From positions 89,424-153,423 of the forward strand of contig NZ_JAHBGB010000044.1 of assembly GCF_018390555.1 (NCBI RefSeq): a DNA stretch of 64,000 bases, read 5' to 3'. Every line of letters begins with the position of its first letter. Position 1 is the first letter of the stretch. This document shows positions 1-64,000 of this stretch, piece by piece. The position numbers and the translations under genes were made by a program. The stretch comes from Ancylobacter oerskovii. Its GTDB lineage: Bacteria; Pseudomonadota; Alphaproteobacteria; Rhizobiales; Xanthobacteraceae. The notes below the pieces were generated by a model. The model had not been told where the DNA came from, searched no databases, and saw nothing but the letters and a program-made list of their open reading frames with translations.

Positions 1-2
1 AT

Positions 3-602
3 CTCGCGCCGAGCTGGATGTTCGCCAGCTTCGACGACATTCTCGCCGTCGATATCGGCGGTTCCAACATCCGTTGCGGGATCGTGCGGCTGAACCTCGA
101 CAAGGCGGACGACCTGTCCAAGGCGCGGGTGCGCACCATGGAATTATGGACGCATGGCGAGGAGAAGCTGGGTCGCGACGAGGCGGTCGGCCGGCTCGTC
201 GGCATGCTGGAGGGGTTGATCCGTCAGGCGGAGAAGGACGGACTGAGCCTCGCGCCCTTCATCGGCGTGGGCTGTCCCGGCTCGATCGCCGCCGACGGTT
301 CCATCGAGAACGGCGCGCAGAACCTGCCGGGGAACTGGGAGAGTTCGCGCTTCAATCTTCCGGCGGCGCTCTGGGAGGCGATCCCTTCCATCGGCGGGCA
401 TGAGACGACGGTGACCATGCACAATGACGCCGTGGTGCAGGGGCTGAGCGAAGTGCCGTTCATGCAGGATGTTGAGCACTGGGGCGTGCTGACCATCGGC
501 ACCGGCCTCGGCAATGCGCGCTTCACCAACCGGGCGCGCCCCAATGCCGAGCAAAAGGCCGCGCATCGACGGGGCGATGCGCGGCCAAAGGACAAGGACT
601 GA
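3..602 (+). CDS. ROK-family / sugar-kinase-like protein, 5' end cut by window edge
   Basis: ASKHA-fold kinase-type protein. The sequence shows the phosphate-1 loop LAVDIGGSNIRCGIV, a GVGCPGS motif, NLPGNW, HNDA and a GTGLGNARFTN phosphate-2-like motif, in ROK order. The frame is open to the first base of the window, so the N-terminus is probably outside; an ATG at 18 is the first internal start. The CxCGxxGC zinc site of many ROK proteins is absent and the protein ends soon after the GTG motif. The last ~15 codons run through the hairpin that probably terminates the convergent minCDE transcript. Glucokinase-like activity is possible, but the substrate cannot be read from the sequence. Confidence 0.7.
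   Translation, partial: LAPSWMFASFDDILAVDIGGSNIRCGIVRLNLDKADDLSKARVRTMELWTHGEEKLGRDEAVGRLVGMLEGLIRQAEKDGLSLAPFIGVGCPGSIAADGSIENGAQNLPGNWESSRFNLPAALWEAIPSIGGHETTVTMHNDAVVQGLSEVPFMQDVEHWGVLTIGTGLGNARFTNRARPNAEQKAAHRRGDARPKDKD
552..586 (-). terminator. Rho-independent terminator of minCDE
   Basis: A perfect 12-bp stem (557-568 with 575-586, 6-nt loop) is followed on the minus strand by TTTTGC. It lies 58 bp beyond the minE stop. It also sits inside the 3' coding end of the convergent ROK-like gene. Confidence 0.7.
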
Positions 603-643
603 GCAAGGAGCGGCCGGGACGAGGCTCCCTCGGCCCGTTTCGA

Positions 644-916
644 TCAGGCGGCCTTGGTCATGCCGAGATCGACATTGCCGCGGATCTCGACCTCGATCTC
701 GAGGACCGACATCGGCGCCCCGCGCTCCAGGCGAACCTTCACGCTGTCGCGCTCGCAGGGAACGCGCTTGGCGACGGCCGCCAGGATGTCCTCGCGCAGG
801 CTGGACAGGAGATCCTCGCCGCCGAGCACCTGGCGCTCGTGGGAGAGCAGGATCTGCAGCCGCTCACGCGCCTGCGGCGCGCTGTTGTTGGTGAAAAGCC
901 GCTTCCATAGCGTCAT
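644..916 (-). CDS. minE: Cell division topological specificity factor MinE
   Basis: 90-aa MinE, which stimulates MinD ATPase and drives MinCD pole-to-pole oscillation so the Z-ring forms at mid-cell. The N-terminal segment (about residues 5-30, LFTNNSAPQARERLQILL) is the membrane/anti-MinCD helix; the rest is the topological specificity domain. It overlaps the minD stop by 4 bp (ATGA), giving the standard minC-minD-minE order. Confidence 0.95.
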   Translation of the reverse strand: MTLWKRLFTNNSAPQARERLQILLSHERQVLGGEDLLSSLREDILAAVAKRVPCERDSVKVRLERGAPMSVLEIEVEIRGNVDLGMTKAA

Positions 917-1725
917 GCCGCCCTCCGCAGGAACTTGCTGAACAGGCCGAGCTTCTGCTTCGGCACATCCATGGCGATCTCCTCGCCCTTGAGGCGGCGG
1001 GCCGCGTCGTTATAGGCGCGGGCCGGGGCGCTGTCGGGGTCGTGGATCGAGACCGGCACGCCGTAGTTCGAGGCCTTCAGCACGTCCGGGCTCTCCGGCA
1101 CGATGCCGAGCAGCGGCAGGGAGAGGATCTCCAGCACGTCCTCGGTCTTCAGCATGTCGCCGCGGGCGGCCCGGGCGGCATCGTAGCGGGTGAGCAGCAG
1201 GCGCTTGTCGACCGTCTCGCCGCGCTCCGCCTTCAGCGTCTTGGAGTCGAGGATGCCGACGATGCGGTCGCTGTCGCGGACGGAGGACACTTCCGGGTTG
1301 GTGACGACGACGGCGATGTCGGCGTGGCGCATGGCGAGGGTCGCCCCGCGCTCGATGCCGGCCGGGCTGTCGCAGATCACCCAGTCGAAATGGCGCGACA
1401 GGTCTTCGATGACCTTGTCGACGCCTTCTTCCGTCAGCGCGTCCTTGTCGCGGGTCTGGGAGGCCGGCAGCAGGAACAGCGATTCCAGCCGCTTGTCCTT
1501 GATCAGCGCCTGCGGCAGCCGGGCATCGCCCTGGATGACGTTGACGAAATCATACACCACCCGCCGCTCGGCCCCCATGATGAGGTCGAGATTGCGCAGA
1601 CCGACGTCGAAATCGACGACGACGACCTTGTCGCCGGTGCGCGCCAGGGCGGCACCGAGCGCGGCGGTCGTCGTGGTCTTGCCGACGCCGCCCTTGCCCG
1701 ATGTGACAGTAATGATCTTTGCCAT
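913..1725 (-). CDS. minD: Septum site-determining ATPase MinD
   Basis: 270-aa deviant Walker A ATPase (SGKGGVGKTTT, residues 9-19) that binds the membrane as an ATP dimer and recruits MinC. The switch region DSPAGIE is present and the C-terminus ends in a basic amphipathic segment (KLGLFSKFLRR), the membrane-targeting helix of the family. It starts 9 bp after the minC stop and overlaps minE, so the three are co-transcribed. Confidence 0.96.
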   Translation of the reverse strand: MAKIITVTSGKGGVGKTTTTAALGAALARTGDKVVVVDFDVGLRNLDLIMGAERRVVYDFVNVIQGDARLPQALIKDKRLESLFLLPASQTRDKDALTEEGVDKVIEDLSRHFDWVICDSPAGIERGATLAMRHADIAVVVTNPEVSSVRDSDRIVGILDSKTLKAERGETVDKRLLLTRYDAARAARGDMLKTEDVLEILSLPLLGIVPESPDVLKASNYGVPVSIHDPDSAPARAYNDAARRLKGEEIAMDVPKQKLGLFSKFLRRAA

Positions 1726-1734
1726 GCCTCGCTC

Positions 1735-2445
1735 CTAAAGTGCGGCAAGCCGCAACGCCTCGTCCTCGGTCCACACTCGTACCGCCCGGCCGCGGAGGCT
1801 GGCGTCGATGTCTTCGGCCGTCCGGTAGATCCCGTCGACGGCAATCAGTTCAGCTTCCATCTTCGTGCAGAAGATGCGCGCCTTGGCGCCGAAGGTGGCG
1901 CCGGCGATCGCCCGGCCGGCCAGGGCGCCATAGACGTGGATCGAGCCGCCGGCGATGATCTCCGCGCCGGCGCCGACCGATCCCACGATGGTCACGTCGC
2001 CTTCGAGGCAGACGATGGACTGGCCGGACCGGACACGCTGCTCGACGACGAGGTTCACCGGCTCTGCCGGCTCGGCCGTCTTGCGCGGCGGCTCGGGTAC
2101 GGCGACGGGTTCGTCGGAAATGTTCAGGGTGGCGTCGCGCCCGCCGCGCAGCAGCGGCGGCATGGAGGCGTCGACCATGCTGGGGCGTATGCCCTCGAGC
2201 CCGATCAGGCGCACGCCGCGGGTCGCGAGTTCGCCGATCCAGCGCTCGACCTCGGCCTTGCTGGCCGCGGTGCCGACCATGTCGAGCACCACCGTCCGGC
2301 CGGTGAAGAAGCCGGGCGAACGCTCCAGCCAGACGTCGAAATCGGCCAGCCATTGCTGCAGCGGCACGTCGGCGACGAGGGTCATCGCCATGAACGAGCG
2401 GCCACGGAAGCGGATGGATGGGCCGGAGCGGCTGACAGCGTTCAC
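1735..2445 (-). CDS. minC: Septum site-determining protein MinC
   Basis: 236-aa FtsZ-assembly inhibitor. The N-terminal FtsZ-binding domain covers about residues 1-110. The C-terminal beta-helix dimer/MinD-binding domain (about 130-236) is marked by the glycine-rich VGAGAEIIAGGSIHVYG and GARIFC-type repeats. A GTG start at 2445 is chosen because GAGGAG lies about 8 bp upstream. The upstream region is where the 38-kb prophage inserted: the left attachment core is only 36 bp from the start codon, so the native promoter region is split. Confidence 0.93.
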   Translation of the reverse strand: MNAVSRSGPSIRFRGRSFMAMTLVADVPLQQWLADFDVWLERSPGFFTGRTVVLDMVGTAASKAEVERWIGELATRGVRLIGLEGIRPSMVDASMPPLLRGGRDATLNISDEPVAVPEPPRKTAEPAEPVNLVVEQRVRSGQSIVCLEGDVTIVGSVGAGAEIIAGGSIHVYGALAGRAIAGATFGAKARIFCTKMEAELIAVDGIYRTAEDIDASLRGRAVRVWTEDEALRLAAL

Positions 2446-2478
2446 CGTGCGAATCTCCTCTGGTCAGGAGAGATTCGG

Positions 2479-2504
2479 TTAATCTTGGTTAATGGACGGT
2501 TAAC
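2479..2504. promoter_or_regulatory. CtrA-like TTAA-N7-TTAAC box in the minC upstream region
   Basis: Three TTAA half-sites lie at 2479, 2489 and 2500; the last two form TTAA-N7-TTAAC, the consensus recognised by the alphaproteobacterial cell-cycle regulator CtrA. The distance to the minC GTG is 34-60 bp. The left part is chromosomal and the right part phage DNA, because the attachment core runs through it. CtrA binding is inferred from the motif. Confidence 0.6.
2481..2493. other. attL core of prophage 1
   Basis: AATCTTGGTTAAT here recurs exactly at 40464-40476. The repeat brackets every phage gene in between, with an integrase next to this end. The flanking similarity extends through a TTAA-N7-TTAAC box at both ends (24 of 26 positions). 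Confidence 0.8.
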
Positions 2505-2576
2505 GTCTCCGGCGGCGGCCGCTGGGCTGTGGATCGTTGGCATTGCTCGACTTGCGCAAAACCGGGCTGTCGAACG

Positions 2577-2611
2577 AAAAAAGAACGTGAGACGGCATGA
2601 GACCGTCTCAC
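2577..2611 (-). terminator. Terminator of the leftward phage transcript, insulating minC
   Basis: A perfect 9-bp stem, GTGAGACGG (2587-2595) with CCGTCTCAC (2603-2611), is followed on the minus strand by GTTC and six T residues (2577-2582). It would stop leftward phage transcription about 130 bp before the minC start. The same bases belong to a TGAGAC repeat cluster shared with the right prophage end, so they may also serve in recombination. Confidence 0.65.
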
Positions 2612-2627
2612 GTCTCACATGAGACGA

Positions 2628-2846
2628 TTATGTTCCCGTCCCGTTTTCATCGGCCATCTGCTCGATCTGAGCCGCCGCATTGTTGGCTGCCGCGACGCGC
2701 TCCGCGACCAGGCCAATGTGAATTGCGATCATCTCTCGCCAGCGGCTGGGGTCGCGGTGTTCGGTTTCCAGCAGGTAGGCGCTGCATTCGAGAATGAGCT
2801 TGGCTTCTCCAAGCTCGCGCTGCAGCTTGATGATGTAATCCTCCAT
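2628..2846 (-). CDS. Small phage protein of unknown function
   Basis: 72 aa, largely helical and charged with a heptad-like pattern (KLQRELGEAKLILE), so a short coiled coil is likely. It is the leftmost phage gene and its stop is followed directly by the leftward terminator. No family recognised. Confidence 0.55.
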   Translation of the reverse strand: MEDYIIKLQRELGEAKLILECSAYLLETEHRDPSRWREMIAIHIGLVAERVAAANNAAAQIEQMADENGTGT

Positions 2847-2981
2847 CGGGTATCCCTCTTCTGTGTCCAGTTGAGTGGAAAGCCGACCACAACCGAATTC
2901 CCGGTGGGCGTGCGATCGCCGCGCGCTCGCCGGTATTGAGGTGTATGGTTAACGTAGGGTTGTGGCATTGGTTGCATACCA

Positions 2982-3482
2982 ATGAGGGGTAGAAGTTGGG
3001 CGCGTGGCTTGAGTTCCTCCGGCGCTTCGATCTTGCCGACATGGGAGGGTGGTGTGTGGAGATTGGTCGCTGGCATTATGCTCGGATTGGTGATCGCCGG
3101 GGTATGGTCGCGCTGGGCTCCTGCTGATGATCCTTTGGCGGGATGGAGTTGCCGCGAAAACTGCCGGCCTCATCTCGCGGGCTTCTACTGGGCGGAGCAG
3201 CGCGAAACAGTTGATCCCAACGAGTGCCTAGCGGATCTATCGCCGCCGTTTCGCATGGGGTGCCTGCAGTACGTTAGTCAGGCCTCGCTGGGCGTGACTT
3301 CTCGCGCCAGGCGCTTCCATGGTCAGCAGTGCACCGCCGATTGTGCCGGTCACAAGGCCGGATATGCATGGGCTGCCGAAACGCGGACGACGAACTGTCG
3401 AGGCGAGGCTGGCACGAATTCCCAATCCTTCATCGAAGGTTGCGAGGCGTATGCCAAGGAAGCCCTGGGCGCTTATCCCTAG
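2982..3482 (+). CDS. Membrane-anchored Cys-rich two-repeat protein, probable lysogenic cargo
   Basis: 166 aa. One hydrophobic segment (VAGIMLGLVIAGVW, about residues 29-43) is followed by an exported-type region with two copies of a ~45-residue motif. Each copy has the pattern C-x3-C-x(2-3)-H-x-AG-x-x-WA, a later Cys, and GC-x-x-Y near the end (about residues 56-100 and 114-160). It lies between int and attL on the opposite strand to all its neighbours, the usual place for a gene expressed from the prophage. It overlaps the convergent integrase stop by 4 bp. Function unknown. Confidence 0.6.
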   Translation: MRGRSWARGLSSSGASILPTWEGGVWRLVAGIMLGLVIAGVWSRWAPADDPLAGWSCRENCRPHLAGFYWAEQRETVDPNECLADLSPPFRMGCLQYVSQASLGVTSRARRFHGQQCTADCAGHKAGYAWAAETRTTNCRGEAGTNSQSFIEGCEAYAKEALGAYP

Positions 3483-4810
3483 AGCCCGCCCTTTGCCTCG
3501 AGCCACGCGGCCGCCTTGTCGACCGCGGTCGCGGCCATCTCCGGGTGCCGGCCGAGGTAGTGCTGCAGGATCTGCGTCGCGCTCGTCTGGCTGTGACCCG
3601 TCAATGACATGATCTCGGGGATGGTGGCGCCGGCCAGGCCGAGCCAGGTGACGGCGGTGTCGCGCAGATCCTGGTCGCGGAAATCTTCCAGCGACGGGCA
3701 GGGCGCAACCTTCCACGCCTCACCATCTTGGATGCCGGCGACAGCCGCGGCGCGGACCTCGCGAAAGGCATCGCGGTAGAGCTTGGAGCCGGCGTTGCCG
3801 GCGAAGGGGCGCCCGCGCTGCTCGTCAATGATGAGCTCGGGATGCTGGATGGTGCTGGCGGCGCGGCGCTGGCGGGCGCCCTTGAGGCGTTCGACCAGTT
3901 GCGGGGAGGCCGGCACCAGGACGACGGCGCCAGTCTTCTTCTGGAGGAAACGCAATCGCCCGTCGAGATCGCGGCCGTCGATCAGCAGCAGGCGATCGCT
4001 CTGCCGCTGGCCGGTGAGAAGGCCCATGACGATGGCGTCGCCGATCTCCGGCAGGCCGAGCGCGTCGGCGGCGGCGATGAGGGTGCGCATCTCCTCGACA
4101 GACCCGACTCGAAGGCGGGCGGAGGGCTTCTCGATACCCAGCTTCGACATGGGGGAGGGGCCGACCTTGCCCTTGGCGGCGCCCCACGTCCACGCCGCCG
4201 AGAGGGCGGCCATGGCGCCCCACGACATGGCGACGCCGCGGTCTTCGCAGAGGCGTTCATAAATGCCGCGGGCGGCGCGGGCGGTGAGCTCTGTCGTCGG
4301 CGCGGCCCATATGCGGCCTTCGTCGAAAATCTCTACGACCCGGGTCATGTGCCGATAGAAAACCTTCGTCGAGGCGGCCAGCGGCTTGATCCGGCGTTTG
4401 CCCTTGATGATCTCCTCGGATCCCCATTTCGGGTTCTTGGTCGGATCCTGCCATTCCTGCATCAGCTGGCCGATGGTGTAGACGTCCGGCCGCCTGAGCG
4501 GCGGGATCCGCCGGCGCGCACCGCGGGCGGCGGCGACGTCCTTCCGGCGCTCCGTCACCTCGGCGCTGCGTCGCTCCGACCAGGCCGCGGCCTCCTCGAG
4601 GCTGTACCAGCTGCCGTCCGGCCGCTTGAGATCCTCGCCCTTGAAGCCAAGGGCGCGGTGGGCGGGCGTGGCGACATAGCGGGGCTTGCCGTCACGCCAG
4701 ACGACGAAGGGGATGTTGACGACGATCTTTGCCACCGGAACCTCGCGAGGGGCGGACACGCGATGCTGCGATGATGGGCGATAGGCGCGGGCGGTGGCAA
4801 GGTGGGTCAT
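3479..4810 (-). CDS. int: Tyrosine recombinase, prophage 1 integrase
   Basis: 443-aa phage-type site-specific recombinase expected to act on the attL/attR cores bounding this element. Catalytic landmarks: Arg269 (LTGQRQSD), Arg383 (QDLRDTA), His405 (LTGHS) and the Tyr418 nucleophile (QHYLG). The His of the usual HxxR box is replaced (QDLR). The N-terminal ~100 residues resemble an arm-binding domain. The start overlaps the stop of a small membrane-protein gene (ATGA), placing it at the end of the leftward early operon. Confidence 0.9.
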   Translation of the reverse strand: MTHLATARAYRPSSQHRVSAPREVPVAKIVVNIPFVVWRDGKPRYVATPAHRALGFKGEDLKRPDGSWYSLEEAAAWSERRSAEVTERRKDVAAARGARRRIPPLRRPDVYTIGQLMQEWQDPTKNPKWGSEEIIKGKRRIKPLAASTKVFYRHMTRVVEIFDEGRIWAAPTTELTARAARGIYERLCEDRGVAMSWGAMAALSAAWTWGAAKGKVGPSPMSKLGIEKPSARLRVGSVEEMRTLIAAADALGLPEIGDAIVMGLLTGQRQSDRLLLIDGRDLDGRLRFLQKKTGAVVLVPASPQLVERLKGARQRRAASTIQHPELIIDEQRGRPFAGNAGSKLYRDAFREVRAAAVAGIQDGEAWKVAPCPSLEDFRDQDLRDTAVTWLGLAGATIPEIMSLTGHSQTSATQILQHYLGRHPEMAATAVDKAAAWLEAKGGL

Positions 4811-4965
4811 TGGACAACTCCCGATAGCATCAGCACCAGGGCGGCGACGAGGCCGAAGCCGAGGCAGGCGAAGAGGCGGCGGAATTCGCCATAGATCTCC
4901 TGCCAGAGAGTGGGGCGAGGCGCGGGAAACCCGCGTCTCTCTTCGATGGAGAGCGGTTCAGCCAC
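4807..4965 (-). CDS. 52-aa single-span membrane protein
   Basis: A GTG start at 4965 gives a 52-aa protein with a polar N-terminal half and a C-terminal hydrophobic span (LGFGLVAALVLMLSGVV). It overlaps the upstream gene by 8 bp and the integrase start by 4 bp, which supports it as translated. Role unknown. Confidence 0.55.
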   Translation of the reverse strand: MAEPLSIEERRGFPAPRPTLWQEIYGEFRRLFACLGFGLVAALVLMLSGVVQ

Positions 4966-5212
4966 GGCGCCGCCCTTTCTCGAGGTTTGCCAGAAACTCG
5001 CACCCGGCGGTGGTGGCGATGACGTGAAGCGACGGGTTGTTGCGCTCCGTCAGCAGGCCATCGATGACCAGGCGGTGGATCGTCTGGTGGTTGAAGGTGG
5101 CCGTGCCCTGGCCTTTCCACTGGCCGGTCGGCTTGCGGAAGATCTTCTTCCGCTTGGCGGCCATCAGCGCTTCCTTCTGGGTCGCGCTGTAATCGTCGGG
5201 GCGCCGCGGCAT
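4958..5212 (-). CDS. Small basic phage protein, winged-helix-like
   Basis: 84 aa starting at the ATG at 5212, one base after the upstream stop. The N-terminal half is Lys/Arg-rich; the middle (NHQTIHRLVIDGLLTER) looks like the recognition-helix and wing region of a small winged-helix domain. A DNA-binding role in the leftward operon is inferred. Confidence 0.55.
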   Translation of the reverse strand: MPRRPDDYSATQKEALMAAKRKKIFRKPTGQWKGQGTATFNHQTIHRLVIDGLLTERNNPSLHVIATTAGCEFLANLEKGRRRG

Positions 5213-5213
5213 G

Positions 5214-5639
5214 TCAGCGGCCCTCCGCCTTGAGAGTGACGGTGAGGTTCGCCAGCATGCGGCCCTGTTCGGCGAGGAGCTCCCGCGCGGGGCGCGGAAG
5301 GCCGAGCCAAAGCTTCGCGAGCTCGCCGAAGTGGTGATCGGCGGCGATCGTGGCGATGACGTCGGCGGTGGTGGCCGCGCGCGTGCCGATGACATCCTGG
5401 AAAAACCATTCCACCGGCTTGTCGGTGGCGGCCGCCCAGCGGATGAGCTTCTCCGGGCCCATGCGGTTTTTGCCCTTCTCACATTTCTGCACCTGCTGGA
5501 AGGTGACGCCGAGAAGGGCAGCCATCTGCTGCTGGGAGATGCCGGCGAAAAGGCGGGCGGCGCGGGCGCGCTCGCCGATCCGGCGGTTGATGTCGTCGTC
5601 GGCCATCAGCAGCTGGGGGAGCTTGACGTGCGCGTTCAT
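5214..5639 (-). CDS. XRE-family helix-turn-helix regulator
   Basis: 141 aa with a classic Cro/C1 HTH at about residues 20-75: RARAARLFAGISQQQMAALL, then GVTFQQVQKCEKGKNRM. The C-terminal half is helical and may dimerise. The ATG overlaps the upstream stop by 4 bp. It is a second HTH regulator apart from the repressor at 6300; it may control the integrase segment. Confidence 0.75.
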   Translation of the reverse strand: MNAHVKLPQLLMADDDINRRIGERARAARLFAGISQQQMAALLGVTFQQVQKCEKGKNRMGPEKLIRWAAATDKPVEWFFQDVIGTRAATTADVIATIAADHHFGELAKLWLGLPRPARELLAEQGRMLANLTVTLKAEGR

Positions 5640-5941
5640 GCCGCCATCCTCCGCTTGTCGAGCTCGCGGTAAGCTGCTGCGACCCAGTTCTTCAGGAGGC
5701 CAGCGGCACCATGGGTGCAACTGGTGCGCAAGCCGCCCATTGAGAGCGACATGGCGCCCAGCGGCTTGCCCATTTTCGCGCGGCCCTCCCGGACGAGCTC
5801 GTCCAGGACGTCGGCGGCGGCGATATGATAGGCGCGCATGCTCTGGTGGTTGCCGGGCTCGATTGCCGGCAGCGCGCCCAGCTTTTGCTTCACCATGATG
5901 ACGAGATCGAGCAGTTCGTTGTCGGTGACGCGCTTGCTCAT
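5636..5941 (-). CDS. Phage protein of unknown function
   Basis: 101 aa, translationally coupled to both neighbours by ATGA overlaps. Mostly helical (NELLDLVIMVKQKL; AADVLDELVREGRAKMGKPL). No catalytic motif or known family recognised. Confidence 0.5.
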   Translation of the reverse strand: MSKRVTDNELLDLVIMVKQKLGALPAIEPGNHQSMRAYHIAAADVLDELVREGRAKMGKPLGAMSLSMGGLRTSCTHGAAGLLKNWVAAAYRELDKRRMAA

Positions 5942-6207
5942 GCCGCGCTCCCATAGTGCTGTTCGAGCGTGGGAACGATCGAGGCCGCGGTGACGGCCTG
6001 GCCGGCCGGCGGATTGGTCACGCCGTCGATCCAGGCGATGACGGCCGCGCGCGACCAGAGGCCATTGAACCCGGGCAGCTTGGGCGGGAAGCCATATTCG
6101 GCAACCAGCCGCGGGAGCTTGCTGGTGAGGTGATCGGGCGTGACGTTCAGCCAGAGCGCGAGCTCTTCACGGCCGATCGTCGGCGGGGATAAAGCCGGAA
6201 TTCCCAT
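5938..6207 (-). CDS. Excisionase/AlpA-like small DNA-binding protein
   Basis: 89 aa from the ATG at 6207; an in-frame TTG at 6273 would add 22 residues. The segment REELALWLNVTPDHLTSKLPRL followed by PGFNGLWSRAAVIAWIDG has the layout of the MerR/excisionase winged helix, with the terminal W-x-x-x-V-I-A-WI typical of AlpA-type proteins. It is the first gene of the leftward operon, behind two operator palindromes, which suits an Xis or early-regulator role (inferred). Confidence 0.6.
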   Translation of the reverse strand: MGIPALSPPTIGREELALWLNVTPDHLTSKLPRLVAEYGFPPKLPGFNGLWSRAAVIAWIDGVTNPPAGQAVTAASIVPTLEQHYGSAA

Positions 6208-6245
6208 GACATTGACCCTCAGCGCAGTGATTTGCGCCGAGAGAT

Positions 6246-6298
6246 TGAGCCATTTCGGCTCATGTGGTGTCAAGAATTAATGAGCCAATTTGGCTCAT
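6246..6298. promoter_or_regulatory. Two repressor-type operators upstream of the leftward operon
   Basis: TGAGCCATTTCGGCTCA (6246-6262) and the perfect palindrome ATGAGCCAATTTGGCTCAT (6280-6298) lie between the repressor stop and the first leftward gene. They match the operator at 6692-6710, so one protein probably binds all three. Confidence 0.8.
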
Positions 6299-6299
6299 A

Positions 6300-6623
6300 T
6301 TATCTGTAGCTGTCGGCCAAGGCCTTGACGGTGCGGGTGATATGGGCGCGCGCGGAAGCGTCCAGACCGGCGACTAGGCCGTCCAGTGACGGGGTTTTCG
6401 GGTCCCGGAAGAGGTCTCCCGGCGAAATCTCAAGGAGGTCGGCCATGCGAGCAATCATCGGCGGGCCCGGCTCTCGCTCGCCTCTTTCGTATTTTCCGAG
6501 GCTCGTATGGTGCATTCCGAGCTGCTCGGCCAATTGCTCTTGGGTGAGCTTCTTCGCAATGCGCCATTCACGCAGGAAGAAGATCTTGGCGGGGAGAGCA
6601 GGGGCGGCAGTTGTGGCGGACAT
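6300..6623 (-). CDS. CI-like prophage repressor
   Basis: 107 aa from the ATG at 6623. The XRE HTH (about residues 14-68: LREWRIAKKLTQEQLAEQL, then GMHHTSLGKYERGERE) is followed by a short helical tail. There is no LexA/CI-type serine-lysine autoprotease domain, so SOS induction by self-cleavage is not evident. The gene is divergent from the Cro-like gene at 6719 with an operator between them, and two more matching operators lie just past its stop. It is the best candidate for the immunity repressor. Confidence 0.8.
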   Translation of the reverse strand: MSATTAAPALPAKIFFLREWRIAKKLTQEQLAEQLGMHHTSLGKYERGEREPGPPMIARMADLLEISPGDLFRDPKTPSLDGLVAGLDASARAHITRTVKALADSYR

Positions 6624-6682
6624 GGGCGGATCGTAGGTGACGGGCCGCCGATAATCCGCAGCGGAAATGGCTGGATCCTCGC

Positions 6683-6711
6683 TTGACAATAATGAGCCAA
6701 ATCGGCTCATT
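6683..6711 (+). promoter_or_regulatory. Rightward early promoter overlapped by operator
   Basis: A consensus TTGACA at 6683-6688 is followed at 17 bp by CTCATT. The operator ATGAGCCAAATCGGCTCAT (6692-6710) fills the spacer and reaches the -10, so repressor binding would block polymerase. Transcription would enter the Cro-like gene at 6719. Confidence 0.7.
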
Positions 6712-6718
6712 CTGTCGC

Positions 6719-6970
6719 ATGGACGCAAATCACTCTGCATCGCATCCCCTTCGGAAGTGGCGCCTGGCGCGGGACCTGACGCTTGAGCAGGCCGGTGCGC
6801 CTATCGGCGTCACCGGCCAAACGTTCGGAAAGTACGAGCTCGGCAAGCGAGTGCCGCGCCCAGCAAAGCTGGCTGCGATCATCGCGATGACGGGCGGCGC
6901 TGTGACGGCTTCGGATTTCCTTCCGGCCATCGCCCCGGTGTCAGCCGAACCCCTGCGAGCCGCCGAATGA
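6719..6970 (+). CDS. Cro-like HTH protein
   Basis: 83 aa from the ATG at 6719, 9 bp after the operator. HTH residues WRLARDLTLEQAGAPIGVTG and QTFGKYELGKRVPR form the Cro/C1 fold. First gene of the rightward early operon and divergent from the repressor, the arrangement of a cI/cro switch. It overlaps the next gene by 4 bp. Confidence 0.75.
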   Translation: MDANHSASHPLRKWRLARDLTLEQAGAPIGVTGQTFGKYELGKRVPRPAKLAAIIAMTGGAVTASDFLPAIAPVSAEPLRAAE

Positions 6971-7416
6971 TTGCGCCCGTTCCATCCCTCCCCCGCAACG
7001 AGGTGCTCATGTCCGCCTGCTCCCGCGTTGTCTCCCTGTCGAATATTCGTGCGTCGCTGTCCGCGTCGGCGGTCGCCCGCCCTCGCGCGAACCGCGCCGC
7101 AGAGATTTCCGTCGATCTCCCGCGCCTGGCGCAGTTCCTCCGTGCCCGGCATCCGCAGGACACTGCCAAGCGCGTGGCGTCCGACGCCGGCATCCCCGCG
7201 CGCACGGTCGCCAACTGGCTGATCGAGGGCGCGGCGCCGACCTTCCAGCACACCATGCGGCTGGTGTCGGCCTATGGGCCGGCGCTGATCCTCGCCTGCG
7301 TCTCGCCCTGCCCGGGCTGGGCGGAGGTCGCGGCGCGGGAGGAGCGCAAACAGGCGATCGCCGCCGAGATGGCGCGGCTCAAGGGCGAGCTCGCCCGCAT
7401 GGATGGGGCGGCGTGA
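6967..7416 (+). CDS. Small HTH-containing early protein (CII-like position)
   Basis: 149 aa. A central segment (HPQDTAKRVASDAGIPARTVANWLIEG) reads as a helix-turn-helix; the C-terminal helix (ERKQAIAAEMARLKGELARM) looks like a short coiled coil. It sits just after the Cro-like gene, where lambdoid phages keep CII-type activators. A regulatory role is inferred. Confidence 0.55.
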   Translation: MIAPVPSLPRNEVLMSACSRVVSLSNIRASLSASAVARPRANRAAEISVDLPRLAQFLRARHPQDTAKRVASDAGIPARTVANWLIEGAAPTFQHTMRLVSAYGPALILACVSPCPGWAEVAAREERKQAIAAEMARLKGELARMDGAA

Positions 7417-7580
7417 TGGGCTCGTTCGAACCCCTTGCCCTGCTGCTCGCTGCCCTGGGCGTGGCCTTCCTGCTGCTCGCCGCGGTCGTGAATGAGCTCG
7501 CTCGCCGCCAGCGTCATCGCGATCGCGGTTTCCGTGTCCGCCGGGTGCCCTGGGGAGGATTGCCGCATGCGCGCCATTGA
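7416..7580 (+). CDS. 54-aa single-span membrane protein
   Basis: The ATG at 7416 overlaps the previous stop (TGATG). The protein begins with a hydrophobic span (PLALLLAALGVAFLLLAAVV, residues 6-25) followed by an Arg/His-rich cytoplasmic-type tail. It overlaps the ParB-like gene start by 14 bp. Function unknown. Confidence 0.5.
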   Translation: MGSFEPLALLLAALGVAFLLLAAVVNELARRQRHRDRGFRVRRVPWGGLPHARH

Positions 7581-8427
7581 GACCGAACCCTATGTCAAGG
7601 CTTTCTGGGCGGAGTTCGCCGGCGCCGATCGCCCGCTCGGCGCGGCGCCCATGCTGCAGTGGGTGCCGATCGAGCATCTGCGCGTGGACCCGTCCTATCA
7701 GCGCGACATCACCGCCGAAGGGCGGCGCTCGCTGTTTGCGATCGCCCGCAATTTCGATTGGGCGAAGTTCGCTCCGCTCGTCGTCGCGCCGATCGAGGGC
7801 GGTCTCTATGCCGTGATCGACGGCCAGCACCGCGCCACGGCGGCGGCGCTGCGAAAGGTCGAGAGCGTGCCCTGTGAGGTGGTGATCGCCGACCAGGCCA
7901 AGCAGGCCGCCGCCTTCGCCGCCATCAACGGCCAGGTGACGAAGCTGTCTTCCGTGGCGATCTACCACGCCCGCGTGGCGGCCGGCGATCCCGAAGCGAA
8001 GATCTGCGACGAGGTGTGCCGATGCGCCGAGGTGAAGGTGCTGCGCTATCCGGTCCAAGCGACGCTGATGAAGCGCGGGGAGACGATCGCGCCGAACGTC
8101 ATCCTGGCGGCGATTGCCCGCCACGGCCGCGATACCGTCACCACGGCGCTGGCGAGCGTGACCCAGACCTCCGAGGGCAACCCGGGCATGCTCGGCAAGC
8201 CGGTCATCGAGGCGCTCTGCACCGTGCTCGGCGCGGCCAAGGAATGGCGCGAAGCGGGCGGAGCGCTGCTCGACGCCTTCGACGATTTCGATTTCAAGCA
8301 CGAGCTTACCGAGGCGCGCGTCGAACACCATAGGGGGGGGCAACCCCTGAACGGTGTGCTCTCCGCGCGCATCACCGCCTATCTGCAGAAGCGGCTGCCG
8401 CTGGCCGCCGCCACGGCGGCGGAGTGA
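7567..8427 (+). CDS. ParB/sulfiredoxin-like nuclease-domain protein
   Basis: 286 aa from the ATG at 7567. The N-terminal half carries the ParB/Srx signature: a VPIEHLRVDPSYQR start, then PLVVAPIEGGLYAVIDGQHR (about residues 60-85), i.e. the DGQHR substrate-binding loop. The C-terminal half is helical, with no recognisable HTH. Phage homologues are widespread; roles in partition, gene regulation or nucleotide chemistry are possible. It is the first sizeable gene of the rightward operon. Confidence 0.7.
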   Translation: MRAIETEPYVKAFWAEFAGADRPLGAAPMLQWVPIEHLRVDPSYQRDITAEGRRSLFAIARNFDWAKFAPLVVAPIEGGLYAVIDGQHRATAAALRKVESVPCEVVIADQAKQAAAFAAINGQVTKLSSVAIYHARVAAGDPEAKICDEVCRCAEVKVLRYPVQATLMKRGETIAPNVILAAIARHGRDTVTTALASVTQTSEGNPGMLGKPVIEALCTVLGAAKEWREAGGALLDAFDDFDFKHELTEARVEHHRGGQPLNGVLSARITAYLQKRLPLAAATAAE

Positions 8428-8433
8428 TCGGCC

Positions 8434-8766
8434 ATGGCTGACACCTCGTCCGAAGTGCAGTTCCAGGTCATCGGCGAGCTCGACGGCATGCAGGCCGATC
8501 GGGCGGCGCCACGCTACCTGCTGATGTCGCAGGACGGACTGTCGGGCGCGCTGGCGCGCCGCGAGGGTGATCGCTTCATCCCGATCGCCGGCCCCTTCTC
8601 TTTCGATGCCATTCGCCGCTGTGCCGAGAACGTCCTCTCCGGCAACCAGCGGGCCGTCACCTGGCCGCAGGCCCAGATCGCCATGGCGATCGGCTGCGGC
8701 GTGTTCTTCACCCTGTACGGCCGCGAGCTCACCGCCGCCGATACCGCTGCGGAGCCGAACTCATGA
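8434..8766 (+). CDS. Phage protein of unknown function
   Basis: 110 aa, acidic, mixed alpha/beta in appearance with a hydrophobic C-terminal stretch ([15 protein letters not shown]). It overlaps the gapR start by 4 bp. No family recognised. Confidence 0.5.
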
Positions 8767-9044
8767 GCGAGATCCCGAACGATCAACCCCTGTCCGATGC
8801 CGCGGCCGGCTTCGCCAAGGAACAGCTGAAATCCTTCATCGAACGCATCGAGCGGCTCGAGGGGGAGAAGAAGACCATCTCTGAGGACATCAAGGACGTG
8901 TTCGCCGAGGCCAAGGGCACCGGCTTCGACGTCAAGGCGCTGCGCGAGATCCTCCGCATTCGCAAACAGGATGGCGACCAGCGGGCCGAGCATGAGGCGA
9001 TCGTCGACCTGTATCTGCAGGCGCTCGGCATGGTGGGGGCATGA
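8763..9044 (+). CDS. gapR: GapR-like nucleoid protein (DUF2312)
   Basis: 93 aa, matching the DUF2312/GapR family over its length: a [17 protein letters not shown] coiled coil, then [29 protein letters not shown] and the C-terminal DLYLQALG. Caulobacter GapR binds overtwisted DNA ahead of forks and RNA polymerase and stimulates topoisomerases. Here it lies in the phage early operon between coupled genes, so it may ease phage replication or shift host DNA topology (inference). Confidence 0.88.
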
Positions 9045-9379
9045 CGATGGGAGAGGCCAAGCGCAAGAAGCTCTCCCGCGACGCCCAGCCGGAGGAGATC
9101 CTCTCCGGCGGGCACGGTCCGGTGCAGAGCGACGTCGTCGCCGTGATGGGCGCGGCGATCGACACCCTGGCGGAGGTGCTGCCCGGCTACGGCATCACGC
9201 TGTTCATTAGCGAGCCCGACAGCAAGGCTGAAGGCGAAGGCCGGATGCCGCGCTTCAACTACATGTCGAACTGCGACCGCGCCGACATGGTGAACATGCT
9301 GAACGCCTTCGTGCGCAAGAACGGCGACATGCTCGCCGTCGACGCGGCGATGGCGAGGATGCCGGAGGGCTCGGCATGA
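9041..9379 (+). CDS. Phage protein of unknown function
   Basis: 112 aa with a basic N-terminus ([11 protein letters not shown]). The central part ([29 protein letters not shown]) suggests a small alpha/beta fold. Coupled by ATGA overlaps to gapR and the next gene. Confidence 0.5.
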
Positions 9380-9648
9380 GCGCGTCCTCCCGCTGCCCGC
9401 ACAATGACGTGGACTTCAACCTGAACCTTGCTTCGTTCGGGGATACCAACCTGCGCTATCTCGAGATGACCGGCCGCTGCAAGCTGTGCGGCGCCGGCAT
9501 TCGCTTTCGCGGGCCGGTCGGCATGGGACCAGATTGCGCCGGCATTGCCCTCGACGGATCAGAGGTGCGCATCCCGCTGCTGTTCGGCGATGAAGAGCTC
9601 GAGGGCAGGCCGATCGGCTACTCGGTCAGTGTGGGAGGGGCGGCATGA
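9376..9648 (+). CDS. Small zinc-finger-like phage protein
   Basis: 90 aa with an N-terminal Cys-Pro-His (RCPHND) and a later C-x2-C (GRCKLCGAG), a plausible Zn-binding set. It resembles a widespread small phage protein family of unknown function that starts CPH and carries CxxC followed by RFRG. Overlaps both neighbours. Confidence 0.55.
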   Translation: MSASSRCPHNDVDFNLNLASFGDTNLRYLEMTGRCKLCGAGIRFRGPVGMGPDCAGIALDGSEVRIPLLFGDEELEGRPIGYSVSVGGAA

Positions 9649-10232
9649 CCCCGCGTCTCACCCCCGAGCAGCTTGAGGAACGCCGTGCGCACGGTGCGCG
9701 CGCAACCGAGCGGGCGAAGGCGATCGTGAAGCCGGGCGACGTGCTTCAATTCACGCGCTGCGGCGGTGTGCGGTCCCGCGCGACCTTCATCGGCTGGGAG
9801 GGGCAATGGATGTGCTCCACCAGCCTGAGCGACATCCATGCCCTGCACGTCTTCAAGCTCAATGGCGACTGGGTGTCGTTCGCCGATGAAGGCAACCCGG
9901 ATCCTGCGGTGGGCGATGTGCGGCTCGACGCCAAGGTCATGGCATTCCATCCGTTCTTCCCCGACGAGACGGACACCACGCTGCTAGCGGACCGGATGGT
10001 GTTCGCGCGCGCACCGCATCGCTGCGCCATTTGTCTCGGCGACGTCCTTCGCGGTGAGCGGCATCGCGCCCGTACCGAACGGATCAATGAAGGTGCGGGC
10101 CGGGTCATGACCTTCCGCTTCTGCCGCCTGTGCTGCGAGGCCATGGCCGCCAGCTGGACGGATGAAGGCAAGGCGATCACCGAGCGGACGGCGATCGGCA
10201 TTGCTGCGTCGCGGGCGGAGGTATCCACATGA
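9645..10232 (+). CDS. Phage protein with two CxxC pairs
   Basis: 195 aa. The N-terminal half has short beta-like stretches (DVLQFTRCGGVRSRATFIGW). The C-terminal half has C-A-I-C and C-R-L-C-C pairs about 40 residues apart around a His, consistent with one zinc ribbon. Function unknown. Starts within the previous stop and ends within the next start. Confidence 0.5.
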   Translation: MTPRLTPEQLEERRAHGARATERAKAIVKPGDVLQFTRCGGVRSRATFIGWEGQWMCSTSLSDIHALHVFKLNGDWVSFADEGNPDPAVGDVRLDAKVMAFHPFFPDETDTTLLADRMVFARAPHRCAICLGDVLRGERHRARTERINEGAGRVMTFRFCRLCCEAMAASWTDEGKAITERTAIGIAASRAEVST

Positions 10233-10477
10233 GCAAGGCATCTATGGAAGCTCATAACCGGATTGCGACGAGGATTGTCCGCGAGCTCGTGCGCGATCTG
10301 GTCGAGGCCGGAGCCGACGATGCGGCAGTGATGCTCGCGCTTGAAAGTGTCGTGGTCGGTGTAAGCCGGGCGGTCGAGAAGATCTTCGGCGTGAGCCGTG
10401 TCGTGATGGCCGAGTACCTCGAGGTCATCACCGAGCGTGCGCTCGAGCGGCTGGCAGAGCAGGGGGAGGGGCGCTGA
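10229..10477 (+). CDS. Small helical phage protein
   Basis: 82 aa, predicted almost wholly helical (RIATRIVRELVRDLVEAGAD; YLEVITERALERLAEQ). No motif recognised. Coupled to the previous gene by ATGA. Confidence 0.45.
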   Translation: MSKASMEAHNRIATRIVRELVRDLVEAGADDAAVMLALESVVVGVSRAVEKIFGVSRVVMAEYLEVITERALERLAEQGEGR

Positions 10478-10478
10478 C

Positions 10479-10676
10479 ATGGTGCTCGAGCATCCCGACG
10501 CAGCCGATCTTCGACGGCAGCTCAAGGCAAATTCGGAAGAGTTCATGCGCCTGTCGATCGCCGACAAGGCGGATCCCGACGTGCTGGCCCGCTTCCTGGC
10601 GCGTGAGGAGCGCCTCGTGGAGCGCTTCCGGGCGCTCGGTCTGCAGCCCAGCTTCCCGAGGGAGGACTCGCAATGA
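10479..10676 (+). CDS. Small helical phage protein
   Basis: 65 aa from the ATG at 10479, two bases past the previous stop; the open frame extends further upstream but overlaps the neighbour. Acidic, with a heptad-like C-terminal helix (REERLVERFRALGL). Unknown function. Confidence 0.45.
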   Translation: MVLEHPDAADLRRQLKANSEEFMRLSIADKADPDVLARFLAREERLVERFRALGLQPSFPREDSQ

Positions 10677-11074
10677 GCTACGAAGCATGGGGCGAGCCCG
10701 ACGATAGCCCATTCGAGGCGGCGATCGAGGCCGGCTGGATCGACCCGACCGACCTTTCCAAGGCGATGATCGACGTGATGAACGAACGCGATCGGCAGTG
10801 GAATGAAGAGGGCTGGACGCCGGAGCATGATGACCAGCACGCCGACGGGGAGCTTGCTCTCGCGGCCGGCAGCTACTGCGAAGGCGCCGCCCGGCCGACG
10901 CTACTGCGCCGTGTCGCCGGCGCCGCGTTCACCGTGCCGCGCCTCTGGCCTCGCGGCTGGTCGCTCGATTGGTGGAAGCCAAAGGATCCGCGCCGCGACT
11001 TGGTACGGGCTGCTGCCCTCATCATCGCCGAGATCGAGCGCATCGACCGCGCCGCCGCCAGGGCGGAGGTGTAG
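10673..11074 (+). CDS. Phage protein resembling MazG/dGTP-diphosphohydrolase-linked family
   Basis: 133 aa. The stretch ERDRQWNEEGWTPEHDDQH, then GELALAAGSY, and the end WPRGWSLDWWKPKDPRRDLV leading to AALIIAEIERIDR, are the landmarks of a common small phage protein family, often annotated as nucleotide pyrophosphohydrolase-related. Family membership is from memory of these motifs; enzymatic activity is not shown. Confidence 0.55.
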   Translation: MSYEAWGEPDDSPFEAAIEAGWIDPTDLSKAMIDVMNERDRQWNEEGWTPEHDDQHADGELALAAGSYCEGAARPTLLRRVAGAAFTVPRLWPRGWSLDWWKPKDPRRDLVRAAALIIAEIERIDRAAARAEV

Positions 11075-11317
11075 ATGGCCTCCCTCCCTCCCTGCACCTT
11101 CCTCGAGCCATCCGAGGGGCCCGCCGTCGTCGATCGCGACGGCCCGCAGTCCGTCGACGTCGTGGCCCTGTGCACCTGGCCGGACATGTACCCGGAACGC
11201 TTCGCCGGCGCGCCCCTGTGGCTGTTGCGCCTGGCGGCGGCCGGCGTCGCGGTCGAGCCTGAACGAAACTGTGTCGGATGCCCGGCCTATCGGGCGGCGG
11301 AGGGCGGGCATGATTGA
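11075..11317 (+). CDS. Small phage protein of unknown function
   Basis: 80 aa starting directly after the previous stop. Four Cys in all (SLPPCTFLE, ALCTWPD, NCVGCPAY), the last two a C-x2-C. No family recognised. Confidence 0.45.
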   Translation: MASLPPCTFLEPSEGPAVVDRDGPQSVDVVALCTWPDMYPERFAGAPLWLLRLAAAGVAVEPERNCVGCPAYRAAEGGHD

Positions 11318-11576
11318 TTTTGGTGGGCCGACCTATATGGGCCTGCGTATCGTCCAAAGCCGCCTGCTCGAGCGCACGATCGAGGATTGGTCGCGCGTGC
11401 GCTCTCCGTCCCGCGCGGCGCGTCGCCGGCGCCGGGGGCACCGCCAGAACATCGATGTCACCGTCACGCCGGATCCGGCGATCTACCGGGTCGGCGACAC
11501 GATGGTCATGCATCCCGCCACCTATCTTGAGCTGCGTCGGCGGCTCGATGCTCAGAAAGCCGGGGTGTTCGCATGA
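11310..11576 (+). CDS. Small basic phage protein
   Basis: 88 aa from the ATG at 11310 (8-bp overlap with the previous gene). The central block is very Arg-rich (about residues 30-48), followed by DVTVTPDPAIYRVGDTMVMH, a beta-rich segment. Possible nucleic-acid binding; function unknown. Confidence 0.5.
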   Translation: MIDFGGPTYMGLRIVQSRLLERTIEDWSRVRSPSRAARRRRRGHRQNIDVTVTPDPAIYRVGDTMVMHPATYLELRRRLDAQKAGVFA

Positions 11577-12187
11577 CCCGCGCCGCCGCCCTCCTTAAAA
11601 GTGCATGCACTTTGTCAACCGTCTCGACGCAAATGCGTCGGCGGCCCCGGCCCGACGAAAAAAAATTTGCGGCCTTCCGCGCGCTCGATGCCCGGCGCAC
11701 CGCCGCCGGCGTCAGCCTCGAGCAGCTTGTCGGTGCCGCCGGCGTCGGTCTGCGCGGCTACATATATGCCCGACGTGGCATCAAGGCGCCGCGCCTCTCG
11801 ACCATGCGCCTCCTCGAGGCGGCGCTCGAGCGGCTCATCGACCAGGCCGACGCGGAGCGCAAGCTCGCCCTCTCGCTGCTGTCGCTGTGGCAGGCCACGG
11901 TCAGCCTGGTGTCGATCGACATGGGCCTCTCGCCCTCCCGGGTGCTGGCGGCGGATCCGCACGCCAACCTCAAGGGCGATGATTTCTGGCTGCAGGCGGC
12001 CGAGGCGCGGCACACGGCGATCTATCTCCTGGTGACGCAGCACAACGTCACCATGACCGACGCCGGCGCCGTCGCCGGCATCAGCAAACAGGCGGTAAGC
12101 AAGGCCATGCGTCGCGTCGAGGATCGGCGGGACAATCCCGTCCGCGATCGCGAGCTTACGTTGCTCGCCTCCGGTCTCGGGGGGTGA
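11573..12187 (+). CDS. Two-HTH phage regulator or replication accessory protein
   Basis: 204 aa if started at the ATG at 11573; a second ATG at 11633 would give 184 aa. There is an N-terminal XRE-like segment (RRTAAGVSLEQLVGAAGVGL, then RGYIYARRG). The C-terminal segment (LLVTQHNVTMTDAGAVAGIS, then KQAVSKAMRRVEDRR) is an HTH of the kind that ends replication initiators and sigma-like regulators. A 16-bp palindrome lies between the two possible starts, so the later start with autoregulation is attractive. Confidence 0.6.
   Translation: MTRAAALLKSACTLSTVSTQMRRRPRPDEKKFAAFRALDARRTAAGVSLEQLVGAAGVGLRGYIYARRGIKAPRLSTMRLLEAALERLIDQADAERKLALSLLSLWQATVSLVSIDMGLSPSRVLAADPHANLKGDDFWLQAAEARHTAIYLLVTQHNVTMTDAGAVAGISKQAVSKAMRRVEDRRDNPVRDRELTLLASGLGG
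11598..11613. promoter_or_regulatory. 16-bp perfect palindrome, candidate operator
   Basis: AAAGTGCATGCACTTT is a perfect palindrome and AT-rich compared with its surroundings. It lies just inside the longest version of the HTH gene and 20 bp before its second ATG at 11633. Operator function is inferred. Confidence 0.45.
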
Positions 12188-13287
12188 GCATGGCCGATGA
12201 TCGCCAGTTCATCGAAGATGTGCGTGCCGCCTCGAGGGCGGGCATGCTCGACCTGGTCAAGCACCTGCTGCCGGATCCCAAGGGCTATTTCGCGGGCAAT
12301 TACTACCATTGCCGCAACCCGGGCCGGCTCGACAAGAGCGTGGGCTCGTTCTTCGTGCTGGTGAAGGGCGCCCGCGCCGGCTTCTGGCGCGACAGCGCGA
12401 CGGGCGAGCAGGGGGATATCTTCCACCTGGTCCAGCTGGCCTTGAAGCTGAGCCCCGGCGAGGCGATCCGCTGGCTGGCGGATCGTACCGGCGTGCGCGA
12501 GCTCCGCGGTCCCGCCCTGCTGGCGCGGCGGGTCGAGTGGCGCGAGGAAGCGGCGCGCACCTCGCACGAGGACGAGCGCGAGCTCGACGAGCAGCGCCGG
12601 CGCGCCAAGGCTCTCTGGCTGGCCGGCAAGCCGATCGCGCCGCCGGTGTTCGGCGCGGCGCCTTCGCCGGCGTGGCGCTATCTGACCGAGGCGCGGGCGA
12701 TCGATTTCCAGCGGATCGGCGGCGTGCCGTCGCAATTGCGCTGGCTCCCGGCACACAAGCACGTCGAGAGCGGGCAGGAGTTCCCCTGCATCGTCGCCGG
12801 CATCGTGGATCGGGCCGGCGACATCATCGGCACGCATCGCACCTGGCTGCAGCCGGACGGATCCGACAAGGCGCCGGTGAAGCCGCCGCGGAAGATCTGG
12901 CCGCGCGGCATCGCCGGCGGCCTGGTGTGGCTCTCGCGCGGCGGCTCGAAGCACGGCTTCGTCGATGCCGGCCGGCGTGGCGAGCAGACGATCGTGATCC
13001 TGGGCGAGGGCATCGAGGACGGCCTCACCGCCGCCATGGGCGAGCCGACGGCGCGGGTGGCGGCGTTTCTGAGCCTCTATTACTTGCCGTACCTCTCCGA
13101 TCTCGATTGCGCAGCCGGCTACGTGGTGCTCCGCGACAATGATTGGGAGAAGCCGCAGGCCGCCCTGGCGTTCGACGAGGGGTTCGATCGGATCCGCTCC
13201 TTCGGCAAGCCCTGCGAGTGGGTCGCGTCCCCGCACGGCAAGGATTTCAACGATTTGGCGCAGGCGGCGGCCGCCGGCGCGCTCTGA
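12184..13287 (+). CDS. Toprim-domain primase-like protein
   Basis: 367 aa from GTG 12184 (overlapping the previous stop) or 365 aa from ATG 12190. The N-terminal part has a zinc-less primase-type start (LLPDPKGYFAGNYYHCRNPG, then FFVLVKGARAGFWRDSATGE and GDIFHLVQLAL), as in phage primase/helicase proteins. The C-terminal Toprim region carries VILGEGIEDGLTA (catalytic Glu motif) and YVVLRDND (DxD-type metal motif), then HGKDFNDLA. It probably primes phage DNA synthesis together with the ATPase at 14007. Confidence 0.75.
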   Translation: MSMADDRQFIEDVRAASRAGMLDLVKHLLPDPKGYFAGNYYHCRNPGRLDKSVGSFFVLVKGARAGFWRDSATGEQGDIFHLVQLALKLSPGEAIRWLADRTGVRELRGPALLARRVEWREEAARTSHEDERELDEQRRRAKALWLAGKPIAPPVFGAAPSPAWRYLTEARAIDFQRIGGVPSQLRWLPAHKHVESGQEFPCIVAGIVDRAGDIIGTHRTWLQPDGSDKAPVKPPRKIWPRGIAGGLVWLSRGGSKHGFVDAGRRGEQTIVILGEGIEDGLTAAMGEPTARVAAFLSLYYLPYLSDLDCAAGYVVLRDNDWEKPQAALAFDEGFDRIRSFGKPCEWVASPHGKDFNDLAQAAAAGAL

Positions 13288-13299
13288 CAGGGGGAAGTC

Positions 13300-13995
13300 A
13301 TGTATCGTGGCGAATTGATCGAGGATTTCGTGCAGGCGGCGCTGGCCGGCGGCCATGGCTCGGCGACGGCGGTGATGATGACGCTCGGCCGGGAGGAGAT
13401 CTCGGCCGAGGGGAGCGACGACAGCGGCGCCTATCCGCAGCTGTGGTTCCTGCCCGGTGATATCGTCGCAGCGGCAGCCAGCGAGATGATCCTCGGCGAG
13501 ACCGATGACATGCTCGAGCGCATCACCCGGCTCGCCGTCACCTATCGCCCGCCGAGCGGCGAGGTGCTGTTCCGCCTCTCGGCCGAGCGCAAGGTGTTCG
13601 CCGCGCTCGGCAGCGATTGGGATGGGCTGTCGATCGGCCGTCGCAAGGCGTGGGAGGTGTTCGGCCTGGTGAGCAACAAGGTCTATGACACGCTCGAGGA
13701 CGGCGCGGCCGAGGGGGCGACGGTGACGCCGCCGGCGCGGATCCCGGCGGTGGCCGAGAGCATCTTCGACGTGGACCGTGAGCCCGCCCAGGACCCGGTG
13801 CGGGTGGCGGCGCTGCAGCTGGACGCGGCCGACAAGGCGAAGAAGAAGGGCAAGGGCAAAAAGGGCAAGGCGGCGGAGGCGCCCGCCGCCGCGCCGGCGG
13901 TGATGTCGGCCGCCATGCCGGCGAAGGTGGATCTGCCGCCCGAACCCGTCGAGGGTGAGGCCGACGCCGCCAGCACCGACGACGCCAACGCCTGA
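13300..13995 (+). CDS. Phage protein of unknown function with Lys-rich linker
   Basis: 231 aa behind a good ribosome site (AGGGGGAA). Residues 1-135 look folded. A Lys/Gly-rich block follows (about 175-195, repeated KK and GK), and then an Ala/Pro/Glu-rich acidic tail. It lies between primase and ATPase genes, so a replication accessory role is plausible but unproven. Confidence 0.5.
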   Translation: MYRGELIEDFVQAALAGGHGSATAVMMTLGREEISAEGSDDSGAYPQLWFLPGDIVAAAASEMILGETDDMLERITRLAVTYRPPSGEVLFRLSAERKVFAALGSDWDGLSIGRRKAWEVFGLVSNKVYDTLEDGAAEGATVTPPARIPAVAESIFDVDREPAQDPVRVAALQLDAADKAKKKGKGKKGKAAEAPAAAPAVMSAAMPAKVDLPPEPVEGEADAASTDDANA

Positions 13996-14006
13996 GCATC
14001 CACGCC

Positions 14007-15872
14007 ATGGCAGAGCGGAAGTCGAGCGCCGGCGTTGTCGCCGGCGTGGTGGGCGGTGTTGTCGATCGCGTGCGGGCTCGTGTCGAGCGCCGCCAGGCGA
14101 TCCCCGACCCGCCCATCGGTGCGGATCGGGACGGCATTCCGCCGGGCCAGTGGCGCGCGCGCGGGCTCGAGGATGATCTCGGCCTGCCGCCGGGCTGCCC
14201 GGTGCATCCGCTCGGCGTCGACGGACAGACCTTCCATTTCATCGACGATATCGGCCAGCTGTTCTCCGTCCCCGAGGGGCGGCAGTTCGGCCAGGACGTC
14301 ATCCAGCGGCTGTTCGGCTCGCGGCCGAACTATCTCTACTGGGCGTGGCCGAAGATCTCGCCGCCGAAAAAGGAGGGCGAGAGTTTCAGCGTCACCAGCT
14401 GGCGCGCCGAGCTCGTGCGTCAGGATCTCTTTCAGGCCTGCAAGCTCAAGGGGCCGTGGAATTCCGTCGAGCGGATCCGCGGCCGCGGCGCATGGACCAC
14501 GAAGGATGGCCGCCTGGTGCTGCACTGTGGCGATGCCCTGTATATGGGGGTCGAGCGGATCGACACCGGCGAGCATGGCGAATTCTTCTATCCCCGCCGG
14601 CCGTCGATCGCGCATCCCTTCGCGCGACCGGTTGATGACGACGCCTCTCCCGGCCTCAAGCTCGTCGAGATCCTGCGCACCTGGTCGTGGGAGCGGCCGG
14701 ACGTCGATCCGCTGCTCGTCGTCGGCTGGATCGTCGTGGCGATGATCGGCGGCGCCCTCGAATGGCGGCCGAGCATCTTCCTGGTCGGCGACGCTGGCAC
14801 CGGCAAATCCCACCTGCAGCGGCTGATCAAGGCCGTCCTGGGCGGCATGCTCGTCCAGGCGACGGACACCACGCCGGCCGGCATCTATCAGCGGATTGGC
14901 ACCGATGCCTTGCCCGTCGCGGTCGACGAGCTCGAGGCGGGTGCCGACAACAAGCGCGTCATCGGCGTGGTGAACCTCGCCCGCCTCTCGGCGTCCGGCG
15001 GGCTGATGCTGCGCGGCGGCCAGGACAATACCGGCACCGAATTTCAGGCGCGCTCGCCCTTCCTGTTCTCCGCGATCGTCGCGCCGCCGCTGCCGCCGCA
15101 GGATCTTTCCCGGCTCGGCGTGCTGACGCTCAAGCGGCTGGATCCCGAGAAGATCGCCTCGCCGCCGGTGCTCGAGGCGGCCGACACTATCGGCCCGCGG
15201 ATCCTGCGGCGCCTGGTCGACCGCTGGGACCAGTGGCCGCAACTCCTCCATGCCTACAAGGCGGCGCTGTTCAAGGGGAAGCACGACACGCGAGGGCAGG
15301 ATACCTACGGCACGCTCCTCGCTGCCGCGCATCTGCTGCTCGGCGACGACGCCATGGCCGAGGCCGGGGTGAACGCGATCGAGAAGTGGGCGGATCTGCT
15401 CGGCGTCGATGCCCTGCCGGATCACGTCCAGCGCGAGGACAACTGGCGCAAATGCATCATGCACATCCTCACCTCGAGAGTGCCGGCCTGGCGCCACGGC
15501 GCGCGCCAGACGATCGGGCAGCTAGTCGAGGACGTGCTCGAGACGAGCCGTCTCAAGATGGACGGCGGTGTGAACATGGAGGAGGCGGTGCGCCTGATGG
15601 CGCAGGCCGGCCTCGGCTTGCACCGGGATCCCGACTTGTCCCACGGCCTGATCCTCTCGGTGCCGAACAATTCGCCGCTGCTGGCCGAGCTCTTCGACGG
15701 CTCGGTGTGGGCCGGCGCCGCCGGCGTCGGCGGCTGGGCGGGCTCGCTGCGGCAGGGGCCGCCCGAAATCGTCGTGACCGACAAGAAGAAGAACAATCGG
15801 AAGATCGGCGGCGTGCAACAGCGCTGCACGCTGGTCAAGCTGGATGATTTTTTCAAGTTGATGGAGGGATGA
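14007..15872 (+). CDS. Phage replication ATPase/helicase-like protein
   Basis: 621 aa. A Walker A GDAGTGKSHLQ lies at about residues 262-272, followed by AVDELEAGADNK (candidate Walker B, about 310) and RSPFLFSAIVAPPLPPQDLSR, a sensor-like region as in primase-linked helicases and DUF927-type ATPases. The ~240-residue N-terminus has no recognised motif. With the upstream Toprim protein it probably forms the phage primase-helicase. It overlaps the next gene by 4 bp. Confidence 0.7.
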   Translation: MAERKSSAGVVAGVVGGVVDRVRARVERRQAIPDPPIGADRDGIPPGQWRARGLEDDLGLPPGCPVHPLGVDGQTFHFIDDIGQLFSVPEGRQFGQDVIQRLFGSRPNYLYWAWPKISPPKKEGESFSVTSWRAELVRQDLFQACKLKGPWNSVERIRGRGAWTTKDGRLVLHCGDALYMGVERIDTGEHGEFFYPRRPSIAHPFARPVDDDASPGLKLVEILRTWSWERPDVDPLLVVGWIVVAMIGGALEWRPSIFLVGDAGTGKSHLQRLIKAVLGGMLVQATDTTPAGIYQRIGTDALPVAVDELEAGADNKRVIGVVNLARLSASGGLMLRGGQDNTGTEFQARSPFLFSAIVAPPLPPQDLSRLGVLTLKRLDPEKIASPPVLEAADTIGPRILRRLVDRWDQWPQLLHAYKAALFKGKHDTRGQDTYGTLLAAAHLLLGDDAMAEAGVNAIEKWADLLGVDALPDHVQREDNWRKCIMHILTSRVPAWRHGARQTIGQLVEDVLETSRLKMDGGVNMEEAVRLMAQAGLGLHRDPDLSHGLILSVPNNSPLLAELFDGSVWAGAAGVGGWAGSLRQGPPEIVVTDKKKNNRKIGGVQQRCTLVKLDDFFKLMEG

Positions 15873-16171
15873 TGAAACCCGATCCTCTCGCGACAGCCTA
15901 CGTCATCAAGATCGGTTCTCGGTACTTCTGTCGCTTCGGCAAGGGACGTCGTGTGATGACGGCGTGGAGCCTCGCCGGCGCGACGACGTTTCTTCCCCGA
16001 TCCGAGTACGTCGAGAAGATCCTGCAGAAGCTGGTGGCGGCCGGAAAGGCCCCGGAGCTCCGATTGGTGACGATTGTGCCTGTGCAGATGCAGGGCCGCG
16101 AAGCGCGTGAGCCTGACGTCCCTGAGCTCACCGTCTGCTTAGGCGGTGAGCGCCATCCTGGCGCGCACTGA
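15869..16171 (+). CDS. Small phage protein of unknown function
   Basis: 100 aa, coupled to the ATPase gene by ATGA. The start ATAYVIKIGSRYFCRFGKGRR and a beta-rich pattern suggest a small compact domain. It is the last gene before the non-coding repeat region. A GCGCCA-TCC-TGGCGC hairpin covers the end of the gene. Confidence 0.5.
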   Translation: MMKPDPLATAYVIKIGSRYFCRFGKGRRVMTAWSLAGATTFLPRSEYVEKILQKLVAAGKAPELRLVTIVPVQMQGREAREPDVPELTVCLGGERHPGAH

Positions 16172-16439
16172 GCGCTTTGCCTCCTGCATAGATCAGCGGC
16201 CGCCAGGCCGCGCCGATTAGCGCGCCCGCGGCGCGCTCTCTTGCATCAACTTGCCGGCCGACCAGGCCGGCTCCGCTTGATCATCCCCATCCCGCACCCG
16301 ATCGGCCGCGCATGAACCCGCACCCGTCCGTCCCTCCTGCTCCTGCCATGCACCCCGGCCCCATGCGGTTGACGTTACTCCTTGCGGCTCAGGATCGGGG
16401 AAACTTGGCGGTGGGTTCGGCCGGCGTCGGGTGCGGGGG
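16172..16439. other. Non-coding GC-rich stretch with hairpins
   Basis: No convincing reading frame. It contains a perfect hairpin GCCGGCC-GACCA-GGCCGGC (16253-16271) and a GCGCGC-rich inverted repeat near 16220-16237. It separates the early/replication operon from the iteron-like array and the late genes. Confidence 0.5.
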
Positions 16440-16703
16440 AAACACCAGACGGCAGGTGTTTCCGAGGTGTTTCCGAAAGTGTTTAGGCGCAAGGCGCTGA
16501 TCTATCAGGACAATCCGACCAAATAGCCATGGCTAAACACCGTAAACACCGGATCGGCCTCACGTATATGCGCTCGCACGCGCGCGCGCATAAAGAGAGA
16601 TAGAGGTGTTTACGGTGTTTAGGGTGTTTACGGGATTGTAAGTGTCGAGAATTGCAGGGGAATTTCGGAAACACTTTCGGAAACACCCTGCCCGGCGGTG
16701 TTT
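16440..16703. repeat. Iteron-like GTGTTT array, candidate phage replication origin
   Basis: Twelve GTGTTT/AAACAC units in 264 bp. In direct orientation they start at 16456, 16467, 16479, 16606, 16615, 16624 and 16698; inverted ones start at 16440, 16535, 16544, 16669 and 16681. Three are strict 9-bp tandems (GTGTTTACG, GTGTTTAGG, GTGTTTACG); others are 11-12 bp apart and extended to GTGTTTCCGAAA. The array is AT-richer than its flanks, has no supported gene, and directly follows the primase and ATPase genes. Confidence 0.6.
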
Positions 16704-16750
16704 AGGGCGCGGGTGGCGGAAGTGAATATTTCGAGGGGGTTTTGAGCGGG

Positions 16751-17344
16751 ATGGCGGACGGCACCGACGACGAAAAAATTCCCGGCGCCGGGCAGGCCGC
16801 TTTGCCGGGCATCGAGCCGCTGCGGCTTCGGACGCCCGGGCGACCGGCCGGCGCCGAGGGGCGGTCAAAGCGCCAGCTGCGGGAATACCTCGCTGGCCTC
16901 GGCTACCGCGATCCGGCCGTCGTCCTGGCGGAGACGATGTCGATGGCGGATGGCGACCTGCAAGCCCTGTTAAGCCAGCGGGTTCGCGAGCCGGATGGCT
17001 CGGTGCGGACCGAGCGGATTACCCTGGCGGAGGCGCGCGCGATCCGGCTGCGGGCGGCGGCGGAGCTCATGCCCTTCCTGCACGGCAAGATGCCGAACGT
17101 CGAGGTGCAGCCCGATGAGCAGCTGCCGGTGCTGATCATCGAGGCCGGCCGCAACCAGCTGGATATCGACCGCGGGCGCATCGATGGCGGGCGCCGCGAC
17201 GGTGCGCTCTCGGCCGGCCTGCCGCTCTTGGAAAATCAAGGGGTTAGCGTGGGCGAGGCGGAAGCGTCTCATGACGCGACCGTCTCACGACCCGGTGAAA
17301 GTGAGGCGGATCAAGGCTTCGCGGGGGATGAGGACGATGATTGA
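16751..17344 (+). CDS. Probable terminase small subunit
   Basis: 197 aa from the ATG at 16751. Residues ~40-75 (SKRQLREYLAGLGYRDPAVVLAETMSMADGD) and the following helical part, ending near HGKMPNVEVQ, match the small terminase-like proteins found before terL in podovirus-type phages. The tail is acidic (GFAGDEDDD). Position just upstream of TerL supports the call; the DNA-recognition role is inferred from the family. Confidence 0.6.
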   Translation: MADGTDDEKIPGAGQAALPGIEPLRLRTPGRPAGAEGRSKRQLREYLAGLGYRDPAVVLAETMSMADGDLQALLSQRVREPDGSVRTERITLAEARAIRLRAAAELMPFLHGKMPNVEVQPDEQLPVLIIEAGRNQLDIDRGRIDGGRRDGALSAGLPLLENQGVSVGEAEASHDATVSRPGESEADQGFAGDEDDD

Positions 17345-17651
17345 AAATCAATGCACGTGTCCGGTGTCGGCCGTCCCCCTCGCTCGGATATCGGACCCGA
17401 TCGGCCGAGGCGCCGCCGCCGGCCGGCGCGCCGCCGGGCGCGCCGCACCCCCCCGGGGGGTCGAGCCGGAGGCCTTCCCCGAGCCGCCCCCGCCCCCCCA
17501 CTCAGGGGGGACGGTGCGCACACCGATCCGGTTTTCAGCGGCGGTGCCGGGTTTCGAGGCCGCGAACCAATTGGAGCGGAATGGGGTGGGGGTGCGGGTC
17601 GCCCGCGCGGTGCGTCAGGCCGAGGCCGGGGAGGGCGCGCGAAATGGCTGA
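17337..17651 (+). CDS. Overlapping small Pro/Arg-rich protein (uncertain)
   Basis: 104 aa, from an ATG overlapping the TerS stop to a TGA 8 bp inside TerL. The start (MIENQCTCPVSAVPLARISD) and end (AANQLERNGVGVRVARAVRQ) look protein-like. The middle is Pro/Gly-rich and includes a CCCCCCGGGGGG run. It fills the otherwise empty 300 bp between terS and terL. Confidence 0.4.
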   Translation: MIENQCTCPVSAVPLARISDPIGRGAAAGRRAAGRAAPPRGVEPEAFPEPPPPPHSGGTVRTPIRFSAAVPGFEAANQLERNGVGVRVARAVRQAEAGEGARNG

Positions 17652-19224
17652 GCTGTCCGACGACGATGTGCGCTCACTGGTGGCGGACCTAGAGCTCGAT
17701 GAAGGCTTCGATATTTTCAGCTATCGACCGCCGGGTCCAGTGTCCCAGGCATTTCTCAACAACCAACGTGACCTCACCCAATTCCTCATGGGGCCGGTGG
17801 GCGGGGGAAAAACCACGACGTGCGTGTTCAAGCGGATCCTGGCGGCAACCCTCATGCCGGTCGACAAGAAGGGCGTCCGGCGCTCGCGCTGGGTCGTGGT
17901 GCGCACGTCGTTCCGCGACGCCGATCGGACAGTGCTGAAAAGCTGGCAGCAGTGGTTCCCGAAGAATTATCCCGGCTCGAGCTGGCAGGGCGGCAATGAC
18001 CGACCGGTCACGCATGTGCTGCGCTGGCGGCTGCTCGACGGCACCACGGCAGAAGCCGAGACGATATTCATCGGCCTGGGCGAGCATCGGATCACCGAGG
18101 TGCTGCGCGGCTTCGAAATATCCGGCGCCTGGCTGAACGAGGCGGACACTCTCGGCGAGGATGCCTTGTCCGCCGTCGAGCAGCGCGTCGGGCGCTATCC
18201 CGCCCGCGTCGATCTCGCTGACGCCTCGCAGCCGCGCCATCGGCAGGTTATTGGCGATCTGAATGCGCCCGACGAAGACAACTGGGTGTATTCGACCTTC
18301 ATGGAGAACGGCAAGCCGAACCGGATCCTGTATGCGCAGCCGTCCGGCCGGCATGCTGACGCTGAAAATCTCGGCAATCTTGAACCGGGCTACTATGAAA
18401 ACATGATCGAGACGCAAGAGGACTGGTTTGTGCGGCGCTTCGTCGACAATCAGTTCGGTTATTCGCGCGAGGGAAAGCCGGTGTTTCCGGCGTTCAATCG
18501 CGCCAGTCACGTTGCGGCGCGCCAGCTCGACCCGGATCCCAATCTCGACGTGCTGATCGGTCTCGACGCCGGATTGCACCCGGCGGCCGTCATAGGGCAG
18601 CCAACGCCGCGCGGGCAGATCCGCGTGATCGATGAGCTGTATCTCGGCCATGGCTATGGTGCCGATCGCTTCGGCGAGGCGCTGCTCGACCTGTTCGACC
18701 GCCGGCGCTACCCGGTGCGCTCCGGCCGAAACTATCGCGCCTGGGCGGATCCGGCGTCGCAATATGGCGCCGATCGGGAAGGTGGTGAGCTTGCCTGGTT
18801 TGAGGCGATCAGCGCGGTGCTCGGCATCGCGGTGCAAATCCCGATCTCGAATGAGCTGTCGCTGCGCATCGGCGCCGTCTCGCAGGAGCTCCGGCACATG
18901 CTCGACGATGGATCCCCTCGGTTCCTGGTGTCGCCTCACTGCAAGATCACGATCCGTGCGATGTCGTCGGCCTACCGCTACAAAAAGCGGATCGACGGGC
19001 AGTTCGACGCCACGCCGGAGAAGAACGCCGCGTCCCACCCCATGGATGGGCTGCAATACCTGGTGCTCGGCTATCGCGGCCGTGCCGGCGTGGTGCGTGA
19101 GGCGGGCGCCGGCGGCCGCCAGCAGCCGGATAGCCGCATAGGGCACAATAGCGGGTCGCGTCTGCCGGCGGGGTCGTTCGACCCGCACCGCATCGGCATC
19201 GGCAGCGGGAGAAGCCGGTGGTGA
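17644..19224 (+). CDS. terL: Terminase large subunit
   Basis: 526-aa packaging motor. Walker A GPVGGGKTT lies at residues 50-58 and the Walker B/catalytic GAWLNEAD at about 161-168. A C-terminal RNase H-like nuclease begins at IGLDAG (about 306) with ADPAS further on, and MSSAYRYKK near residue 440. ATPase and nuclease domains are both complete. The ATG at 17644 is chosen because the Met is followed at once by an acidic family-like N-terminus. Confidence 0.9.
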   Translation: MAELSDDDVRSLVADLELDEGFDIFSYRPPGPVSQAFLNNQRDLTQFLMGPVGGGKTTTCVFKRILAATLMPVDKKGVRRSRWVVVRTSFRDADRTVLKSWQQWFPKNYPGSSWQGGNDRPVTHVLRWRLLDGTTAEAETIFIGLGEHRITEVLRGFEISGAWLNEADTLGEDALSAVEQRVGRYPARVDLADASQPRHRQVIGDLNAPDEDNWVYSTFMENGKPNRILYAQPSGRHADAENLGNLEPGYYENMIETQEDWFVRRFVDNQFGYSREGKPVFPAFNRASHVAARQLDPDPNLDVLIGLDAGLHPAAVIGQPTPRGQIRVIDELYLGHGYGADRFGEALLDLFDRRRYPVRSGRNYRAWADPASQYGADREGGELAWFEAISAVLGIAVQIPISNELSLRIGAVSQELRHMLDDGSPRFLVSPHCKITIRAMSSAYRYKKRIDGQFDATPEKNAASHPMDGLQYLVLGYRGRAGVVREAGAGGRQQPDSRIGHNSGSRLPAGSFDPHRIGIGSGRSRW

Positions 19225-19580
19225 GCCGGCTGGTGTCCCCGGCCTCGCTCATCGATCTCGCCATCTGTGCGGGCTCCTGCTCTGCCTTCAAATGGGCGGC
19301 GCTGCGCTCGCAGCGCGATCGCGGGGCGTCGTGGTCGCTGCGGAGCGACGAGGGGGAGGCCTTCGCGGCCGGCGGCATCCTGCCGGGTGGCGGTGCCTGG
19401 TTCGTCGCCACGCCGGCGGCGGCGCGTCACCTGGTGGCAATCCTGCGGGCGATCCGCTCGACGCTCGACGGCCAGCCGATGCCCATCCGCGTCGAGATCC
19501 GCACGCCGGCGGGGGAGCGGATCGCGCGCCTGGCGGGCTTCGTGCCGGAGGCCGGTGCCGTCTGGGTTCGCCACGGTTGA
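19218..19580 (+). CDS. Phage protein of unknown function between TerL and portal
   Basis: 120 aa from a GTG at 19218 or 19221 overlapping the TerL stop. Alpha/beta pattern (GGAWFVATPAAARHLVAILR, then MPIRVEIRTPAGERIARLAG). Many podoviruses carry a GNAT-fold protein at this position, but no acetyl-CoA motif is evident here. The gene end overlaps a repeated promoter-like motif. Confidence 0.5.
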   Translation: MVSRLVSPASLIDLAICAGSCSAFKWAALRSQRDRGASWSLRSDEGEAFAAGGILPGGGAWFVATPAAARHLVAILRAIRSTLDGQPMPIRVEIRTPAGERIARLAGFVPEAGAVWVRHG

Positions 19581-19615
19581 CCTTGCCGCCCGGGCCGTAG
19601 CGTCGCCTCATCAGG
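19574..19615 (+). promoter_or_regulatory. Late-region repeated motif, copy 1
   Basis: CGGTTGAC, 16 bp, TAGCGTC, then CCTCATCAGG. The same block with the same internal spacing recurs at 22730-22773, and partly at 35166. It lies immediately upstream of the head genes; promoter function is inferred. Confidence 0.45.
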
Positions 19616-19624
19616 AGGTGCGCC

Positions 19625-19867
19625 ATGGGCAGTCTTTTCGGTGGTGGGGATGACGGCGCCAGCAACCGGGCGGCGGAGTTGTCACGTCAGCAGGCGGCGG
19701 CGGCGCAGCGGCGGCAGCTCGCCGAGCTCGCGCGCTCGCAGGCCGAGGTCGATCAGGCTAAATCGAGCGGGAGCGGCCAGCGTGGGCGGCGCCTCCTCAC
19801 CTTCCTGCAGCCGCCGGCGCTCGGTGACAGCGGCACCGGCTCGAGCACGTTCGGCGGGGCTTCCTGA
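19625..19867 (+). CDS. Small phage protein upstream of portal
   Basis: 80 aa with a strong ribosome site (AGGAGGT, about 6 bp before the ATG). Glycine-rich start, then a Gln/Ala-rich helix (RQQAAAAQRRQLAELARSQA) and a flexible end. It overlaps the portal start by one base. Its size and place fit a minor structural protein or portal partner. Confidence 0.5.
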   Translation: MGSLFGGGDDGASNRAAELSRQQAAAAQRRQLAELARSQAEVDQAKSSGSGQRGRRLLTFLQPPALGDSGTGSSTFGGAS

Positions 19868-21495
19868 TGGCGGAGGAGGCCGCCGGCGGGCAGTCCAGTG
19901 AAATCAAGGCGCTGAAAGCGCGGCGCGGCAACGCCCAGACGATCCGCGACCAGTTTCAGCCCTTGCTGGATGACGCCTTCAAATACGCCATCCCCTACCG
20001 GAAGGATACGCGCGACGATGGCCCGGGGGCCGAGCGCGTCAGCGAAGTCTACGACCACACGGCCATCGTCTCGGCGTTCCGCTTCGGCGGGAAGCTGCAA
20101 TCGGACCTGGTGCCGCCGGGAGATACCTTCTTCAAGCTCGAGCCCGGACCGCTCGTGACGGATGAGAAGTTGCGCGACGACCTCGCGCGCGAGCTCGACG
20201 GGGTCCGCAACGTCATCGCCGCGGCGCTGCTGGATGGCGAATGGGACAATGCTTTCGCCGAAATGGCGCTCGACCTGTCGGCCGGTACCGGGGCGATGCT
20301 GATCCTCGAGGGGGAGGGCGAGAAGCTCGCCCGCTTCATGACGGCGCCGATCTCGGAAATCCTCCTCGAGGCTGGCGGCTATGGCGACATCAGCGCCATA
20401 TTCTGGAAGCGGAAATGGTCTGTGCGGTCGATCCGCGAGACCTGGCCGCGGGCGAAGTTCGGCACCTGGCTGTCGGAAACCTTCGAAAAGAAGCCGGAAA
20501 CCGAGGTCGAGCTCTTCCAGGATACCGTGTGGGATCCGAAAAAGAAGCGCTGGGTGCATACCGTCTGGTGCGAGCAGAACGACACGCCCCTTAGCGTCAA
20601 GCCCTATCGCACCTGTCCGTGGCTCACGCCGCGCTATTTCAAGGTGTCGGGCGAGGTGTACGGGCGTGGACCCGTCATGCTCGCCATGCCGACGATCCGC
20701 ACTCTCAACACCGCCCAGCGCTATACGCTGCAGGCGGCCGCCATCGCCATGATCGGCATCTACACGGCGATCGACGACGGCGTATTCAACCCCGACCACT
20801 CGCCGATCGCGCCGGGCATGTTCTGGAAGGTCGCCCGCAATGGCGGCACGCTCGGCCCTTCGGTGCAGAAATTCCCCGAGCCGCGCATCGACCTGTCCAA
20901 CCTGGTGCTGAACGACATGAAGCTCGGCGTCCAGGCGGCGATGATGGACCAGTCGCTGCCGCCGGACGGGGCGGCGGTGCGCTCCGCCACCGAGATCCTC
21001 GAGCGGGTGAAGCGGCTCGCCAATGACCATTTCGGCGCCTTCGGCCGCCTGGTCGCGGAGATCATCGTGCCGCTGGTGAAGCGGCTGATCGAGATCGCCT
21101 ACGCCCGGCGCCTCATCCAGTACGAAACCCCGATCGACCAGCTGCTGGTGCGCGTCAGCGTCTCGTCGCCGCTGGCGATCGCCCGTGAAACCAGCCGGGC
21201 GCAGAAGATCATCCAGTGGGTCGAGATGACGAAAATGCTCCTGCAGGAGCGGTCGAAGCTGGTGGTGAAAGACGAAGAGGCGCTCCTCGAGGTCGGCCGC
21301 GTCATGGACGTGCCGCAACAGTTCATCGTCACGCCCGAGGAGCGTGAGCGGATGCGCCAGGCCGACGCCCAGGCGGCGGCCATCGCCAATGCCGCCCAGC
21401 TCGGCGGCCAGATCGCTCCTCTCGTCCAGGCCGGCGCCGCACTGGCCGGGCCTGCCGATGCCGCCACCGCCCCGCCGCCGGAGACCGCCGTATGA
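19867..21495 (+). CDS. Portal (head-to-tail connector) protein, T7 gp8-like
   Basis: 542 aa. The start (RRGNAQTIRDQFQPLLDDAF) and DHTAIVSAFRFGGKLQSDLVPPG, EWDNAFAEMALDLSAGTGAM, YGRGPVMLAMPTIRTLNT and RSATEILERVKRLANDHFGAFGRL blocks are the landmarks of the T7-type connector family. It forms the dodecameric ring through which DNA is packaged and ejected. Normal family length. Confidence 0.88.
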   Translation: MAEEAAGGQSSEIKALKARRGNAQTIRDQFQPLLDDAFKYAIPYRKDTRDDGPGAERVSEVYDHTAIVSAFRFGGKLQSDLVPPGDTFFKLEPGPLVTDEKLRDDLARELDGVRNVIAAALLDGEWDNAFAEMALDLSAGTGAMLILEGEGEKLARFMTAPISEILLEAGGYGDISAIFWKRKWSVRSIRETWPRAKFGTWLSETFEKKPETEVELFQDTVWDPKKKRWVHTVWCEQNDTPLSVKPYRTCPWLTPRYFKVSGEVYGRGPVMLAMPTIRTLNTAQRYTLQAAAIAMIGIYTAIDDGVFNPDHSPIAPGMFWKVARNGGTLGPSVQKFPEPRIDLSNLVLNDMKLGVQAAMMDQSLPPDGAAVRSATEILERVKRLANDHFGAFGRLVAEIIVPLVKRLIEIAYARRLIQYETPIDQLLVRVSVSSPLAIARETSRAQKIIQWVEMTKMLLQERSKLVVKDEEALLEVGRVMDVPQQFIVTPEERERMRQADAQAAAIANAAQLGGQIAPLVQAGAALAGPADAATAPPPETAV

Positions 21496-21851
21496 ACCAA
21501 TCGCTCGAGGATATGGTGGCCGCCGTCATGGCGGGGGATTTCCGCCAGTTCGACCAGATGACGGCCGAGCAGGTCGAGAAGTCCAAGAAAGCCCGGAAGG
21601 AAGAGCGTCAGGAACGCGAGCGCGTCGCCGCCTGCTTCTCACGTCTGGCCGCCACCGACGACGGGCGCGCCGCGCTCAACTGGATCGTCGCGCGCACGCT
21701 GCGGCGCGTCACCTTCTTCGTGCAGCCCGGCATGTCCCCCGGCCAGGTCGCCCTGATGGGCGCCAAGCGCGAGGGCATGAACGAGCTCGCCTTCGAAATT
21801 CTGCGTCTCGTCGCTGAGGGCCACGGCGAGACGCTCCCTCCACGCACCTGA
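21492..21851 (+). CDS. Phage head-region protein of unknown function
   Basis: 119 aa, helical N-terminus with a charged run (KKARKEERQERERVAACFSR). ATGA overlap with the portal gene. It sits between portal and scaffold, so a virion-assembly role is likely. No known family recognised. Confidence 0.5.
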   Translation: MNQSLEDMVAAVMAGDFRQFDQMTAEQVEKSKKARKEERQERERVAACFSRLAATDDGRAALNWIVARTLRRVTFFVQPGMSPGQVALMGAKREGMNELAFEILRLVAEGHGETLPPRT

Positions 21852-21869
21852 CCCTCATGAGGATCCGCC

Positions 21870-22736
21870 ATGCGCATATCTCATCTTCTCGGCCGTGCCG
21901 CCTTTCTACATGTCGCGTTCGGTGCCGATGACGGCGGCGGGGGCGGTGCCGACGCGGCGGCGGCCGCCAGTGCGGAAGCCGGCGCCGGTGGTGGCGACGC
22001 TGCCGCTGCCGCGGCCGCCGCGGCCGCGGCTGCCGGTGGTGGCGACGCGGGGGCGGCCTATCGGCCGGAGGGGCTCTCCGACGAGCTCGCTGGCGCCAAT
22101 GATCGTGAGACCATCGACAAGCTGCACGGCGCGCTGAAAACCGCCACCACGCCGGGCGAGGCAGCCGAGTATGTCATCGCCTGGGACGGTGAGCATAAGG
22201 ATGCGCTGACAGCGGCGTTCCCCAATGCCGACGATCCGCTCTATGCGGCGGCGCGTGAGGCGGCCATCAAGCACGGTATCCCGCCCAAGGCGTTCTCGGG
22301 GCTCATGACCGACGTGTTCGGGCCGGCGCTGGCCAACGGCGTGATCCCGGCGCCCTTCAACCCGGCGAAGGAGCTCGAGACGTGGGGCCAGTCGATTGGC
22401 GTCACCGACAAGGCGGCGCTCACGCGCGAGCTCTCGCAGCGCCAGGCCTGGGCGACGGGGCTCGGCAAGCAACTCGGCCTCTCTGAGAGCGAGCAAGTCG
22501 CCCTCGACGTGCTCACCGACAGTGCCGACGGGCTCGGCCTGATCGACAAGCTGCAGGGGATGCTGACGGCGGACGGCATCAAGATCACCCCGGAGAGCCG
22601 CCCCTCCGGTGCCGGCATGTCCAAGGATGAGCTCCACGCGCTCGACAGCGATCCCCGGGTCGACCCGAGCTCGAGCAAATACGACCCGGCGGTGCGCAAG
22701 CGGTACGACGAGGGCTATCGCAAGCACTACGGTTGA
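21870..22736 (+). CDS. Capsid assembly scaffolding protein
   Basis: 288 aa. An Ala/Gly-rich disordered N-terminus (about residues 20-65) is followed by a helical body and a charged C-terminus (DPAVRKRYDEGYRKHYG). Size, composition and place directly before the major capsid gene match scaffolding proteins of T7-type phages. Expected to template procapsid assembly and leave the head before maturation. Confidence 0.65.
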   Translation: MRISHLLGRAAFLHVAFGADDGGGGGADAAAAASAEAGAGGGDAAAAAAAAAAAAGGGDAGAAYRPEGLSDELAGANDRETIDKLHGALKTATTPGEAAEYVIAWDGEHKDALTAAFPNADDPLYAAAREAAIKHGIPPKAFSGLMTDVFGPALANGVIPAPFNPAKELETWGQSIGVTDKAALTRELSQRQAWATGLGKQLGLSESEQVALDVLTDSADGLGLIDKLQGMLTADGIKITPESRPSGAGMSKDELHALDSDPRVDPSSSKYDPAVRKRYDEGYRKHYG

Positions 22737-22773
22737 CGCCCGCGCGCGCGCCTTAGCGTCGGTCCTCATCAGG
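22730..22773 (+). promoter_or_regulatory. Late-region repeated motif, copy 2
   Basis: CGGTTGAC, 16 bp, TAGCGTC, then CCTCATCAGG: identical blocks and identical first spacing to 19574-19615. It lies directly upstream of the major capsid gene. Confidence 0.45.
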
Positions 22774-22819
22774 GGACCGGCGCCGCCACCGGCTCCTCAT
22801 ACATCGCGAGGGGCCATCC

Positions 22820-23695
22820 ATGGCGACGACGGAAATGCCGAACTGGTTTGTGACCCAGTTCAACAAGCGGGCGCAGCACATCTACCAGGCCAAGGGCAAC
22901 CGCCTGAAGGGCACGGTCGCCGGTGCCGACCGTATCGAGGCCAACGAAGCCAAGTGGCGCCTGGTCGGTAAGGGCGAAGCGAAGGAATTCCAGCGCGGCC
23001 AGGCCGCGACCCCGGCGAACACCGGCCGCGGCATCGTCGGCGCTCCGCTGAAGACCTTCCAGTTCTTCGACGAGGTGCACGATTACGACAGCGATCGCGC
23101 GGCCGACCCGAATGGCGCCCAGGAGAAGGAGAAAATCTTCGAGCAGGGCGGCATGGCGCTCGGCCGCTCGGCCGACCGCGAGATCATGAACGTGCTGAAC
23201 ACCGGCGCGGCCACGGCCGGCAACAACTTCATCGATCTCGGCACCACGGCGTTCGACGCGGCCGCCGCGATGACCATGTGCCAGCGCCTGCAGGCGGCTG
23301 ACGTGCCGTGGGAAGGGCAGGTGTATTGCCCGCTGCCGTCGCTGCTCTGGAACCAGCTTCTGAGCGCGAAGGTGGTCAACTCGTCGGATCACGTCGGGCA
23401 GGACCTGCCCTTCGTGAAGAGCACCGACACCCGCTTCTGGAACGGCGTCAACTGGTTCCTGCTGTCGGACAGCTTCTTCCCGGTGCCGGCGGCCAACAAG
23501 TTCGACGTCTTCCTGTACCACAAGGAAGCGGTCGGCCATGCGCCCCACACCGAGCTGAAGACCTATTGGACCTGGCTGAACAAGTTCACCTGCTGGGAGG
23601 TGAACATGCTGTCCAAGGGGGCGAACGTCCTGCTGCAGCAGGAGGGCATCGTGCGCCTGCGCGCGCCGTCCAATACCGCCATCACCCTCAACTGA
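22820..23695 (+). CDS. Major capsid protein
   Basis: 291 aa. An N-terminal arm rich in Lys/Gln (FVTQFNKRAQHIYQAKGNRL) is followed by KEFQRGQAATPANTGRG, QFFDEVHDYD and a C-terminal half with FVKSTDTRFWNGVNWFLLSD. This fits podovirus major capsid proteins of ~290 aa (HK97 fold by family). It has the strongest late-gene context: scaffold before, a terminator-like hairpin after. Confidence 0.8.
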   Translation: MATTEMPNWFVTQFNKRAQHIYQAKGNRLKGTVAGADRIEANEAKWRLVGKGEAKEFQRGQAATPANTGRGIVGAPLKTFQFFDEVHDYDSDRAADPNGAQEKEKIFEQGGMALGRSADREIMNVLNTGAATAGNNFIDLGTTAFDAAAAMTMCQRLQAADVPWEGQVYCPLPSLLWNQLLSAKVVNSSDHVGQDLPFVKSTDTRFWNGVNWFLLSDSFFPVPAANKFDVFLYHKEAVGHAPHTELKTYWTWLNKFTCWEVNMLSKGANVLLQQEGIVRLRAPSNTAITLN

Positions 23696-23704
23696 GGCCT
23701 CGCG

Positions 23705-23724
23705 CCGCCCGGCTCGCCGGGCGG
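23705..23724 (+). terminator. Hairpin after the major capsid gene
   Basis: CCGCCCGG-CTCG-CCGGGCGG, a perfect 8-bp stem with a tetraloop, starts 9 bp after the capsid stop. Only a weak T-rich tail follows (TTCCTCCTT), so partial termination or mRNA 3' protection is more likely than a full stop. Confidence 0.45.
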
Positions 23725-23757
23725 TTCCTCCTTCACGTACTCATTCGGAGAGGCACC

Positions 23758-24033
23758 ATGGCCTTCAATATGCAGGGGCTCAAGCGTTTCGCGGACGGCG
23801 GCGTCATCGGCACCGGCGCGGGATCCGTCAAAGGGCTGTTCGACTACCAGACGACGGACGCGGCCGCGGCCGTGGAGGCCGGCGGCTACTTCAATGCCGC
23901 GGCGGGCCTGCTCTCGATCGGCTCCAAGATCTTCGCCTCGCTCGAGGTCGGCACCGCGACCAAAGCGAAAACCTATGTCGTCACCAGCAATACCGGCACC
24001 GTGGTGACGATCGCAGCTCAAACCGTCGCCTGA
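23758..24033 (+). CDS. Small virion (head decoration-like) protein
   Basis: 91 aa with a good ribosome site (GGAGAGG). Gly/Ala-rich beta pattern (VSKGLF-like centre, TYVVTSNTGTVVTIAAQTVA end). The place after the capsid gene and between two hairpins suggests an abundant head protein such as a decoration protein (inferred). Confidence 0.55.
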   Translation: MAFNMQGLKRFADGGVIGTGAGSVKGLFDYQTTDAAAAVEAGGYFNAAAGLLSIGSKIFASLEVGTATKAKTYVVTSNTGTVVTIAAQTVA

Positions 24034-24055
24034 TCCGACGACAGGCACGGTTGAG

Positions 24056-24085
24056 GGCGGCCGGGGAGGCGGACCCCCGGCCGCC
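24056..24085 (+). terminator. Terminator-like hairpin between head and tail genes
   Basis: An 11-bp GC stem (GGCGGCCGGGG with CCCCGGCCGCC, 8-nt loop) is followed by AACCTCTTT. It would separate head-gene from tail-gene mRNA levels. Confidence 0.5.
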
Positions 24086-24111
24086 AACCTCTTTCAGCGG
24101 CGCGGTGCTCC

Positions 24112-24729
24112 ATGTTCGATCCATTGAAAATCGTCCAGATGGCGGCGGTTCGCATCGGCGAAGAGGCGCCGCAGTCGCTCGACGAGATCATGGGCGATGA
24201 CAGCGTCGAGCTCGTCTACAACGCCGTTGTCGATTTCTGCCTCGATCTCCATCCGTGGGGCTTCAACATCGAGCTCCGCCAGCTTTCCAAGCGCGCCGGC
24301 GTCACCTCGCCGATCCTTGGCTTTACGCACATCTACGAACTCCCGACCGATGTGGTCGGCGATCCGCTATCGGTGCACGCGGATCTCTCCCGCCGCAATG
24401 AGGCCTTCACGCACTGGGCGATGCAGGGGCCGGCACTACTCGCGTCCGTCGAGCCGCTCTATGCCAATTTCCATGTGCGGCCGCACCCGCTGCGCTGGCC
24501 GGGGGCCTTTCGCGAGGCCGTCATCCTGGCGATCGCCGCCGAGCTCGCCATGTCGATGGCGTCGAATGACGATCTCCGGGCGCAGCTCCGCGTCAACGCC
24601 TATGGCAATCCTTCCGAGAATTTCCGCGGCGGGGCGATCGGCGTTGCCATCCGCAACCAGGCGTTCCGCACCCCGGCGAAGGCCTTGCCGGTGGCGCACA
24701 ACCCGTTCAGCGCGGCGTGGCGCGGATGA
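24112..24729 (+). CDS. Tail tubular protein A-like (T7 gp11-like)
   Basis: 205 aa. The start (MFDPLKIVQMAAVRIGEEAP) and HPWGFNIELRQL, THIYELPTDVVGDPL and PGAFREAVILAIAAELAMSM are typical of the tail tubular A/adaptor family that docks on the portal. Directly followed, with ATGA overlap, by the large tail tubular B-like gene. Confidence 0.7.
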   Translation: MFDPLKIVQMAAVRIGEEAPQSLDEIMGDDSVELVYNAVVDFCLDLHPWGFNIELRQLSKRAGVTSPILGFTHIYELPTDVVGDPLSVHADLSRRNEAFTHWAMQGPALLASVEPLYANFHVRPHPLRWPGAFREAVILAIAAELAMSMASNDDLRAQLRVNAYGNPSENFRGGAIGVAIRNQAFRTPAKALPVAHNPFSAAWRG

Positions 24730-26810
24730 AGCGCAGCGGCCGCAAGCAATCCGCCTTCACCGCCGGCGAGCTCGCCGGATCGGTGTGGGAGCGCGACGAC
24801 TTCAAATATTTCTGGGTCGGCCTGCGCGAGGCCGTCAATGTCGACATCACGCCACAGGGCGGCCTCAAGGTGCGTCCCGGCCTGCGTCACCGGGCGCAGC
24901 TTCCGATGTCGGCCTGCCGGCTGTTCGGCTTCACCGCCTCGAATGGCGCGGTCTATGACATCGTGGCCCGGGCCGGCGCCTTCGATATCTACCAGGGCGG
25001 TATCCTGCAGGCGAGCGCCGTGCATGACTACACGGTCGGCCAGCTGGCCGACCTGGTCGTGGCGCAGCAGCTCGACACGGCCATTCTCACACATGCCGCG
25101 AAGCGTACCATGCGGCTGGCGCATTTCGGGCCGACCAGCTGGGTGCTCGAGGCGGCGCCGCTGGCGGGCATTCCGCTCTACGACTATGGCGGGGCCTACA
25201 CCAACGGTGTCGCCGCCGAGTGGGACATCGAATTGATCGGGTTCCGAGAGGGCGATCCGCCGAACAATGCGGACGTCATCTGGACGCTGACGGTCAACAA
25301 CGCCGAGACGACGGCGCTGCGAGCGAGCATCACCTCCACCACCGTGGAGGACGCTGACCAGACGGCCGCCACCATTCTCGCGGCGCTGCTCGACCTTCCC
25401 AATGTCGGGCCCGGCATCCAGGTCCTGGTGCTGTCCGCGAGCGAGGACCGGTTCCGGGTGATCTTTACCGGGGCGGAGAACACCGGCGACAACTGGGCGG
25501 TGTCCGGCCGCGTGGTGAACAAGGCCGATGCCGCCGTGGTGTGCTCCAAGCGCACGGTCGGCGTCACCGCCGGCGAGGATGTGATCTCGGACGTGCGGGG
25601 CTGGCCGCGCTGCGCCGCCTTCTATCAGCAGCGCCTGCTGCTGGGCGGCTTGGCCGGCATCCCGAATGCCTACCTGGTCTCCCGTATCGGTGACTATTTC
25701 AACCTCGATCAGCGTCTCGACACCGCCGCCGGCGCCTTCATGGTGCCGATGGACACGTCGGGCGGCGAGGTGATCGAGCGGATCGTCGCCGGCCGGGATC
25801 TGCTGATCCTCACCAGCGAGGCGGAATATTCGATCTCCGATCGCGAGCTGAGCAAGACGTCGCCGCCGGTGCATGTCGAGGCCAGCCGCAACGGCGCGCG
25901 CGGCCGCGCCATCGCGGAAAACGAGGGGGCGGTGCTGTTCGCCTTCTCCGAAGGTGGCGGGATCGGTGAGCTCCGCTGGACGGATGTGTCCGGCAATTAT
26001 GTGACCGGGGATCTCGGCCTCCTGGCGCCGCACCTGGTGCGCGACGTGGTGGATCTCGCGGTGCGCGGAAAGACCGGTTCGCAGCAGGGCAACCGGATCG
26101 GCCTGGTGCGCGAGGATAGCAGCCTGGTGCTCGGCACCCTGCTGCGCGACCAGGAGGTGACGGCCTTCAGCCAGGTTGCCAGCGACGGCCAGTTCCTCGC
26201 CGTCTCCTGCAATGGCCGCAACGATCTCATGGTGCTTGCGCAGCGTTCGGCCGGCGCGGGAGCCCTCGGCAGCCTCGAGGTGTTCGAAGAGGGGCAGCTG
26301 CTCGACCAGGCGACCACGGTGACGCTCGACCCGCCCGGCACCGTTGTCGGCGGCCTGACGCTGTTCGAAGGCGCCGAGGTGTGGGCGATCGCGGATGGCG
26401 ACGTGCTCGGCCCGTTCACTGTCGCCGGCGGCAGCATCACGATCGGCAAGGTGGCGAGCTCGGTGACGGTCGGCCGCTGGACGCCGCCGCGGATCTCCAC
26501 GCTGCCGCTGGCGCGCGAGGTCGGGCCGAAAATCGTCGTTGTCGGCAAGGGACGGATCCATTCGGTGCATCTCAACCTCGAGGACACCACGTCCGTGGCG
26601 ATCGCCGTCAATGGCGGGCCGGCGCGGGATATCCCGCTGTTCCCGATAGACAGTATCGAGGCCGGCACGCCCGAGCTCTCCCTGGGCTTCACCGGGCGCC
26701 GCTCGATCCGCAACCTGCGCGGCTTCCGCGATGACCCCTATGTGACCATCACGCAAGTGCGGCCCGGGCGGCTCACCCTCAAATCCATCGTTGTCGAGGC
26801 CGCGCTATGA
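24726..26810 (+). CDS. Tail tubular protein B-like nozzle protein (T7 gp12-like)
   Basis: 694 aa from the ATG at 24726. The N-terminus (SAFTAGELAGSVWERDDFKY, then GLREAVNVDITPQGGLKVRPG) is the hallmark of the podoviral nozzle/stabilisation family. A long beta-rich body includes AYLVSRIGDYFNLD and a C-terminal IYDSIEAG-like region. It forms the short tail below the adaptor ring. Confidence 0.75.
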   Translation: MKRSGRKQSAFTAGELAGSVWERDDFKYFWVGLREAVNVDITPQGGLKVRPGLRHRAQLPMSACRLFGFTASNGAVYDIVARAGAFDIYQGGILQASAVHDYTVGQLADLVVAQQLDTAILTHAAKRTMRLAHFGPTSWVLEAAPLAGIPLYDYGGAYTNGVAAEWDIELIGFREGDPPNNADVIWTLTVNNAETTALRASITSTTVEDADQTAATILAALLDLPNVGPGIQVLVLSASEDRFRVIFTGAENTGDNWAVSGRVVNKADAAVVCSKRTVGVTAGEDVISDVRGWPRCAAFYQQRLLLGGLAGIPNAYLVSRIGDYFNLDQRLDTAAGAFMVPMDTSGGEVIERIVAGRDLLILTSEAEYSISDRELSKTSPPVHVEASRNGARGRAIAENEGAVLFAFSEGGGIGELRWTDVSGNYVTGDLGLLAPHLVRDVVDLAVRGKTGSQQGNRIGLVREDSSLVLGTLLRDQEVTAFSQVASDGQFLAVSCNGRNDLMVLAQRSAGAGALGSLEVFEEGQLLDQATTVTLDPPGTVVGGLTLFEGAEVWAIADGDVLGPFTVAGGSITIGKVASSVTVGRWTPPRISTLPLAREVGPKIVVVGKGRIHSVHLNLEDTTSVAIAVNGGPARDIPLFPIDSIEAGTPELSLGFTGRRSIRNLRGFRDDPYVTITQVRPGRLTLKSIVVEAAL

Positions 26811-27337
26811 GCTTCATCGCTCCGCTTTTCGCCTTCGGATCGGCGGCCGCGCCCGCTGCCGGTGCCGTTGCCGGTGCGGCGACCACGGGCGTTTCTGCCC
26901 TGTCGATTCTGTCGGGGGCGGCGTCGGTCATCGGCGTGCTCGGCAGCTTGGCGAGTGCCAACGCCCAGGCGGACAGCATGCGCGAACAGGCGGCACAGGT
27001 CGAGCTCGACGCCAAGCGCGAAGACAATCTGGGCTTGCAGCGCCGTACCGCCATGAAGCGCGAATTGCTCACGGTGCTGGGCCAGAACGACGTCAACGCC
27101 GCCGCCGCCGGCATCGACATCTCCTCGGGCATCGCCCAGGACATGAACGAGAGCGCAGAGACGGCCGCGGCGACGGAACTCTCTGTCGATCGTGCCGACC
27201 AGAACTATCGCGCCGCCCAGCTGCGCGCCCGGGCAGCGAACCTCCGCTCCCAGGCCACGGCGGTGCGGAAGGCTGGCGCGCTCACCGCCGCCGGCGGCAT
27301 CCTGCAGTCCGGCATCACCATGTACAATCGGGGCTGA
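26807..27337 (+). CDS. Internal virion (ejection) protein, small
   Basis: 176 aa. A long Ala/Gly-rich hydrophobic stretch near the N-terminus (about residues 12-50), an Arg/Ala-rich helical middle and DINAAAAGIDISSG. This is the composition of T7 gp14-type ejection proteins that enter the outer membrane during infection. First of three consecutive ejection-type genes, coupled by ATGA to the nozzle gene. Confidence 0.6.
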   Translation: MSFIAPLFAFGSAAAPAAGAVAGAATTGVSALSILSGAASVIGVLGSLASANAQADSMREQAAQVELDAKREDNLGLQRRTAMKRELLTVLGQNDVNAAAAGIDISSGIAQDMNESAETAAATELSVDRADQNYRAAQLRARAANLRSQATAVRKAGALTAAGGILQSGITMYNRG

Positions 27338-27339
27338 CG

Positions 27340-29754
27340 ATGGCGAACCGCCGATCCTCTTCGCCGGGCGGGTTCGAAACCGTCCGCGCGCGCGGGCAGG
27401 TCTCCGCGGCGATCTCCGGCGTCGTGCCGGACACCGGCGCCGCCGGCCAGGCCGTCGCGAATGTGTTCGGTGGCCTCGGGGCGCAGCTGGGCCGGATGGC
27501 GGATCGGGCGGCTGCACAACAGGGCGAGCTCGAGGGGCTCGCCGCCGGCGCGGCTGCCGGTGAGCCGAGCCTGCCAGCCGATGTCCAGATGCCGCCGGCG
27601 TCCCCGGCCGCGCCGGCTGCCGCGGCGACGCCGGCGCGCGTCGCCGGGTCGGCGGCGGATCTCGATCATCTCTCTGGCGGCGCAAAGGCGTTGCTCGCCG
27701 GCATCACGCGATCGGGAGCGGTGCCGGAGCTTCGGGTAACGTCGGGCTATCGCAGCGCGTCGCGCAATGCCGCCGCCGGCGGCGCCAAGGGCTCGCAGCA
27801 CCTGCACGGCAATGCGCTCGACATCGACATCAGCGGCTATAGCGACGAGCAGAAGGCTGCCCTGCTATCCGCCGCCGTCGCCAGCGGGGCGCGCGGCATC
27901 GGCATCTACAGGAGCGGGAACAGCCTGCATATCGACGCGCGCGAGAACCCGGCGGTGTGGGGCGCCCTGCCGAACGCCTATGCCGGCCATGGCGTCGACC
28001 GGGCGCCGGCCTGGGCGCAGCCGGCGCTGCGCCGGATGTTCGGCGAGCCGGGTGCGCCCGCCGCGCCGGTGCGCCTGGCGCTGCGCCGCGACAACACCAT
28101 CCGGGGCGATGCCTATGATGCGTCGGCGCAGCGAGCCTACGGCTGGCGCTTCGCCGCGGGCGTCGATAACGACCTTGCCAACGCCTATGAACAGTACCAG
28201 GACGATCCGGCGGCGTTCAACGGCGCGCTGCAGGCGACCCGCCAGCGCCTCCTCGAGGATCCCAATCTGCAGGATCCGCAGCTGCGCGAGGCGGCGCAGC
28301 GCCAGTTCACCGAACGGGCGCTGACCTATAGCCGGGCGGTCGAGCGTCGGGCCGTCGCGCGTGAGCGGGCGGATGCCTCGGCCGCCGCGGATGAACAGTT
28401 CCTCGCCGCGCGCGGCGATCTCGAGAAGCGCGCCTTCGTGCTCGCCGCCACACCCGAGGGGGATGCCGAGCTCGCGCGCGAGATGACGCGGCTCAACCGC
28501 ATCCTCGACAGCCAGGAAGCTTCCGGCAGCATCACGCCGGCGGAGGCTTCGCGACGCCGGCGCGAACTGACGGTGACGGCAGCGGCTTCCCGGGTGCGCG
28601 GCACATTCGAGACGCTGCCGGATCTCGCGGCAAAGCAGAAATTCGCCGCCGGCCTCACCGACGCCTGGTCTCGGAAGGAAGGGCCGATCTCGGAGCTGGA
28701 TTACAACGCAGTCTATGGGCTGCAAAACCAGCTGATCGGCCTTGCCAATGCCGAGCGCAACCAGCTGCGCAAGTCCTCGGTCGAGGGGCGCATGCAGCTG
28801 GCGGCGACCGTCAAGGATGACATCGCCAGCCTTCGCGAGACCGGCATGCCGGTCCTGATGGGCGGGAAGGAGCTCGATCCGGCCGACGTCGAGGCTGTCC
28901 TCGGCCCGCAGGCAGCCCTGAAATGGGCGGATGACCGCCAGCAAGCCAAGCGGCTCTATGACGCCACCTCAGATTTTCCGCTGCTGCCGGAGGCTGAGAT
29001 TGTGACGCGCCTCGAGGGGCTCGCCCCCGTGGCCGGTGAGGTCGATTTCGAGGATGACGCCCGGTTGCGCGACGCGGCCGCCAAGCGTGCCAAAGCCATC
29101 ATCGATCAGCGTCGCACGGATCCGGCCGCCGCGGTCGATGCCGCCTTCGACAACGTGAAGGCGGCCAAGGCGGCATTGAAGCCGGAGGATCCCGCGACCT
29201 ATCGCAACCTCGCCGCCCTGCGCATGGACGCCCAGGCGGAACTTGGCATTCCCGAGCTCGCCCGCCAGCCGCTCACGAAGAGCGAGGCGCAGGCGATCGC
29301 CGTCGGGATCACGCGCGCCACCAACCCGGCGCAGGCCTCGCGCGAGATCGCCTCGCAGGTGTCGCAGCGCTATGGCGACCAGGCCGACGAGGTGCTGACG
29401 CAGGTGCTCCGCTCCGCCGGCGCGGAGAAGGATGCCGCCGGCGATGCGGCCGCGCTGCTGCGCCGGATCGGTGTGGCGCAGCCGGTGCGCACCAGCGACG
29501 TCGCCGGCGACGTGGGGCGAGCCGAGGCAGCGGCGACGGGGCAGGTGAAGCGGCCGGCGGCCTTCAAGGAAGTGCCGACCTATCAATCGATCCGGCTGCT
29601 GCTGGACACCCCGGCGCTGGCGCCACAATTCGACGCCCGGTTCGGCGCCGGCTGGGCGCAATTCTACTTCGACACCCAGAAAGCCGACCAGGCGCGCGCG
29701 CTCGAGCGAGAGCGTGCGCAGGCGGCGGATGACAGCGGGAGCCCGACGCCGTGA
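27340..29754 (+). CDS. Internal virion protein with M15-type peptidoglycan peptidase domain
   Basis: 804 aa. Residues ~100-215 form a D-Ala-D-Ala/L,D-peptidase (M15) domain: SGYRS (about 135), SQHLHGNALDIDI (about 152-164, the SxHxxGxAxD metal motif) and a third metal ligand in LHID (about 196). The rest is long helical, rich in Ala/Arg/Glu, as in ejection proteins. It probably opens the cell wall for DNA entry, where T7 uses a transglycosylase in gp16. Pro/Ala linker at 80-105. Confidence 0.72.
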   Translation: MANRRSSSPGGFETVRARGQVSAAISGVVPDTGAAGQAVANVFGGLGAQLGRMADRAAAQQGELEGLAAGAAAGEPSLPADVQMPPASPAAPAAAATPARVAGSAADLDHLSGGAKALLAGITRSGAVPELRVTSGYRSASRNAAAGGAKGSQHLHGNALDIDISGYSDEQKAALLSAAVASGARGIGIYRSGNSLHIDARENPAVWGALPNAYAGHGVDRAPAWAQPALRRMFGEPGAPAAPVRLALRRDNTIRGDAYDASAQRAYGWRFAAGVDNDLANAYEQYQDDPAAFNGALQATRQRLLEDPNLQDPQLREAAQRQFTERALTYSRAVERRAVARERADASAAADEQFLAARGDLEKRAFVLAATPEGDAELAREMTRLNRILDSQEASGSITPAEASRRRRELTVTAAASRVRGTFETLPDLAAKQKFAAGLTDAWSRKEGPISELDYNAVYGLQNQLIGLANAERNQLRKSSVEGRMQLAATVKDDIASLRETGMPVLMGGKELDPADVEAVLGPQAALKWADDRQQAKRLYDATSDFPLLPEAEIVTRLEGLAPVAGEVDFEDDARLRDAAAKRAKAIIDQRRTDPAAAVDAAFDNVKAAKAALKPEDPATYRNLAALRMDAQAELGIPELARQPLTKSEAQAIAVGITRATNPAQASREIASQVSQRYGDQADEVLTQVLRSAGAEKDAAGDAAALLRRIGVAQPVRTSDVAGDVGRAEAAATGQVKRPAAFKEVPTYQSIRLLLDTPALAPQFDARFGAGWAQFYFDTQKADQARALERERAQAADDSGSPTP

Positions 29755-32700
29755 GCGACCAGGACAGCAGCGCCGCCATGGACACCAGCGTCTTCGACGC
29801 GGCGCAGACGGCGCCGGATACGCTGGCGCCGGGGCCTCGGCCGTCGCTCGTCGAGCGCTTCGAAGCGAATTTCGAGGCGGCCTCACGCTATGGCACGCTG
29901 CTCGGCGCCACCCGCGACGCGATCCACCCGGAGGCGGAAACCGGTCGCGAGGCCTTCGACGCCTATTATGAGAGCCTGCCGGGCTGGCAGAGCTGGGATG
30001 AAGGTCTGACGGCGCTCGCCGGCCAATTCGCCGGCTCGGCCACCGGCCTCGAGAACTACGTGCCGATCGGCGCCGGCGCCCGGCTGCTGCAGGCGATGGG
30101 CCGCAGCGGCACCGGCCTGTTCGCGCGGATCTTCGCCGGCGCCACGGACGCGGCGATTACCAATGTGGCGATCGACAGCGGCATTCAGGGGATCGAAATC
30201 GCCAGCGATCGCCGCGATGCCTTCAGCGCTTCGCAGCTGGCGATTTCCGCCGGACTGGGCGCGGCCGCCGGCGGCGCCTTCGGTGGCGCGGCCGAGATGC
30301 TCGCCCGGCGCCGGCCGGTGGGAGAGGTGGCGGACGCGTTGCCGGCGGCCGAGCCTTCGCCGGAATTGCGGGTCGATCCGCTCTCTCCATCCGACATGGC
30401 CGGATCCGCGCCGGCGCCCCGCGACACCGCCGCGCCGGTGGAACCGGTGCCGGATGCAATCGCCACCGAGCCGGCGATCGGTGAGGTGGTGCCCGGGGAA
30501 AGCCCGCTGCGCATCACGGTGCAGCGGGCGCCCGATGAGCCGGCGCCGGCGGCCGTGGAGCCGATCGCCACCGAGGCGCCGGCGGCTGGTGACGTCTCCG
30601 CACCGGCGGAGGCGGTGCCCTCCGAGCCGCCGACGCTCGGCGAGCAGCTGCAGCAGGCGGCCGAGGCGCGCGCCCAGGGCGTGCCGCCGCAGGACATCGC
30701 CAACATCGCCGCCGCCGCGCCGCGGGATCCGACGATCCGTTCGCCCGCCGGTCCCCGCGGCCCGCAGCGGCCGCGTCGCCTGGTGGAGTTCCTGTCGGAG
30801 CGCGGCGGTATTCGCGAGGAGGCCGGCGAGCTCGGCGCCATCAACGCCGGCAGTGTGTTCATTCCCCGCCTCGGCCCGCTCGTGCGTTCGCGGGGCATGG
30901 ATCTCGACGCGGCCCGGGCCGCTGCCGCCGAGGCCGGCTATTTCTCGCCGGCCTTCGGCACGCCGGAGGAAGCGGTTGCGCGCACCACGGTGCGCGATCT
31001 GCTCGACCTGATCGACGAGGACGTGCGGTTCAAGCGCGGCTATCGCGAGGCCGATGCGCCGGCGCTCGAGGCCTGGGAGAAAGCCCGGGGAGCGAAAGAG
31101 CGGCGGGCAGAGATCAACGGCCTGGTGCGTGATCTCGACGCCGATCCCGATATCTCGGCCGGCGGCCATGACGCGGCGACCAAGCGTCGGGTGGCTGAGA
31201 TCATGTTCGATGAGCGCATGTCCTTCGATGATGCGCTGGAACGAGTGCTCATGGAGGATTACTATGCCGGCACCTCGAACCCTGTGAGGCGCGACGATGT
31301 CCCTCTCGACGAAATACCCTTCGGACCCGAAGCGCTGGATCCTGACACCGCCGCAGCTGCGCGCCGAGGCGGACCGGATCGAGAAGGAAGCGGAGACGGA
31401 ACAGGATCCGAACCGCCGGGCGGTGCAGCTGAAGACGGTGGCGGGCTTCCGCCACGTAGCCCAGCTGAGGGAGAGGACGGCGGCCGCGCCAGCCTCGCCC
31501 GAAGCGGCCCAGCCGGCCAGCGTCCCGCCGGCGGCGTAGCCGGCCAGGCCGATCCGCCCAGCTTCACCCGCCTGCGCGATATCGCGAACCGTCTGCGCGA
31601 CGCGATCGACGTCCCCGCCGTTCGGCAGGGGCGCATGCGCATCAAGGGCGCCGCCGGCACCTATGACTTCAACAATGGTGCGCTGCGCGTCCGCCGCCAG
31701 GACGATTTCGAAACCTTCTCGCATGAGGTCGGCCACGCCATTCATGCCCGCTTCGGCGGCATCGATGGCGCCGGCGCCGGCGATCTTACGCCGCTGCTCA
31801 AGCGCTTCTCCGGCGAGCTCGAGCCGATGGCCTATGCCGGCGCCAACCCGAAACATCTCCTCGAGGAAGGGTTCGCCGAATGGTTCCGGCTGAACCTCAC
31901 CAATCCCGCCCAGGCGGCCGCCCGGGCGCCGCGCTTCACCGCCGAGTTCGGCGACTTCCTCGCCCGGCAGGCGCCAGAGCTGCCGGCGATGCTCGGGGAG
32001 ATCCGCGCCGCCTATCGTGATTGGACCACGCAACCCTCCGGCCGCGCGGTGCGCTCCACCATTGTGAGCTCGCGCCGGCCGGGCTGGTGGCGCCGTCGCG
32101 CCGACAGCGTGCGGCGCTATGGCTTGGGGGCCACGATCGCCGATGAGGTCGGCCGGGCCTATACCGCCTTCATCGACAACCTCAACCCGCTGCAGCGCTC
32201 GGTGCGGGCGCTGGCGAAGATCGCCTCGGAACAGGCCGGCAAGCCGATCGACCTCAAGGCCGTGGATGATCCCTACAAGCTGGCGCGCCTGTCGCGGAAC
32301 GCCCATGGCGCCGGTCACATGGACATCATGCACGGCGTGGTGCCCTATCGCGGCACCAATCCAGCCTCGCCGTCGCTTCGTGATGCCATTGTCGAGGCCA
32401 TGGCAGCGCCGAACGCGCTCGGCCGCTGGGACGATGAGAAGGCGGCCGAGTTCGGCGCCTATCTCTGGTCGCGCCGAGCGCTCGGCGAGTGGGAGCGTTT
32501 CGAGCGTGGCGACATTCCGAACGCGCCGGACAAGCTGAGCAAGGGCGATCACCTGGTCAACGTCCAGGAGGCCGAGGCGGCGAACCCGCAGTTCGTCACC
32601 GCCGCGGCGAAGGTGCATGATTGGGCGCTCGCCCTCTGGGAAAAGAAGCTGGCCGCCGGGCTGATCACGCCGGAACAACACGCCCAGGGGCTGGCGATCC

Positions 32701-35165
32701 GCGACTATGTGCCGGGTTTGCGCGCCTTCGACTATGACGGCGATGCGGTCGGCGCCGGCGGCCGCGCCGGCGATGCCCGCTCGGGTTTCGTCAAGCGCTT
32801 CCAGGGATCGAGCCGCGACGTCATCAATCCGCTCGAGAGCCTGATGACCGATGCCTATGAGACGGCGTCGGCGATCGCGCACAACGATGTGATGAAGGCG
32901 CTCGACCGCCTGGCGAAGCGGGCGGGCCACGGCGCCGCGGCGATCGCCGAGCGGATCCCCGCCCGGGAAATGCGCATGCTCCTGGTCGACCCGCTCGAGG
33001 CGATCGAGGCGGCCGGCAAGCAGGGCGGCATGGCCGCGCCGGACGTCATCGCCATTCGCGATATGGTCGAGAGCCTGCTCGGCGACGAGAAGGCGCGGAT
33101 CTTCCGCCCGGCGGTGATCAACACCAAGGGCGAGACCATCGTGTTCTTCCGCGACGGCGGCCAACTGCAGGCGTTGCGCCTGGCCGATCGTGATTTCGGG
33201 CTCGACATCTACAAGGCCCTCACGACCATGAGCCCGCCGGAGAAAAATCTCTGGTTAGATCTTGCGTCGGTTTCGTCGTCGACGCTGCGCGCCGGCATCA
33301 CCTCCGATATCTCTTTCATCATCGCGAACCTGATCCGCGACCAGGTCATGGCGACGGTGTTCTACGGAGGGCCATTCAAGCGGCTCGCCGGCACCGCGGC
33401 GGGCATCGCGGATGAGATCCTCGGCCGCGAGGCGGCGCAGCGCTACAACGCCGCCGGCGGCATCATGGGCGGGCAGGAGGTGGCGGCGCTGCGCGATGCC
33501 GCCGTCGAGCGCGATCTGTCGGCGCTGCGCAACAAGGGGTGGCTGGCACAGCGCCTCAAGCATTCCGACCCCGTAAAGTTGCTCAAGGGCATCGCCGAGG
33601 TGACCGAGATCTCGGAAACCGGCATGCGCCTCGGCCTCTACAAGGCATTCTATGAGGAGGCCACCAAGCGCGGCCTGGCCGACTGGGAAGCCATGATGGA
33701 GGCGGCCTGGCGCGCGCGCGATCACATGGATTTCGGCCGCCGCGGTTCGCAGATGGCGGCGATGAGCCGGCTGGTGCCGTTCCTCAATGCCAGCCTGCAG
33801 GGCTTCGACAAGGTGACGCGCGAGATGATCGCGCCGTTCTTCGGCCAGGCCGTCACCGCCGGCGAGGCGGCGGCGAAAGGCCAGGCGGTGAAGGCCTGGG
33901 CGCGCCTGTCGGCGCTCACCGTCGCCGGCCTCGGCGTGCACGCGCTGATGAGCCGGTACGACGATTATCGAGAGGTGAGCGACACCACCCGGGCGACGCA
34001 CTGGATGGTGAAGACGGGCGATTACTGGACGGCGATCCCCAAGCCTTTCGAAATGGCGGTGATGCTGAACGCGGCGGAAGCGATCTGGGATGCCTTCGCG
34101 GAAAAGGATCCGCTCGCCGCCTCGCGCTATGTCGACGGCCTGTTCAACGTGATCGCCCCGCCGAACCTGTTCGAGGGCCTGCCGGGCCTGAAATTTTATT
34201 ACGAGGCGAAGACCAACACCGACATGTTCACCGGCCGCGCCATCGTGCCGGACGAGCTGCAGGGCATGGAGACCTGGTTGCAGTACACGGCCGCCACGTC
34301 GCAGATAGGCCGGCTCATCGGCTCGGCGATCGGCGTCGCGCCGGTGATGGTCGACCAGTTCATTACCTCGCAGTTCGGCACCCTCGGCCGCTCGGCGATG
34401 GCGCTCTCGGACATGGCGAGCGGCGACAAGCCCTCGCAGGGCTGGGACGAGGTGTTCATCACCCGCCGCTTCGTGAAGATGGCCTCGAGGGGTTCGACGT
34501 CGTCGCGGCAGTTCTGGGATTTGGTTTCCGAACGCACCGGCGAGCTCGAGGGCAAGGCGAAGACCTATCGCTCCCTGTCGGATGCCGGCGATGCCGTCGG
34601 CGCGGCGGATTTCCTCGCCACGCTGACGGCGGACCAGCGGGTCTATGTCACTGCCGAGATGATGCCGATCGGCGTGCAGAGGCTGCACCCGCTGGTGCGG
34701 GCACGCGGTGCCGTGCAGGCGATCGGGTTCCTGCGTCGGGCGCTGGCGTCTAACCAGGTGCTTGGTGTCGATGGCAACCGCGTGGAGATCTCCTCGGCCG
34801 ATCGCGGCGCGGCCGATGACATTCTCGCGGATCTCGCCATGGTCGAGCAGCGTAATGCCTTGGTGTCGGTCGGCGAGAGGGGCTGGCAGAACGTCCGGCC
34901 GATGGACACGGCCGGCTATATCCGCGAGCTCGAGGCGGTGGCGCCGGCGCTGCGCGATGTGCTGGCCTCCCGCTACCAGAAGGCGAAGGTCTGGCCGCGC
35001 GAGCTCGTCGAACGCATGTGGCCGGTTCTGCGGAAACGTCTCCTCGAGGACGGCACCGATGCCGATGTGAGCGACCTCGAGGGCGAAGCGAAGGCCGCCG
35101 GCGTCGAGCTCGACGGCGAGAAGGCCGTCAAGCGGGAAAAGCCGGCGGTGCCCGGCCGGCGCTGA
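29751..35165 (+). CDS. Giant internal virion protein with metallopeptidase-like and LPD38-like regions
   Basis: 1804 aa from GTG 29751 (overlaps the previous stop). N-terminal helical part to ~200; a Pro/Ala/Glu-rich linker, ~200-330; a Gly/Pro-rich low-complexity stretch, ~516-596; then a zincin-like HEVGHAIHARFGG (H658, E659, H662) with a downstream EEGFAEW (about 705-711) as possible third ligand. The C-terminal ~700 residues (PFLNASLQGFDK, YWTAIPKPFEMAVMLNAAEA) resemble the LPD38 large-polyvalent-protein domain. It occupies the T7 gp16 position. A separate small gene is nested at 31297-31539; the low-complexity linker is its out-of-frame shadow. Confidence 0.72.
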   Translation: MSDQDSSAAMDTSVFDAAQTAPDTLAPGPRPSLVERFEANFEAASRYGTLLGATRDAIHPEAETGREAFDAYYESLPGWQSWDEGLTALAGQFAGSATGLENYVPIGAGARLLQAMGRSGTGLFARIFAGATDAAITNVAIDSGIQGIEIASDRRDAFSASQLAISAGLGAAAGGAFGGAAEMLARRRPVGEVADALPAAEPSPELRVDPLSPSDMAGSAPAPRDTAAPVEPVPDAIATEPAIGEVVPGESPLRITVQRAPDEPAPAAVEPIATEAPAAGDVSAPAEAVPSEPPTLGEQLQQAAEARAQGVPPQDIANIAAAAPRDPTIRSPAGPRGPQRPRRLVEFLSERGGIREEAGELGAINAGSVFIPRLGPLVRSRGMDLDAARAAAAEAGYFSPAFGTPEEAVARTTVRDLLDLIDEDVRFKRGYREADAPALEAWEKARGAKERRAEINGLVRDLDADPDISAGGHDAATKRRVAEIMFDERMSFDDALERVLMEDYYAGTSNPVRRDDVPLDEIPFGPEALDPDTAAAARRGGPDREGSGDGTGSEPPGGAAEDGGGLPPRSPAEGEDGGRASLARSGPAGQRPAGGVAGQADPPSFTRLRDIANRLRDAIDVPAVRQGRMRIKGAAGTYDFNNGALRVRRQDDFETFSHEVGHAIHARFGGIDGAGAGDLTPLLKRFSGELEPMAYAGANPKHLLEEGFAEWFRLNLTNPAQAAARAPRFTAEFGDFLARQAPELPAMLGEIRAAYRDWTTQPSGRAVRSTIVSSRRPGWWRRRADSVRRYGLGATIADEVGRAYTAFIDNLNPLQRSVRALAKIASEQAGKPIDLKAVDDPYKLARLSRNAHGAGHMDIMHGVVPYRGTNPASPSLRDAIVEAMAAPNALGRWDDEKAAEFGAYLWSRRALGEWERFERGDIPNAPDKLSKGDHLVNVQEAEAANPQFVTAAAKVHDWALALWEKKLAAGLITPEQHAQGLAIRDYVPGLRAFDYDGDAVGAGGRAGDARSGFVKRFQGSSRDVINPLESLMTDAYETASAIAHNDVMKALDRLAKRAGHGAAAIAERIPAREMRMLLVDPLEAIEAAGKQGGMAAPDVIAIRDMVESLLGDEKARIFRPAVINTKGETIVFFRDGGQLQALRLADRDFGLDIYKALTTMSPPEKNLWLDLASVSSSTLRAGITSDISFIIANLIRDQVMATVFYGGPFKRLAGTAAGIADEILGREAAQRYNAAGGIMGGQEVAALRDAAVERDLSALRNKGWLAQRLKHSDPVKLLKGIAEVTEISETGMRLGLYKAFYEEATKRGLADWEAMMEAAWRARDHMDFGRRGSQMAAMSRLVPFLNASLQGFDKVTREMIAPFFGQAVTAGEAAAKGQAVKAWARLSALTVAGLGVHALMSRYDDYREVSDTTRATHWMVKTGDYWTAIPKPFEMAVMLNAAEAIWDAFAEKDPLAASRYVDGLFNVIAPPNLFEGLPGLKFYYEAKTNTDMFTGRAIVPDELQGMETWLQYTAATSQIGRLIGSAIGVAPVMVDQFITSQFGTLGRSAMALSDMASGDKPSQGWDEVFITRRFVKMASRGSTSSRQFWDLVSERTGELEGKAKTYRSLSDAGDAVGAADFLATLTADQRVYVTAEMMPIGVQRLHPLVRARGAVQAIGFLRRALASNQVLGVDGNRVEISSADRGAADDILADLAMVEQRNALVSVGERGWQNVRPMDTAGYIRELEAVAPALRDVLASRYQKAKVWPRELVERMWPVLRKRLLEDGTDADVSDLEGEAKAAGVELDGEKAVKREKPAVPGRR
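31297..31539 (+). CDS. Nested 80-aa protein in another frame of the giant virion gene
   Basis: The sequence (MSLSTKYPSDPKRWILTPPQ, then LRAEADRIEKEAETEQDPNR and a RHVAQLRER helix) looks like a normal soluble, helical protein. By hand count, about 71 of 80 codons end in G or C in this frame, against 32 of 64 in the host frame over the overlapping part. So selection on codons appears to act on the nested frame. A weak ribosome site (GAGGCG) lies about 6 bp before the ATG. Function unknown; perhaps a virion chaperone or a relic of two genes that fused around it. Confidence 0.65.
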   Translation: MSLSTKYPSDPKRWILTPPQLRAEADRIEKEAETEQDPNRRAVQLKTVAGFRHVAQLRERTAAAPASPEAAQPASVPPAA

Positions 35166-35208
35166 CGGTTGACCGGCCTCGGCGCCCCTCACTCTGGCTC
35201 TCATGAGC
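35166..35208 (+). promoter_or_regulatory. Late-region repeated motif, partial copy 3
   Basis: CGGTTGAC at 35166-35173 lies just after the giant-gene stop, followed at the same 16-bp distance by CACTCTGGCTCTCATGAG, which aligns only partly with TAGCGTC-CCTCATCAGG. It runs into the tail-fibre start codon at 35203. Confidence 0.3.
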
Positions 35209-38073
35209 CAGAGCTTTCCGATTACCGAAAACGATCGCGACAGCTGGACCGAGGTAACTCCGGGCCAGACGGTTTTTGGCGTGGACTTTCCGTTCCAGCT
35301 GCCGGGCGACCTTCGGGTGTCCCGGGTCGCTGCGGTCGGAGAGGTGCCCGTAGAGCTGACCCTCGACCTCGACTATACCGTCACTGGCGCCGGATCCCCG
35401 GCGGGTGGCGCAGTGCATCTCGCGGTGGCGCCGCCCAGCGGCACCTTCGTCTGGATCACCGGCCTGGCACCAGCGACCCGCACGACGAACATCACCCGGG
35501 CTGGCCGCTTCAACCCGGCCGCCATGGAGGAGGAATTCGATCGCAACGCCATCCGCGACATGGAGCTGCGGCGCGACCTGACGCTCGAGCGTAGCGAGCG
35601 GATCGCGGCGGACGCCGCTCTTGGCGAGCGCATTGACACTGAGCGGGCCGAGCGCATCGCGGCGGACGAGGCGCTTGAGGCTGCCGATATCGTCCTGCAG
35701 GCGAACATTGATGGCGAGGCGGGCACGCGTGCGGCGGCCGACGCGGTGCTGCAGGCCAACATCGACGCGCTCGAGGTGTCCAGCAGCGCCGCGCTGGAGG
35801 CCGAGCAGGCGGCGCGGATCGCGGCGGATGCCGCCTTGCAGGTGGCCGTCGATGATCTCGATGCCACGAAGGCGGAGAAATCGACGCCGGTCACCGGCAC
35901 GGGGCTGGCCCGTGTCACTGCAACGCTTGCCGCCCCCATCGTGATCGACGTGCCGAAGGCGTCTCCGGCGGCCGCGCTCGCGGGAGAGCTCGACGATGTG
36001 GCGGTCACTCCTGCTACCGCCAAGATCGCCATCGATGATCGGTTCGGCCCTGACTTCTACACCGAGGAAGGTCAGACGGCCGTCAGCACCATCGCCAGCT
36101 TGGACGGCGTGCCGCTGATCGATTTCGACCGCGACGGGGTCATGTCGACCCCCGACCAGACGGATTTCTACACCGAAGAAAGCGATGGCACGGCCACCGC
36201 CCTTATCTCCTCGGATGGGGCAATGCTCCTCGGATGGGATTCGGATGGGCGGCTGATCGGGGCCACGTCGGGCGAGGTGGATTTCTACACCGAGGAGGGC
36301 GATGCGCGATCCGCCCTGGTGTCCTCTGATGGCGCGGAACTCCTCAAGTTCGACCAGGAGGGCAACATCCTGACCCCTGAGCTGACTGACTTCTACACCG
36401 AAGAAAGCGACGGCGTGTCCGCCGTCATGGTGTCCTCTGACGGTGCAGAACTCCTCAAGTGGGACGAAGACGGGAAGCTGGTCGGCTCGGTCAACACCGA
36501 ACTCGACTTCTACACCGAGGAAGGTGGCCCGCACACGGTGCTCACGTCCTCGGATGGTGCCGTACTACGCGAATGGCCCGGAGATGACGCCCCGGCGTCT
36601 GGGATCGGCAACCTCCAGCCCTATGTGTCCGGCACACAGCTCCGGGCTATCGGCGGCGGCAGTGATTACCTGCTCTTCGACATGGGCGATATCGAGGTGC
36701 TGGCGACGCATGCTGTGTCGCCGGATTATGTTGCCGCCGTCATCGACCGCCCATCCATCGGCCCGGGGACGTTGATCCTGGCGAAGCCGGGGGAGCGCTG
36801 GTGGTGGCCCGGCGACGACAAGGTTCTGCGCCTTAAGGTAGGGACCGGCCAATCCCTGAAGGTCGCACAGCACAGTTCGATCAACCCCACGCTGACCGGT
36901 CAGACCCGGCCGGGCGCCTGGATGTTCACGACGACGGGTTATTCCGACGTGCGAATGGGGCGGGCCCCAAACGCCGTCACGGAATTCACCGAATCGTACT
37001 TGGTGGGGTTCGAGCCCCTGACGCCCAAGGCGGCATCCGGCTCGTCGATCCATGTCGAGACGATGATGGAGAGCTTGGCATTCCGTCTCAGCGACGAATT
37101 CACCGAGGCCTTCCCAGACCGTGAGTACGGGGGCCTGTACATCGTCAGCGCGCAGGGCGGCACGGCCTACACCGGCCTGAAGAAGGGAACGGCTGTCTAC
37201 AACAACATGCTCACGGCGGTCACGCGCGCCAAGCTGCTTGCGCCGCTCTACGGCTACACGTCCGTCCTCGTCGAATACATCAGCGTCAAACACGGTGAAG
37301 CTGACGCCGGCAACGTCAGCTACAAGGATAATCTGATCGAGTGGCGCGCCGACTATGACGCTGATATCCGGGCGATCACCGGCCAGACGGCTCCCGTCCA
37401 TTTCATCATGCAGATGCCGTCGTCCGACCGAAATGGAGACGCGGGCCACTACGCCACCAAGGCAATGCTGGATCTGCACAATGAGAGCCCGTACTTCCAC
37501 GTCTCGGGTGCTGATTATCCTTATCTCGACGAATACTACGTCGATGCGGCGCCGACTAACCAATTTCTCCATCTGACCGGCCCCGGCACTCACTTCGCCG
37601 GCGAGTACGTGTATCTGGCGGAGCGGGCCGTCTTCGGATCTCGTTTCGGCAAAGGCCAGATCGTCCAGATGGTCGGCGCCACAATCACCGGCCTCGACGT
37701 CGAGTTGCAGTTCTCCACGCCGTACCCGCCGCTCGTGTTCGACACCACGACCATCAGCGAGAGGGACTGGCGGGGCATCGTCATCCGGGACAGCGCCGGC
37801 GACTACGCGGTGGCATCCGGGTCCATCACCGACGACGGGTCCACCGATGGCATCGGGCGGATGACGCTCACGCTGGCGGCCGCTCCGACCGGCACCGGCC
37901 TCGAGGCTCGCGTTGCACGGTCGAACCACCCCGGAGGAGACATCAACCTCAATCCCCGTACCGCTGCGACGGTGCCGCGATCGAACATTCGCGACAGCGC
38001 TCCCTTCGTCAGTACCTACGACGGCTCGCCCCTCCACAACTGGGCGGTCCCCCAAATTTTCCCCATCACTTGA
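35203..38073 (+). CDS. Tail fibre/spike with T7-type N-terminus, five repeats and SGNH esterase-like domain
   Basis: 956 aa. Residues 1-~130 match the T7 tail-fibre attachment domain (FPITENDRDSWTEVTPGQTV, AAMEEEFDRNAIRDMELRRD). Next is a coiled coil with RIAADAAL/LQANIDALE repeats (~130-230), then five DFYTEE-SSDG repeats (~284-456). The C-terminal half has SAQGGTAYTG (~646), KHGEADAGN (~696) and HLTGPGTHFAGE (~791), which align with the Ser, QGESD-type and D-x-x-H blocks of SGNH/sialate O-acetylesterases. It probably binds and de-esterifies a surface glycan. Confidence 0.72.
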   Translation: MSQSFPITENDRDSWTEVTPGQTVFGVDFPFQLPGDLRVSRVAAVGEVPVELTLDLDYTVTGAGSPAGGAVHLAVAPPSGTFVWITGLAPATRTTNITRAGRFNPAAMEEEFDRNAIRDMELRRDLTLERSERIAADAALGERIDTERAERIAADEALEAADIVLQANIDGEAGTRAAADAVLQANIDALEVSSSAALEAEQAARIAADAALQVAVDDLDATKAEKSTPVTGTGLARVTATLAAPIVIDVPKASPAAALAGELDDVAVTPATAKIAIDDRFGPDFYTEEGQTAVSTIASLDGVPLIDFDRDGVMSTPDQTDFYTEESDGTATALISSDGAMLLGWDSDGRLIGATSGEVDFYTEEGDARSALVSSDGAELLKFDQEGNILTPELTDFYTEESDGVSAVMVSSDGAELLKWDEDGKLVGSVNTELDFYTEEGGPHTVLTSSDGAVLREWPGDDAPASGIGNLQPYVSGTQLRAIGGGSDYLLFDMGDIEVLATHAVSPDYVAAVIDRPSIGPGTLILAKPGERWWWPGDDKVLRLKVGTGQSLKVAQHSSINPTLTGQTRPGAWMFTTTGYSDVRMGRAPNAVTEFTESYLVGFEPLTPKAASGSSIHVETMMESLAFRLSDEFTEAFPDREYGGLYIVSAQGGTAYTGLKKGTAVYNNMLTAVTRAKLLAPLYGYTSVLVEYISVKHGEADAGNVSYKDNLIEWRADYDADIRAITGQTAPVHFIMQMPSSDRNGDAGHYATKAMLDLHNESPYFHVSGADYPYLDEYYVDAAPTNQFLHLTGPGTHFAGEYVYLAERAVFGSRFGKGQIVQMVGATITGLDVELQFSTPYPPLVFDTTTISERDWRGIVIRDSAGDYAVASGSITDDGSTDGIGRMTLTLAAAPTGTGLEARVARSNHPGGDINLNPRTAATVPRSNIRDSAPFVSTYDGSPLHNWAVPQIFPIT
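36052..36579 (+). repeat. Five tandem DFYTEE repeats in the tail fibre
   Basis: Units start at nucleotides ~36052, 36163, 36280, 36388 and 36508 (35-39 codons each). Each begins GAYTTCTACACCGARGA and carries an SSDGAELLKWD-like core (degenerate in the first). Short (GxxxS) and long (SDGxx) versions alternate, suggesting duplication of a two-unit block. Confidence 0.8.
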
Positions 38074-38082
38074 GGATCGACC

Positions 38083-38844
38083 ATGTTTTCCCTCTCGAAC
38101 CTTGGGGCTCCGCTCCCCGCCTGGCCGGGCCCTCGCCGCTTCCGCTCTGCACTCGGCCGTGCGATCGGCGCCATCCCCGGCTGGATTGCGGTGTTCGACG
38201 CCCAGTACAGTGAGACCTCCAAGAGCATCAACAGGGTTGTCGGGCGCAGCTCGCCGGCCACCATCACGACCGGCCTGACTTTCGCGAACGGCAAGCCGGC
38301 CATTGAAGTCTCGCCCGGTAGCAACCTCGGCATCCCGCTTAATCTGGCGGCCTATGTCGACGAGGTGGTCGACCGGACGAATTTCACGTTCTTCGCCGTG
38401 GTCCAGCGCACGGCCGCGCTGGCCCAGCCGGCCATCCTATGGCGCCCCTTCGAGGATGCCACGGCCGGTCAGAAGGGCTTTGCCCCGACGATCAACACCG
38501 CCAACAATTTCGCGGTCTACAACCGCTCGGCCGGGGCCACGACCCTGCTGCTGGAAGGCGCCATCGTCTCGCTCAACGTTCCGACGCTGCTCCTGATGAG
38601 CTACTCGGCTGAGCGGGGCCTGACCATCCGCCAAAACGCGGTCCAGCGCGGGAACCTCCCGGCAGAGACGGCTCCCACGATCCCGGCGAATATCGTCCAG
38701 ATGGGCAACATGCTGCAGGGCAACACCGCCGGCAATATTCGGTACGGCCTCGTCGGTTTGCTAAAGGGCGATCTGACGCGCACCTCTCAGGCCGCGCGCC
38801 TCGCGCAGCTTGAGAGCGGACTTTTGTCTATGTACTCGGCGTGA
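38083..38844 (+). CDS. Phage tail-associated protein, LamG-like
   Basis: 253 aa, beta-rich with regular hydrophobic strands (TNFTFFAVVQRTAALAQPAI; NNFAVYNRSAGATTLLLEGA). This suggests a concanavalin/LamG-type jelly roll. It follows the tail-fibre gene by 9 bp, so it may be a second host-recognition protein or fibre partner. Confidence 0.5.
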   Translation: MFSLSNLGAPLPAWPGPRRFRSALGRAIGAIPGWIAVFDAQYSETSKSINRVVGRSSPATITTGLTFANGKPAIEVSPGSNLGIPLNLAAYVDEVVDRTNFTFFAVVQRTAALAQPAILWRPFEDATAGQKGFAPTINTANNFAVYNRSAGATTLLLEGAIVSLNVPTLLLMSYSAERGLTIRQNAVQRGNLPAETAPTIPANIVQMGNMLQGNTAGNIRYGLVGLLKGDLTRTSQAARLAQLESGLLSMYSA

Positions 38845-38851
38845 GGGTACA

Positions 38852-39520
38852 ATGGCGCGACGACTGCTGCCCGAAATCGTCGATCATGTGAAGCGCTTCG
38901 AGGGGTGCCGACTGACGGCCTACCCGGATCCCGGCTCGAAAAACGGCGAGCCGTGGACCATCGGCTATGGCCACACCTCCGACAAATTCATGGCCGTGCG
39001 CCGGGGAATGACGATCTCCCAGGCGCAGGCCGATGCCGCGCTCGAGCACGATCTCGGCGAGGCCGCCGATATCGTCGATAGGCTGGTGAAGGTGCCGCTG
39101 AACGACTGGCAGCGCGGCGCGCTGGCGAGCTTCGTGCTGAACATCGGCGAGGGGCAATTCAGCGGCTCAACCCTGCTGCGGAAGCTCAATGCGGGCAATT
39201 ACGACGCCGTGCCGGGCGAGCTCGCGCGGTGGAACAAAAATGACGGCAAGGTGATGAAGGGCCTGGTGAACCGTCGGGCCGCGGAGGCCGGCCTCTGGGT
39301 GCGCACCTCCTTCGTCGCCTCGAACACCGTGCCGGCGGCGCCGGGCAACCCGGTGCGCGAGCTGCTGACGCCGGAGCGCATCACCGCGGCCGGCGGCCTG
39401 CTGGGCGGTGCGGCCAGCCTCGCCAGCGGCAACGGGCCGGTGCAGATCGCCGTCGCCGTGTGCCTGGTCGCCGCGGCCGTCGTGATCGGCTTCCTGGTCG
39501 TGCGGAAGGCGACGCGATGA
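38852..39520 (+). CDS. Endolysin, GH24 lysozyme with C-terminal membrane anchor
   Basis: 222 aa. GH24 (T4-lysozyme-type) domain: KRFEGCRLTAYPD (catalytic Glu17), TIGYGHT (36-42), LNDWQRGALASFVLNIGEGQF and a late WVRTSF. Unusually, the protein ends with a hydrophobic span (VQIAVAVCLVAAAVVIGFLV, ~196-216) and RKATR. There is no N-terminal signal-anchor as in SAR endolysins. The ATG at 38852 is 7 bp after the upstream stop. Overlaps the spanin gene by 4 bp. Confidence 0.85.
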   Translation: MARRLLPEIVDHVKRFEGCRLTAYPDPGSKNGEPWTIGYGHTSDKFMAVRRGMTISQAQADAALEHDLGEAADIVDRLVKVPLNDWQRGALASFVLNIGEGQFSGSTLLRKLNAGNYDAVPGELARWNKNDGKVMKGLVNRRAAEAGLWVRTSFVASNTVPAAPGNPVRELLTPERITAAGGLLGGAASLASGNGPVQIAVAVCLVAAAVVIGFLVVRKATR

Positions 39521-39765
39521 CCTGGCTCTTCGCCCTCTTCGACAAGACGAAGCTCTACCTGCTGGCGGCCGTGGCGGCCGCCGGCACCGTGGCGGCCGCC
39601 TGGTGGCGTGCCCGCGAGGACGGGAAGAACGCGGTGCGCCTCGAGCAGTCGCAGGCGCGCGAGAAGCTGAGGGACGCCTATGACGAAATCGACCGCTCGC
39701 CTGGTGACGTTGATGGCGCTTACGATCGCCTTGGCCGGCTGTCAGACGGCAAAGGTCGTCGGTAG
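39517..39765 (+). CDS. Inner-membrane spanin subunit (Rz-like)
   Basis: 82 aa with one N-terminal span (KTKLYLLAAVAAAGTVAAAW) and a charged periplasmic coiled-coil stretch (RLEQSQAREKLRDAYDEIDR). The next gene, a lipoprotein in another frame, overlaps its last 86 bp. This overlapping pair next to an endolysin is the classic Rz/Rz1 layout for outer-membrane disruption. Confidence 0.75.
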   Translation: MTWLFALFDKTKLYLLAAVAAAGTVAAAWWRAREDGKNAVRLEQSQAREKLRDAYDEIDRSPGDVDGAYDRLGRLSDGKGRR

Positions 39766-39898
39766 CTGCCCGACGCTCTCCCCGCCGCCCAAAGCCGCTC
39801 TGGCCGCCCTACGGGCCGCGGACGATGGTTACGTCGATGCATGGGTGGTCGATCTCGACCGACACTACCGGAAACTCGACGCCTGCGCCGGGCGTTGA
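39680..39898 (+). CDS. Outer-membrane spanin lipoprotein (Rz1-like)
   Basis: 72 aa with a lipoprotein signal ending in the lipobox LAGC (Cys21), then a Pro-rich short mature part (CPTLSPPPKAAL). Starts in the +1 frame inside the Rz-like gene. The lipobox, Pro-rich region and nesting fit an o-spanin. Confidence 0.78.
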   Translation: MTKSTARLVTLMALTIALAGCQTAKVVGSCPTLSPPPKAALAALRAADDGYVDAWVVDLDRHYRKLDACAGR

Positions 39899-39928
39899 GC
39901 CACGTATCTGGCAGAGAGCCCCGCCGCG

Positions 39929-40213
39929 ATGAAGAACGAGCCGTCCGAAAGCGTCGTGATCTCGATGTCGCCCACCGAGCTCGGCGAGCTGATCGAGAAG
40001 TCGGTGCGGCGCGGGCTGGCCGATGCCGGGCTGTATCTCGAGGACAAGGAGGATCGCGAGGAAGCCCGAAAGGATTTCTGGTTCCTGCGCCGCTGGCGCC
40101 GGGCCATGGATGGCGCCGCGGCCAAGATTGGCTATTCGGTGCTGGGCATCTTCGTCGCCGGCATGGCGTTGGTGATCTGGGCCGGCTTCAAGGCGCATGT
40201 CCTCAAACAGTGA
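39929..40213 (+). CDS. Small C-terminal-anchored protein, holin candidate
   Basis: 94 aa. Polar, charged N-terminal two thirds (SPTELGELIEKSVRRGLADA; DKEDREEARKDFW) and one C-terminal span (IGYSVLGIFVAGMALVIWAG). Its place in the lysis cassette suggests a holin or antiholin of one-span type; no other holin is visible in the prophage. Confidence 0.55.
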   Translation: MKNEPSESVVISMSPTELGELIEKSVRRGLADAGLYLEDKEDREEARKDFWFLRRWRRAMDGAAAKIGYSVLGIFVAGMALVIWAGFKAHVLKQ

Positions 40214-40475
40214 ACGCCAGTGGCGCAAGCTCGATATCGCTGGCGCGGATCTCGTGACCTTCGACCGGCCGGCCCGCCGCTTGATCGTCACGCGCGGGCA
40301 TAATTCTGTGATCGGAACGCCGGAAGAGCTTGACGCGCTCGGTGTAATTTGCCGCGCCGCTGCTGCGCAGATCACGGGAGAACATGAGACAAATCCGGTG
40401 AAATGGGGTCGAAGTCTCATGTTCTCAGGTGTTAAGTCACTGATATCATTATTGTCTAAGTTAAATCTTGGTTAA
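40197..40475 (+). CDS. Last prophage gene; stop codon lies in the attR core
   Basis: 92 aa, overlapping the holin candidate by 17 bp. Mixed fold (DLVTFDRPARRLIVTRGHNSV, then GTPEELDALGVICRAAAAQI). Its last codons and TAA come from the attachment core, so the C-terminus changes little between prophage and excised circle. A 13-bp inverted repeat lies inside it (40378-40426). Function unknown. Confidence 0.5.
   Translation: MSSNSERQWRKLDIAGADLVTFDRPARRLIVTRGHNSVIGTPEELDALGVICRAAAAQITGEHETNPVKWGRSLMFSGVKSLISLLSKLNLG
40378..40426. repeat. 13-bp inverted repeat near attR, candidate integrase arm sites
   Basis: GAGAACATGAGAC (40378-40390) and its perfect inverse GTCTCATGTTCTC (40414-40426), 23 bp apart, ending 38 bp before the attR core. 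The motif GAACRTGAGAC also occurs at 2583-2593 near attL, with more TGAGAC/GTCTCA units to 2625. Confidence 0.55.
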
Positions 40476-40476
40476 T
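40464..40476. other. attR core of prophage 1
   Basis: AATCTTGGTTAAT, identical to 2481-2493. It is embedded in three TTAA half-sites at an 11-bp period (40461, 40472, 40483), i.e. two consecutive TTAA-N7-TTAA boxes; the second ends TTAAC. Confidence 0.8.
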
Positions 40477-40541
40477 AGCCGGTTAACATGGTTCCCGAGC
40501 GGGCTCGCGAGCGGTGCGGGCACCCCGGTTCCCGCGGTGGA

Positions 40542-40570
40542 TTGTCCACAGGCCATGCCTGTGGTATGAA
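40542..40570 (+). promoter_or_regulatory. Promoter with a palindromic spacer upstream of the ABC exporter
   Basis: TTGTCC (40542-40547), a 17-bp spacer, then TATGAA (40565-40570). The spacer is nearly filled by the inverted repeat CCACAGGC-CAT-GCCTGTGG (40546-40564). The next gene starts at 40757, so a ~180-nt leader is implied. Confidence 0.45.
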
Positions 40571-40756
40571 CCCCTTCATCGAAGCTGCGAACCGGGAGGG
40601 GCGCGATGACCATTTTGTTCCGTTTACCCGTCCCGGCCGGGATATCCCGCCGTTAGTTCGGCCGCCCTCGAATTCGAGGCCCGCCTGAGCTCCCGATCTC
40701 CACGCTGAGCTTTTTCCCCTCGCAGGAGAGGCGCGCCCGTCGCGCCTGCAGCTATC

Positions 40757-42571
40757 ATGTCGACCCTGTCCGCCCGCGGCGCCGACGCGCTGCGCCATGT
40801 CCTCGTCTTCACCTTCCGTCACTGGAGGCGCCGCTGGCCTCTGGCGGCCGGGACGGCCCTCGCCGTGACCCTGGCGACGATAACGGAGGTGTTCGTTCCG
40901 TTGTTCGCCGGCCGGCTCGTCGATGCGCTGACCGCCGGACGGCAGCAGGCCCCTGCCGCGTTGGAAGCGTTCCTCGTCATGGCAGGGCTCGGCCTCGTCA
41001 TGGTGGTGCTGCGCCACCTGGCCTGGTGGGGCACCGTGCCTCTGACGCTGAACATCATGTCGGACGTCGTGCGCGAGGCGTTCCACCGTGTGCAGCGCTT
41101 TTCCTCGGACTGGCACGCCAACAGCTTCGCCGGCTCCACCGTCCGCAAGATCACCCGCGGCATGTGGGCGCTCGACGTCATCAACGACGTGCTGCTGCTG
41201 TCGCTGCTGCCTTCGGTGGTGGTGCTGGCCGGCACGGTGCTGCTGCTCATGCTGCATTGGCCGGTGATGGGGCTCGTCATGGCGTGCGGCGCGCTGGTCT
41301 ATGGCGCGCTGACGATCTCGCTGGCTACCCGTGTGGTGGCGCCGGCGGCGCGGCTGTCCAATGCGTGGGATACACGCATCGGCGGGCTGCTCGCCGATAC
41401 GCTCGGCGCCAATCAGGTCGTGAAGGCATTCGGTGCCGAGGCGCGGGAGGATGCGCGGCTTGCCATCGTGGTCGCGCGCTGGCGCCGCCGCGTGCGGCGC
41501 ACCTGGATGCTGGCGACCTGGAGCGCCAGCGGGGAGTTCGCTCTGCTCTGGGTGGTGCGCACCGCCGTTACCGGTACCGCGCTCTGGCTCTGGTGGCAGG
41601 GGCGTGCGACCCCCGGCGACGTCGCCTATGTGCTGACGACCTATTTCGTCGTGCACGGCTATCTCCGCGAGATCGGCCAGCACGTCCACAACCTCCAGCG
41701 CGCGGTGAACGACATGGAGGAGATGGTCGAGCTGCACGGGCTGGTGGCCGGCGTGGCGGACCGGCAGGAGGCGGGTCCGCTGGCGGTGCGCGGCGGCGAG
41801 GTGCGCTTCGAGCGGGTGACGTTCCACTATGGCCGGCACGCCGCGCCGCTGTTCCGCGATCTCGACGTGGTGATACCGGCCGGCCAGCGCGTCGGTCTGG
41901 TCGGTCCTTCCGGTTCCGGCAAGACCACCTTCGTGAAGCTGCTGCAGCGGCTTCACGACGTCAGCGCCGGCCAGGTGACGGTCGACGGGCATGATGTGCG
42001 GGAGGTGGCGCAGGCTTCGCTGCGCCAGCAGATCGCCATCGTGCAGCAGGAGCCTATCCTGTTCCACCGCACGCTGGCGGAGAACATCGCCTATTCGCGT
42101 CCCGATGCCACCCCTGAGGCGATCGAACGGGCGGCGCGGCTCGCCAACGCGCATGATTTCATCCTGCGCCTGCCGAAGGGCTATCGCACGCTGGTCGGCG
42201 AGCGCGGCGTGAAGCTTTCCGGCGGCGAGCGCCAGCGCGTGGCCATCGCCCGCGCCTTTCTCGCGGATGCGCCGGTGCTCATCCTCGACGAGGCGACGTC
42301 GAGCCTCGATTCGGAATCGGAGGTGGCGATCCAGCAGGCGATGGAGCGGCTGATGGAAGGGCGCACGGCGATCGTGATCGCGCATCGGCTTTCGACGGTG
42401 CGGGCGATGGACCGCATCCTGGTCTTCGAGCATGGCCGCATCGTCGAGGACGGCCGCCACGAGGCGCTGCTGGCGAAGCCGGGCGGGCGCTACCGGCGTC
42501 TGTTCGAGCACCAGTCCGGCGGGCTGGTGGAGAGCGGGGAGGTGCGGGAGCCGGAGCAGACGGCGGGTTAG
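40757..42571 (+). CDS. ABC exporter, fused membrane and ATPase domains (MsbA type)
   Basis: 604 aa. N-terminal six-span exporter domain (~residues 25-320, IdTEVFVPLFAG-like first span) and C-terminal ATPase: Walker A GPSGSGKTT (~382), signature LSGGERQR, Walker B LILDEATSSLD, H-loop IVIAHRLSTV. Works as a homodimer or with a partner in the inner membrane; substrate (lipid, drug or peptide) cannot be told. First chromosomal gene right of the prophage; without the phage it would be divergent from minC across ~320 bp. Confidence 0.88.
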   Translation: MSTLSARGADALRHVLVFTFRHWRRRWPLAAGTALAVTLATITEVFVPLFAGRLVDALTAGRQQAPAALEAFLVMAGLGLVMVVLRHLAWWGTVPLTLNIMSDVVREAFHRVQRFSSDWHANSFAGSTVRKITRGMWALDVINDVLLLSLLPSVVVLAGTVLLLMLHWPVMGLVMACGALVYGALTISLATRVVAPAARLSNAWDTRIGGLLADTLGANQVVKAFGAEAREDARLAIVVARWRRRVRRTWMLATWSASGEFALLWVVRTAVTGTALWLWWQGRATPGDVAYVLTTYFVVHGYLREIGQHVHNLQRAVNDMEEMVELHGLVAGVADRQEAGPLAVRGGEVRFERVTFHYGRHAAPLFRDLDVVIPAGQRVGLVGPSGSGKTTFVKLLQRLHDVSAGQVTVDGHDVREVAQASLRQQIAIVQQEPILFHRTLAENIAYSRPDATPEAIERAARLANAHDFILRLPKGYRTLVGERGVKLSGGERQRVAIARAFLADAPVLILDEATSSLDSESEVAIQQAMERLMEGRTAIVIAHRLSTVRAMDRILVFEHGRIVEDGRHEALLAKPGGRYRRLFEHQSGGLVESGEVREPEQTAG

Positions 42572-42675
42572 GCGCAGGCCCGGCCTGCCGTCCGCAGCGT
42601 CGTCCGGGGCTCCCAGCTCTTTGTTTCTACGCCATTCCTGTCGCAAGACCGCCGCGCGTTCTTGCGGGAATTGCT

Positions 42676-44514
42676 CTAGGGGCGGTCAGGCAGGGCGAAG
42701 ACCGTCAGCTGGCCGCCGAGCGCTGTATAGCTCGAGAGGGCGGCATAGGCGTCCTTCGCGCCCGATCCGGCATTGGGGTCGGCGAGGCCGGCGGCGAGGC
42801 CGATGCCGGCCCAGCCGCCGACACCCGACAGGACGGCGACATATTGCCGGCCGCGATGCAGGTAGGTCATGACGTTGCCGACGATGCCGGACGGGGTCTT
42901 GAAGCGGTACAGCTCCTTGCCGGTCGCCGCGTCCACGGCCTTCAGCCAGCCTTCCAGCGTGCCGTAGAACACCACGCCGCCGGCGGTGGCGAGCGCGCCG
43001 GACCATACCGAGAAGCGTTCGGGGATCGACCAGACGGCACGTCCCTTCAGGTTGTCCCAGGCGAGGAAGGCGCCGGTGTGCTGGTCGCTGCCCGGCGCGG
43101 GATACATGGAAAGCGTGGCGCCGACATAGGGCTGGCCGGCGGCGTAGTCGATATGGAACGGCTCGTAGTCCATGCACAGACGGCTGGCGGGCACGTAGAA
43201 CAGGCCGGTTGCCGGCGAAAAGGCGGCCGGCTGCTGGTTCTTGGCGCCGATCGCCGCCGGGCAGATGCCGGAATAGGTGACATCCTCGCCCTCGGCTTCG
43301 GTGCCGTATTTCGGGTCGAGCTGCGGCCGGCCATAGCCGGGGCTCGCCTTGTCGAGGTCGATGCCGGCGGCCCAGTTCACGCTCGGGTCGAATTTCCCGG
43401 CGACCAGCACGTCGCCGGTCTGGCGGTCGAGCGTGTAGGCGAAGCCGTTGCGGTCGAAATGGGTGAGCAGCGGTCGTGTTCGCCCGTCGATGAGTTGATC
43501 GGTGAGGATCATCTCGTTGACGCCGTCATAGTCCCACTGGTCGTGCGGGGTCATCTGATAGACCCAGCGCGCGATACCGGTGTCGGCGTCGCGGGCGAAG
43601 ATGGCGTCGGTCCATTTATTGTCGCCGGGACGCTGCGAGGGGTTCCACGTGCCGGGATTGGCGCTGCCGTAATAGACAAGGTTCAGCTTGGGGTCGTAGG
43701 CGAACCAGCCCCAGGGGGCGCCACCGCCGATCCGCCATTGCTCGCCCTCCCAGCTGCGGAGCGAGGAGTCATTGCCGACCGGCCGGCCGAGCTCGGTGGT
43801 CTTCTCCGGGTCGAGGCGCATCTCGGCGTCGGGGCCGGTCGAATAGGCGCGCCAGGCCAGCGTGCCGTCCTTGAGGTTGTAGGCGCTGATGTGCCCGCGG
43901 GCGCCGAATTCGGCGCCGGCGATGCCGACGATCAGCTTGTCCTTCACCGGCATCACCGTGGCGGTGTTGGATTCGCCTTTCTTCGGATCGCCGTTGGCCA
44001 CCTTCCAGCGCACCGCGCCGCTGCGGGCGTCGAGGGCCACGATGGTGGTGTCGGCCTGGTTGAGGAAGACCATGCCCTCGGCATAGGCGAGGCCGCGATG
44101 GACGAGATCGCAGCACATGATCGCCGCCACGTCGCGTTCCTGCTGCGGCTCGTATTTCCACAGGATGCGCCCGTCATGGTCGAGATCGAGGGCGTAGACG
44201 ATGTTCGGGAAGGGAGTGTGGACATACATGACGCCGTCGACGACCAGCGGGCTGCCCTCGTGCCCCCTCAGCACGCCGGTGGAGAAGGTCCATGCCACCT
44301 GCATGCCGCCGACATTGCCGGCATTGATCTGGTCGAGCCGGGAAAAGCGCGTATTGGCGTAGTCGAGCGTCTGGAGCACCTGCCCGGCGGGATCGGCGGT
44401 CCGTTCCAGCACGTCGTCATTGGCGCGCGCCGGCATCGGCCCGGCAAGCAGCGCGCCGATGGCCGAGGCCAGACATGCCGCGATCACCCAGGCTGCGATC
44501 ACCCCTGTCTTCAT
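42676..44514 (-). CDS. xoxF: XoxF-type lanthanide-dependent PQQ methanol dehydrogenase
   Basis: 612 aa, periplasmic. Signal peptide to about residue 31 (PARA). PQQ dehydrogenase landmarks: adjacent Cys134-Cys135 (AIMCCDL), repeated W-motif blades and GGWAGIG near the end. The active site reads [13 protein letters not shown]: catalytic Asp328 is followed two residues later by Asp330, the extra acidic residue that marks lanthanide-dependent XoxF enzymes (Ala in calcium MxaF). The C-terminal half ([33 protein letters not shown]) is closely XoxF-like. No xoxG cytochrome or xoxJ lies next to it in the window. Confidence 0.9.
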
Positions 44515-44603
44515 GTTCCCTCGCTGCTGTTCCCGGCCGCTCGGCCGGACAGATAGCACAGCCGCGACGGCCATCCGCGATCGCCGGCTCGGGTGGGACG
44601 GGA

Positions 44604-46208
44604 TCAGATCCCCATCGCGCAGCCATCCTTCCGGGGATCGGAGGCGGCGAGCAGGAAGCCGTTGGTCTCGTCGCGCAGGATCAGCTGGGCGCCGCCCATC
44701 GGCTCGACGGCGACCTTCAGCTTGTGCCCGCGCGCGGCCAGATCCGCCAGCACGGCCTCGGGATAGGTCGGCTCGATCTCCAGCACGCCGTCGAAGGCGA
44801 AGTAGCGCGGGGCGTCGATGGCGGTCTGGGGGTCGAGGCCGCGGTCGAGGAGGCCGGAGACGAGCGCCGCCTGGCCGGAGGCCTGATAATGCCCGCCCAT
44901 GACCCCGAACACGCCCACCGCCTCGCCGTCGCGGCGGAGGAGGCCGGGAATGATGGTGTGGAGCGGCCGCTTGCCGGGCGCGATGGCGTTGGGATGCCCC
45001 TCGATCAGCCGGAAGGAACTGCCGCGCGAATGCAGCAGCACGCCGGTCGCCGGATCGATGCGGGTCGAGCCGAAGGCGTGGAAGATCGAGTTGATGAAGG
45101 ATACCATGTTGCCGTCGCGGTCGACGGCGCAGATATAGACGGTATCGACATGCTCCGGCTCGTTCCAGAGCACCGGCGGCCGCGCGCGGGTCATGTCGAT
45201 GCGTGCGGCGAGGCGGCGGGCGGTTTCGCGCGCCAGCAGCGTCTCGACCGGGACGGTCATGGCCGAGGGATCGGCCAGCAGCGCGTCGCGGTTGTGATAG
45301 ACGAGCTTGGTCGCCTCGGCGTGGAGATGCACCCGGTCGGCGAGCGACAGCCCCTCGCCGAGATCGAATTCGCCGAGGATGTTCATCAGCATCAGCGCCG
45401 CGAGGCCCTGGCCGTTGGGCGGGCATTCCTCGACGGTGTAGCCACGATAATCGGTGGCGATCGGCGTGGTGTAGAAGGCGCCGTCCTTCATCGCCGCGAA
45501 ATCGTCCAGCGTGTGCAGCCCGCCGAGCCCGTTGAGATAGGCCACCAGCGAGGCGGCGGTCGCGCCCTCGTAGAAGCCGGCGGCTCCCTTGTCGGCGATC
45601 TCGCGCAGGCGCTGGCCGAGCAGCGGCTGGGCGTGGCGCTGGCCGGCTTGCAGCGCCACGCCGCCGGGCAGGAAGAAGGCGGCCGCATCCTTGTCCTGCG
45701 CCAGCAGCGGCGCCTCGTCCGCCCAGTCGAAGGCGACACGCTGGGCGATGGGATAGCCGTTCTCCGCATAGTCGATGGCGCGGGCGAACAGCCGGTCGAG
45801 CGGCAGGCTGCCATGGTCGGCATGCAGCCGCGTCCAGGCCGAGATCGCGCCGGGAACCGTGACGGCATGGGCGCTGGTGCGGGGGATCTCGTCCGTCAGG
45901 CCGGCCGCCTTCAGCGCCGCGATGCTCGCTGCCGCCGGGGCGCGGCCGCTGCCGTTCATCGCCACGGTCGGCCGGCCCTTCGGCGCGTAGAGCACGAAGC
46001 AATCGCCGCCGATGCCGGTCATCGCCGGTTCGACCACGCATTGCGCCGCCACCGCGGCCAGCGCCGCATCCATGGCGTTGCCGCCGGCCTGGAGAATCTC
46101 CAGCCCCGCCGCGGTGGCCAGCGGATGCGAGGTGGCGATGGCGGCATCGCGGGCGAAGACGGTGGGGCGGGAGGGGCCGAAGAAATCGGCGCGGCGGGTC
46201 GAGATCAC
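44604..46208 (-). CDS. Gamma-glutamyltransferase family protein
   Basis: 534 aa from GTG 46208. Ntn-hydrolase landmarks: [20 protein letters not shown] at the start, [21 protein letters not shown], and the cleavage-site Thr356 ([15 protein letters not shown]) where self-processing exposes the N-terminal nucleophile. No clear signal peptide, so cytoplasmic action is likely. It may remove a gamma-glutamyl group from a substrate or intermediate of the cluster, as in gamma-glutamylation routes. 16-bp gap to the upstream lactonase-like gene. Confidence 0.82.
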
Positions 46209-46224
46209 GTGTCGAACGCCCTGT

Positions 46225-47088
46225 TCAGGTGGGAGACGGAAAGTCGTACAGTTCCGCGGCGTTGTCGACCATGATCCGGCCGGCGACGGCATCGCTGCCG
46301 CACCAGTCGCGGAACAGGTCGACGAGCCGCGAATCGTCCGGCGGGTTGCCCGGCTTGGAAGGGTGCGGCCAGTTGGTGGCGAACAGGCAGCGTTCCGGCA
46401 CCTCGGCGATCAACGTGCGGGCAAGGAGAGCGACATCCGGGTAGTCCGGCGCGCCGATGCGCGAGGTCTCGTAGACACCGGAGGTCTTCACCCAGCTGCG
46501 GCCGTTGTCGAGAAGGCGGCGGAGCGCGGAAAAACCGGGATGATCGAGGCCGACCGGTTCCAGGAACTTGCCGTTATGGTCGATGACCAGCCGGCCTGGC
46601 AGCCGGGCGAGGCGCGCCTCGGCCTCGTGCAGCAACCTGCCGTCCATCTGCATCTGCACATGCCAGCCGAAGGCGGCGGTCTTCGCCGCCAGCCGCTCAA
46701 GATCGTCCCAGCCGAGCAGGCCGCCGCCGATCATGAAGAAGCGGATGCCGCGTATGCCGAGCCGGGTGAGCCGGTCGAGCTCGGCGTCACCCACATCGGG
46801 CGGCACGACGGCGACGCCGCGGGCCTCGGCGCCGATGACGGCCATGGCGTCGAGCGTCGCCCGGTTGTCGAAACCATAGACCGAGGGCTGCACCACCACC
46901 GCCCGGGTGAGGCCGAGCACTTCCCTCGTCTTGAGATAGGCGGCGATGTCGCCGCCGGCGACCGGGGGGAAGGGCGAGCTTGGCGCCGGCGGATAGAGGT
47001 CCGCCGGGCCGTAAATGTGCATGTGGCAGTCGCAGGCCCCCGGCGGCGGGCGGAACGACGGCGGCTGTGCGGGGATGAGCGGGCTCAT
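46225..47088 (-). CDS. Amidohydrolase-2 family, LigI/PDC-lactonase-like hydrolase
   Basis: 287 aa TIM-barrel hydrolase. N-terminal DCHMHIYGP (His22, His24), VQPSVYGFDN, IDHNGKF and the late ATNWPHPS match the 2-pyrone-4,6-dicarboxylate lactonase subgroup. Members open lactone rings or related carboxylated compounds, often without strict metal need. ATGA overlap with the dehydrogenase gene indicates coupled translation. The real substrate is unknown. Confidence 0.78.
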   Translation of the reverse strand: MSPLIPAQPPSFRPPPGACDCHMHIYGPADLYPPAPSSPFPPVAGGDIAAYLKTREVLGLTRAVVVQPSVYGFDNRATLDAMAVIGAEARGVAVVPPDVGDAELDRLTRLGIRGIRFFMIGGGLLGWDDLERLAAKTAAFGWHVQMQMDGRLLHEAEARLARLPGRLVIDHNGKFLEPVGLDHPGFSALRRLLDNGRSWVKTSGVYETSRIGAPDYPDVALLARTLIAEVPERCLFATNWPHPSKPGNPPDDSRLVDLFRDWCGSDAVAGRIMVDNAAELYDFPSPT

Positions 47089-48074
47089 TTGGTCAGCCAG
47101 CCGGGCACGCGGTCGGGATTCTTCGCATGGATCGGCAGGCGTCCGGCCAGCACCGCCTTGACCTGCTCGACGGTCTCCATGGCCTGGAACTCCGAGGGCT
47201 CGATCATCAGTGCCGCCGAATGCGGGGTGGCAACGACATTCGGCAGGCGGGCAAGGGCGAGCGAGGGCTGCTGGTCCCGGCCGTCGCCGACATCGAGCCC
47301 GGCACCGGCAATGGTGCCGGAGACGAGGGCGGCCTCCAGCGCCGCCTCGTCGACCAGGATGCCGCGCGAGATGTTGATGAAGAAGGCGTCGCGGCGCATC
47401 TTCGCGAAGGCCGAGGCGTTCATCATGCGCTCGGTCTCCGGCGTCGCATAGGCGGCGCAGACCACGAAATCCGGCTGCGACAGCACCTCGTCGAGGCCGA
47501 CCGCGTTCACCGCGCCATTGTCCATCCGCGCATAGGGGTCGTAGACCGACACCTTCATCTTGAAGGCGAGCGCCAGCTCGACGATGCGCCGGCCGATCGA
47601 TCCGTAGCCGATGACGCCGACATGGGCGCCGGCCATCTGCCGGCCGAACACCATCGGATGGCCGGCGTCGCCGGCATGGTAACGCGCGGCGTCGTGGGTG
47701 ATGTTGCGGGCGAGGTCGAGCATGAGCGCGAGCGCGTGCTCGGCGACCGCGTCGGCATATCCCGACGAGCAGTTGCAGATGAGGATGCCGGCGTCGGAGG
47801 CGGCGTCGACATCGATGTTGCGCATGTCCACCGCGCAGCGGGTGAACAGCTTCACGTCCTTCAGCCGCTCCAGCACCTCGCGCGGCCCGGCGGCGAGGCG
47901 GTCGGAGATCACCACCGCGCAGCCCTCCGCCGCCTTCACCAGCGCCTCGCCGGAAAGCGGCGTGTCGCTGTCGTTCATGACGAGCTCGATCGGCAGCGCC
48001 TTCAGCGCCTCCACCGCCCGGAAGCCATAGAAATGCTTGAGCAGGTCGCGGTTGTGGGTCAGCAGGACACGCAT
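47085..48074 (-). CDS. D-2-hydroxyacid dehydrogenase, NAD-dependent
   Basis: 329 aa. Rossmann motif VGVIGYGSIGRR (~150-161), catalytic Arg in FINISRG and His in ATPHSA. The usual catalytic Glu block (DVFxxEP) reads LDVGDGRDQQP, so the Glu is not clearly present; activity may differ from the family norm. Interconverts a 2-oxoacid and D-2-hydroxyacid if typical. 1-bp gap to the Rieske gene. Confidence 0.8.
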   Translation of the reverse strand: MRVLLTHNRDLLKHFYGFRAVEALKALPIELVMNDSDTPLSGEALVKAAEGCAVVISDRLAAGPREVLERLKDVKLFTRCAVDMRNIDVDAASDAGILICNCSSGYADAVAEHALALMLDLARNITHDAARYHAGDAGHPMVFGRQMAGAHVGVIGYGSIGRRIVELALAFKMKVSVYDPYARMDNGAVNAVGLDEVLSQPDFVVCAAYATPETERMMNASAFAKMRRDAFFINISRGILVDEAALEAALVSGTIAGAGLDVGDGRDQQPSLALARLPNVVATPHSAALMIEPSEFQAMETVEQVKAVLAGRLPIHAKNPDRVPGWLTK

Positions 48075-48075
48075 C

Positions 48076-49224
48076 TCAGCCGGCCATCCCGTCGACGATG
48101 TGGGCCGGCAGCTGCGCCATGATCCAGCGGTTCATCGCCAGCACCATGTCGTCGCGCCAAGAGAGCGGGCCGGGCCGCGCGAGGCAGGAGGACAGGCCGA
48201 TCTGCTGCTTCTCGAGAATGCCGACATCTTCCAGCGCCACCGCTTCCCAGCGCTTGTAATAGGGTGCGGCGCGCTCCTCGAAGTCGGGCAGCTCGGTATA
48301 GGCCTTGGGGAAGCAGCCGCCGACCGAGAGCACCGAGCGATCCACCGCGATCGGCCGCACCGCCAGCCACCACATGCAATCCTGCGCGCAGGCGAATTGC
48401 ACGGTCGGCTCGATGACGGTGAAATAGGTGCCCTTGCGCGATTGTTCCGACAGGCCCTCGATGACCGGGAAGGGCGGCTCCTGGCCGAGCACGGCGATGG
48501 AGCGGTTCGCCTGCACCTGGATGACGTGCCATTCGCCCTGCGTCGGGAAGCTCACCGAGCGCTGGGCGCCCACCGTCGCGGCATGCACGATGCCGGTGTG
48601 GTAGGTCTCCATGGCGTTTTCGAGCAGCAGCTTCCAGTTGCACCTGGTCTCGATCTCGATGTGCCAGGTCTTTACCATGTCGCCCAGCCGGTGGCTGCCG
48701 ATCAGCTCGGGCATGTTGCCGAGATGGGTCATCAGGCTCGGGGCGTCGTCGTCGTAATTGAGGAAGATTGAGCCTTCCCACACTTCCATGCGGATCGGGA
48801 TCAGGCCATGCGGCGGCTTCTCGAATTTCGGCACCTCGCGCATGCCGGGCGCCCCGGCCAGCGTGCCGTCGAGCCGGTAGTTCCAGGCGTGGTACGGGCA
48901 GATGATGTTCTTGGCGTGCCCGCAGCCTTCGAGAAGGATGGAGGCGCGGTGCCGGCAGACATTGGCGAAGGCGCGCAACACCTCGTCCTCGCCGCGCACC
49001 AGCAGCACCGGGCCGCCGACGCTGTCGAGCGCCTTGTAGTCACCGGGGTTCGGCACTTCCTCGAGGCGTCCGGCGAAGAACCATTTCTTGAGGTGGATGT
49101 GTTCCACCTCGGCCTTGAACACCGCGGGATCGGTATAGAAGCGCGTCGGCGCGCTCTTGGCGTCGCCGAGCGGCGGCTCGGTCCAGACATAGGGTTCGGG
49201 AACCAGAGTGGTCTCGATGCTCAT
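48076..49224 (-). CDS. Rieske non-heme iron oxygenase, alpha subunit
   Basis: 382 aa. Rieske [2Fe-2S] ligands C90-x-H92 (CRHRAS) and C109-x2-H112 (CPYHAW). Mononuclear iron site E202-N-x-M-E-x-Y-H209-x4-H214, with a later acidic ligand in the ALEDVGI region. A short single-subunit form with no beta subunit, and no reductase gene nearby, so a shared or unlinked reductase must supply electrons. Related enzymes N- or O-demethylate or hydroxylate small molecules, including betaines. It probably starts the degradation route. Confidence 0.85.
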   Translation of the reverse strand: MSIETTLVPEPYVWTEPPLGDAKSAPTRFYTDPAVFKAEVEHIHLKKWFFAGRLEEVPNPGDYKALDSVGGPVLLVRGEDEVLRAFANVCRHRASILLEGCGHAKNIICPYHAWNYRLDGTLAGAPGMREVPKFEKPPHGLIPIRMEVWEGSIFLNYDDDAPSLMTHLGNMPELIGSHRLGDMVKTWHIEIETRCNWKLLLENAMETYHTGIVHAATVGAQRSVSFPTQGEWHVIQVQANRSIAVLGQEPPFPVIEGLSEQSRKGTYFTVIEPTVQFACAQDCMWWLAVRPIAVDRSVLSVGGCFPKAYTELPDFEERAAPYYKRWEAVALEDVGILEKQQIGLSSCLARPGPLSWRDDMVLAMNRWIMAQLPAHIVDGMAG

Positions 49225-49240
49225 GACCGTGTGCCTCCGT

Positions 49241-50194
49241 TCAGCGATGCCCGGCGTTCAGGCGGTGCTCCGCCTGGCCGAGCTGGATGAGATGAAGGGC
49301 GATGACCGCCACATGGCCGGCCAGCATGGCCGCCATGCCCTGCACGTCGTGCGGTGGGCTCAGCGTATTGATGTCGACCCCGACGAGGTCGAGTCCCTTG
49401 AGCCCGTGCAGCAGATCGAACACCTCCGCCACCGGCGGGCCGCCCCAGGTGGGCGTCGCGACGCCGGGGGCGGCGGAGGGGTCGAAGTAATCCATGTCGA
49501 AAGACAGGTGGACCGGGCGGGTGCCGACCACCTCGCGCACTTCGGCGGCGATGGCGGCGGCGCCGCGCTGGCGCACCTCCTCGCCGGAGATGAGCCGGAA
49601 GCCGAGCGCCCGCGTGTGATCATAGGCGCCGGGCACCGGCATGGTGCCCCGCGCGCCTATGTGGAAGGAGCGCCTTGTGTCGATCAGTCCTTCCTCGGCG
49701 GCGCGGGTGAAGGTGGTGCCGGTGTTGATGTCCTCGCCGGGATAGGCGTCGGTATGGGCGTCGATATGCACCAGCACCAGCTCGGGATAGCGGCGGGCGA
49801 GGGCGCGCAGCACCGGCAGCGTCACCGTGCCGTCGCCGCCGACGCAGAGCGGCACCGCATCGGCTGCCACCACATCATGAATGACGGCCTCCATCGCCGC
49901 CAGCGAGGGCTCCAGATTGGAGGCGATCACGTCGACGTCGCCGAGATCGACGACCTTGCCGTCGGTACGCGGGTCGACGTCGGCGAGCGGCGGATAATAG
50001 GGGCGCACTTCGCTCGACATGGCGCGGAAGGCAGCCGGCCCCTGACGCGAGCCGATGCGGGTGGCGTGGGTGCCGCAATCGAAGGGAAGGCCGATGACGG
50101 CGATCTGCCCGGCACTGGCCGTCGTGGCCGGCGAAACGCCGAGAAAGGTGCCGAGGCGCATCTTAGGCGTTGATGCGCCAGCGAATTCCGTCAT
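49241..50194 (-). CDS. Ureohydrolase (agmatinase/arginase) family protein with altered metal site
   Basis: 317 aa. Family motifs: GGDGT (119-123), DAHTD (145-149) and SFDMDYFDPS (231-240). Asp121, Asp145, His147, Asp149, Asp233 and Asp235 line up with metal ligands, but the His of the canonical GGDHS is Gly122. So the dinuclear Mn site lacks one ligand; it may be mononuclear, use another metal, or have another reaction. Typical members release urea from guanidino compounds. ATGA overlap with livF. Confidence 0.82.
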   Translation of the reverse strand: MTEFAGASTPKMRLGTFLGVSPATTASAGQIAVIGLPFDCGTHATRIGSRQGPAAFRAMSSEVRPYYPPLADVDPRTDGKVVDLGDVDVIASNLEPSLAAMEAVIHDVVAADAVPLCVGGDGTVTLPVLRALARRYPELVLVHIDAHTDAYPGEDINTGTTFTRAAEEGLIDTRRSFHIGARGTMPVPGAYDHTRALGFRLISGEEVRQRGAAAIAAEVREVVGTRPVHLSFDMDYFDPSAAPGVATPTWGGPPVAEVFDLLHGLKGLDLVGVDINTLSPPHDVQGMAAMLAGHVAVIALHLIQLGQAEHRLNAGHR

Positions 50195-50967
50195 GCGTCG
50201 ACTCCCATATAGAAGGCTTTCACGCGCTCGGGGTCGATATTGGCGCCGCCATCCTCGTGGACGATGCGGCCGAGGCGCATGATGTAGACGTGGTCGGAGA
50301 GGCGGATGGCCTCGACGGCGTTCTGCTCGACCAGCAGCACGGTGGTGCCGAGCTTGCGGATCTCCAGCACGGTGTCGAGGATCAGGTCGATCATCTGCGG
50401 GGCGAGGCCCATGGTGGGCTCGTCCATGATCAGCAATTGCGGGCGCGACATCAGCCCGCGGGCGATGGCGAGCATCTGCTGCTCGCCGCCGGACAGCGTG
50501 CCCGCCGCCTGGTGCATCCGCTTGCCGAGAATGGGGAACAGCGCGGTGAGCCGCTCGATGTCGCCGGCGATCTCGATGGCGTCGCCGCGCGAATAGGCGC
50601 CGAGCACCAGGTTCTCCCGCACGCTCATGCCGGCGAAAACCCTACGCCGTTCAGGCACATGGGCGATGCCGCGCCCGACGCGCAGCTCCGGCGCCAGCCC
50701 GGTGATGTCCTCGCCGGCGAACTCGACCTTGCCGGCCGCCAGCGGCAGTAGCCCCGAGAGGGCCATCAGCGTGGTGGTCTTGCCGGCGCCGTTGGAGCCT
50801 ACCAGCGAGACGATGCGGCCCGGCTCCACGGCGAGGTCGACCCCGTCGACGGCGCGGATCCGGCCATAGGCGACCGACAGGCCGGAGACCTTCAGCAGCG
50901 GCTCGACCGGCCGCTCGGCGTGTAGCGTGGGGTGGACGATGGGGCCAGTTTGCGTCATCGGGCTCAC
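50191..50967 (-). CDS. livF: ABC importer ATPase, LivF type
   Basis: 258 aa. Walker A GSNGAGKTT, signature LSGGEQQ, Walker B LLIMDEPTMGL, H-loop VLLVEQN, and HVPERRRVF typical of LivF. Powers the HAAT-type importer with LivG and the fused permease. Overlaps livG (4 bp) and the ureohydrolase gene (4 bp). Confidence 0.92.
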   Translation of the reverse strand: MSPMTQTGPIVHPTLHAERPVEPLLKVSGLSVAYGRIRAVDGVDLAVEPGRIVSLVGSNGAGKTTTLMALSGLLPLAAGKVEFAGEDITGLAPELRVGRGIAHVPERRRVFAGMSVRENLVLGAYSRGDAIEIAGDIERLTALFPILGKRMHQAAGTLSGGEQQMLAIARGLMSRPQLLIMDEPTMGLAPQMIDLILDTVLEIRKLGTTVLLVEQNAVEAIRLSDHVYIMRLGRIVHEDGGANIDPERVKAFYMGVDA

Positions 50968-51731
50968 CTCGTCCGGCCGAGATAGGCGGCCTGCACCGCC
51001 GGATCGGACAGCACCTTCTCCGGCGCGCCATCGGCGAGCCGTTTTCCGTATTCCAGCACCGTCAGGTGATCGCAGAGGCTGCGGACGATCTGCATGTCGT
51101 GCTCGATCAGCAGCACGGCGATGCCCTGCGCCCGTACCTGCCGGACCAGATCGGCGATCTCCTGCTTCTCCAGCGCGTTCATGCCGGCGAGCGGCTCGTC
51201 GAGCAGCAGCAGCTTGGGCGAGGACATCAGCGCGCGGGCGATCTCCACCCGGCGCTGGTGGCCATAGGAGAGGGTGGTGGCGACGCGGTCGACCACCTCG
51301 CGCCCCAGCCCGACGAAGGTGAGCAGCTCATGGGCGCGGGCGATCATCGCCCGCTCGGCGGCGCGCGCGGCGCGGCCGCCGAAAATCAGCGCCGGCGCCG
51401 AAGAGGAAAACCGCTGATGCGCGCCCACCAGCACGCTCTCCAGCACCGTCATGGCGCCGAACAGGCGGATGTTCTGGAAGGTGCGGGCGAGGCCGCGCCG
51501 GGCGAAGCCGTTGACGTTCAACCCGCCGATTTCCTCGCCGTCGAAGACGAGGCGCCCGGCGGTCGGGCGGATGAAGCCGGTGAGCACGTTCAGCACCGTG
51601 GTCTTGCCGGCGCCGTTCGGGCCGATGAGGCCGTGGATGGCGCCGCGCGCGACCGCCATGTCGAGGCCGCCGACCGCCTCCAGCCCGCCGAAGCGGACGA
51701 CCACCTGCCGGGCTTCGAGGAGAGCCGTCAT
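50964..51731 (-). CDS. livG: ABC importer ATPase, LivG type
   Basis: 255 aa from the ATG at 51731. Walker A GPNGAGKTT, the LivG marker ARTFQNIRLF, LSYGHQRRVEIARAL signature, LLLLDEPLAGMN, IEHDM. Overlaps the permease stop and the livF start, so the transporter genes are tightly coupled. Confidence 0.92.
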   Translation of the reverse strand: MTALLEARQVVVRFGGLEAVGGLDMAVARGAIHGLIGPNGAGKTTVLNVLTGFIRPTAGRLVFDGEEIGGLNVNGFARRGLARTFQNIRLFGAMTVLESVLVGAHQRFSSSAPALIFGGRAARAAERAMIARAHELLTFVGLGREVVDRVATTLSYGHQRRVEIARALMSSPKLLLLDEPLAGMNALEKQEIADLVRQVRAQGIAVLLIEHDMQIVRSLCDHLTVLEYGKRLADGAPEKVLSDPAVQAAYLGRTR

Positions 51732-53755
51732 GCTGCCTCCTTCGCCCGCGCGCCGGGCATGGTGAGGCCGACGCGGGCGCTGGCGGCGAGGCCCTGCGGG
51801 CGGAACACCATCAGCACGATGAGCACCACGCCGAGCAGCGCGAAGCGGGTCTCGGGATAGGCCTGCACGAAGGGCAGGTCGAGGGCGAGCTGCAGGAACG
51901 CGATCCAGATCAGCGCGCCGACGAACGGCCCGATGAAGGTGCCGAGCCCGCCCAGCACCACCAGCATCAGCAGGAGGATGTTCTCGAACAGGCTGAAGTT
52001 CAGCGGGCTGATATATTGCTGCGAGTGGGCGTAGAACACGCCGACGAAGCCACCGACGAAGCCGCTCGCGGCATAGGCATAGAGCTTGTAGCGGGCGGTG
52101 GGCACGCCCATCGCCTCGGCCGCCTCCTCGTCCTCGCGGATCGCCACCCAGGCACGGCCGACATAGGAGCGCACCAGCCGGGCGACCGCGAACACCACGA
52201 CGACCGCGAGCGCGAGGGCGAAGAAGAACTGCGCGCGTGGCGAGCCGAGCGAGATGCCGAACAGGTTGGGCGCCGGGATGCCGCGAATGCCCATCGGGCC
52301 GTTGGTCAGGTCCATCCAGTTGATGGCGACCACGCGGACGATCTCGCCGAAGCCCAGCGTCATGATGGCGAGGTAGTCGCCGCGCAGCTTCAGCGTCGGC
52401 GTGCCCAAGAGCACCGCGAAGCCGGCGGCCAGCAGGCCGGCGAGCGGCAGGTTGAGATAGAGCAGCCACCACACCTCCTGCGGGGCGATGCCGTAGCCGT
52501 CCTTCAGCACCAGCACGAACAGGATCGAGGTGAGGTAGGAGCCGACCGCCCAGAAGGCGACGAAGCCGAGATCGAGCAGCCCGGCGAAGCCGACGATGAC
52601 GTTGAGCCCGCTCGCCAGCATGCCGTAGATCACCACCATGGTGAGGATGCGCAGCCAGTAGTCGGACGGCACCATGAGCCCGACGACGACCGCGACCGCC
52701 AGCAGGCCGAACGCCGCCGGGGTGCCGGCGGCCGCGCCGCGGGTCAGCAGCGCATCGAAACGGGCGAAGACGGCCTGCAGCCAGCCGACGCCAGCCGACG
52801 AGGCGCCGCCGAGCAGGCTGCCGCGTCCGGCGGAATTGAGCTCCGGCCGGCCGAGCAGGCCCTGCGGGCGCAGATAGAGCAGGCCGACCAGCAGCACGAA
52901 GCTGATGGCGTCCTTCCAGGCGGTGCCGTTCGGCAGGTAGCCGGCGCCCAGCGCCTCGACGAGGCCGAGGATCAGCCCGCCCAGCGCCGCGCCGGGCACC
53001 GAGCCGATGCCGCCGAGCACGGCGGCGGTGAGCGCTTTCAGCCCGGGCAGGAAGCCCATGCTGGAATGGGCGAAGCCGTAGGTCTGCGCATAGAGCAGGC
53101 CGGCCAGCGCCGCGAAGCCGGAGCCGATGGCGAAGGCGGCCGCCACCACCCGGTTGACGGGGATGCCGACCAGCATCGCCGCCGTCTGGTCCTCGGCGCT
53201 GGCGCGCATGGCGCGGCCGAGCGAGGAGCGGGCGATGAACAGCGACAGGCCGAGCATGGCGACGATGGCCGTGGCCATCACCACCAGGTCCATCACCGAT
53301 AGATAGATGGAATCGAACAGCACCACCGGCTCGAGGGTGGCGAGGTAGAATTGCGGGAAGCGCAGCTCTTCGGCGCCCCAGATGGTCTGGGCGAGGCTCT
53401 GCAGCACCACCGACACGGCGATGGAGGTGATGAGCGGGGCAAGGCGCGGGGCGTTGCGCAGCGGCCGGTAGGCGATGCGGTCGACGACGACGCCGATGAT
53501 CCCGGTGACGACGATGGCGCCGAGCGCGGCGATGGGCAGCGGGAAGCCGGGCATCGGCACCACCGTGCCGAGCAGCCGCACCTCCGGCAGCATCAGCGAG
53601 GTGGTGAGGAAGGCGCCGAGCATGAACAATTCGCCGAAAGCGAAGTTCACCAGCCGCACCACGCCATAGACCAGCGTGAACGCCACCGCGGTGAGGGCGT
53701 AGATCGCCCCGAGCACCAGACCGTTCGCCAATAGCTGCCCGAAATAGTCCATCAT
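51728..53755 (-). CDS. livHM: Fused LivH-LivM branched-chain amino-acid-type permease
   Basis: 675 aa, about the sum of LivH and LivM. Residues 1-~295 are LivH-like (LVYGVVRLVNFAFGELFMLG start, LKALTAAVLGGIGSVPGA). A linker follows (~300-345, LNSAGRGSLLGGASSAGVG), then LivM (LASGLNVIVGFAGLLDLGFV; MTLGFGEIVR). No frameshift is needed; the fusion is one clean frame. Both halves make the heterodimer-like channel in the inner membrane. Confidence 0.9.
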   Translation of the reverse strand: MMDYFGQLLANGLVLGAIYALTAVAFTLVYGVVRLVNFAFGELFMLGAFLTTSLMLPEVRLLGTVVPMPGFPLPIAALGAIVVTGIIGVVVDRIAYRPLRNAPRLAPLITSIAVSVVLQSLAQTIWGAEELRFPQFYLATLEPVVLFDSIYLSVMDLVVMATAIVAMLGLSLFIARSSLGRAMRASAEDQTAAMLVGIPVNRVVAAAFAIGSGFAALAGLLYAQTYGFAHSSMGFLPGLKALTAAVLGGIGSVPGAALGGLILGLVEALGAGYLPNGTAWKDAISFVLLVGLLYLRPQGLLGRPELNSAGRGSLLGGASSAGVGWLQAVFARFDALLTRGAAAGTPAAFGLLAVAVVVGLMVPSDYWLRILTMVVIYGMLASGLNVIVGFAGLLDLGFVAFWAVGSYLTSILFVLVLKDGYGIAPQEVWWLLYLNLPLAGLLAAGFAVLLGTPTLKLRGDYLAIMTLGFGEIVRVVAINWMDLTNGPMGIRGIPAPNLFGISLGSPRAQFFFALALAVVVVFAVARLVRSYVGRAWVAIREDEEAAEAMGVPTARYKLYAYAASGFVGGFVGVFYAHSQQYISPLNFSLFENILLLMLVVLGGLGTFIGPFVGALIWIAFLQLALDLPFVQAYPETRFALLGVVLIVLMVFRPQGLAASARVGLTMPGARAKEAA

Positions 53756-53806
53756 GCCTCTTCGTGTGGTCCGGCGGGGGCGTCGATGATGAGGGGGCTT
53801 ACAGGA

Positions 53807-53940
53807 GAAGGCTCCTCACTTTTTTCCTCTCCCCGTCGGGGAGAGGTGGCCCGCGTAGCGGGTCGGTGAGGGGGGACGACACTGGGAAGCCAGGAAGGCC
53901 CCTCACCCCACCCCTCTCCCCGGCGGGGAGAGGGAGCATC
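53807..53940. repeat. Intergenic palindromic mosaic repeat (BIME/RIME-like)
   Basis: Two 21-bp near-identical palindromes (53826-53846 and 53913-53933; CCTCTCCCC, 3-nt centre, GGGGAGAGG) flank an inverted GGTGAGGGG/CCCCTCACC pair (53865 and 53900). The type is common between genes in Rhizobiales. It fills the 250-bp gap between the permease and binding-protein genes and may stabilise or attenuate the mRNA. Confidence 0.75.
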
Positions 53941-54007
53941 TCCTGCCTCCACCGTTGTCCGGGAGGCGGCGGTGGAGACCTCCGCCTGCCGCCCGGCCGT
54001 CACGTCC

Positions 54008-55129
54008 TCAGGGCTGCTTCGGCGCCAGGCCGAACTTGCCGTCCTTCACGGCGAGGAAATACAGCGCGCCGGCGCGGTCGCCGCTGGGGGCGAAGCTCGT
54101 CGGGCCGGTGACGCCGGGCACGTCCTTCAGCTTGCCGAAGGCGGCGTTGAGGCTCTCGCGCGTCACCGGGCCGTCCTTGGCGGCGAGATCGGCGGCGGCG
54201 CCGAGCGTCATGCCGGCATCGTAGCCCAGCGCCGCCCAGGCGCTCGGGTCCTCCTTGTAGGCGGCCTTGTAGGCCGAGAGGAACGCCTCCGTCGCCGGGG
54301 TGGCGACCGCCGGATCGAACATGCCGTAGACGATCATGCCCTCGACGGCATCGCGGCCGAGCTTCACCAGATCGACATTGAGCGCGCCGTCCGTCGACAG
54401 GATCTGCGCCTTGATGCCAAGCGCGCGGGCCTGCTCGGCGATCTTCGCCGCCTCGGTGTAGAAGCCGCCGATGAAGATCGCCTCCGGCCTGGCCGCGCGC
54501 ACCTTGGTGAGCAGGGTGCGGAAGTCCTTGGCGCCGAGAAGGTAGGATTCGCTGCCGACGACCTTGGCGCCGCCCTTCTCGGCCGCCTCGGAGAACGACT
54601 TGGCGATGCCGATGCCGTAATCGTCCTGCTGGTTGAGCACGTAGATCGACTTGAGCCCCAGCGTCCTGGCCGCATAGGCGCCGGCCATGGCGCCCTGCAC
54701 CGCATCGGTGAGCACGTTGCGGCGGAAATACGGGCTGACATTCGACAGCGCCGGGCTGGTGACCGCCGAGGCGAGCACCGGCAGCTTGCACTCGGTGAAC
54801 ACCGGCATGGCGGCCAGCGCGATGGAGGAGAAGGAATAGCCCATCACCACGTCGACATTCTTGTCGGAGCAGAAGCGCTGGGCGATCAGCACGCCCTCGC
54901 GCGCCTCGCCGCGGTCGTCCACCGCGTCGATCCTGTAGGTGGCGCCGCCCTTCTTGTTGAGCTCGGCCACCGCAAGGTCGAGGCCCTTGCGCATGTTGAG
55001 GCCGAAGGCGGCGAAGTCGCCGGACAGCGCGGCGGTGAAGCCGATGGTGATCTCCTCCGCCCGGGCATGGCCGGGCGAGGCCAGGAGGCCGATGCCGACA
55101 AGGGCAGCGGCGATGCGTTTGACCGTCAT
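54008..55129 (-). CDS. ABC importer substrate-binding protein, HAAT/LivJ type
   Basis: 373 aa with a signal peptide (MTVKRIAAALVGIGLLASPG, cleavage near ARAEE). Periplasmic binding fold I: ITIGFTAALSGDFAAFGLNM, a SYSFSSIALAAMPV-type hinge, YGIGIAKSFSEAAEKGGAKV. Captures the substrate that the cluster degrades. Being upstream of the repeat, it is likely made in excess over the permease. Confidence 0.88.
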   Translation of the reverse strand: MTVKRIAAALVGIGLLASPGHARAEEITIGFTAALSGDFAAFGLNMRKGLDLAVAELNKKGGATYRIDAVDDRGEAREGVLIAQRFCSDKNVDVVMGYSFSSIALAAMPVFTECKLPVLASAVTSPALSNVSPYFRRNVLTDAVQGAMAGAYAARTLGLKSIYVLNQQDDYGIGIAKSFSEAAEKGGAKVVGSESYLLGAKDFRTLLTKVRAARPEAIFIGGFYTEAAKIAEQARALGIKAQILSTDGALNVDLVKLGRDAVEGMIVYGMFDPAVATPATEAFLSAYKAAYKEDPSAWAALGYDAGMTLGAAADLAAKDGPVTRESLNAAFGKLKDVPGVTGPTSFAPSGDRAGALYFLAVKDGKFGLAPKQP

Positions 55130-55208
55130 GCGTGTTCTCCTCTGGGGGAAGATCGTGCGTTTGCCGCACGCTGCCTTGTTCTGGGTCGTGGGTCCGGCGG
55201 CCGGATGA

Positions 55209-55703
55209 TCAGTGAAGCTCGACCGTCATCCAGGTTTCGAAGCAATAGTCGTCGGCCAGCGACATCACGCCGATGGAGGCGCGCCCGCCGACGCCGATCT
55301 CGGGGCCGAACACCTGCTCGAACAGGTCCGACAAGCCGCTCGCCACCCGGTGCGGCTGGGTGAAGGACGGGTCGCAGGCAACGAAGTTGAGCGAGCGCAC
55401 CAGGCCCTTGACGCGGCCGAGGTCGCCGACCGCATCGAGGATGCAGCCGAGGCAGTTCAGCGCGGTGAGACGGGCGGCCTGGTAGCCTTCCTCCACGGTG
55501 AGGTCGCGGCCGAGGCGGCCGGGATACAGCACCTTGCCGGAGGCATCCACGCCGGCGGTCTGGCCGGAGAGGAAGAGCAGCCTGTCGCTCAGATAATGCG
55601 GCTTCATCTTGCCGTAGAGCTGGCCGTAATAATCCGTCCCGCCCCCGGCCGAAGGGATGACGAGACCGAGCTCCGCCACCCGCTGCATCGCCGACACGCT
55701 CAT
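55209..55703 (-). CDS. RidA family enamine/imine deaminase-like protein
   Basis: 164 aa from the ATG at 55703. RidA landmarks: LLFLSGQTAGVDASGKVLYP, LGDLGRVKGLVRSLNFVA, the conserved RASIGV (substrate Arg) and a C-terminal WMTVELH in place of the usual IEA ending. Such clusters use RidA-like proteins to hydrolyse reactive enamine or imine intermediates. First gene after the ~240-bp regulatory gap, 79 bp before the binding-protein gene. Confidence 0.82.
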   Translation of the reverse strand: MSVSAMQRVAELGLVIPSAGGGTDYYGQLYGKMKPHYLSDRLLFLSGQTAGVDASGKVLYPGRLGRDLTVEEGYQAARLTALNCLGCILDAVGDLGRVKGLVRSLNFVACDPSFTQPHRVASGLSDLFEQVFGPEIGVGGRASIGVMSLADDYCFETWMTVELH

Positions 55704-55945
55704 TGCTGCACCTCGTTCACGCCAACAGCTCGTGCGCTCGATCTCCCTTCGAATTCGTTGTTGCGTCAAATGTAAAATATACGATTGTCCATAAAGCAAA
55801 GTTATAGCCTCGGAAGCGCGCGCGGTTTCCGCGCGGCGCGGCCGGGGCGGCGGCAGGCCGATCGCGCGCCGTCGTGCGGAGGGTGGGCGAGCCGGCATGC
55901 GGATGCCCCAACTTTGGGCGTCGCCGGTGGCAACTGCGCGCGATG
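55704..55945. promoter_or_regulatory. Upstream region of the catabolic cluster
   Basis: Gene-free gap between lysR and ridA. It contains an AT-rich island (about 55764-55808), unlike its GC-rich surroundings, which is the likely promoter and LysR binding zone. No exact -35/-10 pair is convincing. Confidence 0.4.
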
Positions 55946-56842
55946 TCAGCGCGCGGGCAGCAGATCGGGCGCGATGGCGCGGCGGAAGCGGTCCATGAAG
56001 GCCACCGAGATGCGCGAGGGCGGGCGGGTGCTGGGGCGGAACATGCCGAAGCGATAGGGCAGAAAAGGGCGGAACGGGACGGCGACGAGCCCCGTGGTCT
56101 GGAAGAAGCGGGCGGTGGCGGGATCCACCAGCGTGGCGGCGCCGAGCTCGCGCACCAGCACGCAGGCGGAGCCGAAGAATTCCACTTCCGCCACCACGTT
56201 CCAGTGCGCCTGCGCCTCGAAGAACGCCTCGGCGGCGGCGATGTGGGTGATGTGCTCGGGAAACAGGGTGACGAAGGGCATGGAATCGAGCTGGGCCGGC
56301 CCGACCACCTTTTCCCCCGCCAGCGGATGGTCGGCGCGCATCACGCACATGCAGCCGACCTCGAACAGCTCCAGCGAGGCGACGTGGATGTCGATGGGCA
56401 GCTCGGCAAAGCCGACGTCGAAGGCGCCGATGGTGCCGAGGTCCCTCACCGCATAGGAGGGGCGGGTGATGAAGCGCGCGGTGGCGCCGGCATTCTCCTT
56501 CAGCACGTCGGCGATGATCGGCGGCAGCAGATAGGTGGCAAGGCCGGGCGGCGAGGCGATGAGCAGCGTCGCCGAGGACAAGCCCTTGAGGTTGCGCGAG
56601 ATCGCCAGCGTGCGGTCCATCGAATCGAGCGTGCGCACGATGGCGGCGAAGAAGGTCTCGGCCTCCGGCGTCGCCTCCAGCCGCCCATGGGCACGGTGGA
56701 ACAGCTGGAGGCCGATCTCGTCCTCCAGCCGGGCGATGAGGTTGCTGATCGCCGGCTGCGACTTGCGCAGCACCGCCGCCGCCGCGCTCATCGAGCCGTT
56801 CTCGTAGACGGCGCGGAAGGCTTCGAGATGCCGCGTATCCAT
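55946..56842 (-). CDS. LysR-type transcriptional regulator
   Basis: 298 aa. Winged HTH at residues 3-60 (HLEAFRAVYENGSMSAAAAV, then LRKSQPAISNLIARLEDEIG), linker helix, and a periplasmic-binding-like effector domain from ~90. The HTH style resembles the NocR/opine-catabolism branch. It lies upstream of and codirectional with the transport/catabolic genes, so it probably activates them in response to the substrate. Confidence 0.85.
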   Translation of the reverse strand: MDTRHLEAFRAVYENGSMSAAAAVLRKSQPAISNLIARLEDEIGLQLFHRAHGRLEATPEAETFFAAIVRTLDSMDRTLAISRNLKGLSSATLLIASPPGLATYLLPPIIADVLKENAGATARFITRPSYAVRDLGTIGAFDVGFAELPIDIHVASLELFEVGCMCVMRADHPLAGEKVVGPAQLDSMPFVTLFPEHITHIAAAEAFFEAQAHWNVVAEVEFFGSACVLVRELGAATLVDPATARFFQTTGLVAVPFRPFLPYRFGMFRPSTRPPSRISVAFMDRFRRAIAPDLLPAR

Positions 56843-56999
56843 TGGTCGTCTTACTCAAGCTGTTGCCGGCGGGAGCCTTCCGTCCGCTCGCCGGTGGCCG
56901 CGTTCGCCGGCGACTGTAGCAGAGCTCCGGCCGCAGGTGTCGCGCGGCGAAGGGCACGCGGCACGCCTGCCGTCGCCGCCGCGGGCGGGGGGCGCCGGC

Positions 57000-57005
57000 T
57001 TGACA
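57000..57005 (+). promoter_or_regulatory. Candidate -35 of the thiC promoter
   Basis: A consensus TTGACA lies 35 bp before the TPP riboswitch begins. The -10 at 17 bp (CAGGCT) is weak. Nothing else in the 56843-57035 gap looks like a gene. Confidence 0.35.
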
Positions 57006-57039
57006 GGGGCCTCGCCAGTGCGCAGGCTCGCCGCATTCA

Positions 57040-59080
<2,041 letters not shown>

Positions 59081-59123
59081 AGGCGCCGGCCGGTCGCCGG
59101 CAGGGCAAAGAGAGGCAGGACGT

Positions 59124-59155
59124 GACGCCGATGCATCGCGAGGGGCATCGGCGTC
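59124..59155. terminator. Hairpin after thiC
   Basis: A perfect 11-bp stem (GACGCCGATGC with GCATCGGCGTC, 10-nt loop), 43 bp past the thiC stop. No T-tract follows, so a Rho-independent stop is not certain. The remaining bases to 59303 hold no gene. Confidence 0.4.
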
Positions 59156-59303
59156 GCGGCGGCGGGCGGCGCGGCATGATGGGCCGGGCGTCGCACCGTT
59201 CGGCAAGGCCGGCACGCGGACTGATCGCCGCCACGGCTCCTGCCCGCCGTCCGAGAGGCTGCGATTGTCGGGGATGCGGGCAACGAACCCACCGGGAGGA
59301 GGG

Positions 59304-59348
59304 TGGTAGCGGAGGAGGGACTTGAACCCCCGACCCCAGGATTATGAT
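59304..59348 (-). tRNA. 3' fragment of tRNA-Met(CAU); attachment site of element 2
   Basis: On the minus strand the sequence gives an anticodon loop ATCATAA with CAU, the 3' half of the anticodon stem, variable loop, T-arm GGGGGTTCAAGTCCCTC, an acceptor 3' strand CTCCGCT, A73 and CCA. There is no 5' half: the D-arm and 5' acceptor are missing, and the base pairing just upstream fails. This is the displaced 3' end left when an element integrates into a tRNA; the intact gene should be at the far end. Confidence 0.8.
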
Positions 59349-59397
59349 GCCTGAGTGGATTACTGATCTATAACGAGTTTTTTGGATCGTGTCGCGT

Positions 59398-60645
59398 CTA
59401 TGTCGCGCTCGATCCGAGCAGTGCACTCTCGGCAGCAGCCAATTCGTCGGCGTCGTCCGCCCTCGGAAAGAGGTGGCCGTAGACGTCTGCCGTCATGGTG
59501 ATCGAGGCGTGCCCCATCCGCTCCTGCACGACCTTGAGGGGCAATCCGAGCCCGCCGTCACGTGGCCGATTGATCAGCCAGGACGCATGGAAGTGCCGGA
59601 GGGCATGTAGCCCGCCGTACTTCGCGGCCATGATCGGCTGACCGTCCTTGTCGGTTTCGCCACTAGGAACCGACACGCCGGCCTTGACCAGCGCCGGCTC
59701 GAGGCCGCGTCGAAGAATATTCTTGTGGTTCTCGACGTTCCCCGCACCATTGGGAAACACGAGGTAGAGCTCCGTCACCGGCTGGCCAGCGTCGTCGGTC
59801 CTGCCGGTCTGGCGACGAGGGCATGCAAGGCGCCACTCCTTCAGCGTATTGACCACGATCGGCGGGAGCGGGATGTCGCGCTCGCCAGCTTCGGACTTCG
59901 GCGCTCCGATCTGCCCGAACTCGTCCGCGCGCTGCCGCACGCGGACGACTCGCTTCTCAAGATCTACGTCCTGCCATCGCAAGCCGCGCAGTTCCGATGC
60001 CCGCATGCCGGTGAAGACGGCTGTGATCAGCAAGGGGCGCCACCGGCCCGCGACGGCGTTGAGCAGAGCCCGCACCTCAGCCGGCGTAGGGATATCCACG
60101 CCGACCACGAGCTTGCGCTTCTGGCGCGCCTCTACGCGACGCTTGCTGCCGCCCCGTTTGGCTCGCATGTCGCGAACGGGGTTTTTGGTGGCAAGGCCGC
60201 GTTCCTGAGCGTCGGCGATGATGGATCCAAGGCTGACAACGACCTTCTTGATCATCGCAGCGGAAGTGCCCTGCTCGCGTAGGTCATCTTCGAACTTGCG
60301 CACGAGGGGGACTGTCAGCTTGCTGACCAGCGTCTTGCCGAGCAGAGGGACGACGTACTTCGCCAAGTGGTTCTTGCGTTGCGCGATCGTCGAGCGCTCG
60401 AGGCCGTCCGCCTCGCCGGTGGCGATCCAGAATGCGCCGGCCTTCTCAACCGTGATGCTGGCGGAATCGGCGACGTGAGTGCCGGCACGAACTTCGACGC
60501 TCGCTGTCGCGGAGAAGGCGTCCGCCTCCTTCTTCTTGGCGAAGGTCTTCAGTCGGCGGGCGCCTGTCATGTCGACGTAATCGACAACCCAGGCGGTTTT
60601 TTCCTCGCCCTTGCCAGTTTTCCAAGTGCGCTTGCGGACGCTCAC
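59398..60645 (-). CDS. int: Tyrosine recombinase, element 2 integrase
   Basis: 415 aa. AP2-like N-terminal arm-binding region, SAM-like core-binding domain (~70-165) and catalytic domain with Arg215 (TGMRASEL), Lys250, His347-x-x-Arg350 (HALRHFHA), His379 (GHASI) and Tyr389 (VYGHLF): complete active site. Its 3' end is 50 bp from the tRNA fragment. The start overlaps the upstream regulator gene by 4 bp. Confidence 0.93.
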   Translation of the reverse strand: MSVRKRTWKTGKGEEKTAWVVDYVDMTGARRLKTFAKKKEADAFSATASVEVRAGTHVADSASITVEKAGAFWIATGEADGLERSTIAQRKNHLAKYVVPLLGKTLVSKLTVPLVRKFEDDLREQGTSAAMIKKVVVSLGSIIADAQERGLATKNPVRDMRAKRGGSKRRVEARQKRKLVVGVDIPTPAEVRALLNAVAGRWRPLLITAVFTGMRASELRGLRWQDVDLEKRVVRVRQRADEFGQIGAPKSEAGERDIPLPPIVVNTLKEWRLACPRRQTGRTDDAGQPVTELYLVFPNGAGNVENHKNILRRGLEPALVKAGVSVPSGETDKDGQPIMAAKYGGLHALRHFHASWLINRPRDGGLGLPLKVVQERMGHASITMTADVYGHLFPRADDADELAAAESALLGSSAT

Positions 60646-60971
60646 TCCGGCACCTTTGAGCCAAGGATCCGCAAGGCGGTCATCACGCTCACCACTACGT
60701 CACTGTTCTCTCCTGCTGGGCCGGCGAGTTGGCTGGCCAAAATCTTGAAGTTTTCGCGTAAAACGGTGGACTTCGCCCGTTCTGCGCTCAACGCGTCCCG
60801 CAGGAGAAGCATGTCTGCAGGCAAACCGCTTATTGAGGAAGAGAAGCTTCCCTCCAGCCGCGCAACGATCTCGGCATTTACTGATCGATTGTTCTGTCGA
60901 GCAGCTGCGGTGATTCGATCCTTCATACCTTCGGTGAGGCGTAACTTCAGCTGCGGGTCTTCTCTTCCCAT
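60642..60971 (-). CDS. Arc/MetJ-type ribbon-helix-helix regulator
   Basis: 109 aa from the ATG at 60971. N-terminal RHH: QLKLRLTEGMKDRITAAARQ, then NNRSVNAEIVARLE, typical of Arc-like phage repressors; helical C-terminus. Cotranscribed with int and divergent from the gene at 61075, with three matching palindromes between, so it probably represses both directions. Confidence 0.78.
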   Translation of the reverse strand: MGREDPQLKLRLTEGMKDRITAAARQNNRSVNAEIVARLEGSFSSSISGLPADMLLLRDALSAERAKSTVLRENFKILASQLAGPAGENSDVVVSVMTALRILGSKVPE

Positions 60972-61006
60972 GCGGGGTCCCCGTGTCACGAAAGCACAAT
61001 CATAGG

Positions 61007-61059
61007 ACCACGGTGGTCTTGACCGCAATGCACCACGGTGGTTAGGTGATCACCGTGGT
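61007..61059. promoter_or_regulatory. Three ACCACGGTGGT operators in a divergent promoter
   Basis: ACCACGGTGGT at 61007-61017 and 61032-61042, and a one-mismatch inverse copy ATCACCGTGGT at 61049-61059. They lie between the divergent starts at 60971 and 61075. The short palindromic units in a cluster suit an RHH regulator. Confidence 0.7.
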
Positions 61060-61074
61060 TAACGGAGATTTTCC

Positions 61075-61272
61075 ATGAGTTCGGACATGAAGGATGAGCA
61101 GCTCGATTTGGTGTGGGGTCTCGGAGCGATCGGAAAGCTAATCGGGAGAAGCCTTCGGCAAACGCACTACATGGCCTCGACGGGCAAGATCCCGGCGAGG
61201 CAAATCGGAGGGCGATGGGTCGCCGAGCGCAGCCAACTGCTGAACTTTTTTCGTGGGGAGGCCGCCCGATGA
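61075..61272 (+). CDS. AlpA/excisionase-like small DNA-binding protein
   Basis: 65 aa: WGLGAIGKLIGRSLRQTHYM, then ASTGKIPARQIGGRWVAERSQL. This is the MerR-like winged helix of AlpA/HTH-17 excisionase proteins, complete in one domain. Divergent from the RHH-int operon. Confidence 0.7.
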   Translation: MSSDMKDEQLDLVWGLGAIGKLIGRSLRQTHYMASTGKIPARQIGGRWVAERSQLLNFFRGEAAR

Positions 61273-61559
61273 CCAGCCAGCTTGAACGAGACGTCGAATT
61301 TGCTGTCGAAGTCGGGCGCAACAAGGCTCAGGCGGCCGAAGCTCGCTTCGCGAAGCTCGCCGATGCCACTTATGGGCATGGTTACGATGCGAAAATCGCG
61401 ATCGAGCTCGCTGAGGATATTCTTGAGGGCGCGGACCTCCGGCAGGGAGGGCGCATGTTGGCCGATCATGAGGTCGACCGGGTTCTCTGGCTGCTGTCGA
61501 AGGCTCACGACGCAGCCCAGGCGTTGACTGCTCCCGAGATGGCGGTGGGCGACGAATGA
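61269..61559 (+). CDS. Small element protein of unknown function
   Basis: 96 aa, largely helical (RDVEFAVEVGRNKAQAAEAR; DHEVDRVLWLLSKAHDAAQA). ATGA overlaps with both neighbours. No family recognised. Confidence 0.5.
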   Translation: MTSQLERDVEFAVEVGRNKAQAAEARFAKLADATYGHGYDAKIAIELAEDILEGADLRQGGRMLADHEVDRVLWLLSKAHDAAQALTAPEMAVGDE

Positions 61560-61804
61560 GCGCTCGCCTTCCACGTCTGGAAATCACCCGGTCAATTTCT
61601 CTCGGCGGCGACGCCGGGCTCTCCTCGGTCGAGTCCGCCGAGTTGGTGCTCCGGCGCCCCGACGGCCGCGGGCAGCTGACCGTCTCCGTTTACCTCGGAG
61701 AGGTGCGACTGCCGTGGGCAACCCAGCTACGGCGGCTCGGATACGACACCGGTATGATCGCGCAGGCCGAACGGCTGGTACTCGCCGCGGGAGAAGAGGC
61801 ATGA
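61556..61804 (+). CDS. Small element protein of unknown function
   Basis: 82 aa, beta-rich start (LPRLEITRSISLGGDAGLSS) and helical end. Coupled by ATGA on both sides. No family recognised. Confidence 0.45.
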   Translation: MSARLPRLEITRSISLGGDAGLSSVESAELVLRRPDGRGQLTVSVYLGEVRLPWATQLRRLGYDTGMIAQAERLVLAAGEEA

Positions 61805-62544
61805 GCGCCGCTCTTGCTGTTGCCCGCGCCGAGCTCGAGGTCATCCGCCAGCAGCCCGGCTTCGATGAGAGCGACTTCCATACATATGGCGACGCGGAGC
61901 GTTTCTCCGCCCGGCATCGCCTGAACGGCGAACAATTCCTCGCCGTTCTACGCGATACCAGGCCGAAGGCATCGTCGGATCGCTTCAAATGGCATGCGGC
62001 GGTCATACGCGACCGCCGGATAGCCGAGCGCGGTCTCCGCGTCGCCGGGGCTCTATTCGGTCATGCGGGGCCTACGGGCTATTGCTGGCCCAGCCAGGCG
62101 TCCCTCGCGCGCGCCACCAGTCTGGACGAAAGGACTGTCCGCCGCGTGCTGAAGGAGCTCGCCGGCCTTGGCGTCATCCGCCGCGTGCGGGCGATCGACC
62201 TGCCGCAGGAACTGGCGAGCATTGCCCTAGGGGGCGTAAGGGACGGCGGAAGTGGGCGCAGCTACCGTGGCGGAGCCTATGTTTTGGTACCGCCCGCTGA
62301 TTGGACCGCGATTGCTGTCACAGGGCTAAATCCGCCCTCTGACAACAGGGCGGAATCCGCCCTCTATAACCACCAGGATGAACCCGAACCTGCTTCGCAG
62401 GATTCTTTCACACAGATGGACAGTAACAGTTCTGGAACTGTCCCATTTAATGGAACCGTCCCTCGTTTCGATGAAGGAGCGATTCAGAACTGTGACTGTT
62501 GCTCCGAACCCCACGCGCGCGAGGGCCGTCATGACGCAGCGTAG
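61801..62544 (+). CDS. Replication-type winged-helix protein
   Basis: 247 aa from the ATG at 61801. The core AGALFGHAGPTGYCWPSQAS, then LARATSLDERTVRRVLKELA and GLGVIRRVR, is a helix-turn-helix of the kind found in phage and plasmid replication initiators. N-terminal helical region and a polar, low-complexity C-terminal tail (Ser/Asn/Glu-rich). It probably recognises an origin or regulates replication. Confidence 0.65.
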   Translation: MSAALAVARAELEVIRQQPGFDESDFHTYGDAERFSARHRLNGEQFLAVLRDTRPKASSDRFKWHAAVIRDRRIAERGLRVAGALFGHAGPTGYCWPSQASLARATSLDERTVRRVLKELAGLGVIRRVRAIDLPQELASIALGGVRDGGSGRSYRGGAYVLVPPADWTAIAVTGLNPPSDNRAESALYNHQDEPEPASQDSFTQMDSNSSGTVPFNGTVPRFDEGAIQNCDCCSEPHAREGRHDAA

Positions 62545-62779
62545 CGCCATCATCATCCCGTTCCCTGCCGCTAAGCGCACCGGCCGGATCCAGCGGGTGG
62601 CGGAGATCCTGAGCAGCCAGCACACGAAGCGCGGCGTTGAAGCCTATTGGCGGCGCACCGTCAACGACATGCGGCGGTCGATGGAGAAGGCTGGCCTCGA
62701 ACCCGAGATCATCGCCCGCGAGGTAGAGGACTTCCGCCGCGCCGTCGGCGCGGCCATGGTGCAGGGAGCCACGGCATGA
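62531..62779 (+). CDS. DUF6074-like small protein
   Basis: 82 aa from the ATG at 62531. The start IIIPFPAAKRTGRIQRVAEI and YWRRTVNDMRRSMEKAGL match a small Rhizobiales phage-associated family known to me as DUF6074, function unknown. Overlaps the upstream gene by 14 bp. Confidence 0.6.
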   Translation: MTQRSAIIIPFPAAKRTGRIQRVAEILSSQHTKRGVEAYWRRTVNDMRRSMEKAGLEPEIIAREVEDFRRAVGAAMVQGATA

Positions 62780-63030
62780 CCGCGACAACACAATTCATCG
62801 TCGCCCCTGTCGCCGTCACCGTCGAAGGCATCAGCCTGCCCGGCGGCGCAATGATCGCGGTCGAACTCGCCGAGCCGCGCCACCGGCATGCCATCCTCGC
62901 CCATCAGCCCGGCGGAGACGTGGAGATCATCGCCATGTACCCAGATGAGCGGGAGGCGAAGGACGCACTGGCCGACATGCTGCTGCGCCTCGCGGAGGCT
63001 GAGCGCCAGGCGGGGGCGACGGTGCAATGA
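62776..63030 (+). CDS. Small element protein of unknown function
   Basis: 84 aa. Beta-rich first half (FIVAPVAVTVEGISLPGGAM) and helical end (KDALADMLLRLAEAERQAG). Coupled by ATGA overlaps. Confidence 0.5.
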   Translation: MTATTQFIVAPVAVTVEGISLPGGAMIAVELAEPRHRHAILAHQPGGDVEIIAMYPDEREAKDALADMLLRLAEAERQAGATVQ

Positions 63031-63302
63031 ACGACCGCCCCATCCTCCTGTCCCGTGGCGAGTTGCTCGAGCTCCGCTGGACAGCGATGGGCCAGGTCCG
63101 TGGCGGCAGCTACGAGCCGGCCCCCAATCTCTTCATGCTGTGGCGGGACGGTCAGCTGATCGGCTTTACCAGCGAATTCGAGGCAGGCCTCACGCTCGGC
63201 GAGCGCTTCGCTCGCCAGTTCGGGTGCGAACTGATCGACGTCACCATAGAAACGACCGCGCCAGAGGATAGGCCGCAGTGGCCGCCCCTGCCCACGACCT
63301 GA
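63027..63302 (+). CDS. Small element protein of unknown function
   Basis: 91 aa, acidic, alpha/beta pattern (NLFMLWRDGQLIGFTSEFEA). Ends the rightward run of coupled genes; convergent with the HEPN-like gene 9 bp away. Confidence 0.5.
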   Translation: MNDRPILLSRGELLELRWTAMGQVRGGSYEPAPNLFMLWRDGQLIGFTSEFEAGLTLGERFARQFGCELIDVTIETTAPEDRPQWPPLPTT

Positions 63303-63311
63303 ACCGCAGAT

Positions 63312-63998
63312 CTATTGCGGTCGAACTAATCGGCCGCTCATGAAGTCAAAGGTGCCTGTCCAGAACAGCCGTGCCTCTGCCGAGATGCCTTCCCATGCAT
63401 AGTTGGCCCGAGCTCCTTCGACCGCCAGGACCATGTGCGTTCCGATTTTTATCGCAACAGCGAGGAGAGCATCGACCTCCTTGTACTCTGGTTTGTCGGG
63501 GACCTCATTGATGTCGTGAGCAAGTTCCTTACTGCGGGTAGCTGACAGGCGGCTCAGCGCCTGCTGCCCATCAGACGATGCTGAAAACTGCTCATACGTT
63601 TCGATGGCTGCGGATATTGCTGCTCTTACCTCGTCCGGGGACCTCAGCCGCTCCTCCCATGTCTCCGATTGGGCTCGACCGATGAGAACCTCTTGGACCC
63701 GTTCTTTCTTCAGAAGGTAGACCGCAACAGCGAAGCTTCGATGGTCAGAACTTTCTGAATTGCCACGATTGGGCTTCTCAAAAAGGCGAGACAGGCAAAA
63801 AATAATGTCTATTATCAAAGATCTGTGAATTATATTATAGATTTTCACAAATCCCGCATTCTTTGCATGACCACTCATTATCAATTTATTTGCTTCGGCC
63901 ATCGCGTGGTGAGCGACAATCGCTGCATTTATGTTTGCATGTATTCTGTATAGGCATGTATCCAGCCGCTCAATTTCATCTTGCGCGGAATCTGACAT
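63312..63998 (-). CDS. HEPN/AbiU2-like protein, possible defence cargo
   Basis: 228 aa, all-helical. FCLSRLFEKPNRGNSESSDH, then LSATRSKELAHDINE with an R-x5-H HEPN-type catalytic pair, resemble the AbiU2 HEPN family of abortive-infection proteins. The 5' third is notably AT-rich against its neighbours, a sign of separate acquisition. The ATG at 63998 is two bases from the window end; a further upstream start cannot be excluded. RNase activity is inferred only. Confidence 0.5.
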   Translation of the reverse strand: MSDSAQDEIERLDTCLYRIHANINAAIVAHHAMAEANKLIMSGHAKNAGFVKIYNIIHRSLIIDIIFCLSRLFEKPNRGNSESSDHRSFAVAVYLLKKERVQEVLIGRAQSETWEERLRSPDEVRAAISAAIETYEQFSASSDGQQALSRLSATRSKELAHDINEVPDKPEYKEVDALLAVAIKIGTHMVLAVEGARANYAWEGISAEARLFWTGTFDFMSGRLVRPQ

Positions 63999-64000
63999 GT

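Follow-up and report, generated by a model that had tools for sequence, protein, structure and literature searches.

A 38-kb prophage of Ancylobacter oerskovii at a CtrA-like box array upstream of minCDE

The window, the 64-kb stretch of Ancylobacter oerskovii DNA analysed here, contains a 38-kb prophage that lies between the minCDE genes and an ABC exporter gene and is bounded by 13-bp direct repeats. The repeats, which form the core of the att sites at both ends, enclose phage structural genes, and tail proteins are also encoded inside the prophage. The features are, in window coordinates:

644-916, minus strand: minE (PF03776)
913-1725, minus strand: minD, a MinD/ParA-type ATPase (CbiA and ParA models, operon position)
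1735-2445, minus strand: minC (PF03775)
2478-2503, minus strand: three-box array at minC, TTAACC-GTCCA-TTAACC-AAGA-TTAAC; box 3 is host DNA, box 2 is in the core
2481-2493, no strand: attL core AATCTTGGTTAAT on the minC side, exact repeat of 40464-40476
2494-40463, no strand: prophage, delimited by att repeats and phage genes
2588-2625, no strand: TGAGAC/GTCTCA inverted cluster near attL
2628-2846, minus strand: small phage gene (72 aa), with related DNA in the A. gelatini phage
3479-4810, minus strand: tyrosine integrase (443 aa; PF00589, family and tree)
5214-5954, minus strand: repressor-like protein (PHROG 2328)
17341-19224, plus strand: terminase large subunit (PHROG 2)
19867-21495, plus strand: head-tail adaptor, portal-like (PHROG 332)
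22820-23695, plus strand: major head protein (PHROG 3437)
38810-39520, plus strand: endolysin (PHROG 7)
40385-40419, no strand: TGAGAC/GTCTCA pair near attR
40460-40486, minus strand: array at attR, TTAACC-GGCTA-TTAACC-AAGAT-TTAAC; boxes 1 and 2 are host and core DNA
40464-40476, no strand: attR core AATCTTGGTTAAT on the exporter side, exact repeat of 2481-2493
40757-42571, plus strand: ABC exporter, the right host flank (PF00005 and PF00664)

The 13-mer ranked first among the repeats shared by the DNA immediately left of the integrase gene and that of the far side, under a score weighted towards length and A+T content. A GC-rich 14-mer from the same comparison is longer than the 13-mer and was ranked lower. 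The integrase matches PF00589 with 31.1 bits (cut-off 27.1), and a phmmer search against the chains of solved structures gave no match at E 0.01. There is no tRNA gene within the 64-kb window, and therefore the att core is not located in a tRNA gene.

Both prophage ends carry the motif TTAA-N7-TTAAC, at 2489-2504 on the left and 40472-40487 on the right, and a TTAA-N7-TTAA is positioned at 40461-40475. A sequence-only reading of the same DNA had reported these boxes together with the 13-bp core, and their coordinates are confirmed. The strict TTAA-N7-TTAA occurs three times in the 64 kb, always at the prophage ends, and not once in 100 shuffles; the background of the motif with up to one mismatch is about 2 per 100 kb. 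A minC-proximal TTAA at 2479-2482, absent from the earlier reading, turns the insertion site into a three-box array of the form TTAACC-N5-TTAACC-N4-TTAACC. The repeat extends over box 2 and the spacer that separates it from box 3. The third box of the attR array is supplied by the phage, with a spacing one base longer, and the attP reconstructed from both ends bears three TTAA boxes.

A full TTAA-N7-TTAACC pair is present at both ends, and its distal half on the minC side falls beyond the core, towards the phage. Since the crossover separates box 2 from box 3, box 1 of the minC array (2498-2503) is probably phage DNA, correctly spaced, which agrees with the earlier proposal that the phage carries a replacement copy. 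Regulation of minCDE would thereby be preserved after insertion. The TTAA-N7-TTAAC pairs at attL and attR have no mismatches to the CtrA consensus, which is TTAA-N7-TTAAC in PMC7200025. The core itself is located on the N6 pair of boxes 2 and 3, with two mismatches to the consensus, which counts against the operator reading. So does the search of the 3.6-kb ctrA locus, which revealed no CtrA box with at most one mismatch.

The array is conserved within the genus. The search of 30 genomes of the genus, eight of which had no minC match, provided 22 loci including the window, and all of them have TTAAC-N6-TTAAC-N5-TTAA ahead of minC. Outside the genus, TTAA-N7-TTAA is present upstream of minC in 20 of the 25 family loci read, while neither the N6 nor the N7 spacing was found in five, and all five loci fetched for the Rhizobiaceae, out of 349 plasmid records, have it too, S. 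meliloti among them. The idea that a CtrA-like box serves as attB is thus upheld by the conservation of the array upstream of minC but has to be modified in its geometry, because the N7 pair of boxes 1 and 2 is split beside the core, not within it. We assign a probability of about 0.72 to the reading that the attB of this temperate phage, the tyrosine integrase of which belongs to a tRNA-targeting family, is the CtrA-type operator array of minCDE, and that the phage rebuilds the array on insertion.

Of the 14 att sites resolved in the integrase family, 11 fall within tRNA genes. The targets are tRNA-Lys, Arg, Met, and Thr, with exact cores of 18-50 bp, the edges of which were placed at the anticodon loop by eye. 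The 14 are from genomes other than G590, G188, G545, G358, G457, G299, and G567, from which stretches were also fetched; G567 and G299 have a tRNA-Lys gene close to the integrase, and in G457 the distance is 2.7 kb. The 14 resolved sites also do not include G189, G026, and G092, in which tRNA-Lys is within the same 20-kb stretch as the integrase, or the further relatives G369, G450, G594, G044, G080, G128, and G179.

A phage of A. gelatini that is syntenic with the window prophage, and the integrase of which is 66-68% identical, is inserted ahead of a DUF2336 gene in a CtrA-like box, TTAA-N7-CTAACC. Its 15-bp att is ATGGTTAACGGGTTT, with the core GGTTAG|AAACCCG|TTAAC. The whole pair is contained in the core and host flank, and the phage adds no extra box. 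The form TTAA-N7-NTAAC precedes DUF2336 in all 30 loci, 29 of them with C at the variable position and 29 of them from other genomes. The box is unbroken in 29 of 29 other genomes of the genus; the joined host flanks align across the site in 16 of these relatives and do not align, by the criterion applied, in 13. These 13 relatives, the missing extra box, and the fact that no paper in the library searched contains both DUF2336 and CtrA count against the operator reading. The more distant relative G050 sits at a LysM/M23 gene, its core ending in ...TTAA-N7|TTTAC; the box TTAA-N7-TTTAC is present there in 13 of 15 loci, a count that includes G050. Coincidence becomes less likely because the second phage occupies another CtrA-like box, even though it supplies no extra one. 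The positions of related phages in control-like sequences of different genes suggest that the target is one type of bacterial control sequence.

The preference of the family for tRNA genes permits a different account, possible if somewhat unlikely, in which the integrase merely follows an ancestral tRNA core, the minC array is alike by accident, and CtrA has no role. The window core read from host to phage, TTAATCTTGG, resembles the anticodon-arm cores of the tRNA-Lys (TTAATCATGG) and tRNA-Met (ATAATCCTGG) sites. The A. gelatini core and the core edge of G050 are without TAATC, yet both are on conserved TTAA-N7 boxes. Furthermore, recombination homology does not require the phage-supplied box 1 at minC, which is located beyond the core.

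It is less probable still that the boxes are operators of another regulator, so that the phage targets a conserved promoter element bound by a protein other than CtrA. The boxes at DUF2336 and LysM/M23 each differ by one base from the CtrA consensus, and CtrA is assigned in this genus from sequence. Nevertheless, the host carries a CtrA homologue (85% identity to a manually typed query sequence), and GANTC, the target of CcrM, occurs in all 22 loci no more than 80 bp ahead of minC. Boxes 1 and 2 have the same form as the TTAA-N7-TTAACC upstream of S. meliloti minC (counterpart TTAACCATTTGTTAACC in strain RCAM1115), where CtrA directly represses minCD according to PMC4433202, in line with the statement of the sequence-only reading that CtrA controls min genes in Sinorhizobium. 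We infer that CtrA binds the minC array in this host.

Among the 21 other minC loci of the genus, the exporter was found beside minC only in G062, the nearest relative lacking the prophage. G062 was considered as a clean empty site and rejected, as its minC flank is phage-derived: it still has, at the same box, a remnant of the left end of the phage, and the joined minC attB sequence was not seen among the genus loci. Between this remnant and the exporter flank are 93 bp that gave no match at E 0.01 to the sequences fetched. G062 and the window are homologous without a break from minC to 2666 (82% over 242 bp). This could mean that the left junction is near 2666, in which case 2494-2666 would be host DNA common to G062 and the window, and the second copy of the array a chance or phage-borne mimic. 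That is very improbable because the TGAGAC cluster also occurs at the left end of the A. gelatini phage, at a different locus (91% conservation over 44 bp), TGCGAC versions of it border tRNA-targeting relatives, and frame 2 of G062 reads RIAKMADGNGAGT, corresponding to the C-terminal end of the 2628-2846 gene product, QIEQMADENGTGT. The cluster possibly represents integrase arm sites or regulator sites.

The integrase family may ancestrally cut tRNA anticodon loops, in which two short arms flank seven bases. The full CtrA site consists of two palindromic TTAA arms around seven bases and would thus equal the anticodon loop in geometry, which may have let some lineages shift from tRNA genes to operators. 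Phages that rebuild the operator would persist because the host cell-cycle gene stays regulated, as tRNA phages rebuild the tRNA. A rather doubtful extension is that CtrA binds attB, together with the three-box attP, attL, and attR, in step with the cell cycle and in this way gates integration and excision. CtrA would then be a landmark that the phage has evolved to recognise and, at the same time, a factor or competitor in recombination; IHF and Fis are comparable recombination factors in other phages.

Integration sites are usually ascribed to sequence conservation and tolerance of insertion, with tRNA genes as the classic case. The window prophage shares with tyrosine-integrase prophages of tRNA genes the integrase family, the rebuilding of what is split, and the arm-7-arm geometry, but its target is a promoter operator array, its core is just 13 bp, and a regulator box beyond the core is rebuilt. 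XerCD/dif phages such as the alphaproteobacterial Jorvik of Rhodobacter capsulatus also use a conserved host motif as attB, and PMC10589892 reports that Jorvik infection needs CtrA and that the phage has one putative CtrA site. Unlike such phages, the window phage has its own integrase, and its attB is itself a CtrA-type site. The S. meliloti minCD locus has the same operator form upstream of minC, and CtrA repression there (PMC4433202) involves no phage. Among the literature matches listed, no title or abstract opening reports a phage integrating at a CtrA box. Conserved regulator-like boxes at different genes serve two related phages, and perhaps a third, as integration sites, and in one case the box is rebuilt. 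If CtrA binds these boxes, the operator of a transcription factor would be a recurrent attachment site, attP would evolve as an operator mimic, and lysogeny could be coupled to the cell-cycle state.

The integrase scan of viral contigs provided four loci (G598, G599, G600, and G601). Comparison of the end pieces gave only GC-rich or unconvincing repeats for G598 and G599 and no repeat for G601. Either box pattern was present in three viral contigs, and the parts of them that were fetched gave no match to an integrase, minC, or DUF2336. A scan with window positions 14007-15872 matched one distant contig.

The prophage is enclosed by 13-bp direct repeats, and re-reading of the sequence bore out the positions that the sequence-only reading had assigned to this repeat and to the boxes overlapping it. 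The genes between the repeats encode a terminase, a head-tail adaptor, tail proteins, a major head protein, an endolysin, and a repressor-like protein. The annotated features of the window are as follows.

2481–2493, left attachment core
3479–4810, integrase, within the prophage
7492–8427, + strand, ParB-like protein (PHROG 1033), inside the prophage
40464–40476, right attachment core
57032–57164, + strand, TPP riboswitch (66.6 bits; gathering score 54.3)

The 64-kb window has three occurrences of the motif TTAA-N7-TTAA, all at the two prophage ends; 100 shuffles gave none. Allowing at most one mismatch, TTAA-N7-TTAAC has six matches in the window, all at the prophage ends, against 0.26 expected. 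The array before minC is formed by three TTAACC repeats, boxes 1 to 3, of which box 3 is the nearest to minC. Read towards minC, the core ATTAACCAAGATT comprises box 2 and the spacer up to box 3. On the minC side, box 3 remains with minC; past the core, towards the phage, comes box 1 (TTAACC), at a distance of N5 from box 2. At the exporter end, host and core provide boxes 1 and 2, and the phage contributes a TTAAC at a spacing one base longer. Each prophage end therefore has a full TTAA-N7-TTAACC pair with no mismatches.

The array is conserved in the genus. A minC gene was matched in 22 of the 30 genus genomes; no match was found in the other eight, among them Ancylobacter gelatini A5.8, which carries a related phage in another box. 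TTAAC-N6-TTAAC-N5-TTAA is present at all 22 minC loci, the window included, where it has the form TTAACC-N5-TTAACC-N4-TTAACC. It is positioned 33–37 bp ahead of the minC start, and the 80 bp ahead of the gene start contain one to three GANTC sites per locus. In the family, minC was matched in 36 of 119 genomes; of the 30 loci taken from these, 25 are from outside the genus, and 20 of the 25 have TTAA-N7-TTAA no more than 300 bp upstream of the gene. The same motif precedes minC in 5/5 Rhizobiaceae loci fetched from 349 plasmid records, and the upstream sequence in Sinorhizobium meliloti RCAM1115 is TTAACCATTTGTTAACC. For S. meliloti, PMC4433202 reports that CtrA represses minCD directly. The CtrA consensus reported for Hyphomonas (PMC7200025) is TTAA-N7-TTAAC. 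The genome of the window encodes a homologue of CtrA with 85% identity to a query sequence taken as that of Caulobacter, and no CtrA-type box was found at up to one mismatch in the 3.6-kb ctrA locus. Throughout, we infer both that CtrA binds the boxes and that the regulation of minC is preserved.

The nearest relative lacking the prophage has a minC 96% identical to that of the window and an adjoining exporter gene 88% identical over the part available, with no integrase match. Its homology to the window extends from minC through 2666 and resumes at 40533. Window positions 2494–2666 are phage DNA, because the left end of the A. gelatini phage shares their TGAGAC/GTCTCA cluster (91% conserved over 44 bp), because related clusters are found at the ends of tRNA-targeting relatives, and because the relative keeps the end of the phage gene at 2628–2846. 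This relative is best read as a former lysogen whose prophage, from an independent or an ancestral insertion, occupied this site and was later deleted. The exact joined attB at minC was not found; the minC flank of this relative is phage-derived. A TGAGAC-type stretch in another genome, G201 (L079, 9968–10013), is separated by about 55 bp from a gene for tRNA-Lys(TTT) and is perhaps a phage-end scar; that genome has no integrase match.

The A. gelatini phage shares synteny with the window prophage, with identities of 66% for the integrase, 81% for the primase-like protein, 81% for the terminase, 74% for the head-tail adaptor, and 79% for the head protein. Both of its ends have the sequence ATGGTTAACGGGTTT, and a DUF2336 gene (PF10098) directly adjoins the integrase end. 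This gene was matched in 30/30 genus genomes, and TTAA-N7-NTAAC lies upstream of it at all 30 loci (N is C in 29 and A in one); the box is whole in the 29 other genomes. With at least 10 bp required on either side, the joined host flanks align across the site in 16 of these 29; for the remaining 13, either the more distant flank has diverged too much or there is no alignment across the site. As an empty site, the DUF2336 locus is much superior to minC. The entire box is within the core and host flank, so a phage-supplied half is not needed, and none was seen at the ends of this phage. Between its integrase and the phage end, an A-T-rich stretch with two ORFs (L002, 7391–9240) looks like cargo; the window counterpart is only about 1 kb long.

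A genome of the same family, G050, has a more distant integrase (36–42% identical) and a 62-bp core that lies 57 bp ahead of a LysM/M23 gene, which we take to be dipM-like, with a PCMT gene on the opposite flank. The core stops directly after TTAA-N7, and the adjoining host sequence is TTTAC. Of 30 loci tried, 15 allowed the gene start to be located; 13 of these, that of G050 included, have TTAA-N7-TTTAC, and this is a possible third phage in a conserved box. In the integrase tree, the window and A. gelatini group together (support 100/100), and G050 groups with G188 (100/100) elsewhere, so two origins of box use are possible, although the deep branches of the tree are weak.

For tRNA genes, integration that restores its own target is a well-known pattern. 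Where both ends could be resolved, 11 of the 14 attachment sites fall in tRNA genes (two for Met, five for Lys, three for Arg, and one for Thr), which is not a family-wide rate since integrase relatives occur in 17 or more genomes beyond those counted. In each tRNA case, inspection by eye places one core edge at the anticodon loop. The anticodon stem-loop has two short arms with seven bases between them, as does TTAA-N7-TTAA. In the host-to-phage direction, the three operator cores open with a spacer of 7–8 bases, followed by TTAA (AATCTTGG-TTAA, AAACCCG-TTAA, and CAAGGCT-TTAA). This common arm-7-arm geometry would explain the move of some lineages of the integrase family from tRNA genes to operators. 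The strongest rival is that the minC site is explained by the likeness of the window core, as a string, to the Lys and Met anticodon arms. At one mismatch or none, CtrA-type sites number about two per 100 kb, attachment sites and minC boxes included (nine in 435,308 bases fetched from the genus, five in 220,000 from the family), and a random attachment site is therefore unlikely to land on one, although the boxes were partly recognised post hoc and intergenic DNA may have more TTAA. The part of the literature searched describes no phage attB consisting of a CtrA box.

Two further phage ends were observed. In G358, phage sequence gives way to host homology near GGTTAGTTATTCGTCAAC (TTAG-N7-TCAAC), ahead of a transglycosylase (SLT_2) gene (L242, L243), and the relative at L243 has a similar sequence there; this single phage end is a weak fourth box candidate. 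In G590 (L130 region), the left end of the phage is near AAAGGAGGTGATCC, which resembles the 3' end of 16S rRNA.
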